Below are positions 1 to 64,000 of a stretch of 64,000 nt of DNA, one piece after another. The notes under the pieces are model-generated. The model was not told the DNA's origin. It searched no databases and saw only the letters and a list, made by a program, of their open reading frames with translations. Both the position numbers and the translations under genes were made by a program. Every line of letters begins with the position of its first letter. The stretch's first letter is position 1. Source of the stretch: Microbacterium oleivorans (GTDB lineage: Bacteria > Actinomycetota > Actinomycetes > Actinomycetales > Microbacteriaceae); assembly GCF_013389665.1 (NCBI RefSeq), contig NZ_CP058316.1, forward strand, positions 1,736,001 to 1,800,000, given 5' to 3'.

Positions 1-160
1 GCTCGGACCGTTCGGGGCGAAGTCGATGAGCGAGTCGCCCTACAACCCCGTCGCGCCCGCGATCGGCAACGCGATCGCCCGCGCCCTCGGGCACCGGCCC
101 CACGAGCAGCCCTTCAGCCGGGATCGGGTCTGGCGGCTGGCTCAGCGCGACCCCCGCTGA
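1..160 (+). CDS. Xanthine dehydrogenase-type molybdopterin-binding subunit, C-terminal end (partial)
   Basis: Open frame entering from the left edge (first full codon at position 2) and ending in TGA at 158-160; about 52 residues are visible. The segment GAKSMSESPYNPVAPAIGNAI-like (read from KSMSESP to IGNAI) matches the conserved C-terminal stretch of xanthine dehydrogenase/aldehyde oxidase molybdenum subunits, where a Glu/Ser-rich loop precedes PAxxNAI. Family members oxidise hypoxanthine/xanthine to urate, which fits the urate-degrading genes downstream on both strands. Only the tail is present, so substrate cannot be judged; another molybdenum hydroxylase is possible. Confidence 0.75.
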   Translation, partial: LGPFGAKSMSESPYNPVAPAIGNAIARALGHRPHEQPFSRDRVWRLAQRDPR

Positions 161-180
161 GCAGCGACGCATCGGAAGCC

Positions 181-196
181 GTCACAGCATCGAAAC
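181..196 (+). promoter_or_regulatory. GlnR-type nitrogen-control box
   Basis: GTCAC-agcatc-GAAAC matches exactly the actinobacterial GlnR half-site pair gTnAC-n6-GaAAC. A weaker second pair follows in phase at 203-219 (GCGAC, then GAAAT one base off). It sits about 115 nt upstream of the ABC importer operon. Binding by GlnR is inferred; no glnR gene is in the window. Confidence 0.55.
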
Positions 197-220
197 ACGA
201 GCGCGACGCTGACCGAAATA

Positions 221-238
221 TTCAAGCAATAGCTTCAA
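221..238 (+). promoter_or_regulatory. 18-bp dyad operator, purine-locus type
   Basis: TTCAAG-CAATAG-CTTCAA: 6-nt arms matching at five of six positions around a 6-nt spacer. The same geometry (AAG-N6-nTTnA core) recurs at 11034, 13389, 13441 and 15702, each in a promoter of this locus. Likely target of one of the two XRE-cupin regulators (inference). Confidence 0.5.
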
Positions 239-311
239 GCCAGCACCTCCCCGCAGCGGCATCCGTGCACCCGCGCTGCGTTCCTGCACCCGCACACCCG
301 AAGGAGAACCG

Positions 312-1421
312 ATGCCCGTTCCGCGCATCCGGAAACACCGCCTCGCCGCGACGCTGGCCACCGCCGCCGTCGCCGCCCTCGCCCTCTCGGCCTGCTCGAC
401 GAACGCCGCCGAACCCGGCGCCTCGGGCTCCGACGACTCCGCCTCGTTCGGCGAGATCAGCGTGCAGTACTCGTGGATCAAGAACGAGGAGTTCGCCGGC
501 GAGTTCTACGCCTACGAGAACGGCTACTACGACGAAGCCGGCTTCGACGAGGTCATCGGAATCTCCGGACCCGACACCGGTGTCGCGAAGCTGCTGTCGG
601 GCACCGTGCAGGTCGCGCTCTCGGACGCCGCCTCGGTGGGCGCCGCGGTCGCCGAGGAGGAGGCCCCGCTGAAGATCATCGGCGCGACCTTCCAGAAGAA
701 CCCCTTCACGATCCTCTCGCTCGCGGACGGCGGCAACATCACGTCGCCGCAGGACCTCATCGGCAAGACGATCGGCGTCCAGGACTCCAACGCCTCGGTG
801 TTCGCGGCCCTGCTCAACGCCAACGACATCGACCCCAGCCAGGTCACCGTCGTGCCCGTCGACTTCGACCCGACCCCGCTCATGGACGGCCAGGTCGACG
901 GCTTCATGGCCTACCTCACCAACGAGGCGCTGACCGTCGAGCTCGCCGGCTACGAGATCACCAACCTCTCGTACGCCGAGAACGGCGTGCCCTACGTCGC
1001 CGAGACCTTCACCGTCACCGACCAGTACCTCGCCGAGAACGAGGAGCTCCTCAAGGAGTTCCTCATCGCCGAGATCAAGGGCTGGACCCAGGTGTTCCAG
1101 CAGCCCGTCGACGACACCGTCAGCCTGGTGCAGAAGTACTACAACCAGGCCGCCGAGGAGTCGGAGGACGGCCTCGAGGCCGTGTTCGGCGCCCTCGACC
1201 CCGAGAAGACGACGGCCGGCATCGCCGCGCAGAACCTGCTCATCTCGACCGAGGAGACCGAGGCGAACGGCCTGTTCACCATCTCGGACGACCTGAAGCA
1301 GCAGACGGTCGACTCGCTCGCCGCCGCCGGCTGGGAGGTCTCGGTCGACGACCTGTTCGACACCACCATCATCGACGAGATCTACGACGAGAACCCGGAG
1401 CTGCTGAACTACCTCCCGTGA
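312..1421 (+). CDS. NitT/TauT-family ABC importer, substrate-binding lipoprotein
   Basis: A 369-residue lipoprotein that captures the substrate outside the membrane for the importer encoded just downstream. It has a typical lipoprotein signal (Arg/Lys-rich start, hydrophobic stretch, lipobox LSAC with Cys28). The mature part resembles periplasmic-binding-protein type II folds of the NitT/TauT/SsuA/ThiY group ([20 protein letters not shown] region, then a [17 protein letters not shown] hinge). The ATG has a good ribosome site (GAAGGAG, 300-306). The gap to the ATPase gene is 22 nt, so SBP, ATPase and two permeases form one operon. Location and shared operators with the purine genes suggest a purine, ureide or hydantoin-like ligand, but the substrate cannot be read from sequence. 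Confidence 0.85.
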
Positions 1422-1443
1422 GTTCGGACGCTTCCTCCATCAC

Positions 1444-2265
1444 ATGACACACGACGACACCCGGGATGCCGGTGCCCCTCGCGGCACCGGCATCCTGATC
1501 GACGGCCTCAGCAAGACCTTCAGCACCGGCCGCGGCCGGTCGGTGACGGCCCTGCAAGACACCCACCTCCACACCGACAAGGGCTCGTTCCTCGCCCTGC
1601 TCGGCCCCTCGGGGTGCGGCAAGTCCACCATCCTGCGGATCCTCGCCGACCTCGAGAACCCGACCGCGGGCGAGGTCCGCGTCGACGGCAAGACACCCCA
1701 CGAGCTGCGCCGCGACCACGAGCTGGGCATCGCCTTCCAGGACCACGCCCTGCTCCCCTGGCGCAGCGTGCTGGCCAACATCCGCCTGCCCTTCGAGATC
1801 GCTGGCCGCACACCCGACAAGGCCTACATCGATGAGCTCATCGCGCTCGTCGGGCTCACCGGCTTCGAGAAGGCGAAGCCTGCGCAGCTGTCGGGCGGGA
1901 TGCGGCAGCGCGTCTCGATCGCGCGTGCGCTGGCGCTCAAGCCGTCGGTGCTGCTGCTCGACGAGCCGTTCGGCGCGCTCGACGACATGACGCGGCAGAA
2001 CCTCAACCTCGAGCTGCTGCGCATCTGGACCGAGAAGCCAGCGACGACGCTGCTGGTCACCCACGGCATCTCCGAGGCGATCTTCCTCTCCGACCAGGTC
2101 GCGGTCATGTCGCCGCGTCCCGGCCGCGTGGTGGAGATCATCGACGTCGACCTGCCGCGCCCGCGCACGCCCGAGATGATGCGGACCCCCGAGTTCCACG
2201 CGCTGGTCGACCGCGCGTCCGAGCTGCTGTTCGGCAGCGACGGCCGCGCCGACGCGGAGTCGTGA
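1444..2265 (+). CDS. NitT/TauT-family ABC importer, ATPase
   Basis: Cytoplasmic ATP-hydrolysing subunit, 273 residues. Walker A is GPSGCGKST (about residues 56-64), Q-loop [11 protein letters not shown], signature [15 protein letters not shown], Walker [13 protein letters not shown], and H-loop VTHGISEA. The motif order and the LPWR after the Q-loop are typical of SsuB/TauB/ThiZ-like ATPases. The stop overlaps the GTG start of the first permease (GTGA). The start was taken at the ATG 22 nt after the SBP gene; it is followed by a short unconserved leader of about 20 residues. Confidence 0.9.
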
Positions 2266-3071
2266 TGCGCCGCGCCGGAATGCCCACCTGGCTCGCGGGC
2301 GTCATCGGCGCCGTCGTGCTGATCGGCGCCTGGTGGCTGCTGTCGGTCACGGCGTTCTCGCCGCCCGAGGGCACGACCTTCACCCCCGTCCCCTCGCCGT
2401 TCACCGTGTTCGAGACCATCGTCCGCGACGGTCTCGCGCCGTACTGGACGGTGTTCCAGGTCACGATCGGCGAAGCGATGATCGGCTACGCGTGGGGCAA
2501 CGCCATCGCGCTCCTCCTCGCGTCGACGGTGCTGCTCCTCCCCCGCCTCGAAGTCGTCGTCACCCAGATCGCCGTCGTCAGCTACTGCCTGCCCGTCGTC
2601 GCCGTCGGCGGCATCGCGATCGTCGTGCTCGGCGGGGCCAAGCGCGCCGGCGACCCGAGCGCGACCGCGATCTTCCTCGCGGCGCTCGCGGTCTTCTTCA
2701 CCACCGTCGTCGGGGCGCTCCTCGGGTTCAAGGCCGCCGACAAGGCGTCGCTCGACGTCGTGCGCGTGTACGGCGGATCGCGGTGGACGCAGCTGCGCAA
2801 GGTGCGCCTCATCGCCGCCGCCCCCGCCATCCTGAACGCGCTGCAGATCGCGGTGCCGAGCGCCTTCCTCGGGGCGATCCTCGGCGAGTACATGGGCGCC
2901 ATCGACCGGGGCGTAGGCATCACCCTCATCAAGCTGCAGGGCGACCTCGACTCGCCCCGCGTGTGGGCGGTGTTCCTGCTGTCGGCCATCGTCGCCCTCA
3001 TCGGGTACGCGGCCCTCGGCCTCGTCGCGCGTCTCGTGACGCCGTGGGTCTCGGGGAGGTCGGCCGCATGA
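2262..3071 (+). CDS. NitT/TauT-family ABC importer, permease 1
   Basis: Integral membrane permease of 269 residues with about six hydrophobic segments (first at about residues 9-28) and an EAA-type loop in the C-terminal half ([19 protein letters not shown], about residues 168-186). The start is ambiguous between GTG 2262, overlapping the ATPase stop, and ATG 2265 one codon later. Its stop overlaps the ATG of the second permease, so the pair is translationally coupled and probably forms a heterodimeric channel, as the two are only moderately similar. Confidence 0.88.
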
Positions 3072-3871
3072 TCGTCGCCATCCGCCGCTCGCTCGGCCGC
3101 TCCTTGATCAACGCCCTCGCGACCGTGCTCATCGTGCTCGCGCTGTGGTGGGCCGTGGTCAACCTCACGGGCATCTCGACCTACGTCGCCAAGGGACCCG
3201 CCGAGGTGTGGGAGTTCCTGTTCACCGCCGATGACGCCGCCGAGAACCGCATGGACCTCTGGCCGCTCATCGGCCAGACCGTGCAGGACGCCGCTCTCGG
3301 CTTCGGGGTCGGCATGCTCGTCGCGCTCCTGCTCGCCGTGGCGTTCTCGCTGTCGAAGGCGATCGAGGCGGGGGTCATGCCGCTCGCGCTGCTGCTCCGC
3401 TCGGTGCCGCTCGTGGCCATCGCGCCGGTGATCATCCTGATCACGGGCCGCGGCACCGCGGCATCCGTCGCCGTCATCGGCTCGATCGTCGTGCTCTTCC
3501 CCGCTCTCGCCTCGATCCTGTTCGGACTCAGCCGCGCGTCGAAGGAGAGCCTCGACCTCGTGCACGTCTACGGCGGCGGGCGACTGGCCCAGCTGCGCAA
3601 GGTGAGCGTGCCGGGCGCGCTGCCCTCGCTCTTCGCCGCCGCGCGCGTCTCGGTGCCGGGAGCGGTCACCGGCGCGCTGCTGGCGGAGTGGCTGTCGACG
3701 GGTCAGGGCATCGGGGGCATGATCGTGAAGTTCACCGCGACCGCCCGTTTCGACGACCTGTGGGCCTCGGTGGCCATCATCACCCTGCTGACGCTCGTGC
3801 TCTACAACCTCGTGCAGATCGTCGAGACGCTCGTCCTGACCCGCATGGGCATGACGACCTCGGTCGCCTGA
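3068..3871 (+). CDS. NitT/TauT-family ABC importer, permease 2
   Basis: Second permease, 267 residues, starting at the ATG inside the stop of permease 1 (ATGA overlap). It has about six membrane segments and an EAA-type loop (YGGGRLAQLRKVSVPGALPS) nearly matching that of permease 1, so the two are duplicated homologues. It ends the importer operon; 54 nt later the convergent amidohydrolase gene ends. Family members import nitrate, sulfonates, thiamine precursors, riboflavin or pyrimidines; the purine context is the only hint to the substrate here. Confidence 0.88.
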   Translation: MIVAIRRSLGRSLINALATVLIVLALWWAVVNLTGISTYVAKGPAEVWEFLFTADDAAENRMDLWPLIGQTVQDAALGFGVGMLVALLLAVAFSLSKAIEAGVMPLALLLRSVPLVAIAPVIILITGRGTAASVAVIGSIVVLFPALASILFGLSRASKESLDLVHVYGGGRLAQLRKVSVPGALPSLFAAARVSVPGAVTGALLAEWLSTGQGIGGMIVKFTATARFDDLWASVAIITLLTLVLYNLVQIVETLVLTRMGMTTSVA

Positions 3872-3925
3872 CCCCAGGCGGCCGGGCGCGGCTCCCGGGG
3901 TCCAGGCTGCAGCCGCAGGAGGGGG

Positions 3926-5305
3926 TCAGTGGGGGTGGGTGGGGCGGCGGCGCGCGACCTCGGCGAGGGTCTCGTGCAGGCGTGCGGACGCCTCGGCGGC
4001 CAGGGGATTGGTCGACGCCCCGCGATCGTCGACCAGGACGCCGCCGACGTACACCCGCGACAGGTTGCGCGGGCTCATCGCGAGGACGTAGCTGCGCACC
4101 GGGTGCCAGAGCGGGCCGACGTCGGGCCGCCGTGGATCGACGACCACGAAGTCGGCCAGCTTGCCCACCTCGAGCGAGCCGACCCGATCCGCGACACCCA
4201 TGATCTCGGCCGCGCCGAGGGTGTGCAGCCGCAGCACCTGCTCGGGCATCATCGCGAGCGGGTCCTGCAGGCGCGCCCGCTGCTGATAGATGCCCATGCG
4301 CATGTTCTGCCAGGGATCCGAGACATCCGTGCAGGCCTGGTCGTCGAGGCCGATGCCCACCGGCATCCCCTTCGCGAGCATCTCGGGCACCTGGGCCGTG
4401 CCGGACGCCAGGCGACCGTTCGAGGCCGGTTGCCACGACATCGCCGCACCGCCCGCCACGGCCTCGTCGATGATCTCGGGGGTGGTCTGGATGAAATGAC
4501 CGAACACGAGTCCGAGTCCGAGTGCACCGGCATCCCGGTACTGCGCGAACTTCGACCGCTGGTGCTCCACCGCCTCGGGCGATTCGAGGAAGTGCGCCTG
4601 GTTCGTCACGCCGTACCGGCGCATCGCCTCGACCTCGAGCCACGCCGCGTCCTCGCGCGGCGACCACTGCACCTGACCCATGATCGACGCCCCGAGCGCG
4701 TAGTCGGGGTCCATCGATCGCGTGTGCGCGACGGATGCGGCGAAGCGCGCGAAGACGTCGTCGTCGGAGCCGACGGTGACATCCATGCCGATCGCGTCGA
4801 CGAAGCGGATGCCGGCATCGCGCGTTCCGTCGGCCTGGCGCGTGTGATATTCCAGATCGCGCATACGAGCGTTGCCGACGCGCTTGCCGTCGACCATCGA
4901 CTCCCACGACTGCTGCGGGTCGGTGAAGTTGTAGGCGGTCGTCACGCCGTTCGAGAGGAAGTCGAGCGCTCCGTGCAGGGTTGACCAGTACACGTCGTCC
5001 GCGGTCATGTGCGCGGTGGTGCCGAGCATGGCGTCGCACCATCCGTAGAGGGTCTCGCCGACGCCGAGTCCGCGCAGGCCGGACGTGAACAGGTGGGAGT
5101 GACTCGAGACGAAGCCGGGCGCGACGAACGAGCCGGCGGCATCGAGGGTCTCATCGGCGGTCGTGCCCGCAGGCGGGTCTCCGGCGCCGATGGCGGCGAT
5201 GCGCCCGTCATCGCCGACGAGCATCCAGCCCTCTTCGAGGTAGCCGGGATCCTCCGTGCCGGCGGGCATCGTGATGAGGCGGGCGTGGGTCACGAGCAGG
5301 CGCAT
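3926..5305 (-). CDS. Amidohydrolase, guanine/cytosine/8-oxoguanine deaminase group (COG0402)
   Basis: A 459-residue cytosolic metal-dependent hydrolase of the TRZ/ATZ/SsnA group, which deaminates purines, pyrimidines or triazines. Metal ligands are visible: HSH at residues 69-71, a later His in NQAHFLES, a His in VFGHFIQTT, and Asp in GIGLDDQACTD. The C-terminal strand VGSLEVGKLADFVVVDPRRP is the usual composite beta-sandwich return. Length fits the family (about 440-470). The gene is last in the minus-strand catabolic block but has its own apparent promoter. In this setting a purine-ring or 8-oxoguanine-type deaminase feeding xanthine or urate is plausible; the exact substrate is not readable. 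Confidence 0.8.
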   Translation of the reverse strand: MRLLVTHARLITMPAGTEDPGYLEEGWMLVGDDGRIAAIGAGDPPAGTTADETLDAAGSFVAPGFVSSHSHLFTSGLRGLGVGETLYGWCDAMLGTTAHMTADDVYWSTLHGALDFLSNGVTTAYNFTDPQQSWESMVDGKRVGNARMRDLEYHTRQADGTRDAGIRFVDAIGMDVTVGSDDDVFARFAASVAHTRSMDPDYALGASIMGQVQWSPREDAAWLEVEAMRRYGVTNQAHFLESPEAVEHQRSKFAQYRDAGALGLGLVFGHFIQTTPEIIDEAVAGGAAMSWQPASNGRLASGTAQVPEMLAKGMPVGIGLDDQACTDVSDPWQNMRMGIYQQRARLQDPLAMMPEQVLRLHTLGAAEIMGVADRVGSLEVGKLADFVVVDPRRPDVGPLWHPVRSYVLAMSPRNLSRVYVGGVLVDDRGASTNPLAAEASARLHETLAEVARRRPTHPH

Positions 5306-5311
5306 ACCGAC

Positions 5312-5317
5312 ACGCTA
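5312..5317 (-). promoter_or_regulatory. -10 element, leaderless promoter of the amidohydrolase gene
   Basis: On the minus strand TAGCGT is followed by 6 nt and then the ATG at 5305, with no Shine-Dalgarno sequence between. This is the TAnnnT-N6-start layout seen repeatedly in the window. Confidence 0.45.
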
Positions 5318-5394
5318 GCGAGTCCATGTTTCGCCCTCGGGTCAGCGATATTGCGCCCCGCGCGGGCTCGCCGGAAGCGGTCGCGCGCGAGGTG

Positions 5395-6702
5395 TCAGGC
5401 CGTGGCGCGCCGGTCCGCGGCGAGGTGCAGGACCGACTCCGCGAGGGCCCGGATGCCGCGGGCGACGTCGGCGGCGGTGACATCCTCGTCGGGGTGGTGG
5501 CTGATGCCGTCGGGGTTGCGGAGGAACAGCATCCCGATGTCGGTGAGGCCGCCGAGGGCCATCCCGTCGTGCCCGGCACGGCTGAAGATCGCGGGCGGCT
5601 CGTCGGTCACGTCGGCCGTCGCACGGATGCCCTCACGGACGACGTCCTGCAGCAGCGGCGCGCACGCGACGGCAGCGGCGTTGTGGATCTCGCGGTGCTG
5701 CCAGCGCAGGCCCCGCCGGCCCATGATCTCGTCGAGCTCGCTCGTGAGCCGTCGCCAGACCCGGTCGCGCTCACCGTCGAACTCGCCGCGCAGGTCGAGG
5801 GAGAACTGCACCTCGCCGGGCACGATGTTGACCCCGCCGGGGAACGCCTCGAACTGCCCGACCGTCCCGATGATGTGGTGCTCGGCCCGGCAGATCCGCT
5901 CGACCGCGAGCGCCGCCTCGGAAGCGCCGAGGAGGGCGTCGCGGCGCATGTCGTAGGGAGTGCCGCCCGCGTGGCGGGCCTCGCCTTCGACCGTGAGCAG
6001 GAACCGGCGGGCCGACGCGATCGACGACACCACCGCCAGCGATTCGCCCCGCCGGTGCAGCTCGGGTCCCTGCTCGATGTGCGCCTCGAGGTATCCGACG
6101 AGCTCGTCCGGGCGGCGGGCCGCCTCGCCGACCCGGCCGGGGTCGAGCCCGAACTCGCGGAAGGCCTGGGCCAGGGTCGTCCCGTCGGCGTCGGCGAGGT
6201 CCCACCATCCGCCGTCCCAGACGCCGCCGACGGCCGACGACCCGAGCAGCGCCTTTCCGAAGCGCGTGCCCTCCTCGTCCCAGAAGGCGGTGACCTCGAG
6301 CGCGAACGGCAGCGGCGACCGCCACGACGAGCCGTCGTCGGCGGCGGGCTCGCGCAGCATCCGCACGACCTCGATCCCCATCAGGACCCCGACGATGCCG
6401 TCGTACCGTCCCGCGTCCGACACCGTGTCGAGATGCGACCCGATCATGAGCGCGGGGTCGTCGCCGCCGGTGTCGAGCCGGCCCACCTGGTTGCCGGCGG
6501 CGTCCTGGCGCGTGGTCATGCCGACCTCGCGCATCCACTCGGCGGCGAGACGGTTGACGCGCGCGTGCTCGGGCGAGAGGTACACGCGCTCGATGCGGTC
6601 GGGGGCCGCGCTGATGCGCGCGAGGTCGTCGCAGCGCGACATCACCCGTCGTGCCGCATCGGCGATGCGTTCGGGCGCCACGGCGAGCAGAGCGGATGCC
6701 AC
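5395..6702 (-). CDS. Allantoate amidohydrolase / N-carbamoyl amino-acid hydrolase family (M20)
   Basis: A 435-residue binuclear-metal hydrolase of the M20 hydantoinase/carbamoylase branch. Metal-binding motifs are GSHLDTV (His, Asp), YDGIVGV (Asp), DEEGTRFG (paired Glu) and, later, a C-terminal His in NPDGISHHPDEDV; the dimer-domain motif SRAGHDGMAL is also present. In this locus the natural substrate is allantoate, cleaved to ureidoglycine, CO2 and ammonia. The GTG start lies 3 nt after the transaminase stop, so it is the last gene of the allB operon. L-carbamoylases have the same signature, so allantoate specificity comes from context. Confidence 0.82.
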   Translation of the reverse strand: MASALLAVAPERIADAARRVMSRCDDLARISAAPDRIERVYLSPEHARVNRLAAEWMREVGMTTRQDAAGNQVGRLDTGGDDPALMIGSHLDTVSDAGRYDGIVGVLMGIEVVRMLREPAADDGSSWRSPLPFALEVTAFWDEEGTRFGKALLGSSAVGGVWDGGWWDLADADGTTLAQAFREFGLDPGRVGEAARRPDELVGYLEAHIEQGPELHRRGESLAVVSSIASARRFLLTVEGEARHAGGTPYDMRRDALLGASEAALAVERICRAEHHIIGTVGQFEAFPGGVNIVPGEVQFSLDLRGEFDGERDRVWRRLTSELDEIMGRRGLRWQHREIHNAAAVACAPLLQDVVREGIRATADVTDEPPAIFSRAGHDGMALGGLTDIGMLFLRNPDGISHHPDEDVTAADVARGIRALAESVLHLAADRRATA

Positions 6703-6705
6703 GGC

Positions 6706-7944
6706 TCACCGCCCCCGGTAGACGTCCGCCGCCGCCTCGACGCCGCCCGCGACCGGCACCGCGACGCCATAGCGACGCAGCACCGCCTCGAGGGCGGCGA
6801 GAGTGGTGAGCACGGCGTCCTGGCGGGCGTTGTAGCCCATCGTGCCGATGCGCCACACCCGTCCGTGGAGCGGGCCGAACGAGGTGCCGATCTCGATGCC
6901 GAAGTCGGCGAGCAGGGCGGCGCGCGCCTCGTCGCCGGGCACGCCCTCGGGGATCTCGACGGCGACGACGTTGTTCATCTTGTGCGCGACGTCGCCGAAG
7001 ACCGTGAGGCCGAGCGCCCGCACGCCGGCGAGCATCGCCGCGCCGGAGAGCCGGTGGCGTGCGATCACCTCGTCGCGACCCTCGGTGAGCAGCACCCGCG
7101 CGCATTCGCGCGCGCCGTAGAGCATCGATGTCGCCTCGGTGTGATGGTTGAGCCGGCGGGGTCCCCAGTAGTCGAGGATCATGCCCAGGTCGAAGTAGTT
7201 CGACCGCACGAAGTCGGTCGCAGCGGGGTCGCCGGGCTCGCGGATGCCGGCTTCGATGCGCGCACGAGAGCGCACGACCTCGACGGCACGCTCGCTGAGG
7301 GTGATCGGGGCGGACCCGCTGGGGCCGCCGAGGCATTTCTGCAGCCCGGCGGTGGCGGCGTCGAGCCCCCAGTCGTCGGCGTCGAACTCGTTGCCGCCGA
7401 GCGAGGCGGTCGCGTCGGAGTAGAACAGCACGCCGTGCTTCGCGCAGATCGCGCCGATCTCGTCGAGCGGCTGGTTCATGGTCGTCGAGGTGTCGCCCTG
7501 CACGAGCGCGAGGAGCGTCGGCTTGACCCGCACCACGGCCTCTTCGATCGCGGTGGGTGGGAAGACCTGTCCCCACTCGGCCTCGATCGTGTGCACCTCG
7601 GCGAGCGCGCGCTCCGCGATCTCGGCGAGCAGGTGCCCGAAGCGTCCGAAGACGGGCACGAGCACCCGGTCGCCGGGCCGGACGAGCGAGATGATCGCCG
7701 CCTCGATGCCGGCGCGGCTGGTGCCGTCGACGAGCAGCGTGGCGTCGTTGCGCGTGTTCCAGACGGCGCGGTAGAGCTCCTGCGTCTCGGTCATCGTCTG
7801 CGTCATGAACGGGTCGTACTGGCCGACGAGCGGCGCCGACATCGCGGTCAGCACGCTGGGGTAGGCCGAGATCGGTCCGGGGCCCATGAGCAGACGGGCG
7901 GGCGGGTCGATGGGTCCGGGAATCCGGACGGTCGGGTTCGTCAT
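6706..7944 (-). CDS. pucG: PucG-type (S)-ureidoglycine:glyoxylate aminotransferase
   Basis: A PLP-dependent aminotransferase of 412 residues in the alanine-glyoxylate/serine-pyruvate class V family. Seen: LLMGPGPISAYPSVL near the N-terminus, LVDGTSRAGIEAAI, SDATASLGGNEF (PLP Asp region) and the Schiff-base Lys in GLQKCLGGPSG. In Bacillus, PucG transfers the amino group of ureidoglycine to glyoxylate, giving oxalurate and glycine, a step right after allantoate amidohydrolase. Here the gene lies between the amidase and allantoate-amidohydrolase genes, overlapping the amidase stop by 4 nt, which supports that role over serine-pyruvate transamination. Confidence 0.8.
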   Translation of the reverse strand: MTNPTVRIPGPIDPPARLLMGPGPISAYPSVLTAMSAPLVGQYDPFMTQTMTETQELYRAVWNTRNDATLLVDGTSRAGIEAAIISLVRPGDRVLVPVFGRFGHLLAEIAERALAEVHTIEAEWGQVFPPTAIEEAVVRVKPTLLALVQGDTSTTMNQPLDEIGAICAKHGVLFYSDATASLGGNEFDADDWGLDAATAGLQKCLGGPSGSAPITLSERAVEVVRSRARIEAGIREPGDPAATDFVRSNYFDLGMILDYWGPRRLNHHTEATSMLYGARECARVLLTEGRDEVIARHRLSGAAMLAGVRALGLTVFGDVAHKMNNVVAVEIPEGVPGDEARAALLADFGIEIGTSFGPLHGRVWRIGTMGYNARQDAVLTTLAALEAVLRRYGVAVPVAGGVEAAADVYRGR

Positions 7945-9584
7945 GGGGTGTCCATCCGGGGGTCGAGGAGCGAGAAGAGGCGGCGCGCGAGCCGCACGAG
8001 AGCGAGGTCGGTGCCGGCGCGCGAGACGAGGCCGACGCCGACGGGCGCCGGTCCCAGCGGCGACGGCACGGTGAGCAGCGGCACCGAGATCGCGGGGAGC
8101 CCGGCGACGGCGGCGGGCGTCGTCATCCGCAGTGTGTCACGTCGCAGTGAGTCGAGCGCCTCGCCGCCGGCGGTGCGGGGCGGTGCGGCTCCCGGAACGG
8201 TCGGCAGCAGCAGCACCGCATGCTCGAGGACGGCACGCAGCCGGTCGGCGAGGGGGGCGAGCGCGGCGCGCGCCCGCTTCTCGTCGTCGAGCGTCACGGC
8301 GGCGGCGGAGCGGAAGCGGTCGGCGACGGCGGTTCCCGTCGCATCGGGATGCTGCGTGAGCCACTCGCCGTTGTTGCGCCAGGCCTCGGCGCCCTGCACG
8401 GTGCGGAACGCGTCGAGGTATTCGTCGAGGTCGCCGATCGCGACGTGCTCGACCGAGACCGCCGCGGACGCGAGGCGGTCGAGCAGGTCCGCGAACGCGC
8501 GACGGGTGTCGGGCTCGGCGGCGCCGACGATCTCGTCGGGCACGAGGAGGCGCGTCGGCAGGTCGTCGCCCGACTCGCCGAGCACGCTCTCGGTCGACTC
8601 CGACCCGGTGTAGCTGAGGCACCATCCGGCGACGCGCTCGAGCGTCGCCCCGTCGCGGGTCAGCCAGCCGACGGTGTCGAAGCTCTGCGCGAGGGGCAGC
8701 ATCCCCTGTCTCGGCACGAGGCCGTGCGTCGTCCGCAGGCCCCAGAGCCCCTGGTACGAGGCGGGCACCCGCACCGATCCGGCGGTGTCGGTCGCGAGGG
8801 CGACGTCGGCGTGCCCGGCCGCGACGGCGGATGCCGGCCCGCTCGACGAGCCGCCCGGGAGGGCGCCGGGCAGCGCGGCGTTCGGCGGGGTGCCGTAGTG
8901 GGCGTTGTCGCCGGCCACGGAGTACGCGAATTCGTCGGTGCGTGCGATGCCGCGCAGCGACGCGCCACCGCGCAGCAGGTCACCGACAGCCGGCGCCGTG
9001 GTCGTCTCGGCGCGGGCGGAGTCGAGGAAGGTCGGGTTGCCGGCTCCGATGCGATAGCCGCGGATCGCGAAGAGGTCCTTGACGGCGACGGTCAGCCCGG
9101 CCAGCGGGCCGTCCCACGCGCCCTGGTAGAGCGGGTCGCCGACCGTGCGCCAGATCGAGCGGTCGAACGCCTGCGGGCGCGGGGTCACGTGGGCGGCGGT
9201 GATGAGCCAGCGCCCGTCGATGCGCTGCCAGAGCTGGGTCTGCAGGCCGGTCCCGCCGGCGCCGTAGCGCGAGACCGCGATCAGCAGGGCGACATCGGGT
9301 GCGAGCGGCCGGTACTCGACCCGCTCGATCTCTCGCGCCGCGACCCCGCCGCGTGCCCCGCGGAAGGCGCTGATCGCGTCGTGGCCGACGAGCAGGCCCG
9401 CGGCATCCGCTCGCATCGTGCCGGGTCCGGGAGCGAACGCGGCGTCGAGCGCCGGGAGGTCGTTCTCGACGATGGCGCGCTCGTAGTCGGCGAACGCCGC
9501 CGCGAGATCGGCGGGCATGTCGACGGCCGGGCTGCCGTCGCCCGGGATGCCGTCGGCGGGCGACGTGGCGGCGGAGTCGGTCAC
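7941..9584 (-). CDS. Fusion of AtzH-like (NTF2-fold) domain and amidase-signature hydrolase
   Basis: 547 residues. The first 130 or so form an AtzH/HpxZ-like NTF2-fold domain (DYERAIVENDLPALDAAFAP; LWQRIDGRWLITAAHVTPRP). The rest is an amidase-signature enzyme with the catalytic Lys in VAVKDLF (about residue 168), cis-Ser in GGSSSGPASA (about 245) and nucleophile Ser in TDTAGSVRVPAS (about 264). In Klebsiella hpx clusters HpxY (amidase) and HpxZ (AtzH-like) are separate proteins of the same pathway, so this is a natural fusion. The likely substrate is an acylurea or oxalurate-type product of the PucG step (inference). GTG start at 9584 overlaps the allantoinase stop (GTGA). An allophanate-hydrolase role is an alternative. 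Confidence 0.78.
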   Translation of the reverse strand: MTDSAATSPADGIPGDGSPAVDMPADLAAAFADYERAIVENDLPALDAAFAPGPGTMRADAAGLLVGHDAISAFRGARGGVAAREIERVEYRPLAPDVALLIAVSRYGAGGTGLQTQLWQRIDGRWLITAAHVTPRPQAFDRSIWRTVGDPLYQGAWDGPLAGLTVAVKDLFAIRGYRIGAGNPTFLDSARAETTTAPAVGDLLRGGASLRGIARTDEFAYSVAGDNAHYGTPPNAALPGALPGGSSSGPASAVAAGHADVALATDTAGSVRVPASYQGLWGLRTTHGLVPRQGMLPLAQSFDTVGWLTRDGATLERVAGWCLSYTGSESTESVLGESGDDLPTRLLVPDEIVGAAEPDTRRAFADLLDRLASAAVSVEHVAIGDLDEYLDAFRTVQGAEAWRNNGEWLTQHPDATGTAVADRFRSAAAVTLDDEKRARAALAPLADRLRAVLEHAVLLLPTVPGAAPPRTAGGEALDSLRRDTLRMTTPAAVAGLPAISVPLLTVPSPLGPAPVGVGLVSRAGTDLALVRLARRLFSLLDPRMDTP

Positions 9585-10981
9585 GACGCGTCCTCGCCGA
9601 CGGCGACGAGGGTGCCGCTCCGCGCGAGCAGCCGCCCACCCGGAACGCCGACGGCCTCCGCGGCGCCGGCGTCCGCGCCGATCTCGAACACGACCCGACC
9701 CCGGAGCCAGGTGCGACGCACGCGACCGGTGAGCACCCGGCCGTCGTACGCCGAGATCGGGTTGCGGTGCCGCAACTCGCGGGCGTCGACGCGGACGACG
9801 TCGTCGGGCGCGAAGACGGCGAGGTGCGCGGGAGCGCCCACGGCGATGCGCCCGACGGCGTCGAGGCCCGCGACGGCGGCGGGGCCCGTCGTGAACAGCG
9901 GCAGGATCGTCTCGAGCGGGATGCCCCGGTCTCGCGCCTCGGTCCAGACGGCCGACAGCCCGACCTGCAGCCCCGAGATCCCGCCCCACGCGAGCCCGAA
10001 GTCGCCGTCGCCCGCGCGCTTGAGGTCGACGGTCGAGGGCGAGTGGTCGCTGACGATCGCGTCGATCGTGCCGTCGACGATGCCCTCCCAGAGCAGGTCG
10101 CGGTTCGAGGCCTCGCGGATCGGCGGACAGCACTTGAACTCGGATGCGCCGTCGGGGATGTCCTCGGCGACGATCGTGAGGTAGTGCGGGCACGTCTCGA
10201 CCGTGAGGTCGACGCCGCCCGAGCGGGCTGCGCGGATGGCGGGGAGAGAGCGCGCGTCGCTCAGGTGCAGGATGTGGGCCCGACCCCCGAACTCGCGGGC
10301 CGCGGCGATGACCGCCTCGATCGCGGACGCCTCGCTGGCGGCCGGCCGCGACGCCAGGAACGCGTCGTAGCCCCGGCCGAGGGCGCCGCCGGCCCCGAGC
10401 AGCTCGGGGTCCTCGGCGTGCACGATCAGGCGCGAGCCGAGGTCGGTGATCTCTCGCATCGCGCGGCGCAGCTGAGCGCGGTCGAGGTGGCCGAACTCGT
10501 CGACTCCCGACGGCGCGAGGAAGCACTTGAACCCGTAGACGCCGGCCTCGTGCAACGGGGCGAGGGCGCCGAGGTTCTCGGGCACCGCCCCTCCCCAGAA
10601 GCCGACGTCGACATGGGCGGATGCCTCGGCGGCGGCGCGCTTGACGGCGAGCGCCTCGGCGGTGGTCGTGGGGGGCAGCGAGTTCAGCGGCATGTCGACG
10701 ATCGTCGTGACACCGCCGGCGGCCGCGGCCCGCGTCGCCGAGCCGAAGCCCTCCCACTCGGTGCGGCCGGGTTCGTTGACGTGGACGTGCGAGTCGACCA
10801 GGCCGGGCAGGAGCACCGCGTCGTCGGGGATGCGCACCTCGGCGGCGTCGACGTCGGCGTCCTCGGGCAGGACGGCGGCGATGCGGCCCCCCTCGATCAC
10901 GACGGCCGCCGGGGCGAAGGCCGCGCCGTCGAAGACTCGGCGAGCACGGACGACGACGGGCGGCGGAGGGGATGCGGTCAC
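9581..10981 (-). CDS. allB: Allantoinase
   Basis: 466 residues, cyclic amidohydrolase that opens allantoin to allantoate. Metal centre motifs: GLVDSHVHVNEPGRTEW (HxH), GFKCFLAPSGV (carbamylated Lys), RLIVHAEDPEL (His), AHILHLSDA (His), and Asp in AIVSDHSPS. These match AllB rather than dihydropyrimidinase (GFKCF and SDHSP). The chosen GTG at 10981 has GGGAG about 6 nt upstream and gives the usual family length; an upstream in-frame GTG would add about 14 unconserved residues. It is first of four overlapping or abutting genes (allantoinase, amidase fusion, transaminase, allantoate amidohydrolase). Confidence 0.9.
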   Translation of the reverse strand: MTASPPPPVVVRARRVFDGAAFAPAAVVIEGGRIAAVLPEDADVDAAEVRIPDDAVLLPGLVDSHVHVNEPGRTEWEGFGSATRAAAAGGVTTIVDMPLNSLPPTTTAEALAVKRAAAEASAHVDVGFWGGAVPENLGALAPLHEAGVYGFKCFLAPSGVDEFGHLDRAQLRRAMREITDLGSRLIVHAEDPELLGAGGALGRGYDAFLASRPAASEASAIEAVIAAAREFGGRAHILHLSDARSLPAIRAARSGGVDLTVETCPHYLTIVAEDIPDGASEFKCCPPIREASNRDLLWEGIVDGTIDAIVSDHSPSTVDLKRAGDGDFGLAWGGISGLQVGLSAVWTEARDRGIPLETILPLFTTGPAAVAGLDAVGRIAVGAPAHLAVFAPDDVVRVDARELRHRNPISAYDGRVLTGRVRRTWLRGRVVFEIGADAGAAEAVGVPGGRLLARSGTLVAVGEDAS

Positions 10982-11033
10982 GGAGACTCCCGGGTCGGAT
11001 GGATGCCGCGCGTGCGCGACGCTCACTGTCGGT

Positions 11034-11051
11034 CTAAAGCTATGGGTTAAC
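11034..11051 (-). promoter_or_regulatory. Dyad operator upstream of allantoinase operon
   Basis: CTAAAG-CTATGG-GTTAAC on the plus strand. Its 14-nt core AAGCTATGGGTTAA (11037-11050) is identical to that at 13392-13405 upstream of the NCS1 permease, although the flanks differ. It lies about 55 nt upstream of the allB GTG. Confidence 0.5.
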
Positions 11052-11078
11052 ACGTTACGGGGCGACGCCGCCGCGACG

Positions 11079-11094
11079 GTTACCCCGATGTAAC
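11079..11094 (-). promoter_or_regulatory. GlnR-type box overlapping the racemase 3' end
   Basis: GTTAC-cccgat-GTAAC, which fits gTnAC-n6-GaAAC on either strand with one mismatch. It overlaps the last codons and TAA stop of the racemase gene and precedes the allantoinase operon. A further GTTAC occurs at 11054-11058. Confidence 0.45.
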
Positions 11095-11799
11095 GCTCTC
11101 GTGACGCCGCGGCGGAGGCGCGTACTCCTCGCGCTTGCTCGTGCCCACCCGCATCCGCGCCATCGCCGCGGCGAGTCCGACCGCGGCACCGACCCCGTCC
11201 ACCACGGGAACGCCGACCCGCTCCGTCAGCGCGTGGCAGAGGTCGGCCATCCCGGCGCAGCCGAGCACGATGACGTCGGCCCCGCCCGCCACCTCGGCGG
11301 CGCACAGAGCCGCGATGCGCTCGAAGGCGTCCGACCCGGTGTCCTCCAGGTCGAGCACGGGGATCCCGGAGGCGACGAGCGAGGCGCAGGCCGACGTCAT
11401 CCCGTACCGGGCGAGCAGATCGCGTGCCCGGCCGAGGGTCCGGCCGAGCGTCGTGACCACGGCGAACCGACGGCCGGACAGGGTCGCGACGTGCATCGCG
11501 GCCTCGGCGATGCCGATGACCGGCACATCCACGAGCTCTCGCGCCGCGTCGAGCCCGGGATCACCGAAGCAGGCGACGACGTACGCGTCGCTGCCGCCCG
11601 CGGCGAGGTCGTCCTCGATGAGCTCGACGATCGAGCGCGCAGCGGCGATCTCGTCGAGGTGACTCTCGATCGCGGCCGCCCCGTCGACGGGATGCACCGC
11701 CACGATGTCGACCCCGGGCCCGGCGACCTCCCGCGCGGCGGCGGCGATCTTGTCGGTCATCGCCCGGGAGGTATTGGGGTTGATCAGCGTGATCCTCAC
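11080..11799 (-). CDS. Asp/Glu/hydantoin racemase family, probable allantoin racemase (HpxA-like)
   Basis: 239 residues, typical for HyuE/HpxA. It begins RITLINPNTSRAMT, a near-universal start of the family. The two catalytic Cys are visible: YVVACFGDPGLDAARE (about residue 79) and DVIVLGCAGMADL (about 180). Klebsiella HpxA interconverts allantoin enantiomers, so that allantoinase can use both. The GTG start at 11799 overlaps the permease stop (GTGA), so permease and racemase are cotranscribed. Hydantoin racemase activity is an alternative, but no hydantoinase is nearby. Confidence 0.82.
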   Translation of the reverse strand: MRITLINPNTSRAMTDKIAAAAREVAGPGVDIVAVHPVDGAAAIESHLDEIAAARSIVELIEDDLAAGGSDAYVVACFGDPGLDAARELVDVPVIGIAEAAMHVATLSGRRFAVVTTLGRTLGRARDLLARYGMTSACASLVASGIPVLDLEDTGSDAFERIAALCAAEVAGGADVIVLGCAGMADLCHALTERVGVPVVDGVGAAVGLAAAMARMRVGTSKREEYAPPPRRHESVTSG

Positions 11800-13355
11800 G
11801 CGACGGTCTCCGGCGCGGACTCGGGCAGGGTGCCGTCCGAGATGCCCTCGGTCTCGCCCGCGAACGTCGGGACCTGCCGGTCCCGCCGCTCGAAGAGCAC
11901 GAACGCGGCGAACGCGAGGCCGCATCCGATGAACCAGGTGAAGTTCCCGATCCACGAGACGTCGAACAGCCCCATGTCGGCGAACGTCTTGGGCAGGATC
12001 GCCAGAAGGATCGTGGGGATGCCGGCCACGAGAAGCGTCTTCGTCGCGTTCGGGTTGTAGCCCTTGCGGTACCAGTAGGCCCCGGTCTCGCTCATCGTGA
12101 ACATGTCGTCGGTTCGGATGCGCTGCTTCGCCGCGATGTAGTACCCCGCGATCAGCAGACCGAACAGCGGGCCGATCAAGGCCGCGAGGATGCCGAGCGA
12201 GTAATGGATGGCGGTGGCGTCGGAGTACCAGTTCCAGGGCGTGAGGAACACCGACCCCACGGCGGCGATCATCCCGCCCATGCGCCACGAGATCTTCTGG
12301 GGCGCGACGTTGGAGAAGTCGAAGGCCGGCGCGATGAAGTTGGCGACGATGTTGATGCCGACCGTCGCGGTGACGAACGTCAGCCCGCCCAGCAGGATCG
12401 CGAACGGCGTGTCGATCGCCTCGACGGTGTGGATGGGATCGAGCAGCAGCTCGCCGAAGACCGGCACGGTCGCCGCCGCGGTGAGCACCGTCAGGATCGA
12501 GAAGAACAGGAAGTTCACCGGGAGGCCCCAGAAATTGCCCTTCTTGACCTGGCTGAACGAGCGGCCGTACCGCGCGAAGTCGCCGAAGTTGAGCATCGGG
12601 CCGGCGAAGTAGGCCACCACGATGCCGACCGCCATGGCTATGAGACCGAGGGTGCCCCACAGGTCGTGCGGCGCCGCTGCCGGGTCGGAGAGGTTCAGGT
12701 CGATGTTCTCCCAACCGGCCTGGCTGACGAGGTACACCGCGAGCACGATCATGACGCCGTAGACGGCGGGACCGGCCCAGTCGATGAAGCGGCGGATGAC
12801 CTCCATGCCGTTCCAGAACAGCGCGACCTGCGCGACCCAGAGGATCGAGAACGAGATCCACCCGAGCGCCGAGAGCCCGAGGAAGCTCACGTCGAGAAGA
12901 GCGGCCGAGCCCGGGATGAACTTCAGGAAGATGATGTTCAGCGACTGCGCCGCCAGGAAGGTCTGCACGCCGTACCAGGCGATCGCGATGATGCCCCGGA
13001 TGATCGCGGGGATGTTCGCGCCGCGCACCCCGAAGATGGCGCGGTTCACCACGGGGTACGGCACACCCGTCTTCTGGCTGGGCTTGGCGACCATGTTCGC
13101 GAAGACCTGCACGATCACGATGCCGATCACGAGCGCCACGAGGACCTGCCAGGCCGCGATCCCGAGCGCGAAGAGCGACCCGGCCGTGACGTACCCGCCG
13201 ACCGAGTGCACGTCCGACATCCAGAAGGCGAAGATGTTGTACCAGGTCCACTTCTGCGTGCGGAGCGGAGCGAGATCCTCGTTCGACAGTCGGGGGTCAT
13301 AGCCCCGATCGGGAACCGTCGTCGCGGTGGGCAGGATGTTCGGGGGAGCGGTCAT
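11796..13355 (-). CDS. NCS1 nucleobase/ureide:cation symporter (allantoin/hydantoin-permease type)
   Basis: 519-residue inner-membrane transporter with about 12 membrane segments. Hallmarks of the NCS1 family (Mhp1, PucI): NEDLAPLRTQKWTWYNIFAFWMSD near the N-terminus, IAIAWYGVQTFLAAQSLN in TM3 (Trp and Gln of the substrate site) and the conserved GxxxNxxANFIAPAFDFSN stretch in the middle. Mhp1 carries hydantoins and PucI allantoin. Its translational coupling to the racemase argues for an ureide substrate. ATG start with GGAAGG upstream. The promoter region carries a GlnR-type box and a locus dyad. Confidence 0.87.
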   Translation of the reverse strand: MTAPPNILPTATTVPDRGYDPRLSNEDLAPLRTQKWTWYNIFAFWMSDVHSVGGYVTAGSLFALGIAAWQVLVALVIGIVIVQVFANMVAKPSQKTGVPYPVVNRAIFGVRGANIPAIIRGIIAIAWYGVQTFLAAQSLNIIFLKFIPGSAALLDVSFLGLSALGWISFSILWVAQVALFWNGMEVIRRFIDWAGPAVYGVMIVLAVYLVSQAGWENIDLNLSDPAAAPHDLWGTLGLIAMAVGIVVAYFAGPMLNFGDFARYGRSFSQVKKGNFWGLPVNFLFFSILTVLTAAATVPVFGELLLDPIHTVEAIDTPFAILLGGLTFVTATVGINIVANFIAPAFDFSNVAPQKISWRMGGMIAAVGSVFLTPWNWYSDATAIHYSLGILAALIGPLFGLLIAGYYIAAKQRIRTDDMFTMSETGAYWYRKGYNPNATKTLLVAGIPTILLAILPKTFADMGLFDVSWIGNFTWFIGCGLAFAAFVLFERRDRQVPTFAGETEGISDGTLPESAPETVA

Positions 13356-13388
13356 GGCGTCGGAACCTTCCAGGAGGGGATCTGGAAA

Positions 13389-13406
13389 GTGAAGCTATGG
13401 GTTAAT
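13389..13406 (-). promoter_or_regulatory. Dyad operator upstream of NCS1 permease
   Basis: GTGAAG-CTATGG-GTTAAT on the plus strand, sharing the 14-nt core AAGCTATGGGTTAA with the site at 11037. The right arm is degenerate, but the spacing matches the other four sites. It is 34 nt upstream of the permease ATG, so bound protein could block transcription. Confidence 0.5.
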
Positions 13407-13418
13407 CGGGCCCGCCGG

Positions 13419-13434
13419 GTTTCGCCCATGTAAC
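13419..13434 (-). promoter_or_regulatory. GlnR-type nitrogen-control box
   Basis: Minus strand reads GTTAC-atgggc-GAAAC, an exact gTnAC-n6-GaAAC match, about 64 nt upstream of the permease start. It lies between two locus dyads. Confidence 0.6.
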
Positions 13435-13440
13435 GACGGT

Positions 13441-13458
13441 GTGAAGTTGGAGCTTCAC
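13441..13458 (+). promoter_or_regulatory. Perfect 18-bp dyad GTGAAG-N6-CTTCAC
   Basis: GTGAAG-ttggag-CTTCAC has perfect 6-bp arms. It is placed between the permease and the divergent XRE-cupin gene, about 34 nt ahead of that gene's -10, so it could serve autoregulation as well as repression of the permease. Confidence 0.55.
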
Positions 13459-13491
13459 CCCGTCCGCGGCTGATCACCGCCGCCGCCCGTT

Positions 13492-13497
13492 TAGACT
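13492..13497 (+). promoter_or_regulatory. -10 element, leaderless promoter of XRE-cupin gene 1
   Basis: TAGACT followed by 7 nt and the ATG at 13505; no Shine-Dalgarno sequence lies between. Confidence 0.45.
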
Positions 13498-13504
13498 CGG
13501 CGGC

Positions 13505-14107
13505 ATGTCAGAGCTCGCGCTGGGGACCGGGACAGAGGTGGGCGCCCGGCTGCGAGAGCTGCGACGGCAACGAGGCATGTCGGCGCGCGCCGTCGCCGCC
13601 GCGCTGGGCATCAGCCCCAGCGCGGTGTCGCAGATCGAGCGCGGTGTGCTGCAGCCGAGCGTCTCGCGGCTGCTCGCCATCACCGACGCCCTCGGCGTGC
13701 CCCTCGCCGCCGTGTTCGAGACCGGTGACGGCGCGCCGACCGCGGCGCTCGCGGCGGAGATCGACGGGTTCTCACTGGTCCGCGCCGCCCAGGCGACGAC
13801 GGTCGAGCTCGGCGACGGGGTGACCTTCCGCCGCCTGTCTCCCGGACCGAGCCCGGGCATCGACTACTTCCAGTCGACCTATCCGCCGGGATCGTCGGCC
13901 CACCGCGACTCCGACCTCTTCCGGCACGACGGCTACGAGGTGGGCACCATGCTCTCGGGCGAGCTGACCGTCGATTTCACCGACGAGCGGGTCGTGCTGC
14001 GCCCCGGCGACACGATCAGCTACCCGTGCTCGCGGCCGCACCGCATCCACAACGACGGCGACGAGATCGCCGTCGCGACCTGGCTGATCGTGCATGCGTC
14101 CGCGTGA
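13505..14107 (+). CDS. XRE-family transcriptional regulator with cupin sensor domain (1)
   Basis: 200 residues: an XRE helix-turn-helix at about 12-66 (LRELRRQRGMSARAVAAALG, then SPSAVSQIERGVLQPSVSRL) and a cupin barrel at about 125-195 (HRDSDLFRHDGYEVGTMLSGEL, ending RPHRIHNDGDEIAVATW). Proteins of this form (PuuR and ureide regulators) bind DNA via the N-terminus and sense a small molecule in the cupin. It is divergent from the NCS1 permease and separated by a perfect dyad. It is paralogous to the regulator encoded convergently at 14146-14799. Confidence 0.87.
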   Translation: MSELALGTGTEVGARLRELRRQRGMSARAVAAALGISPSAVSQIERGVLQPSVSRLLAITDALGVPLAAVFETGDGAPTAALAAEIDGFSLVRAAQATTVELGDGVTFRRLSPGPSPGIDYFQSTYPPGSSAHRDSDLFRHDGYEVGTMLSGELTVDFTDERVVLRPGDTISYPCSRPHRIHNDGDEIAVATWLIVHASA

Positions 14108-14145
14108 GCCCGGTCGGGTGCCGTCGCGTGCGACGCGCCGACGCC

Positions 14146-14799
14146 TCAGCGCCCGGTCGGCCCGTCGACCGGCCCCGTCGACCCGACGACCGTGAGCCAC
14201 GTCGCGACCGCGACGCTGTCGGTGCGGTTCGCGACGCGGTGCGGTCGGGATGCCGCGAACGAGAGCGACTCGCCCGGGCCGAGCTCGACCTCGCCGTCGG
14301 CGAACTCGAAGGTGAGCGTGCCCGTCACGACGAGCCCGCTCTCGTAGCCCACGTGCACGAGGAGGCCCCCGTCGACGCTCGAGCTCGCGCCCGGCGGGTA
14401 GGTCGACTCGAAGTGCTCCACACCGCTGATGGGCACGGGCGTGAGCCGCCGGTAGGTGACACCGCCGCCGAGGCGCGCCGTCGTCTCGGCGCCGACCCGG
14501 GCGACGAAGACACCCGGCACCGGCTCGTTCAGCTCGCCGGGGGCATCGGGATCGGGGACCGCTGCGACGGCGTGGTCGTCGAAGATGACCGACACCGGAG
14601 CGCCCAGCACCCCGACGAGCTCGACGAGCCGGTGCACCGACGGCTGCATCGCGCCCGTCTCGATCTGCGACAGCGCGCTGGCCGAGATGCCCATCTCCTG
14701 AGCGACCGAGGCCAGGGAACGCCCCGTCCGGGTGCGCAGCGCCCGCAGGCGGCGCCCGATCGACGCGGGAAGGTCGGGCTCGGCGCGCTGCGGTTCCAC
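14146..14799 (-). CDS. XRE-family transcriptional regulator with cupin sensor domain (2)
   Basis: 217 residues with the same architecture as regulator 1: HTH at about 14-68 (RLRALRTRTGRSLASVAQEMG, SASALSQIETGAMQPS) and a C-terminal cupin (STYPPGASSSVDGG, LVTGTLTFEFADGEVELGPGE, SRPHRVANRTDS). The STYPPG and SRPHR blocks are shared with regulator 1, showing a duplication. The start was set at GTG 14799, where homology begins; an ATG 123 nt upstream would add a divergent extension that runs into the OHCU decarboxylase gene. It is transcribed divergently from the uraD-uraH operon. Confidence 0.82.
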   Translation of the reverse strand: MEPQRAEPDLPASIGRRLRALRTRTGRSLASVAQEMGISASALSQIETGAMQPSVHRLVELVGVLGAPVSVIFDDHAVAAVPDPDAPGELNEPVPGVFVARVGAETTARLGGGVTYRRLTPVPISGVEHFESTYPPGASSSVDGGLLVHVGYESGLVVTGTLTFEFADGEVELGPGESLSFAASRPHRVANRTDSVAVATWLTVVGSTGPVDGPTGR

Positions 14800-14812
14800 G
14801 GCACGATGATAT

Positions 14813-14828
14813 GTAACGCGGGAGAAAC
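14813..14828 (+). promoter_or_regulatory. GlnR-type nitrogen-control box between regulator 2 and uraD
   Basis: GTAAC-gcggga-GAAAC is an exact gTnAC-n6-GaAAC match. A second pair, GTGAC-n6-GTGAC, follows at 14832-14847, just before the uraD ATG at 14852. No copy of the locus dyad is seen here. Confidence 0.58.
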
Positions 14829-14851
14829 GCGGTGACAGTACCGTGACCCGC

Positions 14852-15361
14852 ATGCACCTCGACGAGTTCCACGCCCTGAGCGCGGACGAGGCCCGACGCG
14901 TCGTCGCCGTCTGGGCCCCCATCCCCCGCTGGGTCGAGACCCTGATCGCGGGGCGGCCCTATCGCGACGTCGCGGAGCTGAGCGCCCGGGCACGCGCCGA
15001 GGCGGCCCACTGGAACGACGACGACCTCGACGCCGCGCTCGCGCATCATCCGCGCATCGGCGCCCGCGTCGACGAGCCGGGCGCCGAGGGCGACGCGTCG
15101 CGATCCGAGCAGGCCGCGATGCGGTCGGCATCCGATGACGACACCGCCGCGATCGCCGCGGGCAACCGGCGCTACGAGGAGCGATTCGACCGCGTCTTCC
15201 TCATCCGGGCGGCCGGCCGGACCCCGGGCGAGATGCGGGCCGAGCTCGAGCGGCGCCTCGGCAACGACGACCGCAGCGAGACGGCCGAGGCCCTCGGCCA
15301 GCTCGCCGAGATCGCGCTGCTCCGCCTGTCGCAGACCGTCACCGAGGAGGCGCCGGCATGA
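14852..15361 (+). CDS. uraD: 2-oxo-4-hydroxy-4-carboxy-5-ureidoimidazoline (OHCU) decarboxylase
   Basis: 169 residues, all-helical enzyme producing (S)-allantoin from OHCU. Conserved: FHALSADEA, PIPRWVETLIAGRPY, AALAHHPRIGAR (catalytic HHP-IG, about residues 67-74), SEQAAM, NRRYEERFDRVFLIRAAGR (typical Y-x-x-xFGxxFI-like block) and the C-terminal ELERRLGNDDRSET. The ATG at 14852 is preferred over GTG 14843. Its stop overlaps the uraH ATG by 4 nt. Confidence 0.92.
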   Translation: MHLDEFHALSADEARRVVAVWAPIPRWVETLIAGRPYRDVAELSARARAEAAHWNDDDLDAALAHHPRIGARVDEPGAEGDASRSEQAAMRSASDDDTAAIAAGNRRYEERFDRVFLIRAAGRTPGEMRAELERRLGNDDRSETAEALGQLAEIALLRLSQTVTEEAPA

Positions 15362-15678
15362 CCCACCTGACCACCCACGTGCTGGACGCCTCGACCGGCA
15401 CGCCCGCGGTCGAGGTGAGGATCGAGCTCGCCGACGCCCGGGGAGGCGTCATCGCGACGGGCTCGACCGACACCGACGGACGGCTCGCCCTCGGACCCGA
15501 GCGACTCGAGCCGGGCGTCTACTCGCTGACGTTCGACACCGGCGGGCACTTCGCCCGGACCGGCACCGCGACCTTCTACCCGTCCGCGACCGTCAGCTTC
15601 ACCGTCGGCGACGAGCCCCATGTGCACGTGCCGCTGCTGCTGAGCCCGTTCGGCTACTCCACCTACCGCGGCAGCTGA
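15358..15678 (+). CDS. uraH: 5-hydroxyisourate hydrolase (transthyretin-like)
   Basis: 106 residues, expected size for the family. It begins LTTHVLDASTGTPAVEV with the active-site His, contains the Arg in VRIELAD and the His in VHVPLLLSPFGYSTYRGS, and ends with the diagnostic YRGS tetrapeptide. It hydrolyses the HIU made by urate oxidation and feeds UraD, encoded immediately upstream with a 4-nt overlap. Confidence 0.95.
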   Translation: MTHLTTHVLDASTGTPAVEVRIELADARGGVIATGSTDTDGRLALGPERLEPGVYSLTFDTGGHFARTGTATFYPSATVSFTVGDEPHVHVPLLLSPFGYSTYRGS

Positions 15679-15701
15679 TCGGCAAGCAGCCACCGCGGCA
15701 C

Positions 15702-15741
15702 GTTAAGTACTGGCTTAACAGGTTCGTTACACGGGCTTCAC
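15702..15741 (+). promoter_or_regulatory. Composite control region: perfect dyad plus GlnR-like pentamers
   Basis: GTTAAG-tactgg-CTTAAC (15702-15719) is a perfect 6-6-6 dyad of the locus type. TTAAC (15715), GTTAC (15726) and TTCAC (15737) follow at exact 11-nt steps, the spacing of GlnR half-sites, though only the middle one fits consensus well. It lies 72-111 nt upstream of the second importer operon. Confidence 0.5.
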
Positions 15742-15812
15742 GTCGCGAGCGATCGCGAACCGTTGAATGACGACAGTCCCCTGCACCGTCGCCCTCCTTC
15801 GATCGGAACCCC

Positions 15813-16766
15813 ATGCGCGCACGTTCACCCCGCGTCGTCCTCCTGGCCGCCGTCTCCCTCGCCGCCCTCGTCCTCACCGGCTGCAGCTCCGCCGGCGACG
15901 GCGCCGCGGGCGGCGACGACGTCGAGACCGTCAAGATCGGCACCCTGCGCGGCCAGCCGCACTTCTACCAGCCGTTCCTCTACGCCGACCACGCCGTCGA
16001 CGGCGTCGAGTTCGAGGTCGTGACGCTCGACACCACCCCGGCACTCTCCGACGCCCTCGTCTCGGGCAGCATCGACTTCGCGATCACCGGCGTCACCCCG
16101 ACCATCTCGTCGATCTCGCAGAACCGCGACCTGCGGATCGTCGCGAGCGCCGCCGACGGCGGATCCGGCTTCATCGGCAACGGCGCGGCCTCGCTCGCCG
16201 AGCTCGAGGGCTCGCAGATCGGCATCGTCCAGGGATCGGCTCAGGAGGTCGCCCTGCGGCTGCTGATCGAGGACGCGGGCATGACCCCCGACGACTTCGA
16301 GCTCACCCCCATCCCGGTACCCGAGATGGCCTCGGCCTTCGCCTCCGGCGACATCGACGCGTTCATGGGCGTCGAGATCGGCGTCTCGATCGCCAAGGCG
16401 AACGGCGGCACCGAGGTGGTCGATCCCTACTCCACCGCCATCGGCCGCGTGAACATCGGCCTGGTCACCACCGGCGAGCTGATCGAGGAGAACCCCGAGC
16501 TCGTGCAGCGCGTCGTCGACACCCACGCCGCGACGACCGCGTACATGGCCGACAACATCGAGGAGTGGCTGCCCGGCATGGTCGAGGAGTTCGGCGGCGA
16601 CGAGGAGGTCTTCACCTCGGCGCTCGAGAACTTCTGGCTGCGGTCGGACCTGTCGGACGAGTACGTCGGTCAGCTCGAGGCCCTCGCCGAGGCCATGGCC
16701 TCGATCGGCCTGATCACCGCGACGCCGACCGCCGACTCGATCGTCGACACGAGCTTCGCCGGCTGA
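15813..16766 (+). CDS. NitT/TauT-family ABC importer 2, substrate-binding lipoprotein
   Basis: 317-residue lipoprotein with lipobox LTGC (Cys24). The mature sequence is SsuA/TauA-like: KIGTLRGQPHFYQPFLYA, VTLDTTPALSDALVSGSIDFAITGVTP, GSQIGIVQGSAQEVALRLL, GDIDAFMGVE. It is only distantly similar to the SBP at 312-1421, so the two systems probably see different ligands. It is followed by permease, ATPase and the urate hydroxylase HpxO in one run; the coupling to HpxO suggests urate, xanthine or a related purine as ligand (inference). Confidence 0.85.
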   Translation: MRARSPRVVLLAAVSLAALVLTGCSSAGDGAAGGDDVETVKIGTLRGQPHFYQPFLYADHAVDGVEFEVVTLDTTPALSDALVSGSIDFAITGVTPTISSISQNRDLRIVASAADGGSGFIGNGAASLAELEGSQIGIVQGSAQEVALRLLIEDAGMTPDDFELTPIPVPEMASAFASGDIDAFMGVEIGVSIAKANGGTEVVDPYSTAIGRVNIGLVTTGELIEENPELVQRVVDTHAATTAYMADNIEEWLPGMVEEFGGDEEVFTSALENFWLRSDLSDEYVGQLEALAEAMASIGLITATPTADSIVDTSFAG

Positions 16767-16783
16767 CCCGGGGGAGACGCACC

Positions 16784-17695
16784 ATGACCGACACCGTCCC
16801 GTCCGGGCACGCCGACGACGCAGCGGCCGTCGCCGTCGCGCCGACGAGCGCCCCCGTCCGGCGCCGCCCGCCGGCACGCCGACCCAACCAGCGGGCGGCC
16901 CTCTACCGGTTCCTGCTCGGTCTGCCGGTGCCGTTCCTCTTCGTCGTCCTGTGGCAGATCGGCCGCGACCAGGAGTGGGAGATCCCGCTCGTCGGCATCC
17001 GGATGGCGTTCCTCCCGACGCCGTCCGAGGTGGTGGCCTCGCTCTGGGACTACGGGTTCGGCGGCGTGAACGACGACGCCTTCTCGGGCGACCTCTGGGT
17101 CAACCTGGGCACCTCGGCGCTGCGCGTGCTCGTCGGCTTCGCGATCGCGGCGGCCATCGCGATCCCGCTCGGCATCGTCATGGGCCGGTCGTACACGATG
17201 GACGGACTGTTCGATCCGTTCATCAACCTCTTCCGGCCGATCCCCGCGACCGCGTGGGTGCCGCTCGTCGGGCTGCTGATCGGGTGGGGCGACCAGGCGA
17301 CGATCTTCCTCATCGCGCTGTCGGCGTTCTTCCCGATCGTCCTCGGTGCGATCAGCGGTTCGAAGGAGGTTCCGCCGCGTCTCGTCGAGGCGGGACGCAT
17401 GCTGGGCGCCCGACGCTGGGAGATCCTGACCCAGGTCGTCGTGCCGGCCTCGGCTCCCGCCATCGTCAACGGCCTGCGGGTCGGCCTCGGCATCGCCTGG
17501 GTCGTGCTCGTGCTCGGCGAGTCGGTGGGGGTGAACGTCGGGCTCGGCTCCGCGATCATCCTCGCCCGCGACGTCGTGCGCACCGACATGGTCGTCGTCG
17601 GGATGGTCGCCATCGGCGCGGCCGGCTTCCTCTCCGACCGCATCCTCGTCGGTGCGTTCCGACTGGCCACCCGTGGCCGACCCCTCATCAAGTGA
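16784..17695 (+). CDS. NitT/TauT-family ABC importer 2, permease
   Basis: 303-residue inner-membrane permease with about six membrane segments after a 40-residue Pro/Arg-rich cytoplasmic leader. EAA-type loop ESGRMLGARRWEIL-like (LVEAGRMLGARRWEILTQVV, about residues 203-222). Good ribosome site (GGGGGAG) ahead of the ATG. Only one permease is present, so it should act as a homodimer, unlike the first importer. Confidence 0.88.
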   Translation: MTDTVPSGHADDAAAVAVAPTSAPVRRRPPARRPNQRAALYRFLLGLPVPFLFVVLWQIGRDQEWEIPLVGIRMAFLPTPSEVVASLWDYGFGGVNDDAFSGDLWVNLGTSALRVLVGFAIAAAIAIPLGIVMGRSYTMDGLFDPFINLFRPIPATAWVPLVGLLIGWGDQATIFLIALSAFFPIVLGAISGSKEVPPRLVEAGRMLGARRWEILTQVVVPASAPAIVNGLRVGLGIAWVVLVLGESVGVNVGLGSAIILARDVVRTDMVVVGMVAIGAAGFLSDRILVGAFRLATRGRPLIK

Positions 17696-17706
17696 CTGGA
17701 GCGACC

Positions 17707-18515
<809 letters not shown>

Positions 18516-18519
<4 letters not shown>

Positions 18520-19694
18520 AGATCATCGTGATCGGCGCCGGGATCGGCGGGACGAGCGCGGGGATCGCGCTGCAGCGCCTCGGGCACGAGGTGGTCGTCT
18601 ACGACCGTATGCGCGAGAACCGCCCGGTCGGTGCGGCGCTGTCGCTGTGGTCGAACGGGGTGAAGGTGCTCAACTGGCTCGGCGTCGGCGCCGAGGTCGC
18701 GGCGCTGGGCGGGGCGATGGACCACATGGCCTACCGCGACGGCCCGACTGGCGAGGAGCTGTGCCGGTTCTCGCTCGCTCCGATCGAGCAGCAGACCGGC
18801 CAGCGCGCCTACCCCGTCGCTCGCGCCGACCTGCAGGCCCTGCTGATGGACCGGCTCGGCGCCGAACGCATCCGCCTGGGAATGCAGCTGGTGGGCATCT
18901 CGGAGGACGGGACGACCGTCACGGCCACCTTCGCCGACGGCACGGTCGACACGGCCGACATGCTCATCGGCGCCGACGGGGCGCGCTCGTTCACCCGCGA
19001 CTACGTCACCGGCCCCGACGCGCCACCCATCGAGCGGACGTACTCCGGGTACACGAACTACAACGGGCTGGTGCCCATCGACACCCGCATCGGTCCGGCC
19101 GACCAGTGGACCACCTACGTCGCCGAGGGCAAGCGCGCGGCGGTGATGCCGGTCGCCGACGGGCGGTTCTACTTCTGGTTCGACATCCCCGGGCCCGCGG
19201 GCACCGACGGCGACCCGCTGGACGCGCTGCGCGACGCCTTCGGGCACTGGGCGCCGGGGACGCAGGCTCTGCTCGACGCGATCGACGCCGAGCGATCGCT
19301 GAATCGCGTCGAGATCTGGGACATCGACCCCTTCGACACCTGGACCCGCGGCCGCGTCGCGATCCTCGGCGATGCGGCGCACAACACCGCGCCCGACATC
19401 GGCCAGGGGGCGTGCTCGGCGCTCGAAGACGCCTTCGCTCTGGGGATCGCGGTGGCCACGGACACCGTGTCCGTGGAGGACACCCTGCGGCGCTACGCCG
19501 CCTCGCGGGTCGAGCGCGCCGGTGAGCTGGTGCTGCGGGCGCGGGCCCGCGGCGCCGAGACGCACGGTTACGATCCGGCGGTGACCGAGGCCTGGTACCG
19601 GAGCCTGCACGGCACCGACGGGTCGGGGATCCTCCGCGGGATCGTGGGCAACATCACCGGAAGCCCGATCAACCTCGGCGTCGGCGTGCTCTGA
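18516..19694 (+). CDS. hpxO: FAD-dependent urate hydroxylase (HpxO type)
   Basis: 392-residue flavoprotein monooxygenase that oxidises urate to 5-hydroxyisourate using NADH and O2. The FAD dinucleotide motif is IGAGIGG at the N-terminus (Gly7-Gly12); the second FAD motif is GRVAILGDAAHNTAPDIGQG (about residues 277-296). Diagnostic similarity to Klebsiella HpxO: PVGAALSLWSNGVKV, FSLAPIEQQTGQR, ADLQALLMD, YxGYTNYNGLV, DQWTTYVAEGKR, GRFYFWFDIP, ATHGYD-like tail. Length agrees (HpxO about 384). No cofactor-free uricase (pucL/uox) is seen in the window, so this enzyme supplies HIU to UraH. It is the last gene of the importer operon. Confidence 0.9.
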
Positions 19695-19745
19695 CGGCGT
19701 CGCGCGCCCGCAGGCAGCCGCGGCACCCCCGGCAGCCGCGGCGGC

Positions 19746-20264
19746 TCAGACGCGGAAGACCGTGTGGACCGGGCCGCAGACGTCCTGCCCACCCAGATCC
19801 GACAGCTCCATGAGCACCGCGGTCCCGATGGTGTGGTGCCCGAGTCCCTCGAGCAGCCGCTGCGCCGCACGGAGGGTGCCGCCGGTGGCCAGCACGTCGT
19901 CGACCAGGAGCACGCGTGTACCGCGCGGCAGGTCGTCGGCCATCTCGATCGTCGCCTGACCGTACTCGAGGTCGTACGAGACGGAGGCCGCCGGTCGCGG
20001 CAGCTTGCCGGCCTTGCGGATCGGCACCATGCCGACTCCGCTCGCGGCGGCCACGGCCCCCGCGATGAGGAATCCGCGCGCCTCCACGCCGGCGACGACG
20101 TCGAACTCGCGGGCGAAGGGCGTGACGATCGCGTCGATCACGGTGCGCAGGGCCGTCGCGTCGGCGAGCAGCGGCGAGATGTCGCGGAAGAGGACTCCCG
20201 GCTCGGGGAAATCCGGGATGAGCGCGATGAGCGACTCGGCGTGCTCGAGGGGGTCGGAGGTCAC
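19746..20264 (-). CDS. apt: Adenine phosphoribosyltransferase
   Basis: 172 residues; salvages adenine with PRPP to AMP. PRPP-binding motif VLLVDDVLATGGTL at about residues 120-133, preceded by YDLEYGQATIEMADDLPRGTRV, and FPEPGVLFRDISPLL near the N-terminus, all standard for Apt. It converges with hpxO across a 51-nt gap holding a GC-rich repeat. GTG start with no ribosome site, consistent with a leaderless transcript. Confidence 0.93.
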   Translation of the reverse strand: MTSDPLEHAESLIALIPDFPEPGVLFRDISPLLADATALRTVIDAIVTPFAREFDVVAGVEARGFLIAGAVAAASGVGMVPIRKAGKLPRPAASVSYDLEYGQATIEMADDLPRGTRVLLVDDVLATGGTLRAAQRLLEGLGHHTIGTAVLMELSDLGGQDVCGPVHTVFRV

Positions 20265-20270
20265 CGAACC

Positions 20271-20276
20271 ACCCTA
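20271..20276 (-). promoter_or_regulatory. -10 element, leaderless promoter of apt
   Basis: Minus strand TAGGGT, 6 nt, then the GTG at 20264. Confidence 0.45.
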
Positions 20277-20352
20277 GACGCCGCTTGATGGTGTCGATCC
20301 CGCCATGATCGCCGCCCGATCGTCCGGCGCGCGTGCCACCTCGACCCAGCGG

Positions 20353-20380
20353 GTGTCACTGCAAGCGCTTGCAGTAGGCT
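20353..20380 (+). promoter_or_regulatory. LacI-type operator in the promoter of the alpha-glucosidase operon
   Basis: ACTGCAAGCGCTTGCAGT (20358-20375) is a perfect 18-bp palindrome with the AAGCGCTT centre common to LacI-family operators. It fills the space between a weak -35 (GTGTCA, 20353) and the -10 TAGGCT (20375-20380), whose last base is 7 nt from the ATG. Repression by the LacI protein encoded two genes on is the simplest reading. Confidence 0.7.
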
Positions 20381-20387
20381 GGCGCCC

Positions 20388-22103
20388 ATGACCTCCTCCT
20401 CCGTGGACACCGTGGAATCCACCCTCTCCCCGATCGGGATCTCCCGCCCCGGCGCCGAATGGTGGCGCACTGCGGTGATCTACCAGATCTACCCGCGCTC
20501 GTTCGCCGACGCCTCGGGCGACGGCATCGGCGACCTCGCCGGCATCACCTCCCGCCTCGCCGAGCTCGCCGAGCTCGGGGTCGACGCGGTGTGGCTGAGT
20601 CCCTTCTTCCGCTCGCCGCAGAAGGATGCCGGCTACGACGTGGCCGATTACTGCGACGTCGACCCGCTCTTCGGAACCCTCGACGACGCCGACGCGATGC
20701 TCGACGAGGCGCACGCCCGCGGCATCCGTGTCATCGTCGACCTCGTCCCGAACCACTCCTCCGACCAGCACGTCTGGTTCCAGCAGGCGCTCGACGCCGC
20801 CCCCGGCAGCACCGAGCGCGCCCGCTACATCTTCCGCGACGGCAGAGGCGAGAACGGCGCCGAGGCTCCGAACAACTGGGAGTCGGTCTTCGGCGGCCCC
20901 GCCTGGACGCGGACGACGAACCCCGACGGCACGCCCGGCCAGTGGTACCTGCACCTGTTCGATGCGACGCAGCCCGACTTCGACTGGTCCAACCCCGAGG
21001 TGGGCGACGAGTTCGAGCGGATCCTGCGATTCTGGCTCGATCGGGGCGTCGACGGGTTCCGCGTCGACGTCGCACACGGGCTGGTGAAGTCCGAGGGCCT
21101 CCCCGACTTCGTCCCGGCCGAGGACGCCGGCTCGATGGGCGGCGACAGCGCCGACGTCCCGTACTGGGGCCAGGAGGGCGTGCACGACATCTACCGCCGG
21201 TGGAACCGCATCCTCGCCGAATACGACGGCGACCGTGCGCTCTGCGCCGAGGCGTGGCTGCCGACCGTCGACGAGACCGCACTCTGGGTCCGCCAGGACG
21301 AGATGCACCAGGCGTTCAACTTCCCGTACCTGCAGACCGAATGGGATGCCGCTCACCTGACCGAGGTCATCTCGGAGTCGCTCCGCGCCTTCCCCGCCGT
21401 CGGCGCTCCCGCCACCTGGGTGCTGTCGAACCACGACGTGGTCCGCCACGCCTCTCGCCTGGCGCTGACCGCCGAGAACCCGCAGGGACACGGCCTCGGG
21501 CCCGACTCCCCCGGCCAGCCCGACGCCGTCGTGGGCCTCGCGCGCGCCCGCGCCGCGACCACACTCATGCTCGCGCTCCCCGGCTCGGCCTACCTCTACC
21601 AGGGCGAGGAGCTCGGCCTGCCCGAGGTCGTGAACCTGCCCGACGACGCGCGCCAGGACCCGACCTGGTTCCGGACGAACGGCGAGCGCTACGGCCGCGA
21701 CGGATGCCGCGTACCCATCCCGTGGGAGGCGGACGCGCCCGGCTACGGATTCAGCCCGACCGGCGCCTCGTGGCTGCCGCAGCCCGAGGAGTGGCGGGCG
21801 CTCGCCCGCTCGGCCCAGGTCGGCGAGCCCGGCTCGACCCTGTCGCTGTACCGCGAGCTGCTGTCGGCGCGCCGCCGATTCGACCTCGGAGCCGGCGCTC
21901 TCGAATGGGTCGACCTGCACCTGGGCGACGAGGTCATCGGGTTCCGCAACGGCGACGTGCTCGTCGTGGCGAACACCGGGTCCTCCCCGGTCGCGCTGCC
22001 CGCCGGTGAGATCCTGGTCGCGAGCGTCGCGGACCTCGCCGGCACCGGCGGCGACGGGGCCGAGCTGCCCGTCGACGCGGCGGTCTGGATCCGCGCGAGC
22101 TGA
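20388..22103 (+). CDS. Glycoside hydrolase family 13 alpha-glucosidase / oligo-1,6-glucosidase
   Basis: 571-residue cytoplasmic GH13 enzyme. Conserved regions: DLVPNHSS (about 117-124), GFRVDVAHGL (nucleophile Asp, about residue 226), ALCAEAWLP (acid/base Glu) and VLSNHDVVRH (transition-state Asp). The start IYQIYPRSFADASGDGIGDLAGI is typical for oligo-alpha-glucosidases, trehalulose/sucrose isomerases and trehalose-6-P hydrolases. Substrate class (isomaltose-, maltose- or sucrose-type) is not decided by sequence alone. Followed after 14 nt by its probable LacI regulator. Confidence 0.9.
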   Translation: MTSSSVDTVESTLSPIGISRPGAEWWRTAVIYQIYPRSFADASGDGIGDLAGITSRLAELAELGVDAVWLSPFFRSPQKDAGYDVADYCDVDPLFGTLDDADAMLDEAHARGIRVIVDLVPNHSSDQHVWFQQALDAAPGSTERARYIFRDGRGENGAEAPNNWESVFGGPAWTRTTNPDGTPGQWYLHLFDATQPDFDWSNPEVGDEFERILRFWLDRGVDGFRVDVAHGLVKSEGLPDFVPAEDAGSMGGDSADVPYWGQEGVHDIYRRWNRILAEYDGDRALCAEAWLPTVDETALWVRQDEMHQAFNFPYLQTEWDAAHLTEVISESLRAFPAVGAPATWVLSNHDVVRHASRLALTAENPQGHGLGPDSPGQPDAVVGLARARAATTLMLALPGSAYLYQGEELGLPEVVNLPDDARQDPTWFRTNGERYGRDGCRVPIPWEADAPGYGFSPTGASWLPQPEEWRALARSAQVGEPGSTLSLYRELLSARRRFDLGAGALEWVDLHLGDEVIGFRNGDVLVVANTGSSPVALPAGEILVASVADLAGTGGDGAELPVDAAVWIRAS

Positions 22104-22117
22104 CGGGGGAGCGGGAG

Positions 22118-23122
22118 ATGGTCGGCATCGACGACGTCGCGCGACGCGCGGAGGTCTCGACGGCGACCGTCTCCCGCACCCTCAGCGGCCGCGGCCCGGT
22201 GTCGCCCGCGACGCGCGAACGCGTGCTGCAGGCGGCATCCGAGCTCGGCTACGTCGTGTCGTCGGCCGCGTCGAGCCTGGCCACGGGCCGCACGAGCAAC
22301 ATCGGCGTGCTCGTGCCGATCCTCGACCGCTGGTTCTTCTCGCGCGTGCTCACCGGCATCGCGGCGACCTTGCAGCGCGCCGACTACGACGTCGCGCTGT
22401 ACGCCCTGACCGCCGAGGCCGACGAGCGCAGCCGCGTGTTCGCGACCTCGCTTCGCCGCCAGCGCGTCGACGGGGTCATCGTCGTGTCGATGGCTCTCGC
22501 GCGCGACGAGATCGCACAGCTCGGCGACCTCGGCCTGCCGGTGATCGCCATGGGCGGCCAGCTGGCCGGTCTGCGATCGCTCACCGTCGACGAGATCGAG
22601 GTGGCGCGGACGGCCACCGAGCACCTGCTCGGGCTCGGGCACCGCGACATCGCCCACATCGGTCTGCATCCCCAGTTCGAGGGCGACTTCCACATCCCCA
22701 CCCGACGCCGCCTCGGCTTCGAGACGGCGCTGAGCGAGGCCGGTGTCGCGGCGCACCCCGACCGCTTCGCCGCCGCAGACTTCACGATGGCCGGCGGGCA
22801 CGAGGCCGCGACGCGACTGCTCCGGGATGCCGAGGCCCGCCCCACCGCGATCTTCGCGGCCTCGGACGAGATGGCGATCGGGGCGATGCTCGCCGCGCGC
22901 GAGCTCGGGTTGCGCGTGCCCGAGGACGTGTCGATCGTCGGGGTCGACGGCCACGACCTCGGGGCGTTCTTCGGCCTCACGACGGTGGATCAGTTCCCGG
23001 GCCGACAGGGCGAGCGTGTGGCCTCGGCGATGATCGCCGCGCTGCACGGTGCGGCGTCCGGTCCTCCGGCCGGCCTCGACTTCGCCCTCGTGGAACGGTC
23101 GAGCACGGCGCCGCCCGCCTGA
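22118..23122 (+). CDS. LacI-family transcriptional regulator
   Basis: 334 residues: HTH at 2-21 (GIDDVARRAEVSTATVSRTL), hinge helix (ASSLATGRTSNIGVLVP), and a sugar-binding type I domain (ending VPEDVSIVGVDGHDLGAFFGLTTV). Cotranscribed with the alpha-glucosidase and probably controls it through the palindrome at 20358. Start ATG with GGGAG upstream. Confidence 0.9.
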   Translation: MVGIDDVARRAEVSTATVSRTLSGRGPVSPATRERVLQAASELGYVVSSAASSLATGRTSNIGVLVPILDRWFFSRVLTGIAATLQRADYDVALYALTAEADERSRVFATSLRRQRVDGVIVVSMALARDEIAQLGDLGLPVIAMGGQLAGLRSLTVDEIEVARTATEHLLGLGHRDIAHIGLHPQFEGDFHIPTRRRLGFETALSEAGVAAHPDRFAAADFTMAGGHEAATRLLRDAEARPTAIFAASDEMAIGAMLAARELGLRVPEDVSIVGVDGHDLGAFFGLTTVDQFPGRQGERVASAMIAALHGAASGPPAGLDFALVERSSTAPPA

Positions 23123-23197
23123 CTCGCGGCCCCAGCGCGCCGTGTGACGCGGTCCGACCTGCATCGCGGGCCCCGGCAACGCGCAGGCGGCCTCCCG

Positions 23198-23203
23198 TAG
23201 GCT
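23198..23203 (+). promoter_or_regulatory. -10 element, leaderless promoter of M20 gene
   Basis: TAGGCT, 6 nt, then ATG at 23210. Confidence 0.45.
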
Positions 23204-23209
23204 CGGATC

Positions 23210-24424
23210 ATGGCCTTGGATCTGGACGCGCTCTACACCGACCTGCACCGCCACCCGGAACTGTCGTTCCAGGAGACCCGCACGGCCGCCGTCATCGGCG
23301 CGAAGCTTGCGGAGCTCGGCCTCGAGTACGAAGAGGGCATCGGCCGGACGGGCCTGGCGACCGCCGTCCGCAACGGCGACGGCCCGGTGGTGTGGCTGCG
23401 CGCCGACATGGACGGTCTGCCCGTCCCCGAGCAGACGGGGCTCGACTACGCCTCGACCGCGCGCGGCGTCGACCCCGCCGGCAACGACGTGCCGGTCATG
23501 CACGCGTGCGGCCACGACATGCACGTCACGGCCCTCCTCGGCGCACTCGAGCAGCTCATCGCGGCGCGCGACGAGTGGTCGGGCACCGTCGTCGCCGTCT
23601 TCCAGCCCGCGGAGGAATATGGCGCCGGCTCGCAGGCGATGATCGCCGACGGCGTGCTCGAGCGCTTCCCGAAGCCCGACATCGTGCTCGGCCAGCACGT
23701 CACCCCGCTCCCCGCCGGCGTCATCGGCGTGCGTCCCGGAACCCAGATGGCGGCCTCCGACGGGCTGAGCGTCGTCCTGCACGGCCGAGGCGGACACGGC
23801 TCGCGCCCGCACTCGACGATCGACCCCGTGGTGATGGCGGCGGCGACCGTGATGCGCCTGCAGACCGTCGTCTCACGCGAGGTCGACCCGCGGGATGTCG
23901 CCGTCGTGACGGTCGGCTCAATCCACGCGGGGCTGAAGAACAACATCATCCCCGCCGAGGCGAAGCTCGAGCTGAGCCTGCGCTACCCCGACGATGCGGC
24001 GCGCGAGCGCGTGATGTCCAAGGTCGAGCGCGTCATCCGTGCCGAGGCCCTCGCCTCCGGCGCCGAGACCGAGCCCACGATCACGGTCGACCACACGCTT
24101 CCGCCCACCATCAACGACCACACCGCGACCGCGCGCCTGACCACCGCCTTCGAGCGCGCCTTCGGGCCCGGAAGCGTCGTGGACCCCGGCATGTTCACCG
24201 GCAGCGAGGACGTCTCGTGGTTCGCGCGCGAGGCCGGCGCGCCGCTGGTGTTCTGGTTCTGGGGCGGCGTCGACCCGCAGAAGTTCGCGGATGCCGTCGC
24301 GGCCGGCACCGTCGAGCGCGACATCCCGACCAACCACTCGCCCTTCTTCGCGCCGGTCATGCACCCCACGATCGAGCGTGGTGTCGAGAACCTCGTCGTG
24401 GCAGCCAAGGAGTTCCTCGCGTGA
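23210..24424 (+). CDS. M20-family amidohydrolase (hippurate/IAA-amino acid hydrolase group)
   Basis: 404-residue metallo-amidohydrolase cleaving N-acyl amino acids or similar amides. Motifs: LHRHPELSFQE, LRADMDGLPVPEQTGL, HACGHDMHVTALLG (metal Cys/His/Asp), QPAEEYGAGSQAMIADG (catalytic Glu pair), GGHGSRPHSTIDPV and C-terminal NHSPFFAPVMHPTIERG. These place it with HipO/AmhX/IAA-amino acid hydrolases. Its last codons overlap the next gene (GTGA), so it is coupled to a membrane-anchored protein of unknown role. Confidence 0.88.
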   Translation: MALDLDALYTDLHRHPELSFQETRTAAVIGAKLAELGLEYEEGIGRTGLATAVRNGDGPVVWLRADMDGLPVPEQTGLDYASTARGVDPAGNDVPVMHACGHDMHVTALLGALEQLIAARDEWSGTVVAVFQPAEEYGAGSQAMIADGVLERFPKPDIVLGQHVTPLPAGVIGVRPGTQMAASDGLSVVLHGRGGHGSRPHSTIDPVVMAAATVMRLQTVVSREVDPRDVAVVTVGSIHAGLKNNIIPAEAKLELSLRYPDDAARERVMSKVERVIRAEALASGAETEPTITVDHTLPPTINDHTATARLTTAFERAFGPGSVVDPGMFTGSEDVSWFAREAGAPLVFWFWGGVDPQKFADAVAAGTVERDIPTNHSPFFAPVMHPTIERGVENLVVAAKEFLA

Positions 24425-25305
24425 GCGATCCCAACGACCCGTTCGCCGACTTCGAACCCTACGAGCCGCCGCCCAAGCCCGAGCGCGGCAAGCGCGAGAA
24501 GCCCGAGAAGGCGCCGCGCGAGCCCAAGCCGCCGCGCGAGCCCAAGCCGATGGCGGACTGGCCCGACGGGCGGCCGGATCGCGGCAGCCACGAGGGCGGC
24601 GACCGCCGCACCCTCGCCATCCTCGCCGGCATCGCGGGAGCGCTCGTCGTCGCGGTCGTCGTGGTGCTCGTGATCTACCTCACGCAGCAGTCACAGCAGC
24701 AGGAGCCGGCGGCCGTCCCGGTGCCGACGGCGCCCGCGACCGGGGCCATTCCGCAGCAGACCGGAGCGCCGCAGGCCCCCTCGGCATCACCGACGGCCGA
24801 GGCCGCGACGGCCGGCATCGGCGTGAACGCCGACGGTTTCACGATCTCCGACGACGCCGGCACCACGGTCTTCACCCACGCGTGGGCGGATGACGCCGCC
24901 CCCGCCGTCGCCGCGCTCACCGAGCTCTTCGGGGCGGCGCCGACGGAGGACTTCCAGAACGGCGATGCCGAGAACTACGCGTACGACATCTACGTGTGGG
25001 AGGGCTTCCGCCTCTACGACGTCTTCCTCAGCGCCGGCAACCGGCCGCGCGCCGAGGTTCCGGCCCCGACCTTCGTGTCGTTCGACTCCGACATCGACGT
25101 GCCCGTGACGGACGAGTTCGGGATCGACCTCGACATGTCCGCCGATGAGATCGCCGCGCTGGGCCCGGACTCCGGCCAGGGCGGGTCGTTCGTCTTCGGC
25201 TCGGACCGCAACACCTTCTACCAGGACGGTGAGCGCCGTTTCGGTGCGGCCGTGACCGTCGAGGGCAGCAAGGTCACCGTCACTTACACCTTCCGCGCCG
25301 GCTGA
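24421..25305 (+). CDS. Membrane-anchored protein of unknown function (paralogue A)
   Basis: 294 residues, not recognised as a named family. A basic, Pro-rich cytoplasmic leader with PPREPKP-type repeats (1-60) is followed by one membrane segment (about 65-88, ILAGIAGALVVAVVVVLVIYL), a Pro/Ala/Thr-rich linker and an extracytoplasmic domain of about 160 residues starting GVNADGFTISDDAG. The C-terminal domain aligns with the next gene (GFTI, ALTELFGAAP, YVWEGFRLYDVF, NRPRAE). Probably a surface domain tethered by a single helix. Coupled to the M20 gene by a GTGA overlap. Confidence 0.75.
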   Translation: MSDPNDPFADFEPYEPPPKPERGKREKPEKAPREPKPPREPKPMADWPDGRPDRGSHEGGDRRTLAILAGIAGALVVAVVVVLVIYLTQQSQQQEPAAVPVPTAPATGAIPQQTGAPQAPSASPTAEAATAGIGVNADGFTISDDAGTTVFTHAWADDAAPAVAALTELFGAAPTEDFQNGDAENYAYDIYVWEGFRLYDVFLSAGNRPRAEVPAPTFVSFDSDIDVPVTDEFGIDLDMSADEIAALGPDSGQGGSFVFGSDRNTFYQDGERRFGAAVTVEGSKVTVTYTFRAG

Positions 25306-25406
25306 TCCGCGGCGCGGAAGGCGGCCGGCGTGTCGTGATGGATTCGTTGCGCCCGGGCGGGGTCTGACGACTCCCTCCGGCCCGGGCCCCTGCCAGGATT
25401 GCAGGC

Positions 25407-26171
25407 ATGGCAACAGCGAGATCCCGCCGGACGATGATCATCATCGCAAGCATCGTGACGGTGATCCTGATCGCAGCGGCGGTCGCCGTGTTCATCTTCG
25501 CGCAACGCGCTGCGCAGCCCGCGGCGGCTCCCTCGTCTCCCGCCCCGACCCCGACCGCCGCGCCCGCGACCACGGCACCGACCTCGGCACCGACGCCCAC
25601 GCCGACCGAGAGCGCGCCGCGCGCCAGCGAGGTCGTCATGGCCGCGACCGGCTTCACGATCGCCGGCGACGACGGGTCGCCGATGCTCGAGTTCCGCTGG
25701 CGCGACGAAGTCGGGCCCGCGGTGACCGCGCTGACCGAGGCCTTCGGGGCCGAGCCCGACGTCGGCGTGTACCCCGGGGACGGGAACCACTTCCCGGACT
25801 ACACGACCTACGACTGGAGCGGTTTCACGCTGTACGACATGGTCGAGGTCCCCGGCGACAAGCCGCGCGCCGAGTACAGCATCCCGACGTGGATCAGCAT
25901 CCGGTCGAACGACGTGAGTGGGGTTCCGGTGACGCCCGAGTTCGCGCTCGCCATCGGCGCGACCGCGGATGCGGTGCGCTCGAACGGTCCGGACGACGAG
26001 TGGTCGATGTCCGACGACGAGACAGAGGTGCGCTTCGTCTTCGATATCGACCGCACCGATTTCTCCCACCCCGACGGCGCGGTGGAAGTGCTGTCCTACA
26101 GCGTTTTCGCGGACACGAAGGCGGGCTCAGGGGTCACTGAGATCCTGTACCGACCGTACAGCCGGCTGTGA
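25407..26171 (+). CDS. Membrane-anchored protein of unknown function (paralogue B)
   Basis: 254 residues with the same design as the preceding gene: N-terminal membrane segment (about 10-31), Pro/Thr/Ala linker (35-70), then a C-terminal domain with ATGFTIAGDDGS, ALTEAFGAEPD, YDWSGFTLYDMVEVPGDKPRAEY and IPTWISIRSND that parallels paralogue A block by block. It lacks the long charged leader. Tandem duplication and divergence explain the pair. A GC-rich imperfect hairpin in the 101-nt gap suggests separate transcription. Confidence 0.72.
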   Translation: MATARSRRTMIIIASIVTVILIAAAVAVFIFAQRAAQPAAAPSSPAPTPTAAPATTAPTSAPTPTPTESAPRASEVVMAATGFTIAGDDGSPMLEFRWRDEVGPAVTALTEAFGAEPDVGVYPGDGNHFPDYTTYDWSGFTLYDMVEVPGDKPRAEYSIPTWISIRSNDVSGVPVTPEFALAIGATADAVRSNGPDDEWSMSDDETEVRFVFDIDRTDFSHPDGAVEVLSYSVFADTKAGSGVTEILYRPYSRL

Positions 26172-26229
26172 TCCCGAACGCGGAAGGCGACGGCTCGGCA
26201 ACGCTCTGGTGACGCTCGGCGTGGCGAGA

Positions 26230-26259
26230 TTGCGCAGGATGCCGCGGCAGGCGTAGTGT
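26230..26259 (+). promoter_or_regulatory. Promoter of the KimA-like gene
   Basis: TTGCGC (26230-26235), 18-nt spacer, TAGTGT (26254-26259), then 8 nt to the GTG at 26268: a normal two-box promoter placed for a leaderless or very short leader transcript. Confidence 0.5.
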
Positions 26260-26267
26260 CGCCCGCC

Positions 26268-28319
26268 GTGACCACTGACAGTCGCGAACCGGGCGAGGAA
26301 TCCACGCCGATCGCGAAGCGCATCCTCATCGGCGATCCCCTCGAATCCGAGAAGCTCGACGATCAGCTCCTTCCCAAGCGTCGGGCGCTGCCGATCTTCG
26401 CCTCCGACGCGCTGTCGTCGGTGGCTTATGCGCCGCAGGAACTGCTGATGATCCTGGCCATCGGCGGCACCGCGATGCTCGCCTTCAGCCCGTGGGTCGC
26501 GCTGGCCGTGGTCGCGCTGCTGATCGTCGTCGTGCTCAGCTACCGCCAGCTCATCAAGGCCTATCCCTCCGGTGGCGGCGACTACGAGGTCGCCCGCACG
26601 AACATCGGCGAGAAGGCCGGCGTCGTCGTCGCTGCGGCCCTTCTGGTGGATTACATCCTGACCGTGGCCGTCTCCGTCGCCTCGGGCGTCGACAACATCA
26701 TCTCGGCGCTGCCGTTCCTCGACGCATGGCGCGTCGAGCTCGCCGTCGGCTTCGTCGTGCTGATCATCCTGGTGAACCTGCGCGGCGTGCGCGAGGCGTC
26801 GTCGGCGTTCGCGGTGCCCACGTACATCTTCATCGGATCCGTCGCGGTCATGATCGTCACCGGCCTCGTGCGGGTCCTGCTGGGAGATGCCCCGGTCGCC
26901 TCGAGCGCGCAGTACGCGATCGAGGGAGAGAGCCTCACCCAGGTCGCCCTCATCCTGCTCGTGCTGCGCGCGTTCTCGAGCGGCTGCTCGGCGCTCACCG
27001 GCGTCGAGGCGGTGTCGAACGGGGTGCCCGCGTTCCGGGCGCCCAAGGTCGCCAACGCGCAGACGACCCTCGTGCTGATGGGCACGATCGCCATCCTGCT
27101 CTTCTCGGGCCTGACGGCGCTCGGCCTCATCACCGGCGTCCACTACGCCGAAGACCCTTGCGCCCTCATCGGCTTCGACTGCGCCACCCAGCCGCAGCCG
27201 AGCCTGATGGCCCAGATCGCGGCGGCGACGTTCGGGATGGGCTCCATCCCGTTCTTCATCATCCAGGCGGCCACCGCCTGCGTCCTCCTCCTCGCCGCCA
27301 ACACGGCGTTCAACGGATTCCCGCTTTTGGGCGCCGTGCTCGCGCGCGACGGCTACGCGCCGAAGTCGCTCAACACGCGCGGTGATCGCCTCGTGTTCTC
27401 CAACGGCATGATCATCCTCGGGCTCGCCGCCATCCTCGTGCTGGTGGTCTTCCAGGCCGACCTCACCACGCTGATCCAGCTGTACATCATCGGGGTGTTC
27501 GTGTCGTTCTCGCTCGGCCAGATCGGCATGGTGCGGCACTGGCGCCGCGAGCTGCGGCTGCTGCATCCGCAGGCCTCCGCCGAGCGCGCCGGGGCCCGCC
27601 GGGGCCTGGTCATCAACGGCATCGGCGCAACCTTCACCGTCGCCGTGCTCCTCATCGTGACGGTGACGAAGTTCACGCACGGTGCCTGGCTCATCTTCAT
27701 CGCGATCCCGATCCTGGCGTTCCTGATGGTGGGCGTCAGCCGGTACTACCGCGACGTCGAGCACGAGATCGCGATGGACGACGGCGTGCACTTCGGCTCG
27801 AGCGGCGACGTCGCCCTCGTCCTGGTCAACCGCCTGCAGAAGCCCGTCGCCAAGGCGGTGGACTACGCCCTGTCGGCGAAGCACGACAAGACGATCGCGG
27901 TGCATGTGGCGGTGTCGAAGGAGTCGGTGCACGACGTTCAGACCGACTGGGAGGTGCACGGGATGCCGGTACCGCTCGTCATCATCGAATCGCCGTACCG
28001 CCAGTACGCCGCGCCGCTCGCGACCTTCATCCGCGCGTACCGCGAGAAGCACGGCTCGTCGGTCGTGACCGTGTACCTGCCGCAGTACATCGTCGGTCAC
28101 TGGTGGGAGACATTCCTGCACAACCGGCGCGCGCGACGCATCGCGCAGCAGCTGATGATGGTGCACGGCGTGCAGATCACGCTCGTGCCGTGGCTGCTCG
28201 ACTCGTCCGAGATCGTCTACGGCCGGCGCTCGCGCCCGCTGCCCGGCGACGACCGCGCCGGGCGCGCATCGACGACCTACGGGCTGGTCGCCCACACCGA
28301 GGCGTCCGACGACCGCTGA
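26268..28319 (+). CDS. APC-superfamily permease, KimA-like potassium importer
   Basis: 683-residue membrane protein. It begins with a conserved cytoplasmic block (KRILIGDPLESEKLDDQLLPKR, then ALPIFASDALSSVAYAPQE), followed by about 12 membrane segments and, from about residue 490, a cytosolic alpha/beta domain (DVALVLVNRLQKPVAKAVDYA; IAVHVAVSKES) resembling universal-stress-protein folds. This order matches KimA (YdaO), the high-affinity K+ importer of Bacillus regulated by c-di-AMP at the C-terminal domain. A GTG 12 nt upstream is an alternative start. The window also holds Kdp, the other inducible K+ system. Confidence 0.75.
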   Translation: MTTDSREPGEESTPIAKRILIGDPLESEKLDDQLLPKRRALPIFASDALSSVAYAPQELLMILAIGGTAMLAFSPWVALAVVALLIVVVLSYRQLIKAYPSGGGDYEVARTNIGEKAGVVVAAALLVDYILTVAVSVASGVDNIISALPFLDAWRVELAVGFVVLIILVNLRGVREASSAFAVPTYIFIGSVAVMIVTGLVRVLLGDAPVASSAQYAIEGESLTQVALILLVLRAFSSGCSALTGVEAVSNGVPAFRAPKVANAQTTLVLMGTIAILLFSGLTALGLITGVHYAEDPCALIGFDCATQPQPSLMAQIAAATFGMGSIPFFIIQAATACVLLLAANTAFNGFPLLGAVLARDGYAPKSLNTRGDRLVFSNGMIILGLAAILVLVVFQADLTTLIQLYIIGVFVSFSLGQIGMVRHWRRELRLLHPQASAERAGARRGLVINGIGATFTVAVLLIVTVTKFTHGAWLIFIAIPILAFLMVGVSRYYRDVEHEIAMDDGVHFGSSGDVALVLVNRLQKPVAKAVDYALSAKHDKTIAVHVAVSKESVHDVQTDWEVHGMPVPLVIIESPYRQYAAPLATFIRAYREKHGSSVVTVYLPQYIVGHWWETFLHNRRARRIAQQLMMVHGVQITLVPWLLDSSEIVYGRRSRPLPGDDRAGRASTTYGLVAHTEASDDR

Positions 28320-28382
28320 TCCGGCGGGGTGACGCCCGGCGACCTGGGATCCAGGAGTCGGCGCGGGCTCACCGCTCCGCGA

Positions 28383-29315
28383 TCAGCGCTCCAGGATCAG
28401 CTGTTCGCGCCGTGTGATCAGGTCGGCGGTGCGCACCGCGACCGCGGTCTCGCGCTCGGCGAGGTAGGCGTCGAGCCCATCGAGACGCAGACCGAGATCG
28501 GATGCCGCGGCCCGCGCCTGGGCGATCCGCTCGCGCACCGCCCAGTCCGAGAAGACGTTGTCGAACAGCACGTCGAACACCGCGAGCGACTCCGAGATCC
28601 GGACGCCCTGCACCGGCGGCGCATCGATGTCGGCCAGCTCGGTCGCAAGACTCTCGAGGGCCCGGTTGACGACCGTGAACGCCCGCGTCGACGCCCCGAT
28701 GCGATCGTGCTTCATCCAGTCCGCCACCATGCCGCCGCCGAAGAAGGTGTCGTAGGTCGACCAGCCGCCGGCGGAGTCGAGGGCCGACTGAGCCGCCGCG
28801 AGGGCGGCCTGCGCCTCGTGCAGAGCCGCCGTCGCCTCGGAGATCTCGCGGACCTGCGCGGCGAGCTCGCCGGCCTCGGCGTCGAGCCGAGTCAGCTCGG
28901 CCGCGGCATCCGTCCCCGCATCACGGAGCAGCTGTTCCCGGTCGCCGAGGGCCGCGGCGTAGGCGGTGTCGACGTCTCCGAGCGCGGCGATCTCGCCCTC
29001 GATGCGCGCGAGGTCGGCACGGGCGTAGTCGAGCCGCTGGGTCGCGCCGTCGACGGCGTGCTCGGCGGCCGACTGCTCCGCCCGTTCGACGGAGAGCTTG
29101 TCGTCGATGTCGCCGCGCAGCAACCCCCACACCTGCGCGGGCGAGAAGCGCTCGAGGCGACGGACATCGGCCGTCTCGATGCGCAGCTTCTGCTGCATCT
29201 CGGCGAGCTCGCGCTCGCGCTGCTCCACGAGGCCGCGGGCGGCGTCGGCGTGGGAGGCCAGCTGATCGCGCCGGGCGCGGTCTCGGGCCGCATCGTGCAG
29301 TTCGGTCTCACTCAT
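28383..29315 (-). CDS. Coiled-coil protein of unknown function
   Basis: 310 residues, no known family recognised. It is rich in Ala/Glu/Arg heptads from about 20-210 (LVEQRERELAEMQQKLRIETADVRRLERF; EAGELAAQVREISEATAALHEAQAALAAAQSAL-type pattern), with a conserved-looking central patch SPAQVWGLLRGD and GGWSTYDTFFGGGMVADWMKHDRI near 200-225. No signal or membrane segment, so probably cytoplasmic. ATG 29315 chosen; an upstream in-frame ATG would add an Arg-rich stretch of 25 residues without conservation signs. It converges with the KimA-like gene. Confidence 0.75.
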   Translation of the reverse strand: MSETELHDAARDRARRDQLASHADAARGLVEQRERELAEMQQKLRIETADVRRLERFSPAQVWGLLRGDIDDKLSVERAEQSAAEHAVDGATQRLDYARADLARIEGEIAALGDVDTAYAAALGDREQLLRDAGTDAAAELTRLDAEAGELAAQVREISEATAALHEAQAALAAAQSALDSAGGWSTYDTFFGGGMVADWMKHDRIGASTRAFTVVNRALESLATELADIDAPPVQGVRISESLAVFDVLFDNVFSDWAVRERIAQARAAASDLGLRLDGLDAYLAERETAVAVRTADLITRREQLILER

Positions 29316-29470
29316 GCCCCCATCGTGCCAGCCGCGCCGGCGCCCCGCCGTGGCCGGTCGCGAGCGCGTACCGACACCGCGAGCGCGCACCCCGCACGGT
29401 AGGTGCTGGCCGAGCGGGTGCGTTCTCGGCGCCCGATGAGCCCGACCGAGCTCGGCCCGGCGCGCGGGCG

Positions 29471-29476
29471 TAGCCT
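29471..29476 (+). promoter_or_regulatory. -10 element, leaderless promoter of sufS
   Basis: TAGCCT, 6 nt, then the GTG at 29483, with no ribosome site. Confidence 0.45.
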
Positions 29477-29482
29477 AGGACG

Positions 29483-30814
29483 GTGACATCTTCTGCCGTG
29501 CCCGCTCCCGCGCCGGGAGTCGTCAGCCCGCTCGACGCGGTGACCCTGCGCACCGACTTCCCGATCCTGTCGGAAGAGGTGAACGGCCACCGCCTGGTGT
29601 ACCTCGACTCCGCGGCGACCAGCCAGAAGCCGCTGGCCGTCCTCGACGCCGAGCGCGACTTCCTCACCCACGCGAACGCCGCCGTGCACCGCGGCGCGCA
29701 CACGCTCGCGGCGGAGGCGACCGATCTGTTCGAGGATTCCCGCGCGGCGGTCGCCGGTTTCGTCGGTGCCCAGCCCGACCAGCTGGTCTGGACCAGCGGC
29801 GCCACCGCGGGGCTGAACCTCGTGGCCTATGCGATCGGCAACGCGACGCTCGGTCGCGGCGCCCCGGCCTCCGCCCGCTTCGCGCTCGCCCCCGGTGACG
29901 AGATCGTCACGACGGCCATCGAGCACCACGCGAACCTCATCCCCTGGCAGGAGCTCGCAGCCCGCACCGGCGCGGTGCTGCGACACATCCCCGCGCGCGC
30001 CGACGGCACGCTCGACCTGGATGCCGCAGCATCCCTCATCGGCGAGCGCACGCGCATCGTCGCCTTCACGCACGTGTCCAACGTGCTCGGCATCGTCAAC
30101 CCGGTCGCCGAGCTCGTCGCCCTGGCCGAAGCGGTGGGCGCGACGACCGTGCTCGATGCCTGCCAGTCCGCCCCGCACCTGCCCCTGGATCTGCCGGCGC
30201 TGCGCGTCGACCTCGCCGTCTTCAGCGGCCACAAGATGCTCGGCCCCTACGCGATCGGCGGCCTCTACGGCCGCGCCGAGGTGCTCGAGGCCCTGCCGCC
30301 GTTCCTCACCGGGGGGTCGATGATCACCACGGTGACCCTCGAGGGCGCCGAGTACCTGCCCCCGCCGCAGCGCTTCGAAGCGGGCACCCAGCCCGTCGGG
30401 CCGGCGATCGGGCTAGCCGAGGCGGTGCGCTATCTCGACCGCGTCGGCCTCGAGAACATCCACGCCCACGAGAGCGCCCTCGCCGAGCGCATGGCGGCGG
30501 GCCTGCGCGAGATCCCCGGCATCCGGCTGCTGGGCGACGCGGCCGGTGTCGATCGCGTCGGCCTGTGGTCGTTCGACGTCGCGGGCGTGCACGCGCACGA
30601 CGCCGGGCAGTTCCTCGACGCCCAGGGCATCGCCGTGCGGGTCGGGCACCACTGCGCCGCACCGCTTCACCGGCAGTTCGGGATGACGGCATCCGTCCGC
30701 GCGTCGACCGCGCTGTACAACACCGAGGACGACGTCGACCTGTTCCTCGACGCGGTACGCGGCATCCGCGGCTTCTTCGGCGTCACCGACGAGGCCGAGG
30801 GGGCGCGCGCATGA
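29483..30814 (+). CDS. sufS: SufS-type cysteine desulfurase
   Basis: 443 residues, PLP enzyme moving cysteine sulfur to the SufU scaffold. Visible: LDSAATSQKPLAVL, RGAHTLAAEAT, the PLP Asp/Gln in VLDACQSAPHLPLD, the Schiff-base Lys in VFSGHKMLGPYAIGGLYG, GGSMI, FEAGTQPVGPAIGLAEA, and the catalytic Cys in VRVGHHCAAPLHRQFG. Its stop overlaps the sufU ATG. The pairing with SufU is the usual Gram-positive arrangement. The first 25 residues are a short unconserved leader. Confidence 0.93.
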   Translation: MTSSAVPAPAPGVVSPLDAVTLRTDFPILSEEVNGHRLVYLDSAATSQKPLAVLDAERDFLTHANAAVHRGAHTLAAEATDLFEDSRAAVAGFVGAQPDQLVWTSGATAGLNLVAYAIGNATLGRGAPASARFALAPGDEIVTTAIEHHANLIPWQELAARTGAVLRHIPARADGTLDLDAAASLIGERTRIVAFTHVSNVLGIVNPVAELVALAEAVGATTVLDACQSAPHLPLDLPALRVDLAVFSGHKMLGPYAIGGLYGRAEVLEALPPFLTGGSMITTVTLEGAEYLPPPQRFEAGTQPVGPAIGLAEAVRYLDRVGLENIHAHESALAERMAAGLREIPGIRLLGDAAGVDRVGLWSFDVAGVHAHDAGQFLDAQGIAVRVGHHCAAPLHRQFGMTASVRASTALYNTEDDVDLFLDAVRGIRGFFGVTDEAEGARA

Positions 30815-31269
30815 CCGGTCTGGACTCGCTGTACCAGGAGCTCATCCTCGACCATTCGAAGCACCCGGTCGGCAACCCGCTGCACGACGTGGGGGCGGCG
30901 GCGCACGCCGACTCGCACCAGAAGAACCCCGTCTGCGGCGACGAGATCACCCTCCGCGTCGCCGTCGAGGGCGACCGCGTGACCGAGGTCTCGTGGGAGG
31001 GCGTCGGCTGTTCGATCTCGCAGGCGTCGGCATCGATGCTCGCCTCGCTCGTGGCCGAAGAGGTCGAGGGCGACGGGATGTCGCGGGCGGATGCGATCGC
31101 GCTGATCGAGGGCTTCCGGGCGGCGCTGCGCTCCCGCGGCACGATCCCCCTTGACGAGGAGACCTTCGGCGACGCAGCGGCCCTGTCGGGCGTCTCGAAG
31201 TTCTCGGCGCGCGTCAAGTGCGCGATGCTCGCCTGGGTCGCCCTCGAGGACGGCCTCGCCCGAGCCTGA
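30811..31269 (+). CDS. sufU: SufU iron-sulfur cluster assembly / sulfur-transfer protein
   Basis: 152 residues. LYQELILDHSKHPVGNP at the start and the three zinc/sulfur Cys: NPVCGDEI (Cys42), GVGCSISQASASM (about 67) and ARVKCAMLAW (about 137), with Asp44 as the fourth ligand. SufU receives the persulfide from SufS by zinc-ligand swapping. Translationally coupled to sufS by ATGA. Confidence 0.93.
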   Translation: MTGLDSLYQELILDHSKHPVGNPLHDVGAAAHADSHQKNPVCGDEITLRVAVEGDRVTEVSWEGVGCSISQASASMLASLVAEEVEGDGMSRADAIALIEGFRAALRSRGTIPLDEETFGDAAALSGVSKFSARVKCAMLAWVALEDGLARA

Positions 31270-31290
31270 CGAGGCCGTCCTCGAGCGGCC

Positions 31291-32268
31291 TCAGCCTGAC
31301 AGCACCGCCGACTCGAGGCGGGCGTAGGAGGTCTCCATGCCCTCGGCCATGCCGGTGTCGAGGATCATGTCGCGCGTCTGCTTGTCGGGGTACTCGATCA
31401 GCAGCGTCAGCAGCGTCACGCCGTCCTCCTCGTAGAGCTGCAGGTCGTTGATGGTAACGGGGCCCTCGGTCCCCGACATCCGTTCGGTCGTGACCGCACG
31501 GCGCGGGGCGTCGAACTGCAGCAGCTCGCCCTCGAACCCGAACGCCGTCTCGGGTGCGCCGTCCTGCTCCCAGGCTTGCCGGAAGCTCGCGCCGACCTGC
31601 GTCGCGGGCTCGGCCACCGTCATCGACCAGCCGTCCGGGCCGAGCATCCACTTCTTCAGCAGCTCGGTCTCGTGATGGGCACGCCACACGAGATCGCGGG
31701 GGCCGTCGATGAGGCGCGTGATGCGCACGTGCGTGTCGTCGAGCAGCTCGATGCGGGTGCCCACTCCCTGCGCGTAGGCGCGGAGATCCTGCACGACGGC
31801 GTCGAGCTGGCCCATCGCGAGGCGCGATCCCTCGATCGCGCCCATCGCGATGACCTGCTCGAGCGCCTCGGCAGAGGTGAAGTAGGTGATGTTGGTCAGT
31901 CGCGATCCGCCGGGGGTCGTCTCGAACGAGAAGATCATGCGCATGGCCGGGAACTGCGCCATCGGCTCGCCGTCCTCGTCGGCGAACGCGTCGAGCACCT
32001 CGAAGCTGCGTCCCTCGTCGATCGCGATGAACTCCCACGTGCCGCGGGACTTCTCACCCTGCGGGCTCGACATGGCGTATTGCGCGCGCCCGCCGGGTTC
32101 GAACTCGAAGCGGGTGAAGGTGGCCGGCCAGCCCGGAGGGCCCCAGAACCGCTCGAGCTGCGCCGGCTGCGTGAACGCGCGCCAGAGGCGCTCGACGGGG
32201 GCGTCGACCTCCGCCACGAGCGTCATCGTGAGGTTGTCGGCATCGGTGGTGATGTCGGTGACGGGCAT
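31291..32268 (-). CDS. SRPBCC (AHSA1-like) protein with two domains
   Basis: 325 residues consisting of two START/AHSA1-like domains in tandem, about 1-150 (TMTLVAEVDAPVERLWRAFTQPAQLERFWGPPGW) and about 165-320 (HVRITRLIDGPRDLVWRAHHETELLKKWMLGPDGW). The two domain starts align, showing internal duplication. Such proteins bind hydrophobic ligands; roles differ and none is assigned here. A strong ribosome site (AAGGAG) precedes the ATG. It is 50 nt downstream of an ArsR-type repressor, a frequent pairing. Confidence 0.88.
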   Translation of the reverse strand: MPVTDITTDADNLTMTLVAEVDAPVERLWRAFTQPAQLERFWGPPGWPATFTRFEFEPGGRAQYAMSSPQGEKSRGTWEFIAIDEGRSFEVLDAFADEDGEPMAQFPAMRMIFSFETTPGGSRLTNITYFTSAEALEQVIAMGAIEGSRLAMGQLDAVVQDLRAYAQGVGTRIELLDDTHVRITRLIDGPRDLVWRAHHETELLKKWMLGPDGWSMTVAEPATQVGASFRQAWEQDGAPETAFGFEGELLQFDAPRRAVTTERMSGTEGPVTINDLQLYEEDGVTLLTLLIEYPDKQTRDMILDTGMAEGMETSYARLESAVLSG

Positions 32269-32318
32269 CGGATTCTCCTTCGAACGGATACTGCGCGAGA
32301 GGTGCGGGTGGGTCGTGG

Positions 32319-32681
32319 TCAGTCTTCGGGCTCGGCGAGCAGCGCATCGAGGCGGTCGATGCGGGCGCGCCAGAGGTCTTCATAGCGCGCGAGCAGGCCG
32401 CGAGCGCGGGCGATCATGGCCGGATCCGCGCGCACGAGCCGCTCCCGGCCCTCGGCGCGCTTGACGATGAGGCCGGCGGCCTCGAGGACGCCGACGTGCT
32501 TCTGCACGGCAGCGAACGACATCTCGTACCCGGACGCGAGGGTCGACACCGACTGCTCGCGTTCGATCGTGCGCCGCAGGATGTCGCGACGCGTCGCCGC
32601 GGCCAGCGCGTGGAAGACGCGGTCGATCTCGTCATCGCTCAGCTCGCTCGGCTCGGTTCGGGGTGCTTTTTCTACAACCAT
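32319..32681 (-). CDS. ArsR-family transcriptional regulator
   Basis: 120 residues with a winged helix: LSDDEIDRVFHALAAATRRDILRRT, SVSTLASGYEMSFAAVQKHVGVLEAAGLI, then the wing VKRAEGRERLVRADP. No metal-binding Cys cluster, so it is of the SRPBCC-linked, non-metal type. It heads the operon with the SRPBCC gene. A dyad covering its own start codon suggests autorepression. Confidence 0.88.
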   Translation of the reverse strand: MVVEKAPRTEPSELSDDEIDRVFHALAAATRRDILRRTIEREQSVSTLASGYEMSFAAVQKHVGVLEAAGLIVKRAEGRERLVRADPAMIARARGLLARYEDLWRARIDRLDALLAEPED

Positions 32682-32688
32682 TTGGTTG
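32675..32688 (-). promoter_or_regulatory. ArsR-type operator over the start codon
   Basis: CAACCA-tt-TGGTTG, a 14-bp dyad with perfect 6-bp arms; the ATG of the ArsR gene lies inside it. Similar AACCA/TGGTT dyads sit at the start of many ArsR-SRPBCC operons. Confidence 0.65.
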
Positions 32689-32692
32689 CACG

Positions 32693-33011
32693 TTAAGGCC
32701 CGGCCGAGCGCGCGTCAAGAGGGATGCCGAGTCGGCCATCCGTCTGCGGAGACGAGGTCGTACACGTCGTCAGGCACACCGACGCGTCGAACACCGACAC
32801 GGACCGGAAGCGTCGCCTCGCTGTGTCGCTCAGTGCCTCACCGCCGTACCGGGCCAGGTGATGAGCGAACGCCATGGTGGACAGGTAGGAGAACGCCATG
32901 TCGTCGATCCCCGCGTCGTCGGAGACAGCGGTCCGCGGTCGCACGAACACGACCTCGTCCCGCGGCGGGAGCATCCCCCCATCGGTGACGTCGTGTCGAT
33001 CTTCGGCTCCG
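32693..33011. other. Region without a clear gene; possible coding remnant
   Basis: Between the ArsR gene and a truncated recombinase. A minus-strand open stretch (roughly 32974 down to 32693) contains MLPPRDEVVFVRPRTAVSDD and MAFSYLSTMAFAHHLARYGGEA, which looks protein-like but matches no family I know and has no ribosome site. Probably the debris of a gene cut at the island border. Confidence 0.35.
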
Positions 33012-33290
33012 TCAGACTGACGATTTGATCTGGCGAGCATCGAGGTCCTGAAGCGTCTCAATCAAGATGCGCTCACTGCCGGCAAGACGATCGAGCCGGC
33101 GTACTTTGAGGGTGTCCCCCGGCTGCAGGTGATCGAGGCACGCCAACCGCTGGGGGCGGTCGATGACCCGGCTCGATTCGCCGTCGTCGACGAGGACACG
33201 CTCCCAGGCGGCGGCACGGAGTTCCGCCGCCTGCGCGTCCGGGTTCTGCTCCCGCTTCGAGACTCGGGCGTACCCGACTTCATGTGCCAT
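33012..33290 (-). pseudogene. Truncated serine recombinase (resolvase), N-terminal part
   Basis: 92 codons, against about 190 in intact resolvases. The N-terminal catalytic domain is clear: EVGYARVSKREQNPDAQ (catalytic Ser), a long stretch ending GDTLKVRRLDRLAGSERILIETL. After DLDARQIK the frame runs into an unrelated SSV and stop, so the distal catalytic half and DNA-binding helix-turn-helix are missing. It cannot be an active recombinase. It marks the left side of the copper-gene island. Confidence 0.8.
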
Positions 33291-33398
33291 GCCGAAAACG
33301 GTACTGCCGAGGTTCCGGCTCGAAACAGTTTCGGCAGGGGGTTTCGGCGTGCCCGTCCTTGACGTGTCGCGCAGCTGTTCGTCGACGTCGATGAGCTC

Positions 33399-33420
33399 GC
33401 CGAAAACGATCGTTATCGGC
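33399..33420. repeat. 22-bp near-perfect palindrome, possible recombinase site
   Basis: GCCGAAAACGATCGTTATCGGC differs from its reverse complement at one position per arm. It lies about 110 nt upstream of the truncated resolvase, where res subsites are expected; related GCCGAAAACG occurs again at 33291-33300. Confidence 0.4.
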
Positions 33421-33518
33421 GCGGTTGACGGTGCCCCGCTAGTTCGGGGGTTGTGGTGATCAACCGGGAGACGCCTACGATGCGGGGTGATCAGGCGCCG
33501 CCGGGCGCGTCCAGGGCT

Positions 33519-33552
33519 GGTGGGGCGTCCGGCACCACCCGGACGCCCCACC
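33519..33552 (-). terminator. Strong hairpin terminator of the copper operon
   Basis: GGTGGGGCGTCCGG, loop CACCAC, CCGGACGCCCCACC: a perfect 14-bp stem starting 37 nt beyond the PepSY stop codon. No T-run, as is common in high-GC hosts. Confidence 0.7.
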
Positions 33553-33588
33553 GCAGGATGCCGGAGGGAAGTGGCACCCCGCCTACCG

Positions 33589-35034
33589 TCACCCTCGCGG
33601 GGCGGTAGCTTGTTCGCGCTCTGGGCGGCGCGGTATGGCGTTGACTATTGCGTCTACGATCACGAATCCGGCGAGGGTGAAACCGATCAGGGGGAACGCG
33701 AACCCTATGCCGATTGCGACCGCGACGACGATCGCGATACCCCACCACGGGGCGGTGTCGAGGGCGCCGTGTCGGGGCGGGTTCCCGACCTTTGCGCCGC
33801 CGCGGGCGGGTCTGCGTTTCCACCACATGAGGTAGCCGAGGACGACCATTGTGGCGATGCCTGTGGCGAGGAGGAACATCACGATCTGGTTGGCGATACC
33901 GAACATGGTTCCCATGTGGATCGCGATGCCCCAGGTTGCGAGCTTTGCGGGCAGCGAGAAGTTGGCGAAGTCGACCCGGTCAACGACCTGCATGGTCGTT
34001 CCATCGATCGCGACGGCGTCGGCTTCGGTGGGGTATCCGCGATCGATCTCTTGCACTACCCATGCTCTGCCGGGTTCTGCGGGAGGGAGGATCTGGACCA
34101 GACCGGTATTCACGTTTACGCGTTGCGCGATCGCGAGGACCTCGTCGAATGTCGCGGGGTTGGCCTGCCCCGTGGGCGCCGCAGCTGCACCACCGTGGTG
34201 CGAGTGGTCTCCGCCGCCGGATGCTTCCCCGGTGAGGTTGGTGTTCACCGCGGGGGTGCCCCAGTCCAAAGCGGTTCTGAGGTCCGAGACGTTTGCGCCG
34301 GCGTAGGTGGACCAGGTGATGCCTGTGGCGGAGAGGAACAGGGCGCCGAGGGCCACCCAGATGCCGATGGAGGTATGCCAGCTGAACACGCGGCGGTATC
34401 CGGTGTGCTTACGGGTCGGGCGGATGAAGTCTTTCTTGGTGCGTGACTTGCGGATGCGGATGATCCAGAGCGCGAGCCCTGCGGCGACGACGATGCCGAG
34501 CCAGGAGGCGGCGAGCTCGCTGTAGAGACGGCCGGGTTCGCCGAGGTTGAGGTTTCGGTGCAGGTTGCTCACCCAGGTGCGGAACGGCAGCGATCCGCTG
34601 GTGCCGTATACGGTTTCGTCGCCGCGGATCTCGCCCGTTCCGGGGTCGATGAATACGGCACGTGTTTCGCTGCCGCCGAGCCCTTCTTGGGCGAACATCA
34701 CCCGGGTGGTGTCGCCGGGTTCGGGTGCGGGCCGGACCGCGGAGAGCGTTGCTTCCCCGTCGATGTGGTCTTGGGCGATGGTGATCTGTTCGGCGAGGGT
34801 GAGCCGGGTGTCTGTGACGGGGGCGTGAAGTTGCCGCTGGTAGATGCCTTGCTCGAGCGTTGGGGCAATGGCGTAGAGGGCGCCACTAAGGGCGGCGATG
34901 AGGATGAACGGGCCGACGAGGATGCCGGCGTAGAAGTGGATGCGGAGCATGAGCGCTCCGAACCAGCCGCGCCTTCTGCGGGGTGCGGGCGGCGGGGTGT
35001 CCTGGTCGGACACGGCTGTGGCGGTGGTGGTCAT
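33589..35034 (-). CDS. PepSY-associated transmembrane protein
   Basis: 481 residues with four main membrane segments (about 25-48, 175-195, 230-252, 390-412 plus a C-terminal pair) and PepSY-type extracytoplasmic domains (RTWVSNLHRNLNLGEPGRLYSELAASWLGIVVAAGLALW; FSWHTSIGIWVALGALFLSATGITW). A His/Gly-rich loop GGGDHSHHGG could bind metal. Related proteins take part in iron or copper reduction and uptake (PiuB/FoxB-like). It is the last gene of the operon, 8 nt after the peroxidase stop. Start ATG (MTTTATA) chosen over an upstream ATG within the peroxidase gene. Confidence 0.82.
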   Translation of the reverse strand: MTTTATAVSDQDTPPPAPRRRRGWFGALMLRIHFYAGILVGPFILIAALSGALYAIAPTLEQGIYQRQLHAPVTDTRLTLAEQITIAQDHIDGEATLSAVRPAPEPGDTTRVMFAQEGLGGSETRAVFIDPGTGEIRGDETVYGTSGSLPFRTWVSNLHRNLNLGEPGRLYSELAASWLGIVVAAGLALWIIRIRKSRTKKDFIRPTRKHTGYRRVFSWHTSIGIWVALGALFLSATGITWSTYAGANVSDLRTALDWGTPAVNTNLTGEASGGGDHSHHGGAAAAPTGQANPATFDEVLAIAQRVNVNTGLVQILPPAEPGRAWVVQEIDRGYPTEADAVAIDGTTMQVVDRVDFANFSLPAKLATWGIAIHMGTMFGIANQIVMFLLATGIATMVVLGYLMWWKRRPARGGAKVGNPPRHGALDTAPWWGIAIVVAVAIGIGFAFPLIGFTLAGFVIVDAIVNAIPRRPEREQATAPRG

Positions 35035-35042
35035 GGGTGCTT

Positions 35043-36269
35043 TCAGGTGAGGAGGGTTTCGCCGATGTATCCGCCTTCGGCGCAGCCGGGCGGGATCGCG
35101 AAGACAGCAGAACCGATCGGGACGGTCCATTCGTTGAGGAGGTCGAGTTCGTCGAGGCGTTTCTGCAACGGGGTGAACTGGGCGTCGACGTCGGCTTGGA
35201 AGGACACGAAGATCAGGCCGGAGTCGGACACAGACCCGTTTCCGGGTGGGATGTCGTAGTTGTAGGCGCGGCGGAAGATCCGTTGACGGGTGTCATCGGA
35301 TCGAGACCGGCGGACGTGGGAGAACTCGGGGATGACGGGGAACCCGATCGTGGTGGTGGCGGTGAAGTCCGGCTCGTCGTGCTCGTTCGTCCCGGTCAGA
35401 GGTGCCCCGTTGGTGAGGTCCCGTCCGACGGACTGTTCACGTCCGGGACGGTCTAGACGGTCCCACTTGTCCAGGTCCATGTGAATGCGACGCACGACCA
35501 TGCTCGTGCCACCGGTCAGCCACCCGCTGGTGTTCCACACGAGAGCGTCGAAGTCCGTCGTGCCCGGTTTCGGGTTCGTGGTGCCGTCGACCTGGCCGAA
35601 CAGGTTGCGCATCGTGGTGCCGGGCGCGACCGACCCGTAGCCCTGCCGGAACCCTTGCTGCACCCACCGCACTTCCGCGAAGCTGCGGGTGTCTTTCAGC
35701 ATCATCCGCACCGCGTGGGCGAGGGTGATCGGGTCATCCGCTGCAAGCTGGATGAGCAAGTCACCGTCGGAGAACTCCGGCTGCAACCGGTCAATTGTGA
35801 ACGCCGGCAGCGGCCGCAACCAGGCTGGACCGCTCCCCTGAGCGCGCTCAACGAACCGAGGTCCGAACCCGAACGTGACTGTGAGCCGCGCCGGGGTGGC
35901 TGCGAGCTCCGGTTCAGAGTCCGCAAGTGCGGGCACGCCCTGGGTGAGGCGGGAGGCGTCGTCGGTGAGGATTCGCATGAGCCGGCGCAGCCCGTCACTG
36001 TCAACGTCGTCGTGGAGGTCGAGGGCGATAAAAGTGCCATTGGATTGGGCGTCGGTGTCGATACCGGCTTGATGCACTCCGTAGAACGGCACGACGGTAT
36101 CGCCATTGAGGGGGACGGATGCGCCCGCCTCGACGGGTTGCTGGTTCTGGTTCAGGGCAAGGTCGATGCCGATCGCGGCGGCGGCGCCGACGCCGGCGAC
36201 GGCTCCTCCGAAGAGGAACTGTCGCCGGGTCGCGCCTTTTCGACGTGCGCCCTCGTCGGGCACTGTCAT
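35043..36269 (-). CDS. Tat-exported DyP-type peroxidase (EfeB-like)
   Basis: 408 residues. Twin-arginine signal at 14-35 (TRRQFLFGGAVAGVGAAAAIG). DyP hallmarks: the distal GxxDG motif as FGQVDGTTNPK (about residue 230) and the proximal haem His in IPEFSHVRRSR (about 325), followed by RAYNYDIPPG and GLIFVSFQADVDAQF. Family members use H2O2 on dyes or haem; EfeB partners with iron uptake. Here it is coupled to PCu(A)C and CopC genes (shared ATGA with the chaperone), so a role in oxidative handling of copper or haem at the membrane is suggested. Confidence 0.9.
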   Translation of the reverse strand: MTVPDEGARRKGATRRQFLFGGAVAGVGAAAAIGIDLALNQNQQPVEAGASVPLNGDTVVPFYGVHQAGIDTDAQSNGTFIALDLHDDVDSDGLRRLMRILTDDASRLTQGVPALADSEPELAATPARLTVTFGFGPRFVERAQGSGPAWLRPLPAFTIDRLQPEFSDGDLLIQLAADDPITLAHAVRMMLKDTRSFAEVRWVQQGFRQGYGSVAPGTTMRNLFGQVDGTTNPKPGTTDFDALVWNTSGWLTGGTSMVVRRIHMDLDKWDRLDRPGREQSVGRDLTNGAPLTGTNEHDEPDFTATTTIGFPVIPEFSHVRRSRSDDTRQRIFRRAYNYDIPPGNGSVSDSGLIFVSFQADVDAQFTPLQKRLDELDLLNEWTVPIGSAVFAIPPGCAEGGYIGETLLT

Positions 36270-36829
36270 CAGTGATCCATTTCCATGTCCATATCCATGT
36301 CGCCGCCCTCGTAGTTCTCGTTCGCGCCGGAGTAGTCCTTCACCGGAGCGGTGAACTCGTACGTCGAGTCGTCGGAGAACGTCAGGGTGAACGTCACCTC
36401 ATCGCCGGCGACGAGCGGGGCGGTGAGGTCCATGAGCATGATGTGGTTCCCGCCGGGCTCGAGGTCCATCGACCCTCCCGCGGGGATGACGAACCCGCCC
36501 TCGATCTGGCGCATGACCATCTCGCCGGACTCGTTCTCGACGGTCTCGTGCAGCTCGAGCATCGACGATGCCTCCGTGGTCGCAGAGACAACGGTCACGT
36601 CGGCGTCGGAGTCGTTGGTGAGCTCCCCGAAAGCCGCCGACATTCCCGAGTCAGCTGACTTCACCCAGCTGTCGGTGATCTGGACGCTGTCGCCGGCAAT
36701 CGACGCTGCGGCTGCTTCTTCCTCGGTCGGGGTTGTGGAGGAGCATCCGGCAAGGATGAGGGTGGCAGCGGCAATGAGGGTGCCGAAACGGATGCTGTTG
36801 GTCTTGGTGTTCACAGGGGTGCCTTTCAC
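36269..36829 (-). CDS. PCu(A)C-type copper chaperone lipoprotein
   Basis: 186 residues with lipobox LAGC (Cys29). The PCu(A)C fold is marked by MLELHETVENESGEMVMRQ (His and Met ligands) and PGGNHIMLMDL (His and Met), together the H-M-x10-M-x21-H-x-M type Cu(I) site. The C-terminus GGDMDMDMEMDH is a Met/Asp/His-rich tail that could bind extra copper. The start overlaps the CopC stop (ATGA); GTG 15 nt later, with AAAGG upstream, is an alternative. Delivers Cu(I) to oxidases or storage in related organisms. Confidence 0.9.
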   Translation of the reverse strand: MKGTPVNTKTNSIRFGTLIAAATLILAGCSSTTPTEEEAAAASIAGDSVQITDSWVKSADSGMSAAFGELTNDSDADVTVVSATTEASSMLELHETVENESGEMVMRQIEGGFVIPAGGSMDLEPGGNHIMLMDLTAPLVAGDEVTFTLTFSDDSTYEFTAPVKDYSGANENYEGGDMDMDMEMDH

Positions 36830-37443
36830 GAGCGTGTCGACCCGGCCGTGTGCGCGGGGTCGTTGGTGCCGCCGGTGTCGCGTCGAGCGAACCGGCGGCG
36901 GATGAAATGGATGGCGATGAAGAAGACGGCCGCTACGGCCGCTCCCCCAGCGCCGATGAGTGCGATGCGGACAGCGCCGCTGGTTTCCTGTGTTCCCTGA
37001 TCTGCTGTGTCATCACCGGCTGCGAGAGCCCCCGGGATGGGGGTGGCGGCGGCGGTGCGGGTGAGTGGCTCGGCATCACCGATCGTGAACGGAATCAGAC
37101 CGCTGATGGGGTGCCCGTCAGAGGACACCACCCGCCACCGGATTTCGTAACCGGCAACGGGCATCTCCGGGTCGACCACCACCGTGACCCGGCCCATATC
37201 CACTGCCGGCTCGCCCAGCACCCAGTCCCGGCCCTGACCGTCGGCAATGATCACCGCGGCCCCTACTGTCATCACGTCGGCTGAGAAATCTAGCGTGATC
37301 TCCGCCGGGGCACCGGCGAGCCTGTCGCCTGAGGCAGGGCTACTCCCCACCAGCTCGTCGTGCGCGTACGCCGGAGACGCGAACGCCAACGACAGCAGCG
37401 CAGCGGCCGCAGCAGCCGCCAGAAGAGTACGGATACGAGACAT
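36826..37443 (-). CDS. CopC-domain copper-resistance protein with C-terminal membrane anchor
   Basis: 205 residues: signal peptide ending AYA, mature N-terminus HDELVGSSPASGDRL with the Cu(II)-binding His1, a CopC beta-barrel with SSDGHPISGLIPFTI (second His), a linker, one membrane helix (about 165-188, IALIGAGGAAVAAVFFIAIHF) and an RRR tail. It lacks a fused CopD, unlike YcnJ-type proteins. First secreted copper protein of the operon; overlaps the chaperone gene. Confidence 0.9.
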   Translation of the reverse strand: MSRIRTLLAAAAAAALLSLAFASPAYAHDELVGSSPASGDRLAGAPAEITLDFSADVMTVGAAVIIADGQGRDWVLGEPAVDMGRVTVVVDPEMPVAGYEIRWRVVSSDGHPISGLIPFTIGDAEPLTRTAAATPIPGALAAGDDTADQGTQETSGAVRIALIGAGGAAVAAVFFIAIHFIRRRFARRDTGGTNDPAHTAGSTRS

Positions 37444-37560
37444 CGGACCACCGTTCACAAGCACACCCGCGACGCGGGCACGCAACGCATGCCGGGGCAG
37501 GCAGCCCGCAGCCGCCCGCTCAGCTCACAGAAACATCGCCGCAGCGCAGCGATAGGAAAC

Positions 37561-38178
37561 TCAGAGCGCCGACAGCGAGGGGGGCCCGCGACGAGATACC
37601 GACGCGAACGGAAGCACGCTCGTCAGCACGAGCGTGAGGGAGAAAACAGGTGCGATTCTGCGGCGGGATGGGGCGAGCACCAAGCCCACCAGACGGGCGA
37701 ACACGAGCCTGACCCACGATCGCAGCTTCGCGAACAGCTCAAGCATCGAGCGCGCCGCGCGCTCTCCCCGGTAGAGGGCAGCGACCGTGACCGCGGCGGC
37801 CACCCCATGAGCCAGCCACATCGATACATCGCCGTGCAGAGCGGACGTCATCGCGCCACCGCCGGTCATCACCATCGAATGGGCATGGCTGTGGTGACCC
37901 CCGACGCTGCTCGAACCGCTCGGCGAGAAGGACCCCAGCACGAACAGAACGTGGAACAGGGACTGGCTCAGCATCACGGCGAGGGTGAGACGCGCAAGCG
38001 AAAGCGCCCGGCCCGCGAGGAGCACACACACGAACAGCGAGAGAACCCACGGCACGACGACACCGAGGACCCCGGGGACCGTGCCACCCGCCGCAACGTG
38101 AGACATCAACGCAATGAAAGTAGCGAACGACGAAGCGAGCAACCCCCGCATAACGCGGGGCCCCCTCGACGAACGCAT
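37561..38178 (-). CDS. Small polytopic membrane protein of the copper operon
   Basis: 205 residues, four or five hydrophobic segments, unknown family. Between segments lies SVGGHHSHAHSMVMTGGGAM, a His/Met-rich loop suited to copper binding. It ends in a Ser/Arg-rich tail. Position directly upstream of copC and the metal-like loop suggest a copper-linked role. The 117-nt gap to copC leaves open whether they share a transcript. Confidence 0.72.
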   Translation of the reverse strand: MRSSRGPRVMRGLLASSFATFIALMSHVAAGGTVPGVLGVVVPWVLSLFVCVLLAGRALSLARLTLAVMLSQSLFHVLFVLGSFSPSGSSSVGGHHSHAHSMVMTGGGAMTSALHGDVSMWLAHGVAAAVTVAALYRGERAARSMLELFAKLRSWVRLVFARLVGLVLAPSRRRIAPVFSLTLVLTSVLPFASVSRRGPPSLSAL

Positions 38179-38354
38179 GCGCCCATTGTGTCAGCTTCAA
38201 GCAGCCTGATGCCCCGAACCTACGCCGCCGACCGACCAAGCGACGCCGCGGCACCGCAGCGCGGGCTCTCCACCGAAAAGGGCCACCACAACCAGGTACC
38301 GGCCCACGTTTCTGGCGGTGGTCCCGAGCGTCCTTTCCGTGGTGCGCCGAAATC

Positions 38355-38384
38355 GATGGTGATCTCAACCGGTCAACGCACCAT
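38355..38384 (+). repeat. Left terminal inverted repeat of IS30-type unit
   Basis: Begins GATGGTGATCTCAACCGG and continues TCAACGCACCAT. The reverse complement of 40661-40690 differs at only three positions (8, 18 and 30). Confidence 0.7.
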
Positions 38385-38407
38385 CCGCGCTGTCGAGCGT
38401 ATCCGCG

Positions 38408-38620
38408 TCAGTTCGTTGCGCGGCTGAGCTCGCGGTAGATCGTGGTGCGGGACACGTCGAACAGTTCCGCGAGTTCGGCTTGGGTGTGCTTGCCTGCGGC
38501 GGCGAGGTCGAGGAGGTGCTTCCGTTTCGTCTTGCTCAGCTTGGGCTGGCGGCCGCGGAGTTTCCCGGCGGCTTTGGCGATGTGCATGCCCTTGCGAGTG
38601 CGGGCGCGGATGAGGTCCGG
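38408..38620 (-). pseudogene. Serine recombinase, C-terminal DNA-binding fragment
   Basis: About 70 codons reading PDLIRARTRKGMHIAKAAGK, then LRGRQPKLSK and a helix-turn-helix HTQAELAELFDVSRTTIYREL before TGA. This is the E-helix plus HTH end of a Hin/resolvase-type recombinase; an in-frame TAG lies just before PDL and the catalytic domain is absent. It may or may not come from the same gene as the N-terminal fragment at 33012-33290. Confidence 0.78.
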
Positions 38621-38643
38621 CTATCGCACGGAAGAATGATCGT

Positions 38644-39462
38644 GTGCGCCGAGTTGTTTTGAGTGACCCAGACGGGGTGCGCTGGTACCCGGACGTCCGA
38701 AACGGGGACGGCGTGCTTGTCCTCGCGGGTTCGAGCGGGCGCATCGACGAGGACCGTGCTCGAGTGTTTGCGACAGTAGGGTGTATCGCGGAGTCCATCC
38801 GATGGCTCGGAGGGCCCGGGCAGCATGCTGGGCCGTGGGAAATCCCCCTGGAAACGTTCCTCAGACGGGTCGACCACCTGGCATCGGATTGCGATCGCGT
38901 GTGGGTGGTGGGGACCTCGTTCGGTTCTGAGGCCGCACTTCTCACAGGATCGCATTCCGGGGACATCGCTGGCGTGATCGCGTTTGCGCCGTCGGACGTG
39001 GTGTGGGCGGGGTACGACGAGCAGCGACGAGAGACGTCGCACTGGACGCTCGGCCACGCGCCGGTGCCATACCTTCCGTTCGACTGGGACGGATACGTCA
39101 AGGAGACCCCAGCGCGTTTCCGGCCGCTGTACGAACGCTCGCGCGCGACGTTCTCCGACGGCATCGCAGCGGCCTCGATTCCAGTGGAGCGTATCCAGCG
39201 GCTGGTGCTCGTCGCGGGCGGCGACGACCAGGTCTGGCCAAGCGTCCCACACGCCGAAAACATCCGTTCCCGGCGAGCAAGCGTCGGCCTTGCCACCGCG
39301 CTGATCGTCGCGACCCGGGCCGGACACCGGACCATCCTTCCCGGCGAACGCACTGTTACCGGGGGCGCACCGATGCTCCGCGGCGGCACGGAAGCCGAAG
39401 ACAAGGCGCTCGGGGCGCGGGCCTGGAACACGATAGAAACGGCGCTTAGATCCGCACGCTGA
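38644..39462 (+). CDS. Alpha/beta-hydrolase-like protein (BAAT C-terminal/acyl-thioesterase group), IS passenger
   Basis: 272 residues. Nucleophile elbow VVGTSFGSEAALL (GxSxG, Ser at about 100), candidate Asp in GGDDQVWPS and His in AGHRTILPGE complete a catalytic triad. The flanking IAFAPSDVVWAG block resembles bile-acid-CoA:amino-acid N-acyltransferase C-terminal domains. The GTG start has a weak GGAAG about 10 nt upstream. It is enclosed by IS30-type repeats and reads away from them toward the convergent transposase, 20 nt away. Substrate unknown. Confidence 0.7.
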   Translation: MRRVVLSDPDGVRWYPDVRNGDGVLVLAGSSGRIDEDRARVFATVGCIAESIRWLGGPGQHAGPWEIPLETFLRRVDHLASDCDRVWVVGTSFGSEAALLTGSHSGDIAGVIAFAPSDVVWAGYDEQRRETSHWTLGHAPVPYLPFDWDGYVKETPARFRPLYERSRATFSDGIAAASIPVERIQRLVLVAGGDDQVWPSVPHAENIRSRRASVGLATALIVATRAGHRTILPGERTVTGGAPMLRGGTEAEDKALGARAWNTIETALRSAR

Positions 39463-39482
39463 CCGATCCCTTTTGCGCGTGG

Positions 39483-40625
39483 TCAGGCCGTGAGCACGTC
39501 GAGGAGTCGGTCGTGGCTGGTTTCCCAACCGAGCACCCGCCGGGGCCGGGTGTTGATCTTGTCCGCGATCCGGTCGAGGTCGGTTTGGGTGAAACGGGTC
39601 AGGTCGGCCTGTTTCGGCAGGTACTGGCGCAGGAGTCGGTTCATGTTCTCGTTCGAGCCGCGCTGCCACGGCGATCGTGGGTCGCAGAAGAACACGTCGA
39701 TGCCAAGCGTCTGGGCGATGCGTTCGTGTTCGGACATCTCCCGGCCGCGGTCCCACGTCAACGTTCGCAGCAGCTCCTTTGGAAGGATCCGGAGGTTCTG
39801 GATCAGGGCCGCGCGCACGTCCGGACCCTTGATGCCCGGCAGCCGAACGAGCCGCACCGTCCGCGTCGAACGTTCCACGAGCGTTGCGACCGCGCTTGGC
39901 CGGGAACCCATCACGAGATCACCCTCCCAATGCCCGACCTCCTCCCGGGCCTCGACCTCCGCGGGTCGGTCGTGGATCGAGAGCATGTTCCGCAGCCGGC
40001 CCCGCCCCTGCTTCGTCTTCCGCGCCAGCCGCGACATCCGCACTGGCCGGCCGGACCGCAGATGCGACGTCAACGCCGACGGGAGAGCATGCCTGCTCGA
40101 GACATAGAGGTGGCGGTAGATCGCCTCGTGCGAGATCCACCACTCGGGCTCGTCGGGGAAGCTGCGTCGTAGCCAGGCGGCGATCTGCTCCGGCGACCAA
40201 TCGTCCGTCAGCTTCAACCGCACCAACTCCCGCATCCCTTCATAGCGGTCAAGCTTCGACGCCTTCGGCCGCAGCGAACGTTCCCACATTGCCGAATCCG
40301 CATCCGCGGCCCGGTATGCGTCCCGGCCGCCGTTGCGCGCGATCTCCCGCGACACCGAAGACGCCGAACGGCAGATCCTTGACGCGATCGCCCGAGCGGA
40401 CTCGCCAGCGGCGATGCCCCGGGATATCTCCTCGCGCTCCGCAAGCGAGAGTCGCAGAGCAGTACGGCTCCGAGGCAACGGTCGGATACCGCCCGTGAGG
40501 GCCAGGTGCCGTCTCACCGCTGCGGGTCCGCAGCGGACTGCGCGTGCGATCATCCGCGCCGGTTCCCCGGCCCGCCACCTGTCCCAGATCGCGTCCTGTT
40601 GTTCCAATGTCAACGCTGAGCCCAC
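39483..40625 (-). CDS. IS30-family transposase
   Basis: 380 residues: N-terminal helix-turn-helix regions (LTLEQQDAIWDRWRAGEPARMIA; LSLAEREEISRGIAAGESARAIA, RSASSVSREIARNGG) and a DDE catalytic core with VGHWEGDLVMG (first Asp), LTWDRGREMSEH (second Asp) and SNENMNRLLRQYLPK (Glu). Length and order fit complete IS30 transposases, so it may be active. GTG start 36 nt inside the right inverted repeat. Confidence 0.93.
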   Translation of the reverse strand: MGSALTLEQQDAIWDRWRAGEPARMIARAVRCGPAAVRRHLALTGGIRPLPRSRTALRLSLAEREEISRGIAAGESARAIASRICRSASSVSREIARNGGRDAYRAADADSAMWERSLRPKASKLDRYEGMRELVRLKLTDDWSPEQIAAWLRRSFPDEPEWWISHEAIYRHLYVSSRHALPSALTSHLRSGRPVRMSRLARKTKQGRGRLRNMLSIHDRPAEVEAREEVGHWEGDLVMGSRPSAVATLVERSTRTVRLVRLPGIKGPDVRAALIQNLRILPKELLRTLTWDRGREMSEHERIAQTLGIDVFFCDPRSPWQRGSNENMNRLLRQYLPKQADLTRFTQTDLDRIADKINTRPRRVLGWETSHDRLLDVLTA

Positions 40626-40660
40626 GCGCCGCCCCTCCGATTTTCCGCATCATCCCAGGG

Positions 40661-40690
40661 GTGGTGCGTTGATCGGTTGAGACCACCATC
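40661..40690 (-). repeat. Right terminal inverted repeat of IS30-type unit
   Basis: Plus strand ends TTGAGACCACCATC. Its inner end (40661) lies 35 nt beyond the 5' end of the transposase gene (40625), the normal IS30 right-end layout. Confidence 0.7.
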
Positions 40691-40774
40691 GTTTGCGGCA
40701 GGCTCCCTATGACTCGTCCGTGTCCGCGGTAACGTCAGCCTCGTGAGGACCGCCAAGCTGTCGGCCCGCCGCCC

Positions 40775-41217
40775 TCAGTCGTGGCGAGCGTCAGCAACGC
40801 GTAGCTTTTCGTATTGGTCGGCGCCGAAGACGTCATCCCACCGGATCGCGAGACCGTAGTGCTGCACCCGAGCGGTGCGCCTAAGTCCATCGTGAGAGGA
40901 AGGTGTGGCGGAAGCTGACGGACGCGGACGGTGGGAACTAGTGCGACCTGGCGAGCCGCACGAGCATCGAAGAAGTCGATGCGTAGATCGTGCACGATGT
41001 TTGGTCCGTGCTGTTCGACTTCGTAGGCCCCCAGAGATGAGTTGAACGTCAACGTCCAGCGCTCGGGACCCGCGAACTCGCGGGGGCGTTTGGCTAACGA
41101 ACTAGAGGTACCTTCTGCCGGCTTTGATGTTGCGTCTGGAGGCTCGCGGCTCGCGCGATCGAGCACGATCATCGACGCGGTTACCGATCCGAGCAAGTAT
41201 GAAAGTGACGACGGCAA
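40775..41217 (-). pseudogene. Frameshifted gene of unknown function
   Basis: Three minus-strand frames give consecutive protein-like pieces: a membrane-helix frame (VVGVAVAVVTFILARI, near 41220-41180), a middle frame (RWTLTFNSSLGAYEVEQHGP, NIVHDLRIDFFDARAARQV) and a last frame ending HYGLAIRWDDVFGADQYEKL with stop at 40775. Two shifts, near 41150 and 40890, are needed to join them. The original product seems to have been a membrane-anchored protein of about 170 residues. It adjoins the IS30 right end. Confidence 0.55.
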
Positions 41218-41425
41218 CGGCTACACCCACGACCAAGCTTGATACGACGCCCGGCTTGCCAAATATGCAAGAGAAAACGGCACAACAGTGAGAGGGGTGC
41301 TTGCGAGAACGAGATATACCTCAATATTTCAGCACGATTCCTCGACGGGCGTAGCGCGTCCGTAGTTACCGGATTCCTTCCGTCTCCAGCGCTCAGATCA
41401 GGCGACGGTCGAGTTCGGGCCTGTG
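41218..41425. other. Intergenic region, lower GC, no gene seen
   Basis: Noticeably more AT-rich than the surroundings (for example around 41300-41340). Apart from a possible upstream extension of the broken gene, nothing is recognised. Confidence 0.4.
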
Positions 41426-41444
41426 CCTCGCCCCAAGGGCGAGG
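41426..41444 (-). terminator. Hairpin directly after the PAP2 gene
   Basis: CCTCGCCC, loop CAA, GGGCGAGG: perfect 8-bp stem abutting the stop codon. Confidence 0.55.
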
Positions 41445-42308
41445 TCAAGCCGAGCCGACGGCGTCTCGCGCTCCGGACGGATGCCGGTGCTCCCGCGCCG
41501 TCAGGTACAGGCGGTGGGCGGTGACGATGATCGAGAGCCACAGCGCACCGAGGATCCAGCCGACGAGCACGTCGGTGAACCAGTGGTGCCCGAGGTACAC
41601 CCGGCTCAGGCCCACGAGGAGGGCGAACACGACGGCGCCCACGATGATCGCGGCGCGTGAGGCGGGAGAGTTTCGCCGCAGCACGAGGACGTAGGCGATG
41701 ATCCCGACCACGGCGACCGCGTTCAGGGTGTGCCCGGAGGGGAACGAGGGCGAATGCTCGAAGGGCGGCACGGCGAACTCCAGCGGCGGCCGCTCGCGCT
41801 GGATGAGCTCCTTGCCCGCGACGGTCATCAGCAGCGAACCGCCGCCGGCCGCGGCGATGAGGACGACCGGGGTCCACGAGCGCCGCTTGATCGCGAGGAT
41901 GAGGATCGCCGCGACGGCGATGACCGGCATCCCGATCGTGCCCGCGATGTCGGTGAAGCCGGTGACGATGGTCTCCGCCAGCGGTGTGCGCAGTGTCAGG
42001 GCATAGTCGAGCAACGGCTGGTCGATGCCGGCGACGCCGTCCTCGTCCGTGACGGCGTCGTACACCTCGACGGCTGCGACGCTGAGTCCGAGGACGATCG
42101 CGCCGCCGATCAGGAGGCTGACGATGAGCGCCGCGTACGGCCCGAGCCGCTCGCTGATCGCGCGGGCCGCGGCGGCGAGCGCACGCCCCCACGGGGTGTA
42201 CCAGTGGGTGAGGCGGGTCGTGCCCAGCGTCATGTCCTGATTCAGCTCTCCGGGGACGCCCGGGTCTGCCGGGTCGGACAGCCGCCGCGGTGGCGTTGAT
42301 CGCGTCAT
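41445..42308 (-). CDS. PAP2-family membrane phosphatase
   Basis: 287 residues with about six membrane segments and the three-part phosphatidate phosphatase signature: KELIQRERPP (KX6RP), SPSFPSGHTLN (PSGH) and SRVYLGHHWFTDVLVGW (SRX5HX3D). Such enzymes dephosphorylate lipid phosphates, often undecaprenyl pyrophosphate or phosphatidate. ATG 42308 chosen; N-terminal 40 residues are cytoplasmic and unconserved. Confidence 0.9.
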   Translation of the reverse strand: MTRSTPPRRLSDPADPGVPGELNQDMTLGTTRLTHWYTPWGRALAAAARAISERLGPYAALIVSLLIGGAIVLGLSVAAVEVYDAVTDEDGVAGIDQPLLDYALTLRTPLAETIVTGFTDIAGTIGMPVIAVAAILILAIKRRSWTPVVLIAAAGGGSLLMTVAGKELIQRERPPLEFAVPPFEHSPSFPSGHTLNAVAVVGIIAYVLVLRRNSPASRAAIIVGAVVFALLVGLSRVYLGHHWFTDVLVGWILGALWLSIIVTAHRLYLTAREHRHPSGARDAVGSA

Positions 42309-42380
42309 CGGTCCAGCTTGGCCCGTCGGACGGATTCGCCGCACACTCTTGCATCACCGCCGTGGAGGTGCCCCATCCGC

Positions 42381-42716
42381 TCAGCGCGACGCGCAGGCGA
42401 CGCACATCGTCGCGTGCGGACGCACCTCGAGTCTCTCCGCGGGAATCTCGCGCCCGCACCGCACGCATACGCCGTAGGTGCCGTCCGCGACGCGGGCGAG
42501 CGAGGCCTCGACCTCGGCCAGTTCGGCGCGGGCGCCCCGGCGCAGCGCCTCGACGCGCTGCCACTCGCCCGACAGGGTCGACCCCTCGGGGTCGTGCTCG
42601 TCATCGGCGGTGGCATCGGCCCGGTCGTGACGCAGGCTGTCGTCGTCCGCGTCGAGGCGCTGCAGCAACACGGTCAGCTCGCGGCCGCGCTGTTCGAGAC
42701 GCGATCGCGGATCCAT
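42381..42716 (-). CDS. DksA/TraR-type zinc-finger protein
   Basis: 111 residues: a helical N-terminus (LEQRGRELTVLLQRL; RVEALRRGARAELAEVEASLARV) and a C-terminal zinc finger CVRCGREIPAERL...CVAC with CX2CX17CX2C spacing. DksA/TraR proteins act at the RNA polymerase secondary channel. The acidic coiled-coil tip residues of DksA are not clear here, so it may be a general conserved actinobacterial variant. Confidence 0.85.
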   Translation of the reverse strand: MDPRSRLEQRGRELTVLLQRLDADDDSLRHDRADATADDEHDPEGSTLSGEWQRVEALRRGARAELAEVEASLARVADGTYGVCVRCGREIPAERLEVRPHATMCVACASR

Positions 42717-42789
42717 CCCGCGACCCTACGTCAAGCCGGTGACATCGCGACGCAGTCCGGAGCAGGCTGAAGGCGGAAGGGAGAACGAC

Positions 42790-42999
42790 ATGACCGATCA
42801 CCACGACAACGCCGCCGAGCACGAGGGCGCCGAGCACGCACCCGACGAAGAGCCCTCGACCGACGAGCTCGAAGAGCCCAGCGTCGCCAAGGAACCGGGC
42901 GAGGAGCCCAAGGCCCCCGAGAAGAAGGACGAGGAGCCGAGCCACCGCGCCGTCGGCATCGGGGTCATCGACGACGAGGTCCCGCCCGTCGCCCCCTGA
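42790..42999 (+). CDS. Small acidic protein, unknown function
   Basis: 69 residues, rich in Glu, Asp and Pro (DEEPSTDELEEPS, EPGEEPKAPEKKDEEP) and likely disordered, ending in a conserved-looking VGIGVIDDEVPPVAP. Good ribosome site (GGAAGGGAG) ahead of the ATG. Nothing indicates its function. Confidence 0.6.
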   Translation: MTDHHDNAAEHEGAEHAPDEEPSTDELEEPSVAKEPGEEPKAPEKKDEEPSHRAVGIGVIDDEVPPVAP

Positions 43000-43008
43000 G
43001 CGGCGGTC

Positions 43009-43027
43009 GCCCGCCGGCCGGGCGGGC
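43009..43027 (+). terminator. GC hairpin after the acidic-protein gene
   Basis: GCCCGCC, 5-nt loop, GGCGGGC, perfect 7-bp stem 10 nt after the stop; it abuts the candidate KdpE repeats. Confidence 0.45.
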
Positions 43028-43077
43028 CGTGAGGGGTCCGTGAGGAGCGGCGCCGGGGGCGCATGGATTCCGTGAGG
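43027..43077 (+). promoter_or_regulatory. Candidate KdpE binding region: CCGTGAGG direct repeats
   Basis: CCGTGAGG at 43027, 43038 and 43070: start-to-start distances of 11 and 32 nt, i.e. one and about three helical turns, as expected for OmpR/PhoB-type regulators. The first structural kdp ORF starts 42 nt later. A fourth CCGTGAGG lies on the kdpD start codon (47774-47781). Confidence 0.5.
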
Positions 43078-43118
43078 ATCGCGGCAGCGGCATCCGACGG
43101 GGTGTTGCATCGGGTCTC

Positions 43119-43202
43119 GTGCTCGATCTCATCTACCTCGCCGCGATCCTCGCGCTCTTCGCCCTCGTCGGCCTCGTCGCTCGGGGGGTCGAGAAGCTGT
43201 GA
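43119..43202 (+). CDS. Small membrane peptide preceding kdpF
   Basis: 27 residues (GTG start): VLDLIYLAAILALFALVGL followed by VARGVEKL. It is one hydrophobic helix ending in a short basic tail. Its TGA overlaps the kdpF ATG by one base, so translation is probably coupled. Similar tiny ORFs precede kdpF in other actinobacteria; an accessory membrane peptide of Kdp is likely but unproven. Confidence 0.6.
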   Translation: MLDLIYLAAILALFALVGLVARGVEKL

Positions 43203-43288
43203 TGGTCTTCTCGCTCCTCGCTGCGGCCCTGGCGGTCGCCGCCATCGTCTACCTCGTCGTCGCGCTCGTGCGACCCGAACGGTTCTGA
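43202..43288 (+). CDS. kdpF: KdpF, small subunit of the K+-transporting ATPase
   Basis: 28 residues, one membrane helix ([20 protein letters not shown]) with the typical VRPERF end (the LxxPExF signature of KdpF). It stabilises the KdpABC complex. Its stop is one base before the kdpA GTG. Confidence 0.85.
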
Positions 43289-43289
43289 C

Positions 43290-44972
43290 GTGGATGCCGC
43301 GCAGATCGGGTTCGCGTCGCTCCAGATCGCGACCCTCGTCCTCGTCCTCGTCCTGCTCTACCGGCCCGTCGGCGACTACATCGCCCGCGTCCACACCTCG
43401 GCCCGCGATCTCGCCGTCGAACGGGGCGTGTACCGCCTGATCGGTGTCGACCCGCGCGCCGAGCAGACGTGGCAGGCCTACACCCGCGGCGTGCTGCTGT
43501 TCTCGCTCGCCGGAGTCGTGATCGTCTACGGCCTGCAGCGCATCCAGCCGCTCCTTCCGTACGCCCTCGGCCTGTCGGCGCCGAGCGAGCATCTGTCGTT
43601 CAACACCGCCGTCTCGTTCGTCACCAACACGAACTGGCAGTCGTACTCCCCCGACACCACCCTCGGGTACACGGTGCAGTTCGCAGGCCTGGCCGTGCAG
43701 AACTTCGTCTCCGCGGCGGTCGGAATGGCCGTCGCGATCGCCCTCGTCCGCGGCTTCGCCTCACGGCGCTCGGGCACGATCGGCAACTTCTGGGTCGACC
43801 TCGTGCGCGGGCTCGGCCGCATCCTGCTGCCGATGTCGATCGTCGCGGCCGTCGTACTGCTGGCGGGCGGCGTCATCCAGAACTTCGCCGGGTTCACCGA
43901 CGTGCAGACCATCGCCGGAGCGACCCAGTCCGTCCCCGGCGGGCCGGTGGCGAGCCAGGAGGCCATCAAGCTCCTCGGCACCAACGGCGGGGGCTTCTTC
44001 AACGCGAACTCGGCGCATCCGTTCGAGAACCCGACGCCGTGGACGAGCCTGTTCGAGATCTTCCTGCTGCTCGTCATCCCCTTCGCGATGCCGCGCGCGT
44101 TCGGGCGCATCGTCGGCGACGACCGGCAGGGCTACGCGATCGTGGCGGTCATGGCGGGGATCTTCCTGGCCTCGATCGCGCTGGGCTCGTGGGCCGAGTC
44201 CTCGGGAGGCGGCGCGGCGACCCAGCTCGCGGGTGCCGCGATGGAAGGCAAGGAGACGCGATTCGGCGTCGCTTCGTCGGCGCTGTTCGCCGGAGCGACG
44301 ACCCTCACCTCCACGGGCGCCGTCAACGCGATGCATGACAGCTTCACGCCCCTGGGCGGGATGCTGCCGATGCTCAACATGATGCTCGGCGAGATCGCTC
44401 CGGGCGGTGTGGGCTCGGGTCTGTACGGGATGCTGGTGCTCGCGATCCTCGCGGTGTTCGTGGGCGGCCTGCTCATCGGGCGCACCCCGGAATACCTCGG
44501 CAAGAAGATCGGCCCGCGCGAGATCAAGCTCGCGAGCCTGTACATCCTCGTGACCCCGACGCTCGTGCTCGCGGGCACCGCCCTGAGCTTCGCGATCCCG
44601 GCCGTCCGCGCCGACGTCGAGGGCACCTCGATCTGGAACCCCGGCGTGCATGGTCTGAGCGAGGTGCTGTACGCCTTCGCGTCGGCTGCGAACAACAACG
44701 GCTCTGCGTTCGCGGGACTCACCGCCAACACCCCGTGGCTGAACACCGCTCTCGGCGTGGCGATGCTGCTCGGCCGGTTCATCCCGATCGTGCTCGTCCT
44801 CGCCCTGGCGGGCTCGCTCGCCGCTCAGGACAAGGCGCCCGAGAGCGTCGGCACGCTTCCGACGCACCGTCCGCAGTTCGCGGGTCTGCTCGCGGGCGTC
44901 GTCGTGATCATCACCGCACTCACCTACTTCCCGGTCCTCACCCTGGGACCCCTCGCCGAAGGACTCTCCTGA
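43290..44972 (+). CDS. kdpA: KdpA, K+-translocating subunit
   Basis: 560 residues, the normal size. Four selectivity-filter regions are visible: [35 protein letters not shown] loop (starting [10 protein letters not shown]), [10 protein letters not shown] and [12 protein letters not shown]. It forms the K+ channel-like path of the P-type complex. The stop overlaps the kdpB ATG (TGATG). Confidence 0.96.
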
Positions 44973-47140
44973 TGTCTGCCCCTGTGACCGAAACCCGCAC
45001 CGAGCACGGCTCCGAGCACGCCGCTCGGCCGACCGCCGCCCGCGGCCGGGCGTTCAGCGCCGATCAGGTCGTCGCGGCCCTTCCCGGGGCGCTGCGCAAG
45101 CTCAACCCCGCCGCGCAGTGGCGCAACCCCGTGATGTTCCTGGTGTGGGTGGGCGCTGCGCTGACCACCGCGATCGCGATCGCGGAGCCGTTCCTCGGGG
45201 GCGCCGCGGCCTCGGGCGGAACACCCGTGCCCGCGCGGTTCACCTGGGGCATCGCGGTGTGGCTCTGGCTCACGGTCTTCTTCGCCAACGTCGCCGAGGC
45301 CGTCGCCGAGGGCCGCGGCAAGGCCCAGGCCCAGGCGTTGCGCCAGACCCGCACGACGACGACCGCGCGCCGGGTCGCCTCCTACGACGAGCGCGCGGAT
45401 GCCGCGGCCCGCGGCGCCGCGACCGAGGAGGTCGCATCGGCCGACCTGCGACTCGGCGATGTCGTCGTCGTCGAGACCGGCGAGCTCATCCCCGGCGACG
45501 GCGACGTCGTGCACGGTATCGCCACGGTCGACGAGTCGGCGATCACGGGCGAGTCGGCGCCGGTGGTGCGCGAGTCCGGCGGCGACCGGAGCGCCGTCAC
45601 GGGCGGCACCCGGGTGCTCTCGGACCGCATCGTGGTGAGGATCACCTCGAAACCGGGCGAGACCTTCGTCGACCGGATGATCGCGCTCGTCGAAGGCGCA
45701 GCCCGTCAGCGCACACCGAACGAGATCGCGCTGAACATCCTGCTCGCGAGCCTGTCGATCGTGTTCGTCGTGGTGGTGCTGGCGATGAACCCGATCGCCT
45801 CGTACAGCGCCTCGCCGGTCAGCATCCCCGTGCTCGTCGCGCTGCTCGTGTGCCTCATCCCCACGACCATCGGCGCCCTGCTCTCGGCAATCGGCATCGC
45901 CGGCATGGACCGTCTCGTGCAGCGGAACGTCCTGGCGATGTCGGGTCGCGCCGTCGAGGCCGCGGGCGACGTGACGACGCTGCTGCTCGACAAGACCGGA
46001 ACGATCACCTACGGCAACCGTCGCGCGTCGGAGTTCGTCGCGATGACCGGTATCGATGCCGTCGAGCTGGCCCGCGCGGCATCCCTGTCGTCGCTGTCCG
46101 ACCCGACGCCCGAGGGCACGTCGGTCGTCGAGCTCGCGGCCGCGCAGCATGTCGTCGCCGAGCTGCCGCGCGACGCGGTGGCGGTGGCCTTCACGGCGCA
46201 GACCCGGATGAGCGGTGTCGACCTGCCCGACGGCACCCAGGTGCGCAAGGGCGCCTCGGGGTCGGTGCTCGCCTGGCTCGACGCATCGGCGCGACCGGTC
46301 TCGGCCGAGGCGCGTGCAGAACTCCTGCACAACGCCGACGCCATCGCGCAATCCGGCGGGACCCCGCTGGCCGTCGCGACCCTCGACCCCCGGGGCGCAG
46401 GAGTGCTGCTCGGGGTCATCCATCTCAAGGACGTCGTGAAGGACGGCCTGCGCGAACGCTTCGCCGAACTGCGATCGATGGGCATCCGCACGGTCATGAT
46501 CACGGGCGACAACCCGCTGACGGCGGCCGCGATCGCCGCGGAGGCGGGCGTCGACGACTTCCTCGCCGAGGCGACCCCCGAGGACAAGCTCGCCCTCATC
46601 CGGAAGGAGCAGGAGGGCGGCCACCTCGTCGCGATGACCGGCGACGGCACCAACGACGCCCCCGCACTCGCGCAGGCCGACGTCGGCGTCGCGATGAACA
46701 CCGGTACGTCGGCGGCGAAGGAGGCCGGCAACATGGTCGACCTCGACTCGGATCCCACGAAGCTCATCGACATCGTCCGCATCGGCAAGCAGCTGCTCAT
46801 CACGCGCGGCGCCCTCACGACGTTCTCGCTCGCGAACGACATCGCGAAGTACTTCGCGATCATCCCCGCGATGTTCATGGGCGTGTTCCCCGGGCTCGCG
46901 GCGCTGAACGTGATGCAGCTGTCGTCCCCCGCCTCGGCCGTCACGAGCGCCATCGTGTTCAACGCGATCGTCATCGTCATCCTGATCCCGCTCGCGCTGC
47001 GGGGCGTGAAGTACCGCGCGGCGGGCGCATCGGCGATCCTCAGCCGCAACCTCGTCGTCTACGGACTCGGCGGTGTGATCGCCCCGTTCGTCGGCATCAA
47101 ACTGATCGACCTCGTCGTCGGCCTCATCCCGGGCTTCTGA
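44972..47140 (+). CDS. kdpB: KdpB, ATP-hydrolysing subunit
   Basis: 722 residues. P-type ATPase motifs: TGES in AITGESAPV (about residue 191), phosphorylated Asp in [13 protein letters not shown] (about 339), [11 protein letters not shown] nucleotide domain, and hinge [18 protein letters not shown] (about 556-572). Longer upstream frame exists, but the ATG overlapping kdpA is standard. About 65 residues precede the first membrane helix. Confidence 0.96.
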
Positions 47141-47160
47141 GCCCCGTCTGGAGTCCTCTC

Positions 47161-47766
47161 ATGTCCACCGTCCGCGCCTCGCTGCGCACCTCCGCCGTCG
47201 CCGTCCGCGCGATGGTCGTCTTCACCCTCGTCCTCGGCCTCGGGTACACCCTGCTCATCACCCTCGTGGGAATCGCCCTTCCCGCGCAGGCGAACGGCGC
47301 GCTGCTGCGCGATGCGGAGGGGCAGGTCGTCGGCTCGTCGCTGATCGGCCAGTCGTTCGCGGATGCCGACGGCGAAGCGCTGCCGCAATACTTCCAGTCG
47401 CGGCCGTCGGCGGCCGGCGACGGTTACGACGCGGCGGCCTCGAGCGGCTCGAACCTCGGCCCGAACAACGCCGACCTCGTCGCCGCGATCGAGGAGCGGC
47501 GCGCCGCGATCGCCGACCGCGAGGGCGTGGATGTCGCGGACGTGCCCGCGGATGCCGTCACGGCGTCGGCGTCGGGGCTCGACCCGCACATCTCGCCCGC
47601 CTACGCCGAGCTGCAGGTCGCGCGGGTCGCGGCCGAGCGCGGGCTCTCGGCGGCGGAGGTGCGCGACCTCGTCGCCGAGCACACGGCGGGCCGCGACCTG
47701 GGCTACATCGGCGAGCCGCGGGTGAACGTGGTCGAACTCAACGCGGCGCTCGACACCGGCAACTAG
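47161..47766 (+). CDS. kdpC: KdpC, K+-transporting ATPase chaperone-like subunit
   Basis: 201 residues: one N-terminal membrane helix (about 19-40), then the soluble domain with [28 protein letters not shown], the conserved [13 protein letters not shown], and [21 protein letters not shown]. Follows kdpB by 20 nt. Its TAG stop is part of the -10 element of kdpD. Confidence 0.95.
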
Positions 47767-47769
47767 GGT
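47764..47769 (+). promoter_or_regulatory. -10 element of an internal promoter for kdpDE
   Basis: TAGGGT (the TAG is the kdpC stop), 6 nt, then GTG 47776. Same layout as other leaderless starts, giving the sensor genes a basal promoter apart from kdpFABC. Confidence 0.45.
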
Positions 47770-47775
47770 GAGGCC

Positions 47776-50277
47776 GTGAGGCGCGGAAAGCTGCGGGTGC
47801 TCCTGGGGGCGGCGCCCGGGGTCGGCAAGACCTACGAGATGCTCGAAGAGGGCCGACGACTGCACGAGGCGGGCGTCGATGTCGTCATCGCGATCGTCGA
47901 GACCCACGGACGCGCCGCAACCGCGGCGCTGACGTCGGGCCTGCCCGTCGTGCCGCGTCGAGAGCTGCGGCACCGCGGCGTGACGCTCGACGAGATGGAT
48001 CTCGATGCGGTGCTCGAGCACGGACCGCGGGTCGCCCTGGTCGACGAGCTCGCGCACACGAACGCGGGTGGATCGCGCAACGACAAGCGGTGGCAGGACG
48101 TCGAGGAGCTGCGCGACGCGGGCATCGACGTCATCACCACGGTCAACGTGCAGCACATCGAGTCGCTCGGCGACGTCGTCGAGCAGATCACCGGGGTCCG
48201 CCAGCGCGAGACGGTACCGGATGCCGTCGTGCGTTCGGCCGATCCGATCGAGCTGGTCGACCTCGCCCCGCCGTCGCTGCGCGATCGGCTCGCGGCGGGC
48301 CTGGTGTATCCCGCCGAACGCATCGACGCCGCACTGTCGAACTACTTCCGCCTCGGCAACCTCACGGCATTGCGAGAGCTGGCCCTGCTCTGGCTGGCCG
48401 ACGAGGTCGACAGCGCACTGCGGGACTACCGCGCCGAGCACGGCATCCGCGGGTCCTGGCAGGCGCGCGAGCGAGTGGTGGTCGCGCTCACCGGCGGCCC
48501 CGAGGGCGAGACGCTCATCCGCCGGGGCGCGCGGATCGTCGCGCGGTCGGCCGGGGGAGAGCTGCTGGCCGTGCACGTGTCGGGGCAGGACGGGTTGCGG
48601 ACGGCCGACCCCGCGGCCCTCGCGGGCCAGCGCGCGCTCGTCGAGTCGCTCGGCGGCAGCTACCACCAGGTCGTGGGCGACGACATCCCCGCTGCGCTCG
48701 TCGAGTTCGCGCGATCGGTCGATGCGTCGCAGCTCGTGGTGGGGGTCAGTCGTCGGGGCCGTCTGGCCGCAGCGCTGACGGGACCCGGAATCGGGGCGAC
48801 CGTCATCCGCTCGTCGGGCGACATCGATGTGCACGTGGTCACCCACGCCGCCGCGGGCGGGCGCTTCGCCCTGCCGCGTATCGCCGGCGGCGCGCTGAGC
48901 GTGCGGCGTCGGATGCTCGGGTTCGTCGTGGCGCTCACGGGCGGACCGCTGCTCACCTGGCTGCTCGTCGCATTGCGCAGCCCCGAGTCGATCACGAGCG
49001 ATGTCCTGGCCTACCAGCTGCTCGTCGTCGTCGTGGCCCTCGTGGGCGGCCTGTGGCCCGCGGTGTTCGCCGCCGTCATGTCGGGGGTCACGCTCGACTT
49101 CTTCTTCGTCGCACCGTTGTACACGGTGACGATCTCCGATCCCCTCCACACCTGGGCGCTGGTGTTGTACGTCGTGATCGCGCTGCTGGTGAGCATCATC
49201 GTCGATCGCGCCGCCCGGGGCGTGCGCGCCGCTCGCCGGGCGAGCGCCGAGGCCGAGCTGCTCGCCGCGGTCGCGGGAAGCGTGCTGCGCGGAGACGGCT
49301 CGGTGCCGGCTCTCGTCTCACGCGCGCGCGAGGCCTTCCGGATGTCGGGGGCGCGGCTCGTCGCGGCCGAGGGCACCGTCCTCGCCGCCGACGGCGAACC
49401 CGTGCGCGACGAGCGGCACCTGCGGGTGCCCGTCGGGGATGCCGCGGTGCTCGAGCTGCACGGCGGCGAACTCGGCGGTTCCGAACGGCGGCTGCTCGAC
49501 GTCGTCGTCGCCCAGCTCGCGGCTGCCCTCGAACAGGCCGATCTGCAGCGCTCCGCCCGCTCGGCGACGGTGCTCGCCGAGACCGATCGCGTCCGCAGCG
49601 CGCTGCTCTCGGCTGCCAGCCACGATCTGCGCCGTCCCCTCGCCGCTGCCGTCGCCGCGCTCGGGGGGCTCCGCGCGGCGGGCCCGGGACTGACCGAAGC
49701 CGATCGCGCCGAGCTGCTCGAGACCGCCGGTGAGAGCCTCGACGCCCTCACCACCCTCGTGACCGATCTGCTCGACGTCAGCCGCATCGAGGCGGGCGCC
49801 CTGGCGGTCGCGCTCCGGCCGGTCGACACCGCCGACGTGGTGCTCGCCGCGATCGACGAGCTGGGGCTCGGGCCGGACGAGGTCGAACTCGCCCTCGACG
49901 AGACGCTCGAGCCCGTCGTCGCCGACGCGGTCCTGCTGCAGCGGGTCATCGTGAACGTGCTCGCAAACGCGCACCGCCACGCACCGGCCGGCAGTGCTGT
50001 GCGCATCAGCACCAGTGCACTGGGCGGGCGAGCCCAGATCCGCGTCATCGACCGCGGGCCCGGCATCCCGATGGAGCGGTACGGCGACATCTTCGCGCCG
50101 TTCCAGCGGCTCGGCGACGCCGACAACACCACCGGACTCGGACTCGGGTTGGCCCTGTCGAAGGGCTTCACCGAGGGGATGCAGGGCACCTTGGTCCCGG
50201 AGCCGACGCCCGGCGGCGGTCTGACGATGGTCATCGAACTGCCGATCGCGTCCGAGCAGGAGAGGATCGGGGAGTGA
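47776..50277 (+). CDS. kdpD: KdpD, sensor histidine kinase
   Basis: 833 residues. N-terminal KdpD domain with Walker A GAAPGVGKTYEMLEEG (about 10-25) and LVDELAHTNAGG; USP-like domain (VVVALTGGPEGETLIRRGARIVARS, about 230-350); four membrane helices (about 370-480); GAF-like segment; dimerisation domain with the phospho-His in AASHDLRRPLAAAVAAL (about 614); and ATPase with NVLANAHRHAPAG and GLGLGLALSKGF. Controls kdpFABC with KdpE in response to low K+. Overlaps kdpE by 4 nt. Confidence 0.95.
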   Translation: MRRGKLRVLLGAAPGVGKTYEMLEEGRRLHEAGVDVVIAIVETHGRAATAALTSGLPVVPRRELRHRGVTLDEMDLDAVLEHGPRVALVDELAHTNAGGSRNDKRWQDVEELRDAGIDVITTVNVQHIESLGDVVEQITGVRQRETVPDAVVRSADPIELVDLAPPSLRDRLAAGLVYPAERIDAALSNYFRLGNLTALRELALLWLADEVDSALRDYRAEHGIRGSWQARERVVVALTGGPEGETLIRRGARIVARSAGGELLAVHVSGQDGLRTADPAALAGQRALVESLGGSYHQVVGDDIPAALVEFARSVDASQLVVGVSRRGRLAAALTGPGIGATVIRSSGDIDVHVVTHAAAGGRFALPRIAGGALSVRRRMLGFVVALTGGPLLTWLLVALRSPESITSDVLAYQLLVVVVALVGGLWPAVFAAVMSGVTLDFFFVAPLYTVTISDPLHTWALVLYVVIALLVSIIVDRAARGVRAARRASAEAELLAAVAGSVLRGDGSVPALVSRAREAFRMSGARLVAAEGTVLAADGEPVRDERHLRVPVGDAAVLELHGGELGGSERRLLDVVVAQLAAALEQADLQRSARSATVLAETDRVRSALLSAASHDLRRPLAAAVAALGGLRAAGPGLTEADRAELLETAGESLDALTTLVTDLLDVSRIEAGALAVALRPVDTADVVLAAIDELGLGPDEVELALDETLEPVVADAVLLQRVIVNVLANAHRHAPAGSAVRISTSALGGRAQIRVIDRGPGIPMERYGDIFAPFQRLGDADNTTGLGLGLALSKGFTEGMQGTLVPEPTPGGGLTMVIELPIASEQERIGE

Positions 50278-50948
50278 AGGTCCTGCTCGCCGACGACGAT
50301 CCGCAGCTCGTGCGCGCGCTGCGGATCACGCTGGCCGCGCACGGCTACCAGGTCGTCACCGCCGCCGACGGCGCCGCAGCCGTGGCCGCCGCGGCATCCG
50401 AGCATCCCGACATCGTCGTGCTCGATCTGGGGATGCCGCGCCTCGACGGCGTCTCGGTGGTCGAGGCGGTGCGCGGCTGGAGCGACGTGCCCATCATCGT
50501 GGTCTCGGGCCGCACCGGGTCAGCCGACAAGGTGGGAGCTCTCGACGCCGGTGCCGACGACTACGTCACCAAGCCGTTCCAGATCGACGAGCTGCTCGCC
50601 CGGTTGCGCGCCCTCGGCCGCCGCACCGGCGGCGCGACCGCCGCACCCGTCGTCCGGTTCGGCGACGTGGAGGTCGACCGCGCCACGAAAGCCGTCACCC
50701 GCGCCGGCGAGCGCGTGCACCTGACGCCCACCGAGTGGCGGATGCTCGAGGTTCTGGCGCGCAACCCCGGAGCCCTGGTGACCCGCCAGGATCTGTTGAA
50801 GGAGCTGTGGGGCACCGAGCAGGTGAGCGATACGGGCTACCTCCGGCTCTACGTCTCGCAGCTGCGCAAGAAGCTCGAGCCCGACCCCGCCCGACCCCGG
50901 CATCTCTTGACCGAGGCGGGCATGGGGTACCGACTCGTCGTCGACTGA
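50274..50948 (+). CDS. kdpE: KdpE, OmpR-type response regulator
   Basis: 224 residues. Receiver domain with acidic pocket LADDDPQLV, phospho-Asp in IVVLDLGMPRLDG (about residue 50), Thr/Ser in IIVVSGRTG and Lys in DYVTKPF; C-terminal winged helix (VHLTPTEWRMLEVLARNPGALVTRQ, then GYLRLYVSQLRKKLEP). GTG start overlapping kdpD. Likely binds the CCGTGAGG repeats. Confidence 0.95.
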   Translation: MKVLLADDDPQLVRALRITLAAHGYQVVTAADGAAAVAAAASEHPDIVVLDLGMPRLDGVSVVEAVRGWSDVPIIVVSGRTGSADKVGALDAGADDYVTKPFQIDELLARLRALGRRTGGATAAPVVRFGDVEVDRATKAVTRAGERVHLTPTEWRMLEVLARNPGALVTRQDLLKELWGTEQVSDTGYLRLYVSQLRKKLEPDPARPRHLLTEAGMGYRLVVD

Positions 50949-51044
50949 CGGCGGGCGCTGCCCGAGAAGAACGGCAGGTTACGTCGCCCTGGGAACCCCC
51001 TGACCGTTCCAAACCGCTGGCTTCCCCGCACCGGATCACCCGTC

Positions 51045-51632
51045 GTGCGGAGAGATATCGAGACTGAGACGACGAGGGCCACCCGGCCCCGCACCGTGGC
51101 GCCCCCGCGGACCGCTCCCCCCGCGAGCACCGACTCCGCTGCGCAGCCGAGGCCCGCCGGCTCACGGCTGATCGGCCAGCTCGCCAGCTTCGGCCTCGTC
51201 GGCGGGCTCGCGTTCATCGTCGATCTGGTCGTCTACAACACCGTGCGGGCGACCGTCCTGCAGGACTCCCCCATCTGGTCCAAGGTCGTCAGCGTGGCCG
51301 TGGCCACGGCCTTCGCCTGGTTGGGCAACCGCTACCTGACCTTCCGGCGCGACCGCTCCCCGCACGCCGTCCGCGAAGGCATCCTCTTCGCCGTCGTCAA
51401 CGTCGTGGGCCTGCTGATCGCCGCCGGCTGCCTCTTCGTCTCGCACTACGTGCTCGGCTTCACTTCGCAGCTCGCCGACAACATCTCGGGCAACGGGGTG
51501 GGTCTCGTGCTCGGAACGGCCTTCCGGTTCGCCGCATACCGGTGGCTCGTCTTCTCCCCGCGTTCGCGCACTCTGCGCCTGCCGCATCCCGCTCGTCGAA
51601 CCGTCCGTCCGGACACCGGAGGTCCCTCGTGA
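51045..51632 (+). CDS. GtrA-family membrane protein
   Basis: 195 residues; a polar 40-residue leader, then four membrane helices with GtrA hallmarks (FGLVGGLAFIVDLVVYN, VATAFAWLGNRYLTFRRDR, NGVGLVLGTAFRFAAYRWLVF). GtrA proteins help flip polyprenol-linked sugars or modify surface glycans. It heads the polysaccharide locus; the next gene starts within its stop. GTG start. Confidence 0.85.
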   Translation: MRRDIETETTRATRPRTVAPPRTAPPASTDSAAQPRPAGSRLIGQLASFGLVGGLAFIVDLVVYNTVRATVLQDSPIWSKVVSVAVATAFAWLGNRYLTFRRDRSPHAVREGILFAVVNVVGLLIAAGCLFVSHYVLGFTSQLADNISGNGVGLVLGTAFRFAAYRWLVFSPRSRTLRLPHPARRTVRPDTGGPS

Positions 51633-53140
51633 TCCCTCTTGACCGCATCGTCATCGCCGGAGCCCAGCCCGACCCCGGCCCCACCCCCGACCCGCTGCTC
51701 ACCCCCGTCGCGCCCGCCCCCGGACAGCCGTCGGTGGGCGAGGTCGACGTTCCCGCCCCGATCGATTCCAGCGTCCCGGCGGACGCCGACGGCCTGATGG
51801 CCTGGTCCGTGGGCGAGTGGTTCGGCTACAGCGGAGTGATCCTGCTGGCCCTCCTCCTCACCGCCGTGGCGGCGACCACCCTCTGGTGGATGCTGCACGC
51901 CTGGCGCTCGGCGGCGGATCTCCGGGCCACGCAGTTCAGCTCGTCCCCGCGCCCCGCGCGTCATCGTTTCACCCTGCTGGTGCCCGGGCGGCACGAGGAG
52001 GAGGTCATGGGCCAGACCCTCGACCGCCTCGCCCAGCAGGACCACCCCGACTTCGAGATCATCGCGATCGTCGGTCATGACGATCCCGGCACCGAACTCG
52101 TCGTGCGGGAGGCCGCCGCGCGTCACCCGCACCTCATCAAGGTCGTCGTCGACGACAGCGTGCCCAAGAACAAGCCCAAGGCGCTGAACCGTGCGCTGGC
52201 CATCGCGACCGGCGACGTCGTGGGTGTGTTCGACGCCGAAGACGAGGTCCACCCCGGCCTCCTCACCGTCGTCGACTCGAAGTTCCAGGAGACCGGGGCC
52301 GACGTCGTGCAGGGCGGCGTGCAGCTCATGAACTTCGAGACGAGCTGGTGGTCGCTGCGGAATGTCCTGGAGTACTACTTCTGGTTCCGCTCCCGACTGC
52401 ACTTCCACGCACGCTCCAAGTTCATCCCCCTCGGCGGCAACACGGTCTTCGTCACCCGCGATCGTCTCGAATGGTCGCAGGGCTGGGACGACCAATGCCT
52501 CGCCGAGGACTGCGAGCTCGGGGTCCGCCTCTCGAGCGACGGCGCGAACGTCGTCGTCGCCTACAACCCGGAGTACGTGACCCGCGAAGAGACCCCGCCG
52601 ACGCTCATGTCGCTGTACAAGCAGCGAACGCGCTGGAACCAGGGATTCCTGCAGGTGCTCGGCAAGGGCGAATGGAAGAAGCTCCCCACCCTCCGCCAGC
52701 GCATGTACGCGCGGTACCTGCTCAACATGCCGTTCATCCAGGCGGCGACGGGTGTGCTGATCCCGATCTCGATCGCGTTCATCCTCCTGGTCAAGGTGCC
52801 GACCGCCGTCGCCCTCGTGACGTTCCTCCCGCTGCTGCCCACCGTCATCACGCTGGTGGTCGAGGCGGCCGGGCTCACCGAGTTCGGCCGGGTCTACGGG
52901 AAGAAGGTCCGCGTCCGCGACTACGTCAAGCTCGTCCTCGGTCTCGTGCCGTACCAGATCTTCCTCGCGGCAGCCGCCGTCCGCTCGGTCGTCCGCCAGC
53001 TGCGCGGTGACGGCAGCTGGGAGAAGACCGAGCACACGGGAGCGCACCGCGACGCACCCGCATCCCCCGCCGCCGCGGACACGGCTGCGCCCGCATCCCC
53101 GGCGCTGATCGCCGCCTCTGCCTCGGAGGAGAACAAATGA
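51629..53140 (+). CDS. Processive family-2 glycosyltransferase (polysaccharide synthase)
   Basis: 503 residues: a Pro-rich extracytoplasmic leader, one membrane helix (about 70-92), a GT-A catalytic domain, and two or three C-terminal helices (from about 370). The substrate motifs of processive beta-synthases are present: NKPKALNRAL, DAEDEVHPG (DxD), CLAEDCELGVRLS (ED) and YKQRTRWNQGF (QxxRW). This set is shared with cellulose, hyaluronan and related synthases. No PilZ domain is visible. GGAGG precedes the GTG start. Overlaps both neighbours by 4 nt. Confidence 0.85.
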   Translation: MIPLDRIVIAGAQPDPGPTPDPLLTPVAPAPGQPSVGEVDVPAPIDSSVPADADGLMAWSVGEWFGYSGVILLALLLTAVAATTLWWMLHAWRSAADLRATQFSSSPRPARHRFTLLVPGRHEEEVMGQTLDRLAQQDHPDFEIIAIVGHDDPGTELVVREAAARHPHLIKVVVDDSVPKNKPKALNRALAIATGDVVGVFDAEDEVHPGLLTVVDSKFQETGADVVQGGVQLMNFETSWWSLRNVLEYYFWFRSRLHFHARSKFIPLGGNTVFVTRDRLEWSQGWDDQCLAEDCELGVRLSSDGANVVVAYNPEYVTREETPPTLMSLYKQRTRWNQGFLQVLGKGEWKKLPTLRQRMYARYLLNMPFIQAATGVLIPISIAFILLVKVPTAVALVTFLPLLPTVITLVVEAAGLTEFGRVYGKKVRVRDYVKLVLGLVPYQIFLAAAAVRSVVRQLRGDGSWEKTEHTGAHRDAPASPAAADTAAPASPALIAASASEENK

Positions 53141-55152
53141 CCTCGACACTCGACCGCTCACCGGCGGCACCGGTCTCAACGCCCACCGATGACGGAGGCA
53201 ACGGCGACACCGCCGGCATCCGCCCCGTGTCGCCGTGGCGCGCACGTCGCACCGACCTCGCCTGGCTGCTCCCCGCCGTGGTCGTCGGCCTGATCGTCAA
53301 CCTCGTCAACCTCGCGGGTTCGCCGCAGCGCATCGACGACGAGGGCACATACACCGCGCAGGCCTGGGCCATCGGCAACCTCGGCGAGCTGACCCACTAC
53401 ACGTACTGGTACGACCACCCGCCCCTCGGATGGATCCAGATCGCCGGCTATGCGGCGCTCACCGGCGCGTGGGACCGCTACGACGTCGCCGTCATCGCGG
53501 CACGCGAGGCCGTGATGGCGGCCACCGTGGTCGCGGCGATCCTCCTGTGGTTCGTCGTCCGGCGCATCGGATTCGCGCGCGCCACGGCCTCGGTCGCGGT
53601 CGTCCTGTTCCTGCTGTCGCCGCTCGCCGTCCAGTTCCACCGACAGGTCTACCTCGACAACATCGCGACGGCCTGGCTCCTCGCCGCGCTGCTGCTGGGC
53701 ATGAGCCGAAACAAGCAGCTGCTCGGATACATCGGCGCCGCGGCCGCATTCGGCATCGCCGTGCTCACGAAGGAGACGTATCTGCTGGCGCTGCCGCTGC
53801 TGGCCTGGTTCATGTGGCGCGGCGCCGACCGCACCACGCGCCGGTACACGCTGTCGGTGGCATCGTCCGTGCTCGCACTGCTGGGTCTCACGTACGTCGC
53901 GTTCGCCCTCGTCAAGGGCGAGGTCATGCCGGGGCCCGGCCGAGTGAGCCTCTTCGAAGGGCTCGCCTTCCAGCTGGCATCCCGCGAGGGCAGCGGGTCG
54001 CTGTTCGATCCCGAGAGCCTCATGTCCCGCACCATCGGGATGTGGTGGCAGCTCGACTCGGTCCTGATCGTCGCCGGCCTCGCCGCCGCGGTCGCCGCGC
54101 TGTTCGTCCGGCGGCTGCGACCCTGGGCCGTCGCACTGCTCGCGCTCACGGCGTTCATGTTCCGGGGCGGCTATCTGCCCGTGCCCTACGTCATCATGAT
54201 GCTGCCGTTCGCCGCCATCGTCATCGCGGGCATCGGCCAGGTCGCCGTCGAACGGCTCCGGTCCCGCAGCGGACGGCATCCGGTGCTCTCACGCATCGGC
54301 GGGTCGGGGATCGCCGCAGCGCTCGTCGTCGCGATGGTCGCCGCCGTCCCGCTGTGGACGACGCAGCTGCGCGGCTTCCTGCTCGCAGACCTCGATCGCC
54401 CGCTGCGCGATGCCGAGACCTGGATGGTCGAGAACGCCTCGGGCGATGCCCGCATCCTCGTCGACGACGCGATGTGGGTGGACCTGGTCGACGAAGGGTT
54501 CCGCCGCGAGAACGTCGTCTGGTACTACAAGGCCGACACCGACTCCGACGTCCAGGCGCTCGCTCCCAACGGATGGCGCGACTACGACTACGTCGTCACC
54601 ACCGACTCCATGCGCACCTTCCCGACCGAGTTCCCGACGGTCCGCCAGGCGATCGACAACAGCGTCGTGGTGGCGTCGTTCGGCGAGGGCGCGCAGCAGG
54701 TCGAGGTCCGGTACGTCGACCGCGAGCAGTCCGGTCTCGCGCAGGCAGCCGACGACGGCCTGTACGCGGCGCGTTCTCTCGCCGGGCAGCAGCTTCTCAC
54801 GAACCCCGATGTCGGTGTGCCCGTCGAGGAGCAGGACCTCATGACAGCCGGCGTCGTCGACGGTCGCATCCTGCTGTCCCTCGCGCAGATCGCCACGACG
54901 GGCCGTATCGACATCGCCGACATCGCCCAGCTCGAGGGCGATCCCTCCGGCGTCTACCGGCAGCTGGTCATCAGCTCGTTCGCCGGCGAGGACGCCCGGG
55001 GACGTGCCGCGGGCTCGGACGCGGCGCTGCGATTCTTCACCTCGCTCACCGGCTCGCTCGCCCCGCTGTCGGTGGAGCGCAGCGACGCGGGTCTCGTCGT
55101 GACCTTCTCGCCCGTCGAGCCCACCGAACTCCTGCCGCGCCCCGCAGCCTGA
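53137..55152 (+). CDS. GT39-type membrane glycosyltransferase (PMT/ArnT group)
   Basis: 671 residues, about 11-12 membrane helices then a long C-terminal extracytoplasmic part (from about 420). First-loop acidic motif IDDEGTYTAQAWAI and the second-loop WYDHPPLGWIQIAGY are diagnostic for the polyprenol-phosphate-sugar-using PMT/ArnT superfamily. It should take a sugar from a polyprenol-phosphate donor, perhaps that made by the DPM synthase at 57800. The C-terminal domain (residues 420-671) is unusual in length and contains no known motif. Confidence 0.85.
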   Translation: MTSTLDRSPAAPVSTPTDDGGNGDTAGIRPVSPWRARRTDLAWLLPAVVVGLIVNLVNLAGSPQRIDDEGTYTAQAWAIGNLGELTHYTYWYDHPPLGWIQIAGYAALTGAWDRYDVAVIAAREAVMAATVVAAILLWFVVRRIGFARATASVAVVLFLLSPLAVQFHRQVYLDNIATAWLLAALLLGMSRNKQLLGYIGAAAAFGIAVLTKETYLLALPLLAWFMWRGADRTTRRYTLSVASSVLALLGLTYVAFALVKGEVMPGPGRVSLFEGLAFQLASREGSGSLFDPESLMSRTIGMWWQLDSVLIVAGLAAAVAALFVRRLRPWAVALLALTAFMFRGGYLPVPYVIMMLPFAAIVIAGIGQVAVERLRSRSGRHPVLSRIGGSGIAAALVVAMVAAVPLWTTQLRGFLLADLDRPLRDAETWMVENASGDARILVDDAMWVDLVDEGFRRENVVWYYKADTDSDVQALAPNGWRDYDYVVTTDSMRTFPTEFPTVRQAIDNSVVVASFGEGAQQVEVRYVDREQSGLAQAADDGLYAARSLAGQQLLTNPDVGVPVEEQDLMTAGVVDGRILLSLAQIATTGRIDIADIAQLEGDPSGVYRQLVISSFAGEDARGRAAGSDAALRFFTSLTGSLAPLSVERSDAGLVVTFSPVEPTELLPRPAA

Positions 55153-55209
55153 GAGCCTCCCCCCGCGCCGGGCGGAACCGCCCGGCCCAACCCCGAAGAA
55201 AGGATCATC

Positions 55210-56112
55210 ATGATTCGTCACACTTCGCACCTCGACCCGAACGCCCGCACCGCCGGGCGGGGAATCCGCGGACTGGCTGTCGTCGCCGCCGCAGCCATCC
55301 CCTTCGCCATCAGCATCGCCGTCGCCCCCGCCGCATCCGCAGCCGTTCCCGCTGAACCCGGGGGCTGGGCCCGCGTCGCGCACCTCTCGCCCGACACGAA
55401 GTCCGTCGACGTGCAGATGACCGCGCTCGCCGGCGGCGCCGTCGTGTACGAGCTCGACGATGTCGCGTACGGTGCGGTGAGCTCTTACATCCCGCTCGCC
55501 GAGGGGACGTACGTCGTCTCGATGGTCCCGTCTGACGCGGCGGACGATGCTGAGCCGATCGTCCAGCAGTCCGTCGACGTCGCAGCGGGCGGCCCCGTCA
55601 CGGTCGCCGCGTACGGCGTCAACGCCGACCTCCAGACCGTCGTCTTCGAGGACGACCTCTCGGCCCCGGCCGCGGGAGAGGCGCGCGTGCGCGTCATCCA
55701 GGCGTCGACCGTCGAGCCGACGGTGAGCGTCGACACCGCACAGGGCCGCCCCATCGCGCGCGACGTCCCGACCGGTTCGGCCACGGATTACGCCGCCGTC
55801 GGAGCGGGGTCGTGGAACCTCGAGCTCGCCGGCGCCGACGATGTGTCGACTGCGACAGTGGACCTGCCCGCGGGCTCGGTCTCGACCCTCTTCGTGCTCG
55901 ACACCTCGTCGGGAGCTCTGACGGCCACGGCGGTCACCGATTCCGCCACCCTCGCCGACATGCCCATCGGAGGCATCGAGACCGGCGGCGGCGGTGCCGC
56001 GCACAGCGAGACCGCACCGGCCGGCATCTTCATGGGAGCCGCTGCACTGCTCGCGGCTGCCGTCGTCACGACCGCGGCTGTCCGGCGCCGCGGAGCGCGG
56101 GACACCGCCTGA
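55210..56112 (+). CDS. DUF4397 surface protein with C-terminal anchor
   Basis: 300 residues: signal peptide (to about residue 42, AASA), two DUF4397 beta-domains (WARVAHLSPDTKSVDVQM; GEARVRVIQASTVEPTVSV), a Gly-rich spacer (GGIETGGGGAAHSETAPAG), one membrane helix (about 273-293) and an RRRGAR tail. That C-terminal design is sortase-substrate-like, though no classic LPxTG is present. The next gene encodes a sortase domain and overlaps it. Good ribosome site GAAAGGA. Confidence 0.85.
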   Translation: MIRHTSHLDPNARTAGRGIRGLAVVAAAAIPFAISIAVAPAASAAVPAEPGGWARVAHLSPDTKSVDVQMTALAGGAVVYELDDVAYGAVSSYIPLAEGTYVVSMVPSDAADDAEPIVQQSVDVAAGGPVTVAAYGVNADLQTVVFEDDLSAPAAGEARVRVIQASTVEPTVSVDTAQGRPIARDVPTGSATDYAAVGAGSWNLELAGADDVSTATVDLPAGSVSTLFVLDTSSGALTATAVTDSATLADMPIGGIETGGGGAAHSETAPAGIFMGAAALLAAAVVTTAAVRRRGARDTA

Positions 56113-57719
56113 TGCGGGCGCGGCGCTTCCTCACGGCTGCCGCATCGGGCGCCGCGATCGCACTGGCGGTGACGGCGTGCTCCGGGCCGGTCACCGACGG
56201 CGACGCATCCGATACCGGCGCGACGGCGGCGGCCGACGCGTTCCTCGACACCTACGTGGACGGGGGGCGTGTCGTCCGCACCGACCAGGGCGGCGACACG
56301 GTCAGCGAAGGCCAGGCGTACGGCCTGCTGCTCGCCGTCGTCGCCGACGACGAAGCGCGATTCGACGAGATCTGGGACTGGACCACCGACAACCTCCAGC
56401 GCGACGACCTGCTGCTCGCCTGGCGCTGGGAAAACGGGGCGGTCGTCGACGACGAGCCGGCATCCGATGCCGACCTCGACGCCGCGCGCGCCCTCGTTCT
56501 AGCCGGCGACGCTTTCGGCCGCGACGACCTGTCGGCCGACGGACTCGCCCTCGGCGACGCGCTGCTCGAGGAGATGACGGCGACGACAGATCTCGGACGG
56601 ATCCTCCTCCCGGGCACGTGGGCGACGACATCGCCGCACGCGTACAACCCGTCCTACGCATCGCCCGCGGCCTACGCGGTGCTGGCGGACGCGTCGGGCG
56701 ACGAGCGCTGGGACGAGCTCGCCGAGGGCAGTCGCGCCGCCACCGAGGCACTGCTGGACGCGAACGCGCTCCCGACCAACTGGGCGACGGTCGCGACCGA
56801 CGGGTCGGTGGCCATCGCCGGCGCAGCGGACGGCACGGGCGAGCCGGGCTTCGGATACGACGCCGCCCGCGCACCGATCCGGTACGCCGAGTCCTGCGAC
56901 GCCGCCGACGCCGAGCTCGCGGCGACGATGGCGACGGCGTTCCCGGGCGACGACGTGCTGCCTGCCGAGCTCGACTCGGGTTCGGGTGCCGTGACGACGG
57001 ATCAGCACCCTGTCGCGTACGCGGCGCGTGCGGCCGCCTATGCCGCGGCGGGGCGCACCGACGATGCCGGCGCCGATCTCGGGCGGATGAGAGACACCGC
57101 CGCGCGAACGCCGACGTACTACGGCGACGCCTGGAATGCCCTCGCCGAGGCGATGCTGACCGATGACGCCCTCGCGGGCTGTCCGCCGCTCGGGCCGTCG
57201 TCGAGCTCGGCGACGGGAGCGTCGTCGAGCTCGAGCGCGGGCGCGTTCCAGGATCCGGTGCCGGCGGAGGCCGCCTCGGACGCGGTCCCCGTGCACGTGT
57301 CGATCCCGGCCATCGGCCTCGAATCCGACCTCATCGGGCTGGGACGCGGCGCGGACGGCTGGATCGAGGCGCCCGCCGACTACAACGACGTCGGGTGGTA
57401 CGAGGACGGGGTCGTTCCGGGCGAGGTCGGACCCGCCGTCATCGCCGCCCACGTCGATTCACCGACCGCCCCGGCGATCTTCCACAACCTCCCCCAGCTG
57501 CGCCCCGGCGACACCGTCTCGGTGTCCCGCAGCGACGGGTCCGTGGCCGAATTCGTCGTCACGAGCATGCAGAGCGTGAAGAAGCACGGATTCCCCACCG
57601 AATCGATCTACGCGCCGGTACCCACGCCGGAGCTCCGCCTCGTCACCTGCGGCGGACCGATCAGCTCCGAGACCGGCCTGTACGAGGACAACATCGTCGT
57701 CACCGCGATCGCCGCCTGA
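56112..57719 (+). CDS. GH8 glycanase - class F sortase fusion lipoprotein
   Basis: 535 residues. Lipoprotein signal with lipobox VTAC (Cys23). Residues about 35-355 are a family-8 glycoside hydrolase ([12 protein letters not shown] with the acid Glu, [38 protein letters not shown]), as in BcsZ/CMCase endoglucanases. A Ser-rich linker (about 360-378) leads to a class F sortase domain (about 385-535) with [15 protein letters not shown], catalytic His447 in IAAHVDSP and Cys513 in LRLVTCGGP. No Arg follows the Cys up to the C-terminus, where sortases normally place one. The stop of the DUF4397 gene overlaps its ATG, suggesting that protein is its substrate. Confidence 0.85.
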
Positions 57720-57725
57720 AACCTG

Positions 57726-57765
57726 CCCGACCCGCCCCGACCCGCCCCGAACCGCCCCGAACCGC
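57726..57765 (+). repeat. 10-bp tandem repeat, four units
   Basis: CCCGACCCGC twice then CCCGAACCGC twice, followed by a partial fifth unit, in the gap between the sortase-fusion and mannose-synthase genes. Likely slippage-prone. Confidence 0.6.
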
Positions 57766-57799
57766 CCGAATCGTTGCCACCCGAATGGAGATCGTCCAG

Positions 57800-58582
57800 A
57801 TGAACGCAGCGCTGACCATCGTCCCCACCTACAACGAGGTCGAGAACATCGAGGGGATCGTCGACCGCGTCCTCGCCGTCGGGGTCTCCGACGTGCTCAT
57901 CGTCGACGACTCCTCGCCCGACGGCACCGGAGACCTCGCGGACCGTCTCGCATCCCGGCACGCGAGCGTGCACGTCCTCCACCGCACCGCGAAGGACGGC
58001 CTGGGGCGCGCGTATCTCGCGGGCTTCGCCTGGGGCCGCGAGCGCGGGTACGACGTCCTGGTCGAAATGGATGCGGACGGATCGCACCAGCCGGAATCCC
58101 TGCCCGTCATGCTCAGCGAACTGCGGTCCGCCGACATCGTGCTCGGCTCCCGCTGGGTGCCGGGCGGCAGCGTCGTCAACTGGCCGTTCCACCGCAAGGT
58201 GCTGAGCATCGGGGGCAACGTCTACGCTCGCCTCGCCCTCGGCATCGACATCCGCGACGCCACCGGCGGCTACCGCGCGTATCGCACGGAGGCCCTCGGG
58301 GCGATCGGCTTGGACTCCGTCGAGTCGCACGGGTACTGCTTCCAGCTCGATCTGCTCTGGCGCGGCCTCGAGCGCGGGCTGCACGTGGTCGAGGTGCCGA
58401 TCACCTTCATCGAACGCGAACGGGGCGAGAGCAAGATGAGTGGGAACATCGTCCGCGAGTCACTGTGGAAGGTGAGCGTCTGGGGCATCCGCCGGCGAGT
58501 GAGCGCCCTGCGCGAACTCATCATCCACCACCGACGGCTTCCCTCCGTCCGGGCCAACACGCGCCGGCTCGCTCCGGCCTGA
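57800..58582 (+). CDS. Polyprenol-phosphate mannose synthase (DPM1-type GT2)
   Basis: 260 residues, soluble GT2: [59 protein letters not shown] (DxD), [40 protein letters not shown] and [14 protein letters not shown] all match DPM/Ppm1. It makes polyprenol-phosphate-mannose, a donor for GT39-type enzymes such as the one at 53137. ATG 57800 has GGAGAT upstream; ATG 57785 is an in-frame alternative. Confidence 0.92.
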
Positions 58583-58621
58583 GAGACGTGATCGGCCGTC
58601 TCGGCTCCGAGCGCGTGGCCC

Positions 58622-58645
58622 GTCGAGACCGAGATTCGTCTCGAC
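58622..58645 (+). terminator. Hairpin after the mannose-synthase gene
   Basis: GTCGAGAC, 8-nt loop, GTCTCGAC: perfect 8-bp stem, 40 nt after the stop codon. Confidence 0.5.
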
Positions 58646-58730
58646 CTTCCACGTCAACGTGGCGGCCGCCGGCTGAGCGCATCGAGGCTGCGCGGTGCGG
58701 CACGATCAGTAGCGTCGCGATCACTGCCCG

Positions 58731-58769
58731 AGAGACGCTTCCCTGTCAAGGCACTGGGGAAGCGTCTCT
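58731..58769 (+). promoter_or_regulatory. Long inverted repeat in the leader of the sugar ABC operon
   Basis: AGAGACGCTTCCC and GGGAAGCGTCTCT, perfect 13-bp arms around 13 nt, about 73 nt before the apparent permease start and downstream of a possible -10 (TAGCGT, 58710). It could be an attenuator hairpin or a pair of LacI-type half operators. Confidence 0.45.
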
Positions 58770-58841
58770 TGGTGCTCCTAGCTTCGGCCTCACAGGACGG
58801 CGTCCGTCAGGTCCTGCCGCGACGATGCATCGGAGGCCGAC

Positions 58842-59771
58842 ATCAGCAGCACCGCTCCTGCCCGGCGCATCCGGCAGAAGTACAACAAGCGCGAAGCGCT
58901 TGCGGGATATCTCTTCCTGACGCCGTGGATCATCGGCTTCCTGGTCTTCACCGTCGGCGCGATGGTCTACAGCCTCGTCATCTCGTTCAGCAGCTACAAC
59001 CTCGCCACCAACTCGTCGCGACCGGTCGGCCTCGACAACTACGCGCGCCTCTTCGAGGACCCGCGCGTCGCCGTCTCGCTCGCCAACACGCTGTTCTACG
59101 CGGTCATGGCCGTACCGCTGGAGATCGCGTTCGCCCTGGTGCTGGCTCTCCTGCTCAATCGCATGGGTCGCGGGGCCGGCGTGTTCCGCACGCTCTACTA
59201 CCTGCCGAAGATGACGCCCGCGGTCGCGACCGCGGCGGTGTTCTTCCTGCTCCTCAACGGCAACTCGGGCGCCATCAACCAGGGCCTCGCCGCCATCGGC
59301 ATCCCGGGGCCGCAATGGCTCGTCGACCCCGACTGGGTCAAGCCCAGCATCGTGATCATGGCGCTGTGGACCGTCAGCGGCACGATGGTCATCTTCCTCG
59401 CCGCCCTGAAGAACGTGCCCGTCGAGCTCTACGAGGTGGCGTCGCTCGACGGCGCCGGACCGGTGCGGAAGTTCTTCTCGATCACCCTGCCGATGATCTC
59501 GGGTGCGATGTTCTTCAACGTCCTCGTGCTCACCATCGCCGCCTTCCAGGTCTTCGACCAGGCATACCTGCTGTTCTGGCGCGACCAGAGCAACTCCTCA
59601 CCCGAAGCATCGCTGTTCTACGCCATCTACCTGTTCCAGCAGGCGTTCCGCCAGTTCAACTTCGGCTTCGCCGCCGCCATGGCATGGCTCCTGTTCGTCA
59701 TCATCATGATCGTCACCGTCGTCCAGGTGAGGTTCGGTAACCGCTTCGTCTACTACGAGGGCGACCGGTGA
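58842..59771 (+). CDS. Carbohydrate ABC importer permease 1 (MalF/UgpA type), apparent ATC start
   Basis: 309 residues if started at ATC 58842. Membrane segments: GYLFLTPWIIGFLVFTVGAM (about 25-45) and five more, with the EAA loop LYEVASLDGAGPVRKFFSI (about residues 197-215). The first helix lies largely before the first in-frame ATG (58962), so that ATG would give a truncated protein. No ATG, GTG or TTG occurs in frame between the TAG at 58779 and 58962. GGAGG at 58832-58836 is 5 nt before ATC 58842, followed by a family-like leader (ARRIRQKYNKREALAG). Either a rare AUC start or a start-codon mutation/sequence error. Confidence 0.8.
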   Translation: MSSTAPARRIRQKYNKREALAGYLFLTPWIIGFLVFTVGAMVYSLVISFSSYNLATNSSRPVGLDNYARLFEDPRVAVSLANTLFYAVMAVPLEIAFALVLALLLNRMGRGAGVFRTLYYLPKMTPAVATAAVFFLLLNGNSGAINQGLAAIGIPGPQWLVDPDWVKPSIVIMALWTVSGTMVIFLAALKNVPVELYEVASLDGAGPVRKFFSITLPMISGAMFFNVLVLTIAAFQVFDQAYLLFWRDQSNSSPEASLFYAIYLFQQAFRQFNFGFAAAMAWLLFVIIMIVTVVQVRFGNRFVYYEGDR

Positions 59772-60634
59772 TGGGCACGCGCATCCGGACGCCCGGGACC
59801 GTCGCGGGCCGCGTCGTGCTCGCTGCGGTCTCGACGGGCTTCGCGCTGCTGTTCCTCTACCCGTTCGCGTGGCTGCTCGCGGCGAGCTTCAAACCGCGCG
59901 GCGAGGTCTTCGACAACCGCCTCATCCCGCAGACCTTCGTTCCCGAGAACTACGCCGAGGTCTGGAACCAGCTGCCCCTGCTCAGCTGGATGTTCAACAG
60001 CGTCGCGATCGCGCTCCTCGCCGCGACGGCCGTGTCGATCTCGAGCTCGATCGTCGCCTTCGGGTTCGCGTACTTCTCGTTCCCCGGGCGCAAACTCCTC
60101 TTCGGGCTCGTGCTGGCGACGATGATGCTGCCGGGCGCCGTGACGATGATCCCCGTCTACCTGATCTGGAAGGAGACGGGCCTGCTCGGCACGTGGGTGC
60201 CGCTGTGGGGCGCGAACCTCTTCGGCTCGGCGTTCTACATCTTCTTGCAGCGCCAGTTCTTCCTCGGCCTCCCGCGTGAGCTGTTCGAGGCTGCGCGCAT
60301 CGACGGCGCGAGCTCCTGGGGGCTGTTCTGGCGCATCGCGATGCCGTTGTCGGTGCCGTCGTTCGTCATCGTCTTCCTGTTCGAGTTCCAAGCCAGCTGG
60401 AACAACCTGCAGGCGGCGCTCATCTACCTCAACGCCGGGACGGTCGACGAGTTCACCACGCCGCTCGGGATCGCCTACGCGATGACCAAGTACAGCCCGA
60501 CGGCCGGCGGCCAGGGCGATTACCAGTACGTGATGGTGGCCTCGCTCATCGTCACGCTCCCCATGCTCATCCTCTTCGCGTTCGGGCAGCGCTACTTCGT
60601 CGAGGGTGTCGCGACCCAGGGACGCAAGGGATGA
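59771..60634 (+). CDS. Carbohydrate ABC importer permease 2 (MalG type)
   Basis: 287 residues, six membrane segments, EAA loop LFEAARIDGASSWGLFWRIAMP (at about 177-196), and the family opening LYPFAWLLAASFKPRGEVF. The ATG overlaps the stop of permease 1 (TGATG); a GTG one codon earlier is possible. Pairs with permease 1 to form the channel. No ATPase gene is nearby, as usual for systems that share an MsmX/MsiK-type ATPase. Confidence 0.9.
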   Translation: MGTRIRTPGTVAGRVVLAAVSTGFALLFLYPFAWLLAASFKPRGEVFDNRLIPQTFVPENYAEVWNQLPLLSWMFNSVAIALLAATAVSISSSIVAFGFAYFSFPGRKLLFGLVLATMMLPGAVTMIPVYLIWKETGLLGTWVPLWGANLFGSAFYIFLQRQFFLGLPRELFEAARIDGASSWGLFWRIAMPLSVPSFVIVFLFEFQASWNNLQAALIYLNAGTVDEFTTPLGIAYAMTKYSPTAGGQGDYQYVMVASLIVTLPMLILFAFGQRYFVEGVATQGRKG

Positions 60635-60671
60635 CCCGCGTGCTCGCGTGGGGCCACGACAGGAGGAACAC

Positions 60672-62033
60672 ATGCGCAATCGACTGATCGGAACGGCGGC
60701 GGTGGCCGCGGCATCCGTCGTCCTGCTGACCGGATGCACGGGCGACGGCGGCACCGAGGAGGAGGTCGACTTCGCCGCGACGCCCACCGGCACCCTCGCG
60801 GCATGGGGGTTCGAGAACGCCGACGACGTCGGCACCGCGCGACTCGACTACGCCGCGGAGCAGCTCGGCGACGTCGACGTGCAGCTCGACGCGACGGCCT
60901 TCGACTCGCAGAAGTTCACGACCCGCGTCGCGAGCGGCGACGTGCCCGACGTCGTGCAGATGGACCGCCGGTACGTCACGCAATACGCCGCGCAGGGCCT
61001 CGTCATGCCGCTCGACACCTGCTTCGACGCCCACGACGTCGACGCCGACGACCGCTGGTACGAGTCGGTCGTCGACGACGTGCGGTACGAGGATCGGGTC
61101 TGGGGTGCGCCGCAGTTCTACCAGCCACCGGCCATCATCCTGAACAAGCGGGTGATGGATGCCGCCGGCGTGACCGCCGACGAGATCGACACGTCGCAGC
61201 CCGACGTGCTGCTCGCCGCAATCGAGAAGATGTACCAGGAGTCGGGCGGGGTGCCGACCCGGCTCGGCTTCGACCCCGTCTCGACGGGCCAGTCGGCGCT
61301 GTGGATCCTGGGCTCGGGCGGTCGACTCACCGACGACGACGGCGTCCCCACGCTCGATGACCCGGCCAACATCGCCGGCATGGAACTGTTGCAGCGGATC
61401 AACGAGAAGCAGGGCGGCTTCGCGCAGGTCAAGAGCTTCACCGACGCGTTCGACACCTTCGGCGACGGCAACCAATACGTCACCGATCAGGTCGGCGCGC
61501 AGGTCAACGCGCAGTGGTACCCGAACGTGCTCTCGCCGTACCTCGACCAGATCGACATCGAGGCGGTGCCGTTCCGCGACAGCGCGGGCGAGCCCTTCTC
61601 GGTCTCGGGCGGTCAGGCCTTCGTCATCCCGGTCGGGGCGAAGAACCCGGCCGCCGCGTGCGCGTGGGTCTCGGCGCTCACGAGCGGCGAAGCCTGGAAC
61701 GCCGCCGGAGCGGCGCGGGCCGAGACCCGCGCGGCCGACGGCGGTGCCAACACGGGCCTGTTCACCGGGTCGCCGCAGCCCGACCAGGAGATCCGCGAGA
61801 AGTGGGTGACGTCGTCGGGCGACGAGGGCTTCGACCAGGTCGTCGCGACCTACTACGACGTCGTCGACTACGGCTCGTCGTTCGGATCCTCCCCCGCCGG
61901 ACAGGACATCCAGAACGAGCTGAACAATGCCGTCACGGCGACGCTGCTCGGCGACAAGACCGCCGAGGAGGCACTGGCAGACGCGCAGGACGCAGCGATG
62001 CGTGCCTACGAGAACGCCACCGCCGCCCGCTGA
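60672..62033 (+). CDS. Carbohydrate ABC importer, extracellular solute-binding lipoprotein
   Basis: 453 residues with lipobox LTGC (Cys22). Family-1 solute-binding features: FDSQKFTTRVASGDVPDVVQMDR, GAPQFYQPPAIILNKRVMDAAGV, and GGQAFVIPVGAKNPAAACAWV. Binds a sugar or oligosaccharide; specificity unknown. Strong ribosome site AGGAGG before the ATG. The gene order permease-permease-SBP is inverted compared with most such operons. Confidence 0.9.
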   Translation: MRNRLIGTAAVAAASVVLLTGCTGDGGTEEEVDFAATPTGTLAAWGFENADDVGTARLDYAAEQLGDVDVQLDATAFDSQKFTTRVASGDVPDVVQMDRRYVTQYAAQGLVMPLDTCFDAHDVDADDRWYESVVDDVRYEDRVWGAPQFYQPPAIILNKRVMDAAGVTADEIDTSQPDVLLAAIEKMYQESGGVPTRLGFDPVSTGQSALWILGSGGRLTDDDGVPTLDDPANIAGMELLQRINEKQGGFAQVKSFTDAFDTFGDGNQYVTDQVGAQVNAQWYPNVLSPYLDQIDIEAVPFRDSAGEPFSVSGGQAFVIPVGAKNPAAACAWVSALTSGEAWNAAGAARAETRAADGGANTGLFTGSPQPDQEIREKWVTSSGDEGFDQVVATYYDVVDYGSSFGSSPAGQDIQNELNNAVTATLLGDKTAEEALADAQDAAMRAYENATAAR

Positions 62034-62061
62034 CACACACGGACGCCCGCTCGCGCCCGTC

Positions 62062-62067
62062 GATAAT
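62062..62067 (+). promoter_or_regulatory. -10 element ahead of the SnoaL-like gene
   Basis: GATAAT, 6 nt, ATG at 62074, with no ribosome site: apparent leaderless start. Confidence 0.4.
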
Positions 62068-62073
62068 GGGCGG

Positions 62074-62466
62074 ATGGACCCGTGGGAGATGCATGCCTGG
62101 TACGCCGAATACCTCGAGGCCTGCAACCGCCACGACCTCGACGCCATCCGCTCGTTCGTCGATCCGGACGTGCGGCGAGCGCACCTGCCGGGTGGGATCG
62201 ACGCCTGGATGACGGGCGTCGTGGAGGTGCTCGATGCGTTTCCCGACTGGCAGGTGCGCCGCATCCAGCTCGTCGCGGAGGACGACCGCATCGCGGCCCA
62301 CGTGCGCGCGAGCGGCACGCACACCGGCGCCTTCCGCGGCATCCGGCCCACCCGTCGGCACGTCAACGTCGCAGAGTTCTCATTCCTGCGGCTGGCGGGC
62401 GGGCGCATCGCCGAGTTCGCCGGCACGACCGATCACGCCGCGCTGCTCGCGCAGCTGAGCGACTGA
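62074..62466 (+). CDS. SnoaL-like / NTF2-fold protein
   Basis: 130 residues in the SnoaL polyketide-cyclase-like ester group (YLEACNRHDLDAIRSFVDPDV, AFPDWQVRRIQLVAEDDRIAAHVRASGTHTG, ATRRHVNVAEFSFLRLAGGRIAEF-like end). Such folds bind small molecules; in this carbohydrate-uptake context the function is not known. Confidence 0.8.
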   Translation: MDPWEMHAWYAEYLEACNRHDLDAIRSFVDPDVRRAHLPGGIDAWMTGVVEVLDAFPDWQVRRIQLVAEDDRIAAHVRASGTHTGAFRGIRPTRRHVNVAEFSFLRLAGGRIAEFAGTTDHAALLAQLSD

Positions 62467-62484
62467 CCCGAGAGGAGAACAGGG

Positions 62485-63072
62485 ATGACAGACACCGACT
62501 GGTCGTCCGGCTCATGGACGAACGAGCCCGAGCGGGTCGAACGGGACGGCGACGTCCTGCTCGTGACGGCGCGGGAGGGCAGCGACGCCTGGCGGGTGAC
62601 CTCGTACGGCTTCGTCCACGACGACGAGCACGCGCTGCTGGCGCCGATGGCGCCGGGCACCGCTGTCGAGGTCGCGTTCGTGCTCGACTTCTCGGCTCAG
62701 TTCGACCAGGCCGGGGTGTTCCTCCGCGTCGACGCCGAGACCTGGATGAAGGCCGGGATCGAGCACAGCGACGGCGCCGACAGCCTGGGCGCGGTCGTCA
62801 CCCGCGGGATGTCGGACTGGTCGCTCTCGCCCGTCTCGGATTGGACCGGGCGCACGGTCACGGTGCGCGCGAGCCGGTCGGGCGACGCCGTGACGATCCG
62901 CGCGCGTGTCGACGACGGCGACTGGCGCCTGGTGCGCGTCGCCCCGCTCGACCCCGCGGCGACGGTCACCGCGGGACCCTTCTGCTGCGCGCCCACCCGC
63001 GCGGGACTCACGGTTCGCTTCGTGTCGTGGCGGAGTGTTCCCGCCGACGCGTCGCTGCATCCCGAGCACTGA
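62485..63072 (+). CDS. DUF1349 (concanavalin-like) domain protein
   Basis: 195 residues, single beta-sandwich domain: SDAWRVTSYGFVHDDEHALLAP, VAFVLDFSAQFDQAGVFLRVDAETWMKAGIEHSDG, LGAVVTRGMSDWSLSP and AGPFCCAPTRAGLTVRFVSW are typical of DUF1349. Cytoplasmic, possibly carbohydrate-related. GAGAGGAG upstream of the ATG. Its last 65 nt overlap the 3' end of the convergent membrane-protein gene. Confidence 0.85.
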   Translation: MTDTDWSSGSWTNEPERVERDGDVLLVTAREGSDAWRVTSYGFVHDDEHALLAPMAPGTAVEVAFVLDFSAQFDQAGVFLRVDAETWMKAGIEHSDGADSLGAVVTRGMSDWSLSPVSDWTGRTVTVRASRSGDAVTIRARVDDGDWRLVRVAPLDPAATVTAGPFCCAPTRAGLTVRFVSWRSVPADASLHPEH

Positions 63073-63655
63073 CCCGCCGCATCCACCGGTCGATCCCCGC
63101 CGCGGCCCACACCGCCGCGAGCCCCCCGGCGACGACGATCCCCTGCATCGCCAGTGCGTACCCGCCGGAGGTGACGTTGGCATCGATCAGACGAGGGCCG
63201 ACGACCGGGGGCACTAGGGCGACGACCACGACGAGCCACGACAGCGGATGCCGACCCCGGGCGATCACCCAGCCCCCGACCCCGGCGAGGAGGGCCACGA
63301 ACCCCTGGTCGAGCACGACGGACCACAGCGCGTCGAACTGCGCCAGCTGTCCGCCGCCCCGCAGCAGCCCGAACGTCGCCCAGAGGAAAAGCGTCACGCA
63401 CACGAGCGTGACCCCCGCGACCCGCCGCATGCCGGAGGTCGGCAGCAACGCGCAGGCCGCGACCAGCGTCGCCACGACCAGCAGGAACTGCGCCGCGTCG
63501 ACGAAGGGCGCGTCGTTGGTGATGCTGCCGGCGTAGCTCTCCGACTGCACGATCGCCGACACATCGGTCGCGACGGCCAGGTAGGTACCGAACAGCGCGG
63601 CGACGACGGCCGCCCCGTAGCGCGCTCCGCGATCGGATGCCGGGCCGTGGTCCAT
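63008..63655 (-). CDS. Membrane protein of unknown function
   Basis: 215 residues with six hydrophobic segments (starting AVVAALFGTYLAVATDVSAI), an Arg-rich tail and no recognised family. Its 3' end overlaps the convergent DUF1349 gene by 65 nt. Start ATG lies 6 nt behind TAATCT. Confidence 0.7.
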   Translation of the reverse strand: MDHGPASDRGARYGAAVVAALFGTYLAVATDVSAIVQSESYAGSITNDAPFVDAAQFLLVVATLVAACALLPTSGMRRVAGVTLVCVTLFLWATFGLLRGGGQLAQFDALWSVVLDQGFVALLAGVGGWVIARGRHPLSWLVVVVALVPPVVGPRLIDANVTSGGYALAMQGIVVAGGLAAVWAAAGIDRWMRRVSARDAATRRREHSATTRSEP

Positions 63656-63661
63656 GCTGCG

Positions 63662-63667
63662 AGATTA
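63662..63667 (-). promoter_or_regulatory. -10 element, leaderless promoter
   Basis: Minus strand TAATCT, 6 nt, ATG at 63655. Back to back with a plus-strand TACAAT at 63685-63690 that probably serves the gene at 63727. Confidence 0.42.
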
Positions 63668-63726
63668 GTGGGTGAGGACGGGCCTACAATCGCGAGCAAC
63701 GCTGATCGAGCGAAAGGCGGCGCAGC

Positions 63727-64000
63727 ATGGCCGGGTCGGGTCGCAACGACGCCGCGGGCGATGAGACGGATGCCGCGTGGGCGAGCCGCAAGCCCTCACG
63801 ACGTGACTTCCTGCGTCGCGCCGGCCTCGGCGCCGCGGGCATCGCGGTCGGCGGATCTGCCGGCGCCGCCCTCACCGCGGCGGTCACGGCCCATCCCCCG
63901 GAGTTCGCCCCGCTCGCCGCACGCCATCTGCCGGGCTTCGATCACGTCGTGGTGCTGATGTTCGAGAACCGCAGCTTCGACAATCTGCTCGGTCACCTGT
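63727..64000 (+). CDS. Tat-exported phosphoesterase (phospholipase C / acid phosphatase family), partial
   Basis: First 91 codons of a gene running off the right edge. A twin-arginine signal (SRRDFLRRAGLGAAGIAVGG, about residues 23-42) precedes HLPGFDHVVVLMFENRSFDN, the start of the phosphoesterase domain (Pfam PF04185) with metal-binding Glu/Asn in ENRSFD. Substrate (phospholipid, acid phosphatase) cannot be decided from this part. Confidence 0.85.
   Translation, partial: MAGSGRNDAAGDETDAAWASRKPSRRDFLRRAGLGAAGIAVGGSAGAALTAAVTAHPPEFAPLAARHLPGFDHVVVLMFENRSFDNLLGHL

Follow-up and report, generated by a model that had tools for sequence, protein, structure and literature searches.

Two related types of inverted-repeat dyad at the purine locus of Microbacterium oleivorans as candidate operators of paralogous XRE-cupin regulators

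The purine (allantoin) locus of Microbacterium oleivorans carries five 6-6-6 dyads which, judged from the sequence, are probably the operators of two paralogous XRE-cupin regulators, each acting mainly on its own site sub-type, with GlnR control in addition. All five lie in the window, the 64,000-nucleotide stretch analysed here (NZ_CP058316.1, positions 1,736,001 to 1,800,000). The first-pass annotation had proposed one private operator for both regulators; its operator behaviour and locus-specificity stood, but the single shared type did not, since site types follow the paralogues in single-paralogue genomes, and the "one private operator" resolves into two related types plus one mixed site. 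This suggests that the two regulators have diverged, each towards a site variant of its own. If true, this supplies a pathway regulator, together with its operator, for the breakdown of purines (allantoin) in Microbacterium and in other actinobacteria, and explains how pathway regulation combines with nitrogen control.

Both XRE-cupin regulators annotated earlier in the middle of the dyad region are present: XRE1 (13505..14107, plus strand; recognition helix ...SAVSQIERG) and XRE2 (14146..14799, minus strand, start approximate at ~14799; recognition helix ...SALSQIETG). They are the only full-length XRE-cupin matches in the genome, and both combine an N-terminal XRE/HTH_3 domain (60.6 and 37.4 bits) with a C-terminal Cupin_2 domain (52.8 and 42.4 bits) above curated cut-offs; XRE1 also has an inverted repeat beside its own gene. 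The best NCBIfam match of both is PuuR, which has the same domain order (HTH_3 plus Cupin_2), but their scores of 65.3 and 49.1 bits fall below the 211-bit cut-off of the PuuR equivalog NF007408. PuuR has a role in putrescine metabolism and its own operator site, whereas XRE1 and XRE2 adjoin purine/allantoin genes and their putative operators differ from that site. PucR, AllR and HpxU, which belong to protein families other than XRE-cupin, are alike in pathway logic, being catabolic regulators that answer a pathway signal. No earlier description of an XRE-cupin allantoin or purine regulator with its operator was found in full-text literature, whose coverage leaves out most subscription journals; the papers that came up concerned a Pseudomonas phage-related regulator (PMC9769523), nucleobase transport and photoreceptors.

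The five dyads were all found where they had been annotated, and, with gene starts as assigned in this analysis, all are intergenic. The first, TTCAAG-caatag-CTTCAA (221..238, plus strand), fits neither sub-type well and covers a putative -10 (TAGCTT) of SBP1, an ABC transporter substrate-binding gene (312..1421, plus strand) followed by an ATPase and two permease genes. Among the SBP1 promoters compared (window, G631 and G100), this dyad is identical in G631 and absent from the XRE2-only G100 (L061). The second, CTAAAG-ctatgg-GTTAAC (11034..11051, minus strand; GTTAAC-ccatag-CTTTAG on the gene strand), is of XRE2 type and contains the putative -10 TAGCTT of AllB (9581..10981, minus strand, start assigned here), an allantoinase-like amidohydrolase named from family and context. 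Also on the minus strand are a racemase of the Asp/Glu/hydantoin family, a relative of allantoin racemase (11080..11799, start approximate), and an NCS1 permease of the allantoin/hydantoin type (11796..13355). The third dyad, GTGAAG-ctatgg-GTTAAT (13389..13406, minus strand), precedes the permease gene and is mixed, with one XRE2-type and one XRE1-type half; on the NCS1 strand it reads ATTAAC-ccatag-CTTCAC, again with a putative -10 TAGCTT inside. As noted before, it has a stretch, AAGCTATGGGTTAA, in common with the 11034 dyad, 2355 bp away. The two dyads annotated as perfect are indeed so: GTGAAG-ttggag-CTTCAC (13441..13458, plus strand), of XRE1 type, precedes XRE1 and lies 52 bp from the mixed dyad, and GTTAAG-tactgg-CTTAAC (15702..15719, plus strand), of XRE2 type, lies upstream of the second ABC substrate-binding gene, SBP2 (15813..16766, plus strand). 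A putative -10 of XRE1 (TAGACT, 13492..13497, plus strand) is found 7 bp before its ATG, and TAGACT occurs shortly upstream of an ATG in 19 of the 30 other loci compared. No dyad was found at XRE2's own promoter in the window; some XRE2-only relatives do have one.

The pattern TNAAGN6STTNA, derived from the five window sites themselves, matches the window 8 times when both strands are counted, at 5 places, where 0.16 +/- 0.49 matches would be expected; none of 100 dinucleotide shuffles reaches 8. Across the 3.35 Mb genome it occurs at 8 places (14 strand-matches; 23 for the reversed pattern), five of which are the window dyads and the remaining three of which lie inside long ORFs. Scatter across unrelated promoters, which the first-pass annotation had named as an outcome that would speak against its proposal, was not seen. 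The stricter GTKAAGN6CTTMAC is found without mismatch twice in the genome, both times in the window, and with one mismatch at one further place, which bears out for this genome the proposal that the dyad is private to the purine locus. With up to two mismatches there is no signal genome-wide (105 matches per strand vs 137 for the reversed control), and since this total lies below the control, weak matches mean nothing.

GlnR-type boxes accompany the dyads, as the first-pass annotation had it. The published actinomycete consensus is gTnAc-n6-GaAAc (PMC10704036), which the window boxes match; a search of that review's main text gave no hit for the word allantoin. Matches to GTNAC-N6-GNAAC, counted by strand, number 5 in the window, at 4 places (0.89 expected), and 37 genome-wide vs 10 for the reversed pattern. 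GTCAC-agcatc-GAAAC (181..196, plus strand) stands 24 bp before the 221 dyad, with the same sequence in G631. GTTAC-atcggg-GTAAC (11079..11094, no strand assigned) lies upstream of AllB, a position at which GTTAC-N6-G(T/A)(A/G)AC is also found in G631, G569, G522 and G653. GTTAC-atgggc-GAAAC (13419..13434, minus strand) lies between the 13389 and 13441 dyads, and GTAAC-gcggga-GAAAC (14813..14828, plus strand), between XRE2 and UraD, has no dyad. A degenerate GlnR-like box, GTTAC-acgggc-TTCAC (15726..15741, plus strand), follows the SBP2 dyad by 6 bp, and does so too in G631 and four XRE2-type loci (L061, L063, L069 and L137). What sets this locus apart from the GlnR regulon at large is that its box is interleaved with a pathway-specific dyad and that their spacing is conserved. 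The genome codes for a GlnR orthologue: L250:1078-1773 matches 4o1h ('Transcription regulator GlnR'; residues 3-112, 7e-26). It also matches the generically named 8hih (residues 2-215, 6e-76) and 8hig (2-224, 4e-73), which we take to be GlnR structures.

Conservation of the dyads in related genomes was one of the checks that the first-pass annotation had proposed. Genomes with XRE1 alone carry GTGAAG-N6-CTTCAC, usually in two copies that lie 52 bp from each other around a GlnR-type box. The dyad is present in 30/30 loci L001-L030 (our own locus and, from the 30 other genomes with XRE1 in the first homologue set, 29), with a spacing of 52 bp in 26, 53 in one and 25 in one, and a single site in two; a strict GlnR-like box separates the paired dyads in 20 of the 30. 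These loci hold 58 sites, vs 3 on reversed sequences. Where the spacing is 52 bp (26 loci), conservation is 96-99% in the arms and GlnR half-boxes, 72-89% in the spacers, and 60-75% in gap and flanks. Of 366 genus genomes, 49 contain the strict pair, always with XRE1 45-169 bp away (63 bp in G651); the reversed control has none. The strict pair is absent from 16 of the 65 known XRE1 genomes, and 10 of these 16 were inspected: mixed sites take its place in the window, G631, G179 and G600, although G179 and G600 contain XRE1 only; five show just one site or a different arrangement; and in G637, which has both paralogues, no recognisable dyad was found between XRE1 and NCS1. In a wider collection the dyad lies upstream of the regulator in 80/80 kept loci (of 205 found; sequence listing for 42 of the 80), vs 4/80 in the reversed control. 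M. arborescens DSM 20754 carries XRE1 and XRE2 as well as the same pair of dyads. A third, unlinked transcription factor might bind the dyads, with the XRE genes as merely regulated neighbours, which would show the same adjacency. We consider this very improbable, because the strict pair stands only beside XRE1 across 366 genomes, regulator and dyad are found together again in several other actinobacterial genera, and the site type shifts with the XRE paralogue.

That shift is seen in genomes with only one paralogue. Either regulator was found in 85 genus genomes, and both in only 4. In counts confined to single-paralogue genomes, less five XRE2-like rows that belong to other families, and with rows that are not phylogenetically independent, XRE1-only genomes have a site beside 33/33 regulators, with G at position 3 in 121/124 half-sites; XRE2-only genomes, which favour GTTAAG-N6-CTTAAC, have one beside 16/20 regulators, with G in 7/62, and no adjacent site for the other four (L112, L115, L116 and L158). 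For four of these 20 genomes (G491, G616, G658 and G645) the absence of XRE1 comes from one search, which had missed XRE1 in G637. XRE2-type sites also precede AllB in several XRE2-only relatives. It could be argued that neither XRE-cupin discriminates among the five dyads and that both read them all, position 3 being neutral and the sub-types a mere mark of lineage. Independent Arg/Thr (R/T) switches at residue 46 are few, XRE2-only relatives also use GTTAAG...CTTCAC/T sites, and a Streptosporangiales regulator with Arg46 goes with GTTAAG-N6-CTTAAC. We nevertheless regard the absence of any preference as unlikely, given the position-3 counts and given that the window genome (G000) and G631, which have both paralogues, hold both types at the promoters expected from single-paralogue relatives.

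A single-residue code, in which Arg46 vs Thr46 (SQIERG/SQIETG) sets G vs T/A at position 3, fits Micrococcales and fails as a general code. In Micrococcales, counted after removal of near-identical regulators with the copy with most sites retained per set, Arg46 goes with G in 175/184 upstream and 2/4 downstream half-sites, and Thr46 in 9/82, up- and downstream together; residues 41 and 38 are decoupled from this correspondence. Among the 80 wider loci, 12 (Herbidospora, Nonomuraea, Microbispora and Streptomyces) combine SQIERG with T-type sites, and 3 more are mixed. With these rows added, residue 46 drops to ninth among columns up to residue 80 (class counts of this enlarged ranking without the window, G631 and M. 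arborescens rows). Cupin columns 175, 133 and 108 separate the site classes better than residue 46 does, and phylogeny therefore confounds everything. A phylogenetic test of the R/T switches (L095, on a long branch, being omitted here and from the column rankings) had too few for significance, with 1 independent pair on supported branches and 2 on all, and a single origin of Thr46 together with XRE2 was not rejected (p-AU 0.094). A literature search found no parallel to residue 46 in SinR Arg36, and the C.Esp1396I residues in published passages did not map onto it.

As to mechanism, XRE1 would recognise GTGAAG-N6-CTTCAC in the divergent promoter region of NCS1 and XRE1, which has one site on each side of the GlnR box, the two being separated by 52 bp or about five helical turns; at the promoters of allantoinase and SBP2, XRE2 would recognise mainly GTTAAG-N6-CTTAAC; and the NCS1 site would belong partly to each. 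Binding over the -10 at 13389, 11034 and 221 would likely repress by blocking RNA polymerase, repression would be lifted once the cupin domain binds a purine-pathway metabolite, and GlnR would turn the promoters on under nitrogen limitation. Residues H141, E145, H179 and N183 do not vary among 11 aligned members, which suggests that the cupin ligand is metal-bound. Alternatively, XRE1 and XRE2 may be activators, or each may be both; the dyads before XRE1 and SBP2 (13441 and 15702) lie upstream of the core promoter and do not overlap a -10-like TAGCTT. This seems to us improbable, since three of the five dyads cover such a TAGCTT aimed at their gene and TARCTT lies inside the NCS1-proximal dyad in 29 of the loci L001-L030.

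With both regulators, both site types and a half-and-half site at the transporter promoter, the locus might show a duplicated repressor-operator pair midway through insulation and rewiring. In this tentative and rather doubtful extension of the two-operator reading, there would be a paralogue operator code, the 13389 dyad would be read by both regulators, perhaps as a heterodimer, and relatives without XRE1 would have passed the NCS1 promoter to XRE2 via few base changes. With such a heterodimer, expression of the allantoin transporter would depend on two signals, as in an AND gate, besides GlnR. In three close relatives with XRE2 and without XRE1, only one half of the XRE1-proximal dyad is left, and NCS1 has GTTAAG-N6-CTTCAT, i.e. 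a full XRE2 half at the transporter site. Poelwijk et al. 2006 (PMC1464816) treat duplicated repressor-operator pairs by simulation of lac mutants; the likeness lies in paralogous repressors and operators diverging together, and the difference in that Microbacterium relatives give single, double and reduced states in nature rather than in simulation. These relatives would provide genomes that carry XRE1 alone, XRE2 alone or both, or that have apparently lost XRE1, and stepwise divergence of duplicated repressors and operators would then become testable on natural sequences. In one further genome with both paralogues, G542, they lie on separate contigs and the XRE1-type pair is kept.

A purine/allantoin utilisation cluster fills the window's first 20 kb. 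Its members include an ABC transporter set (with substrate-binding protein SBP1), a guanine/8-oxoguanine deaminase-related amidohydrolase, a protein resembling allantoate amidohydrolases, a PucG-like aminotransferase of class V and an amidase that carries an AtzH-like domain. The minus strand encodes the allantoinase-like amidohydrolase, racemase and NCS1 permease, and beyond these lie the paralogous XRE-cupin regulators XRE1 (13505-14107, plus strand) and XRE2 (14146 to about 14799, minus strand), UraD, HIU hydrolase, another ABC set (SBP2) and an HpxO-like, FAD-dependent enzyme. Among 10 cluster proteins scored, UraD and HIU hydrolase exceed curated NCBIfam equivalog-type cut-offs, while the names PucG, AllB and HpxO were assigned from family and context. 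The near relatives of the racemase are allantoin/hydantoin racemases of known structure, and Mhp1 is a near relative of the permease.

The five 6-6-6 dyads of the first-pass annotation were each confirmed at their exact coordinates (221, 11034, 13389, 13441 and 15702). Their common pattern gives 8 strand-matches in the window against 0.16 expected. It occurs at 8 places in the entire genome, five in the window and intergenic and the other three all within long ORFs, which bears out the proposal that the set is private to the purine locus. The consensus GTKAAGN6CTTMAC has just two exact matches in 3.35 Mb, and the window contains both. With up to two mismatches, the consensus showed no excess over the reversed control across the whole genome, so that strong matches alone are meaningful.

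XRE1 orthologues were found in 30 of 197 other genus genomes in the first set examined, with about 60-71% identity. All of loci L001-L030 (the window's own and those of 29 XRE1 genomes) have an upstream dyad, 26 have a dyad pair at exactly 52 bp spacing, and 29 carry a -10-like TARCTT inside the NCS1-proximal dyad; a GlnR-type box, which fits the strict pattern in 20 of 30 loci, lies between the paired dyads. The dyad search returned 58 sites in these loci and 3 in the reversed loci. Of 366 genus genomes, 49 carry the strict pair (spacing 51-53), always 45-169 bp from an XRE1 match, and none carries its reversed pattern. The strict pair is missing in 16 of 65 genomes with known XRE1; the window is one of these, its NCS1-proximal dyad (13389) being mixed. 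Among the best 80 of 205 relatives in a wider collection, all 80 have a dyad upstream of the regulator gene (4 of 80 for reversed stretches), and XRE1 is divergent to NCS1 and the racemase in all 42 loci with neighbours listed. Since the dyads and this divergent arrangement recur among relatives, XRE1 appears to be a long-standing partner of the permease-racemase cassette, and we assign the dyads to the XRE-cupin regulators as putative operators.

XRE2, which shares 46% identity with XRE1 in the window, replaces XRE1 in other genus genomes; only 4 of 85 genomes found with either contain both (G000, the window's own, G631, G542 and G637). The third half-site base is G in 121 of 124 half-sites of XRE1-only genomes (GTGAAG), and mostly T (GTTAAG) in XRE2-only genomes (45 of 62; A 7, C 3, G 7). 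XRE2-type sites lie before SBP2/XRE2, the allantoinase gene or a different NCS1 gene. In the window and its close relative G631, which encode both regulators, both site types are present and sit at the promoters predicted for them: G-type before XRE1, T/A-type before SBP2 and before the allantoinase gene, with a mixed site before NCS1. A genome of a different collection, M. arborescens DSM 20754, has adjacent XRE1 and XRE2 and the same mixed-plus-perfect dyad pair. Thus, the five dyads proposed as a single operator for the purine genes stand, but probably not as one shared operator, as two sub-types follow two paralogues in genomes with only one of them. The observation is solid and reinterpreted in part; the putative operators are new, the kind of regulator known. 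This series of genomes offers an unusually clean comparison of the divergence between paralogous, probable repressors and between their sites.

Several sites depart from this scheme. Mixed sites occur in G179 and G600 although these have XRE1 alone, and the pair in G542 is of XRE1 type although both paralogues are encoded. In G637, also with both, the XRE1 dyad is not recognisable; its NCS1 (4443-5922 of locus L138) gives a tblastn match split into two adjacent pieces, possibly a decaying cassette. An adjacent site was not found for 4 of 20 XRE2-only regulators. Separately, four of the 20 XRE2-only genomes were classed as lacking XRE1 by a single search, one that had missed XRE1 in G637. The 221 dyad matches neither sub-type; it is kept in G631 and has no counterpart at the SBP1 promoter of G100. 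A one-residue code at position 46 was rejected: it holds in Micrococcales, but Streptosporangiales and Streptomyces do not follow it, and its independent switches number fewer than a test needs.

Three relatives (G653, G522 and G569) have XRE2 and NCS1 86-88% and 89-93% identical to the window's, and no XRE1. Of the XRE1-proximal dyad, their XRE2-NCS1 interval retains the right half (CTTCAC, a short distance ahead of CGTCGTTAC) and lacks the left. Their NCS1 dyad is GTTAAG-N6-CTTCAT, compared with ATTAAC-N6-CTTCAC in the window. The simplest reading of these sequences is that XRE1 was deleted and XRE2 took over, loss being the probable direction because outgroups have XRE1 beside NCS1.

GlnR boxes had also been said to accompany the dyads, and this agrees with our results: three of the four GlnR-type boxes in the window (5 strand-matches against 0.89 expected) are beside dyads, the fourth lying between XRE2 and UraD, and a GlnR orthologue is encoded (near 727.7-728.4 kb of G000:C1, locus L250). 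This protein, one of 14 OmpR-type proteins in the genome, aligns at residues 3-112 with 4o1h, an entry titled GlnR, and along almost its entire length with two entries that bear generic names. The GlnR-type pattern has 37 strand-matches genome-wide and its reverse 10; the box consensus agrees with that in PMC10704036. At the NCS1 promoter, a GlnR-type box is 12 bp upstream of the -10-covering dyad, an arrangement compatible with an activator placed upstream of a repressor. In the proposed mechanism, XRE1 and XRE2 would be repressors that cover the -10 element or flank the GlnR site, a cupin-domain ligand would release them from the putative operators, and GlnR would supply activation. H141, E145, H179 and N183 are invariant in 11 aligned members, and the most paralogue-specific columns include cupin-domain positions 175 (C/A) and 133 (H/S). 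Such differences would fit distinct ligands, albeit confounded by ancestry.

GTTAC-N6-TTCAC at 15726-15741, exactly 6 bp after the XRE2-type dyad, recurs at the identical distance in the SBP2 promoters of G631 (L125), L061, L063, L069 and L137, and could represent either a degenerate GlnR box or a site for some other factor. L148-L151 and several Cellulomonas loci (L214-L233) encode XRE1-like regulators whose dyads are of the GTGAA(C/T) type; many of these are spaced by 41 bp and some are joined by a third dyad, another layout of the same putative operator. Extra XRE1-type dyads lie outside the NCS1/XRE1 promoter in L058 (at 6086) and L143 (at 12159, directly upstream of UraD), and in L200 about 584 bp past the gene start, which suggests additional targets in some species.
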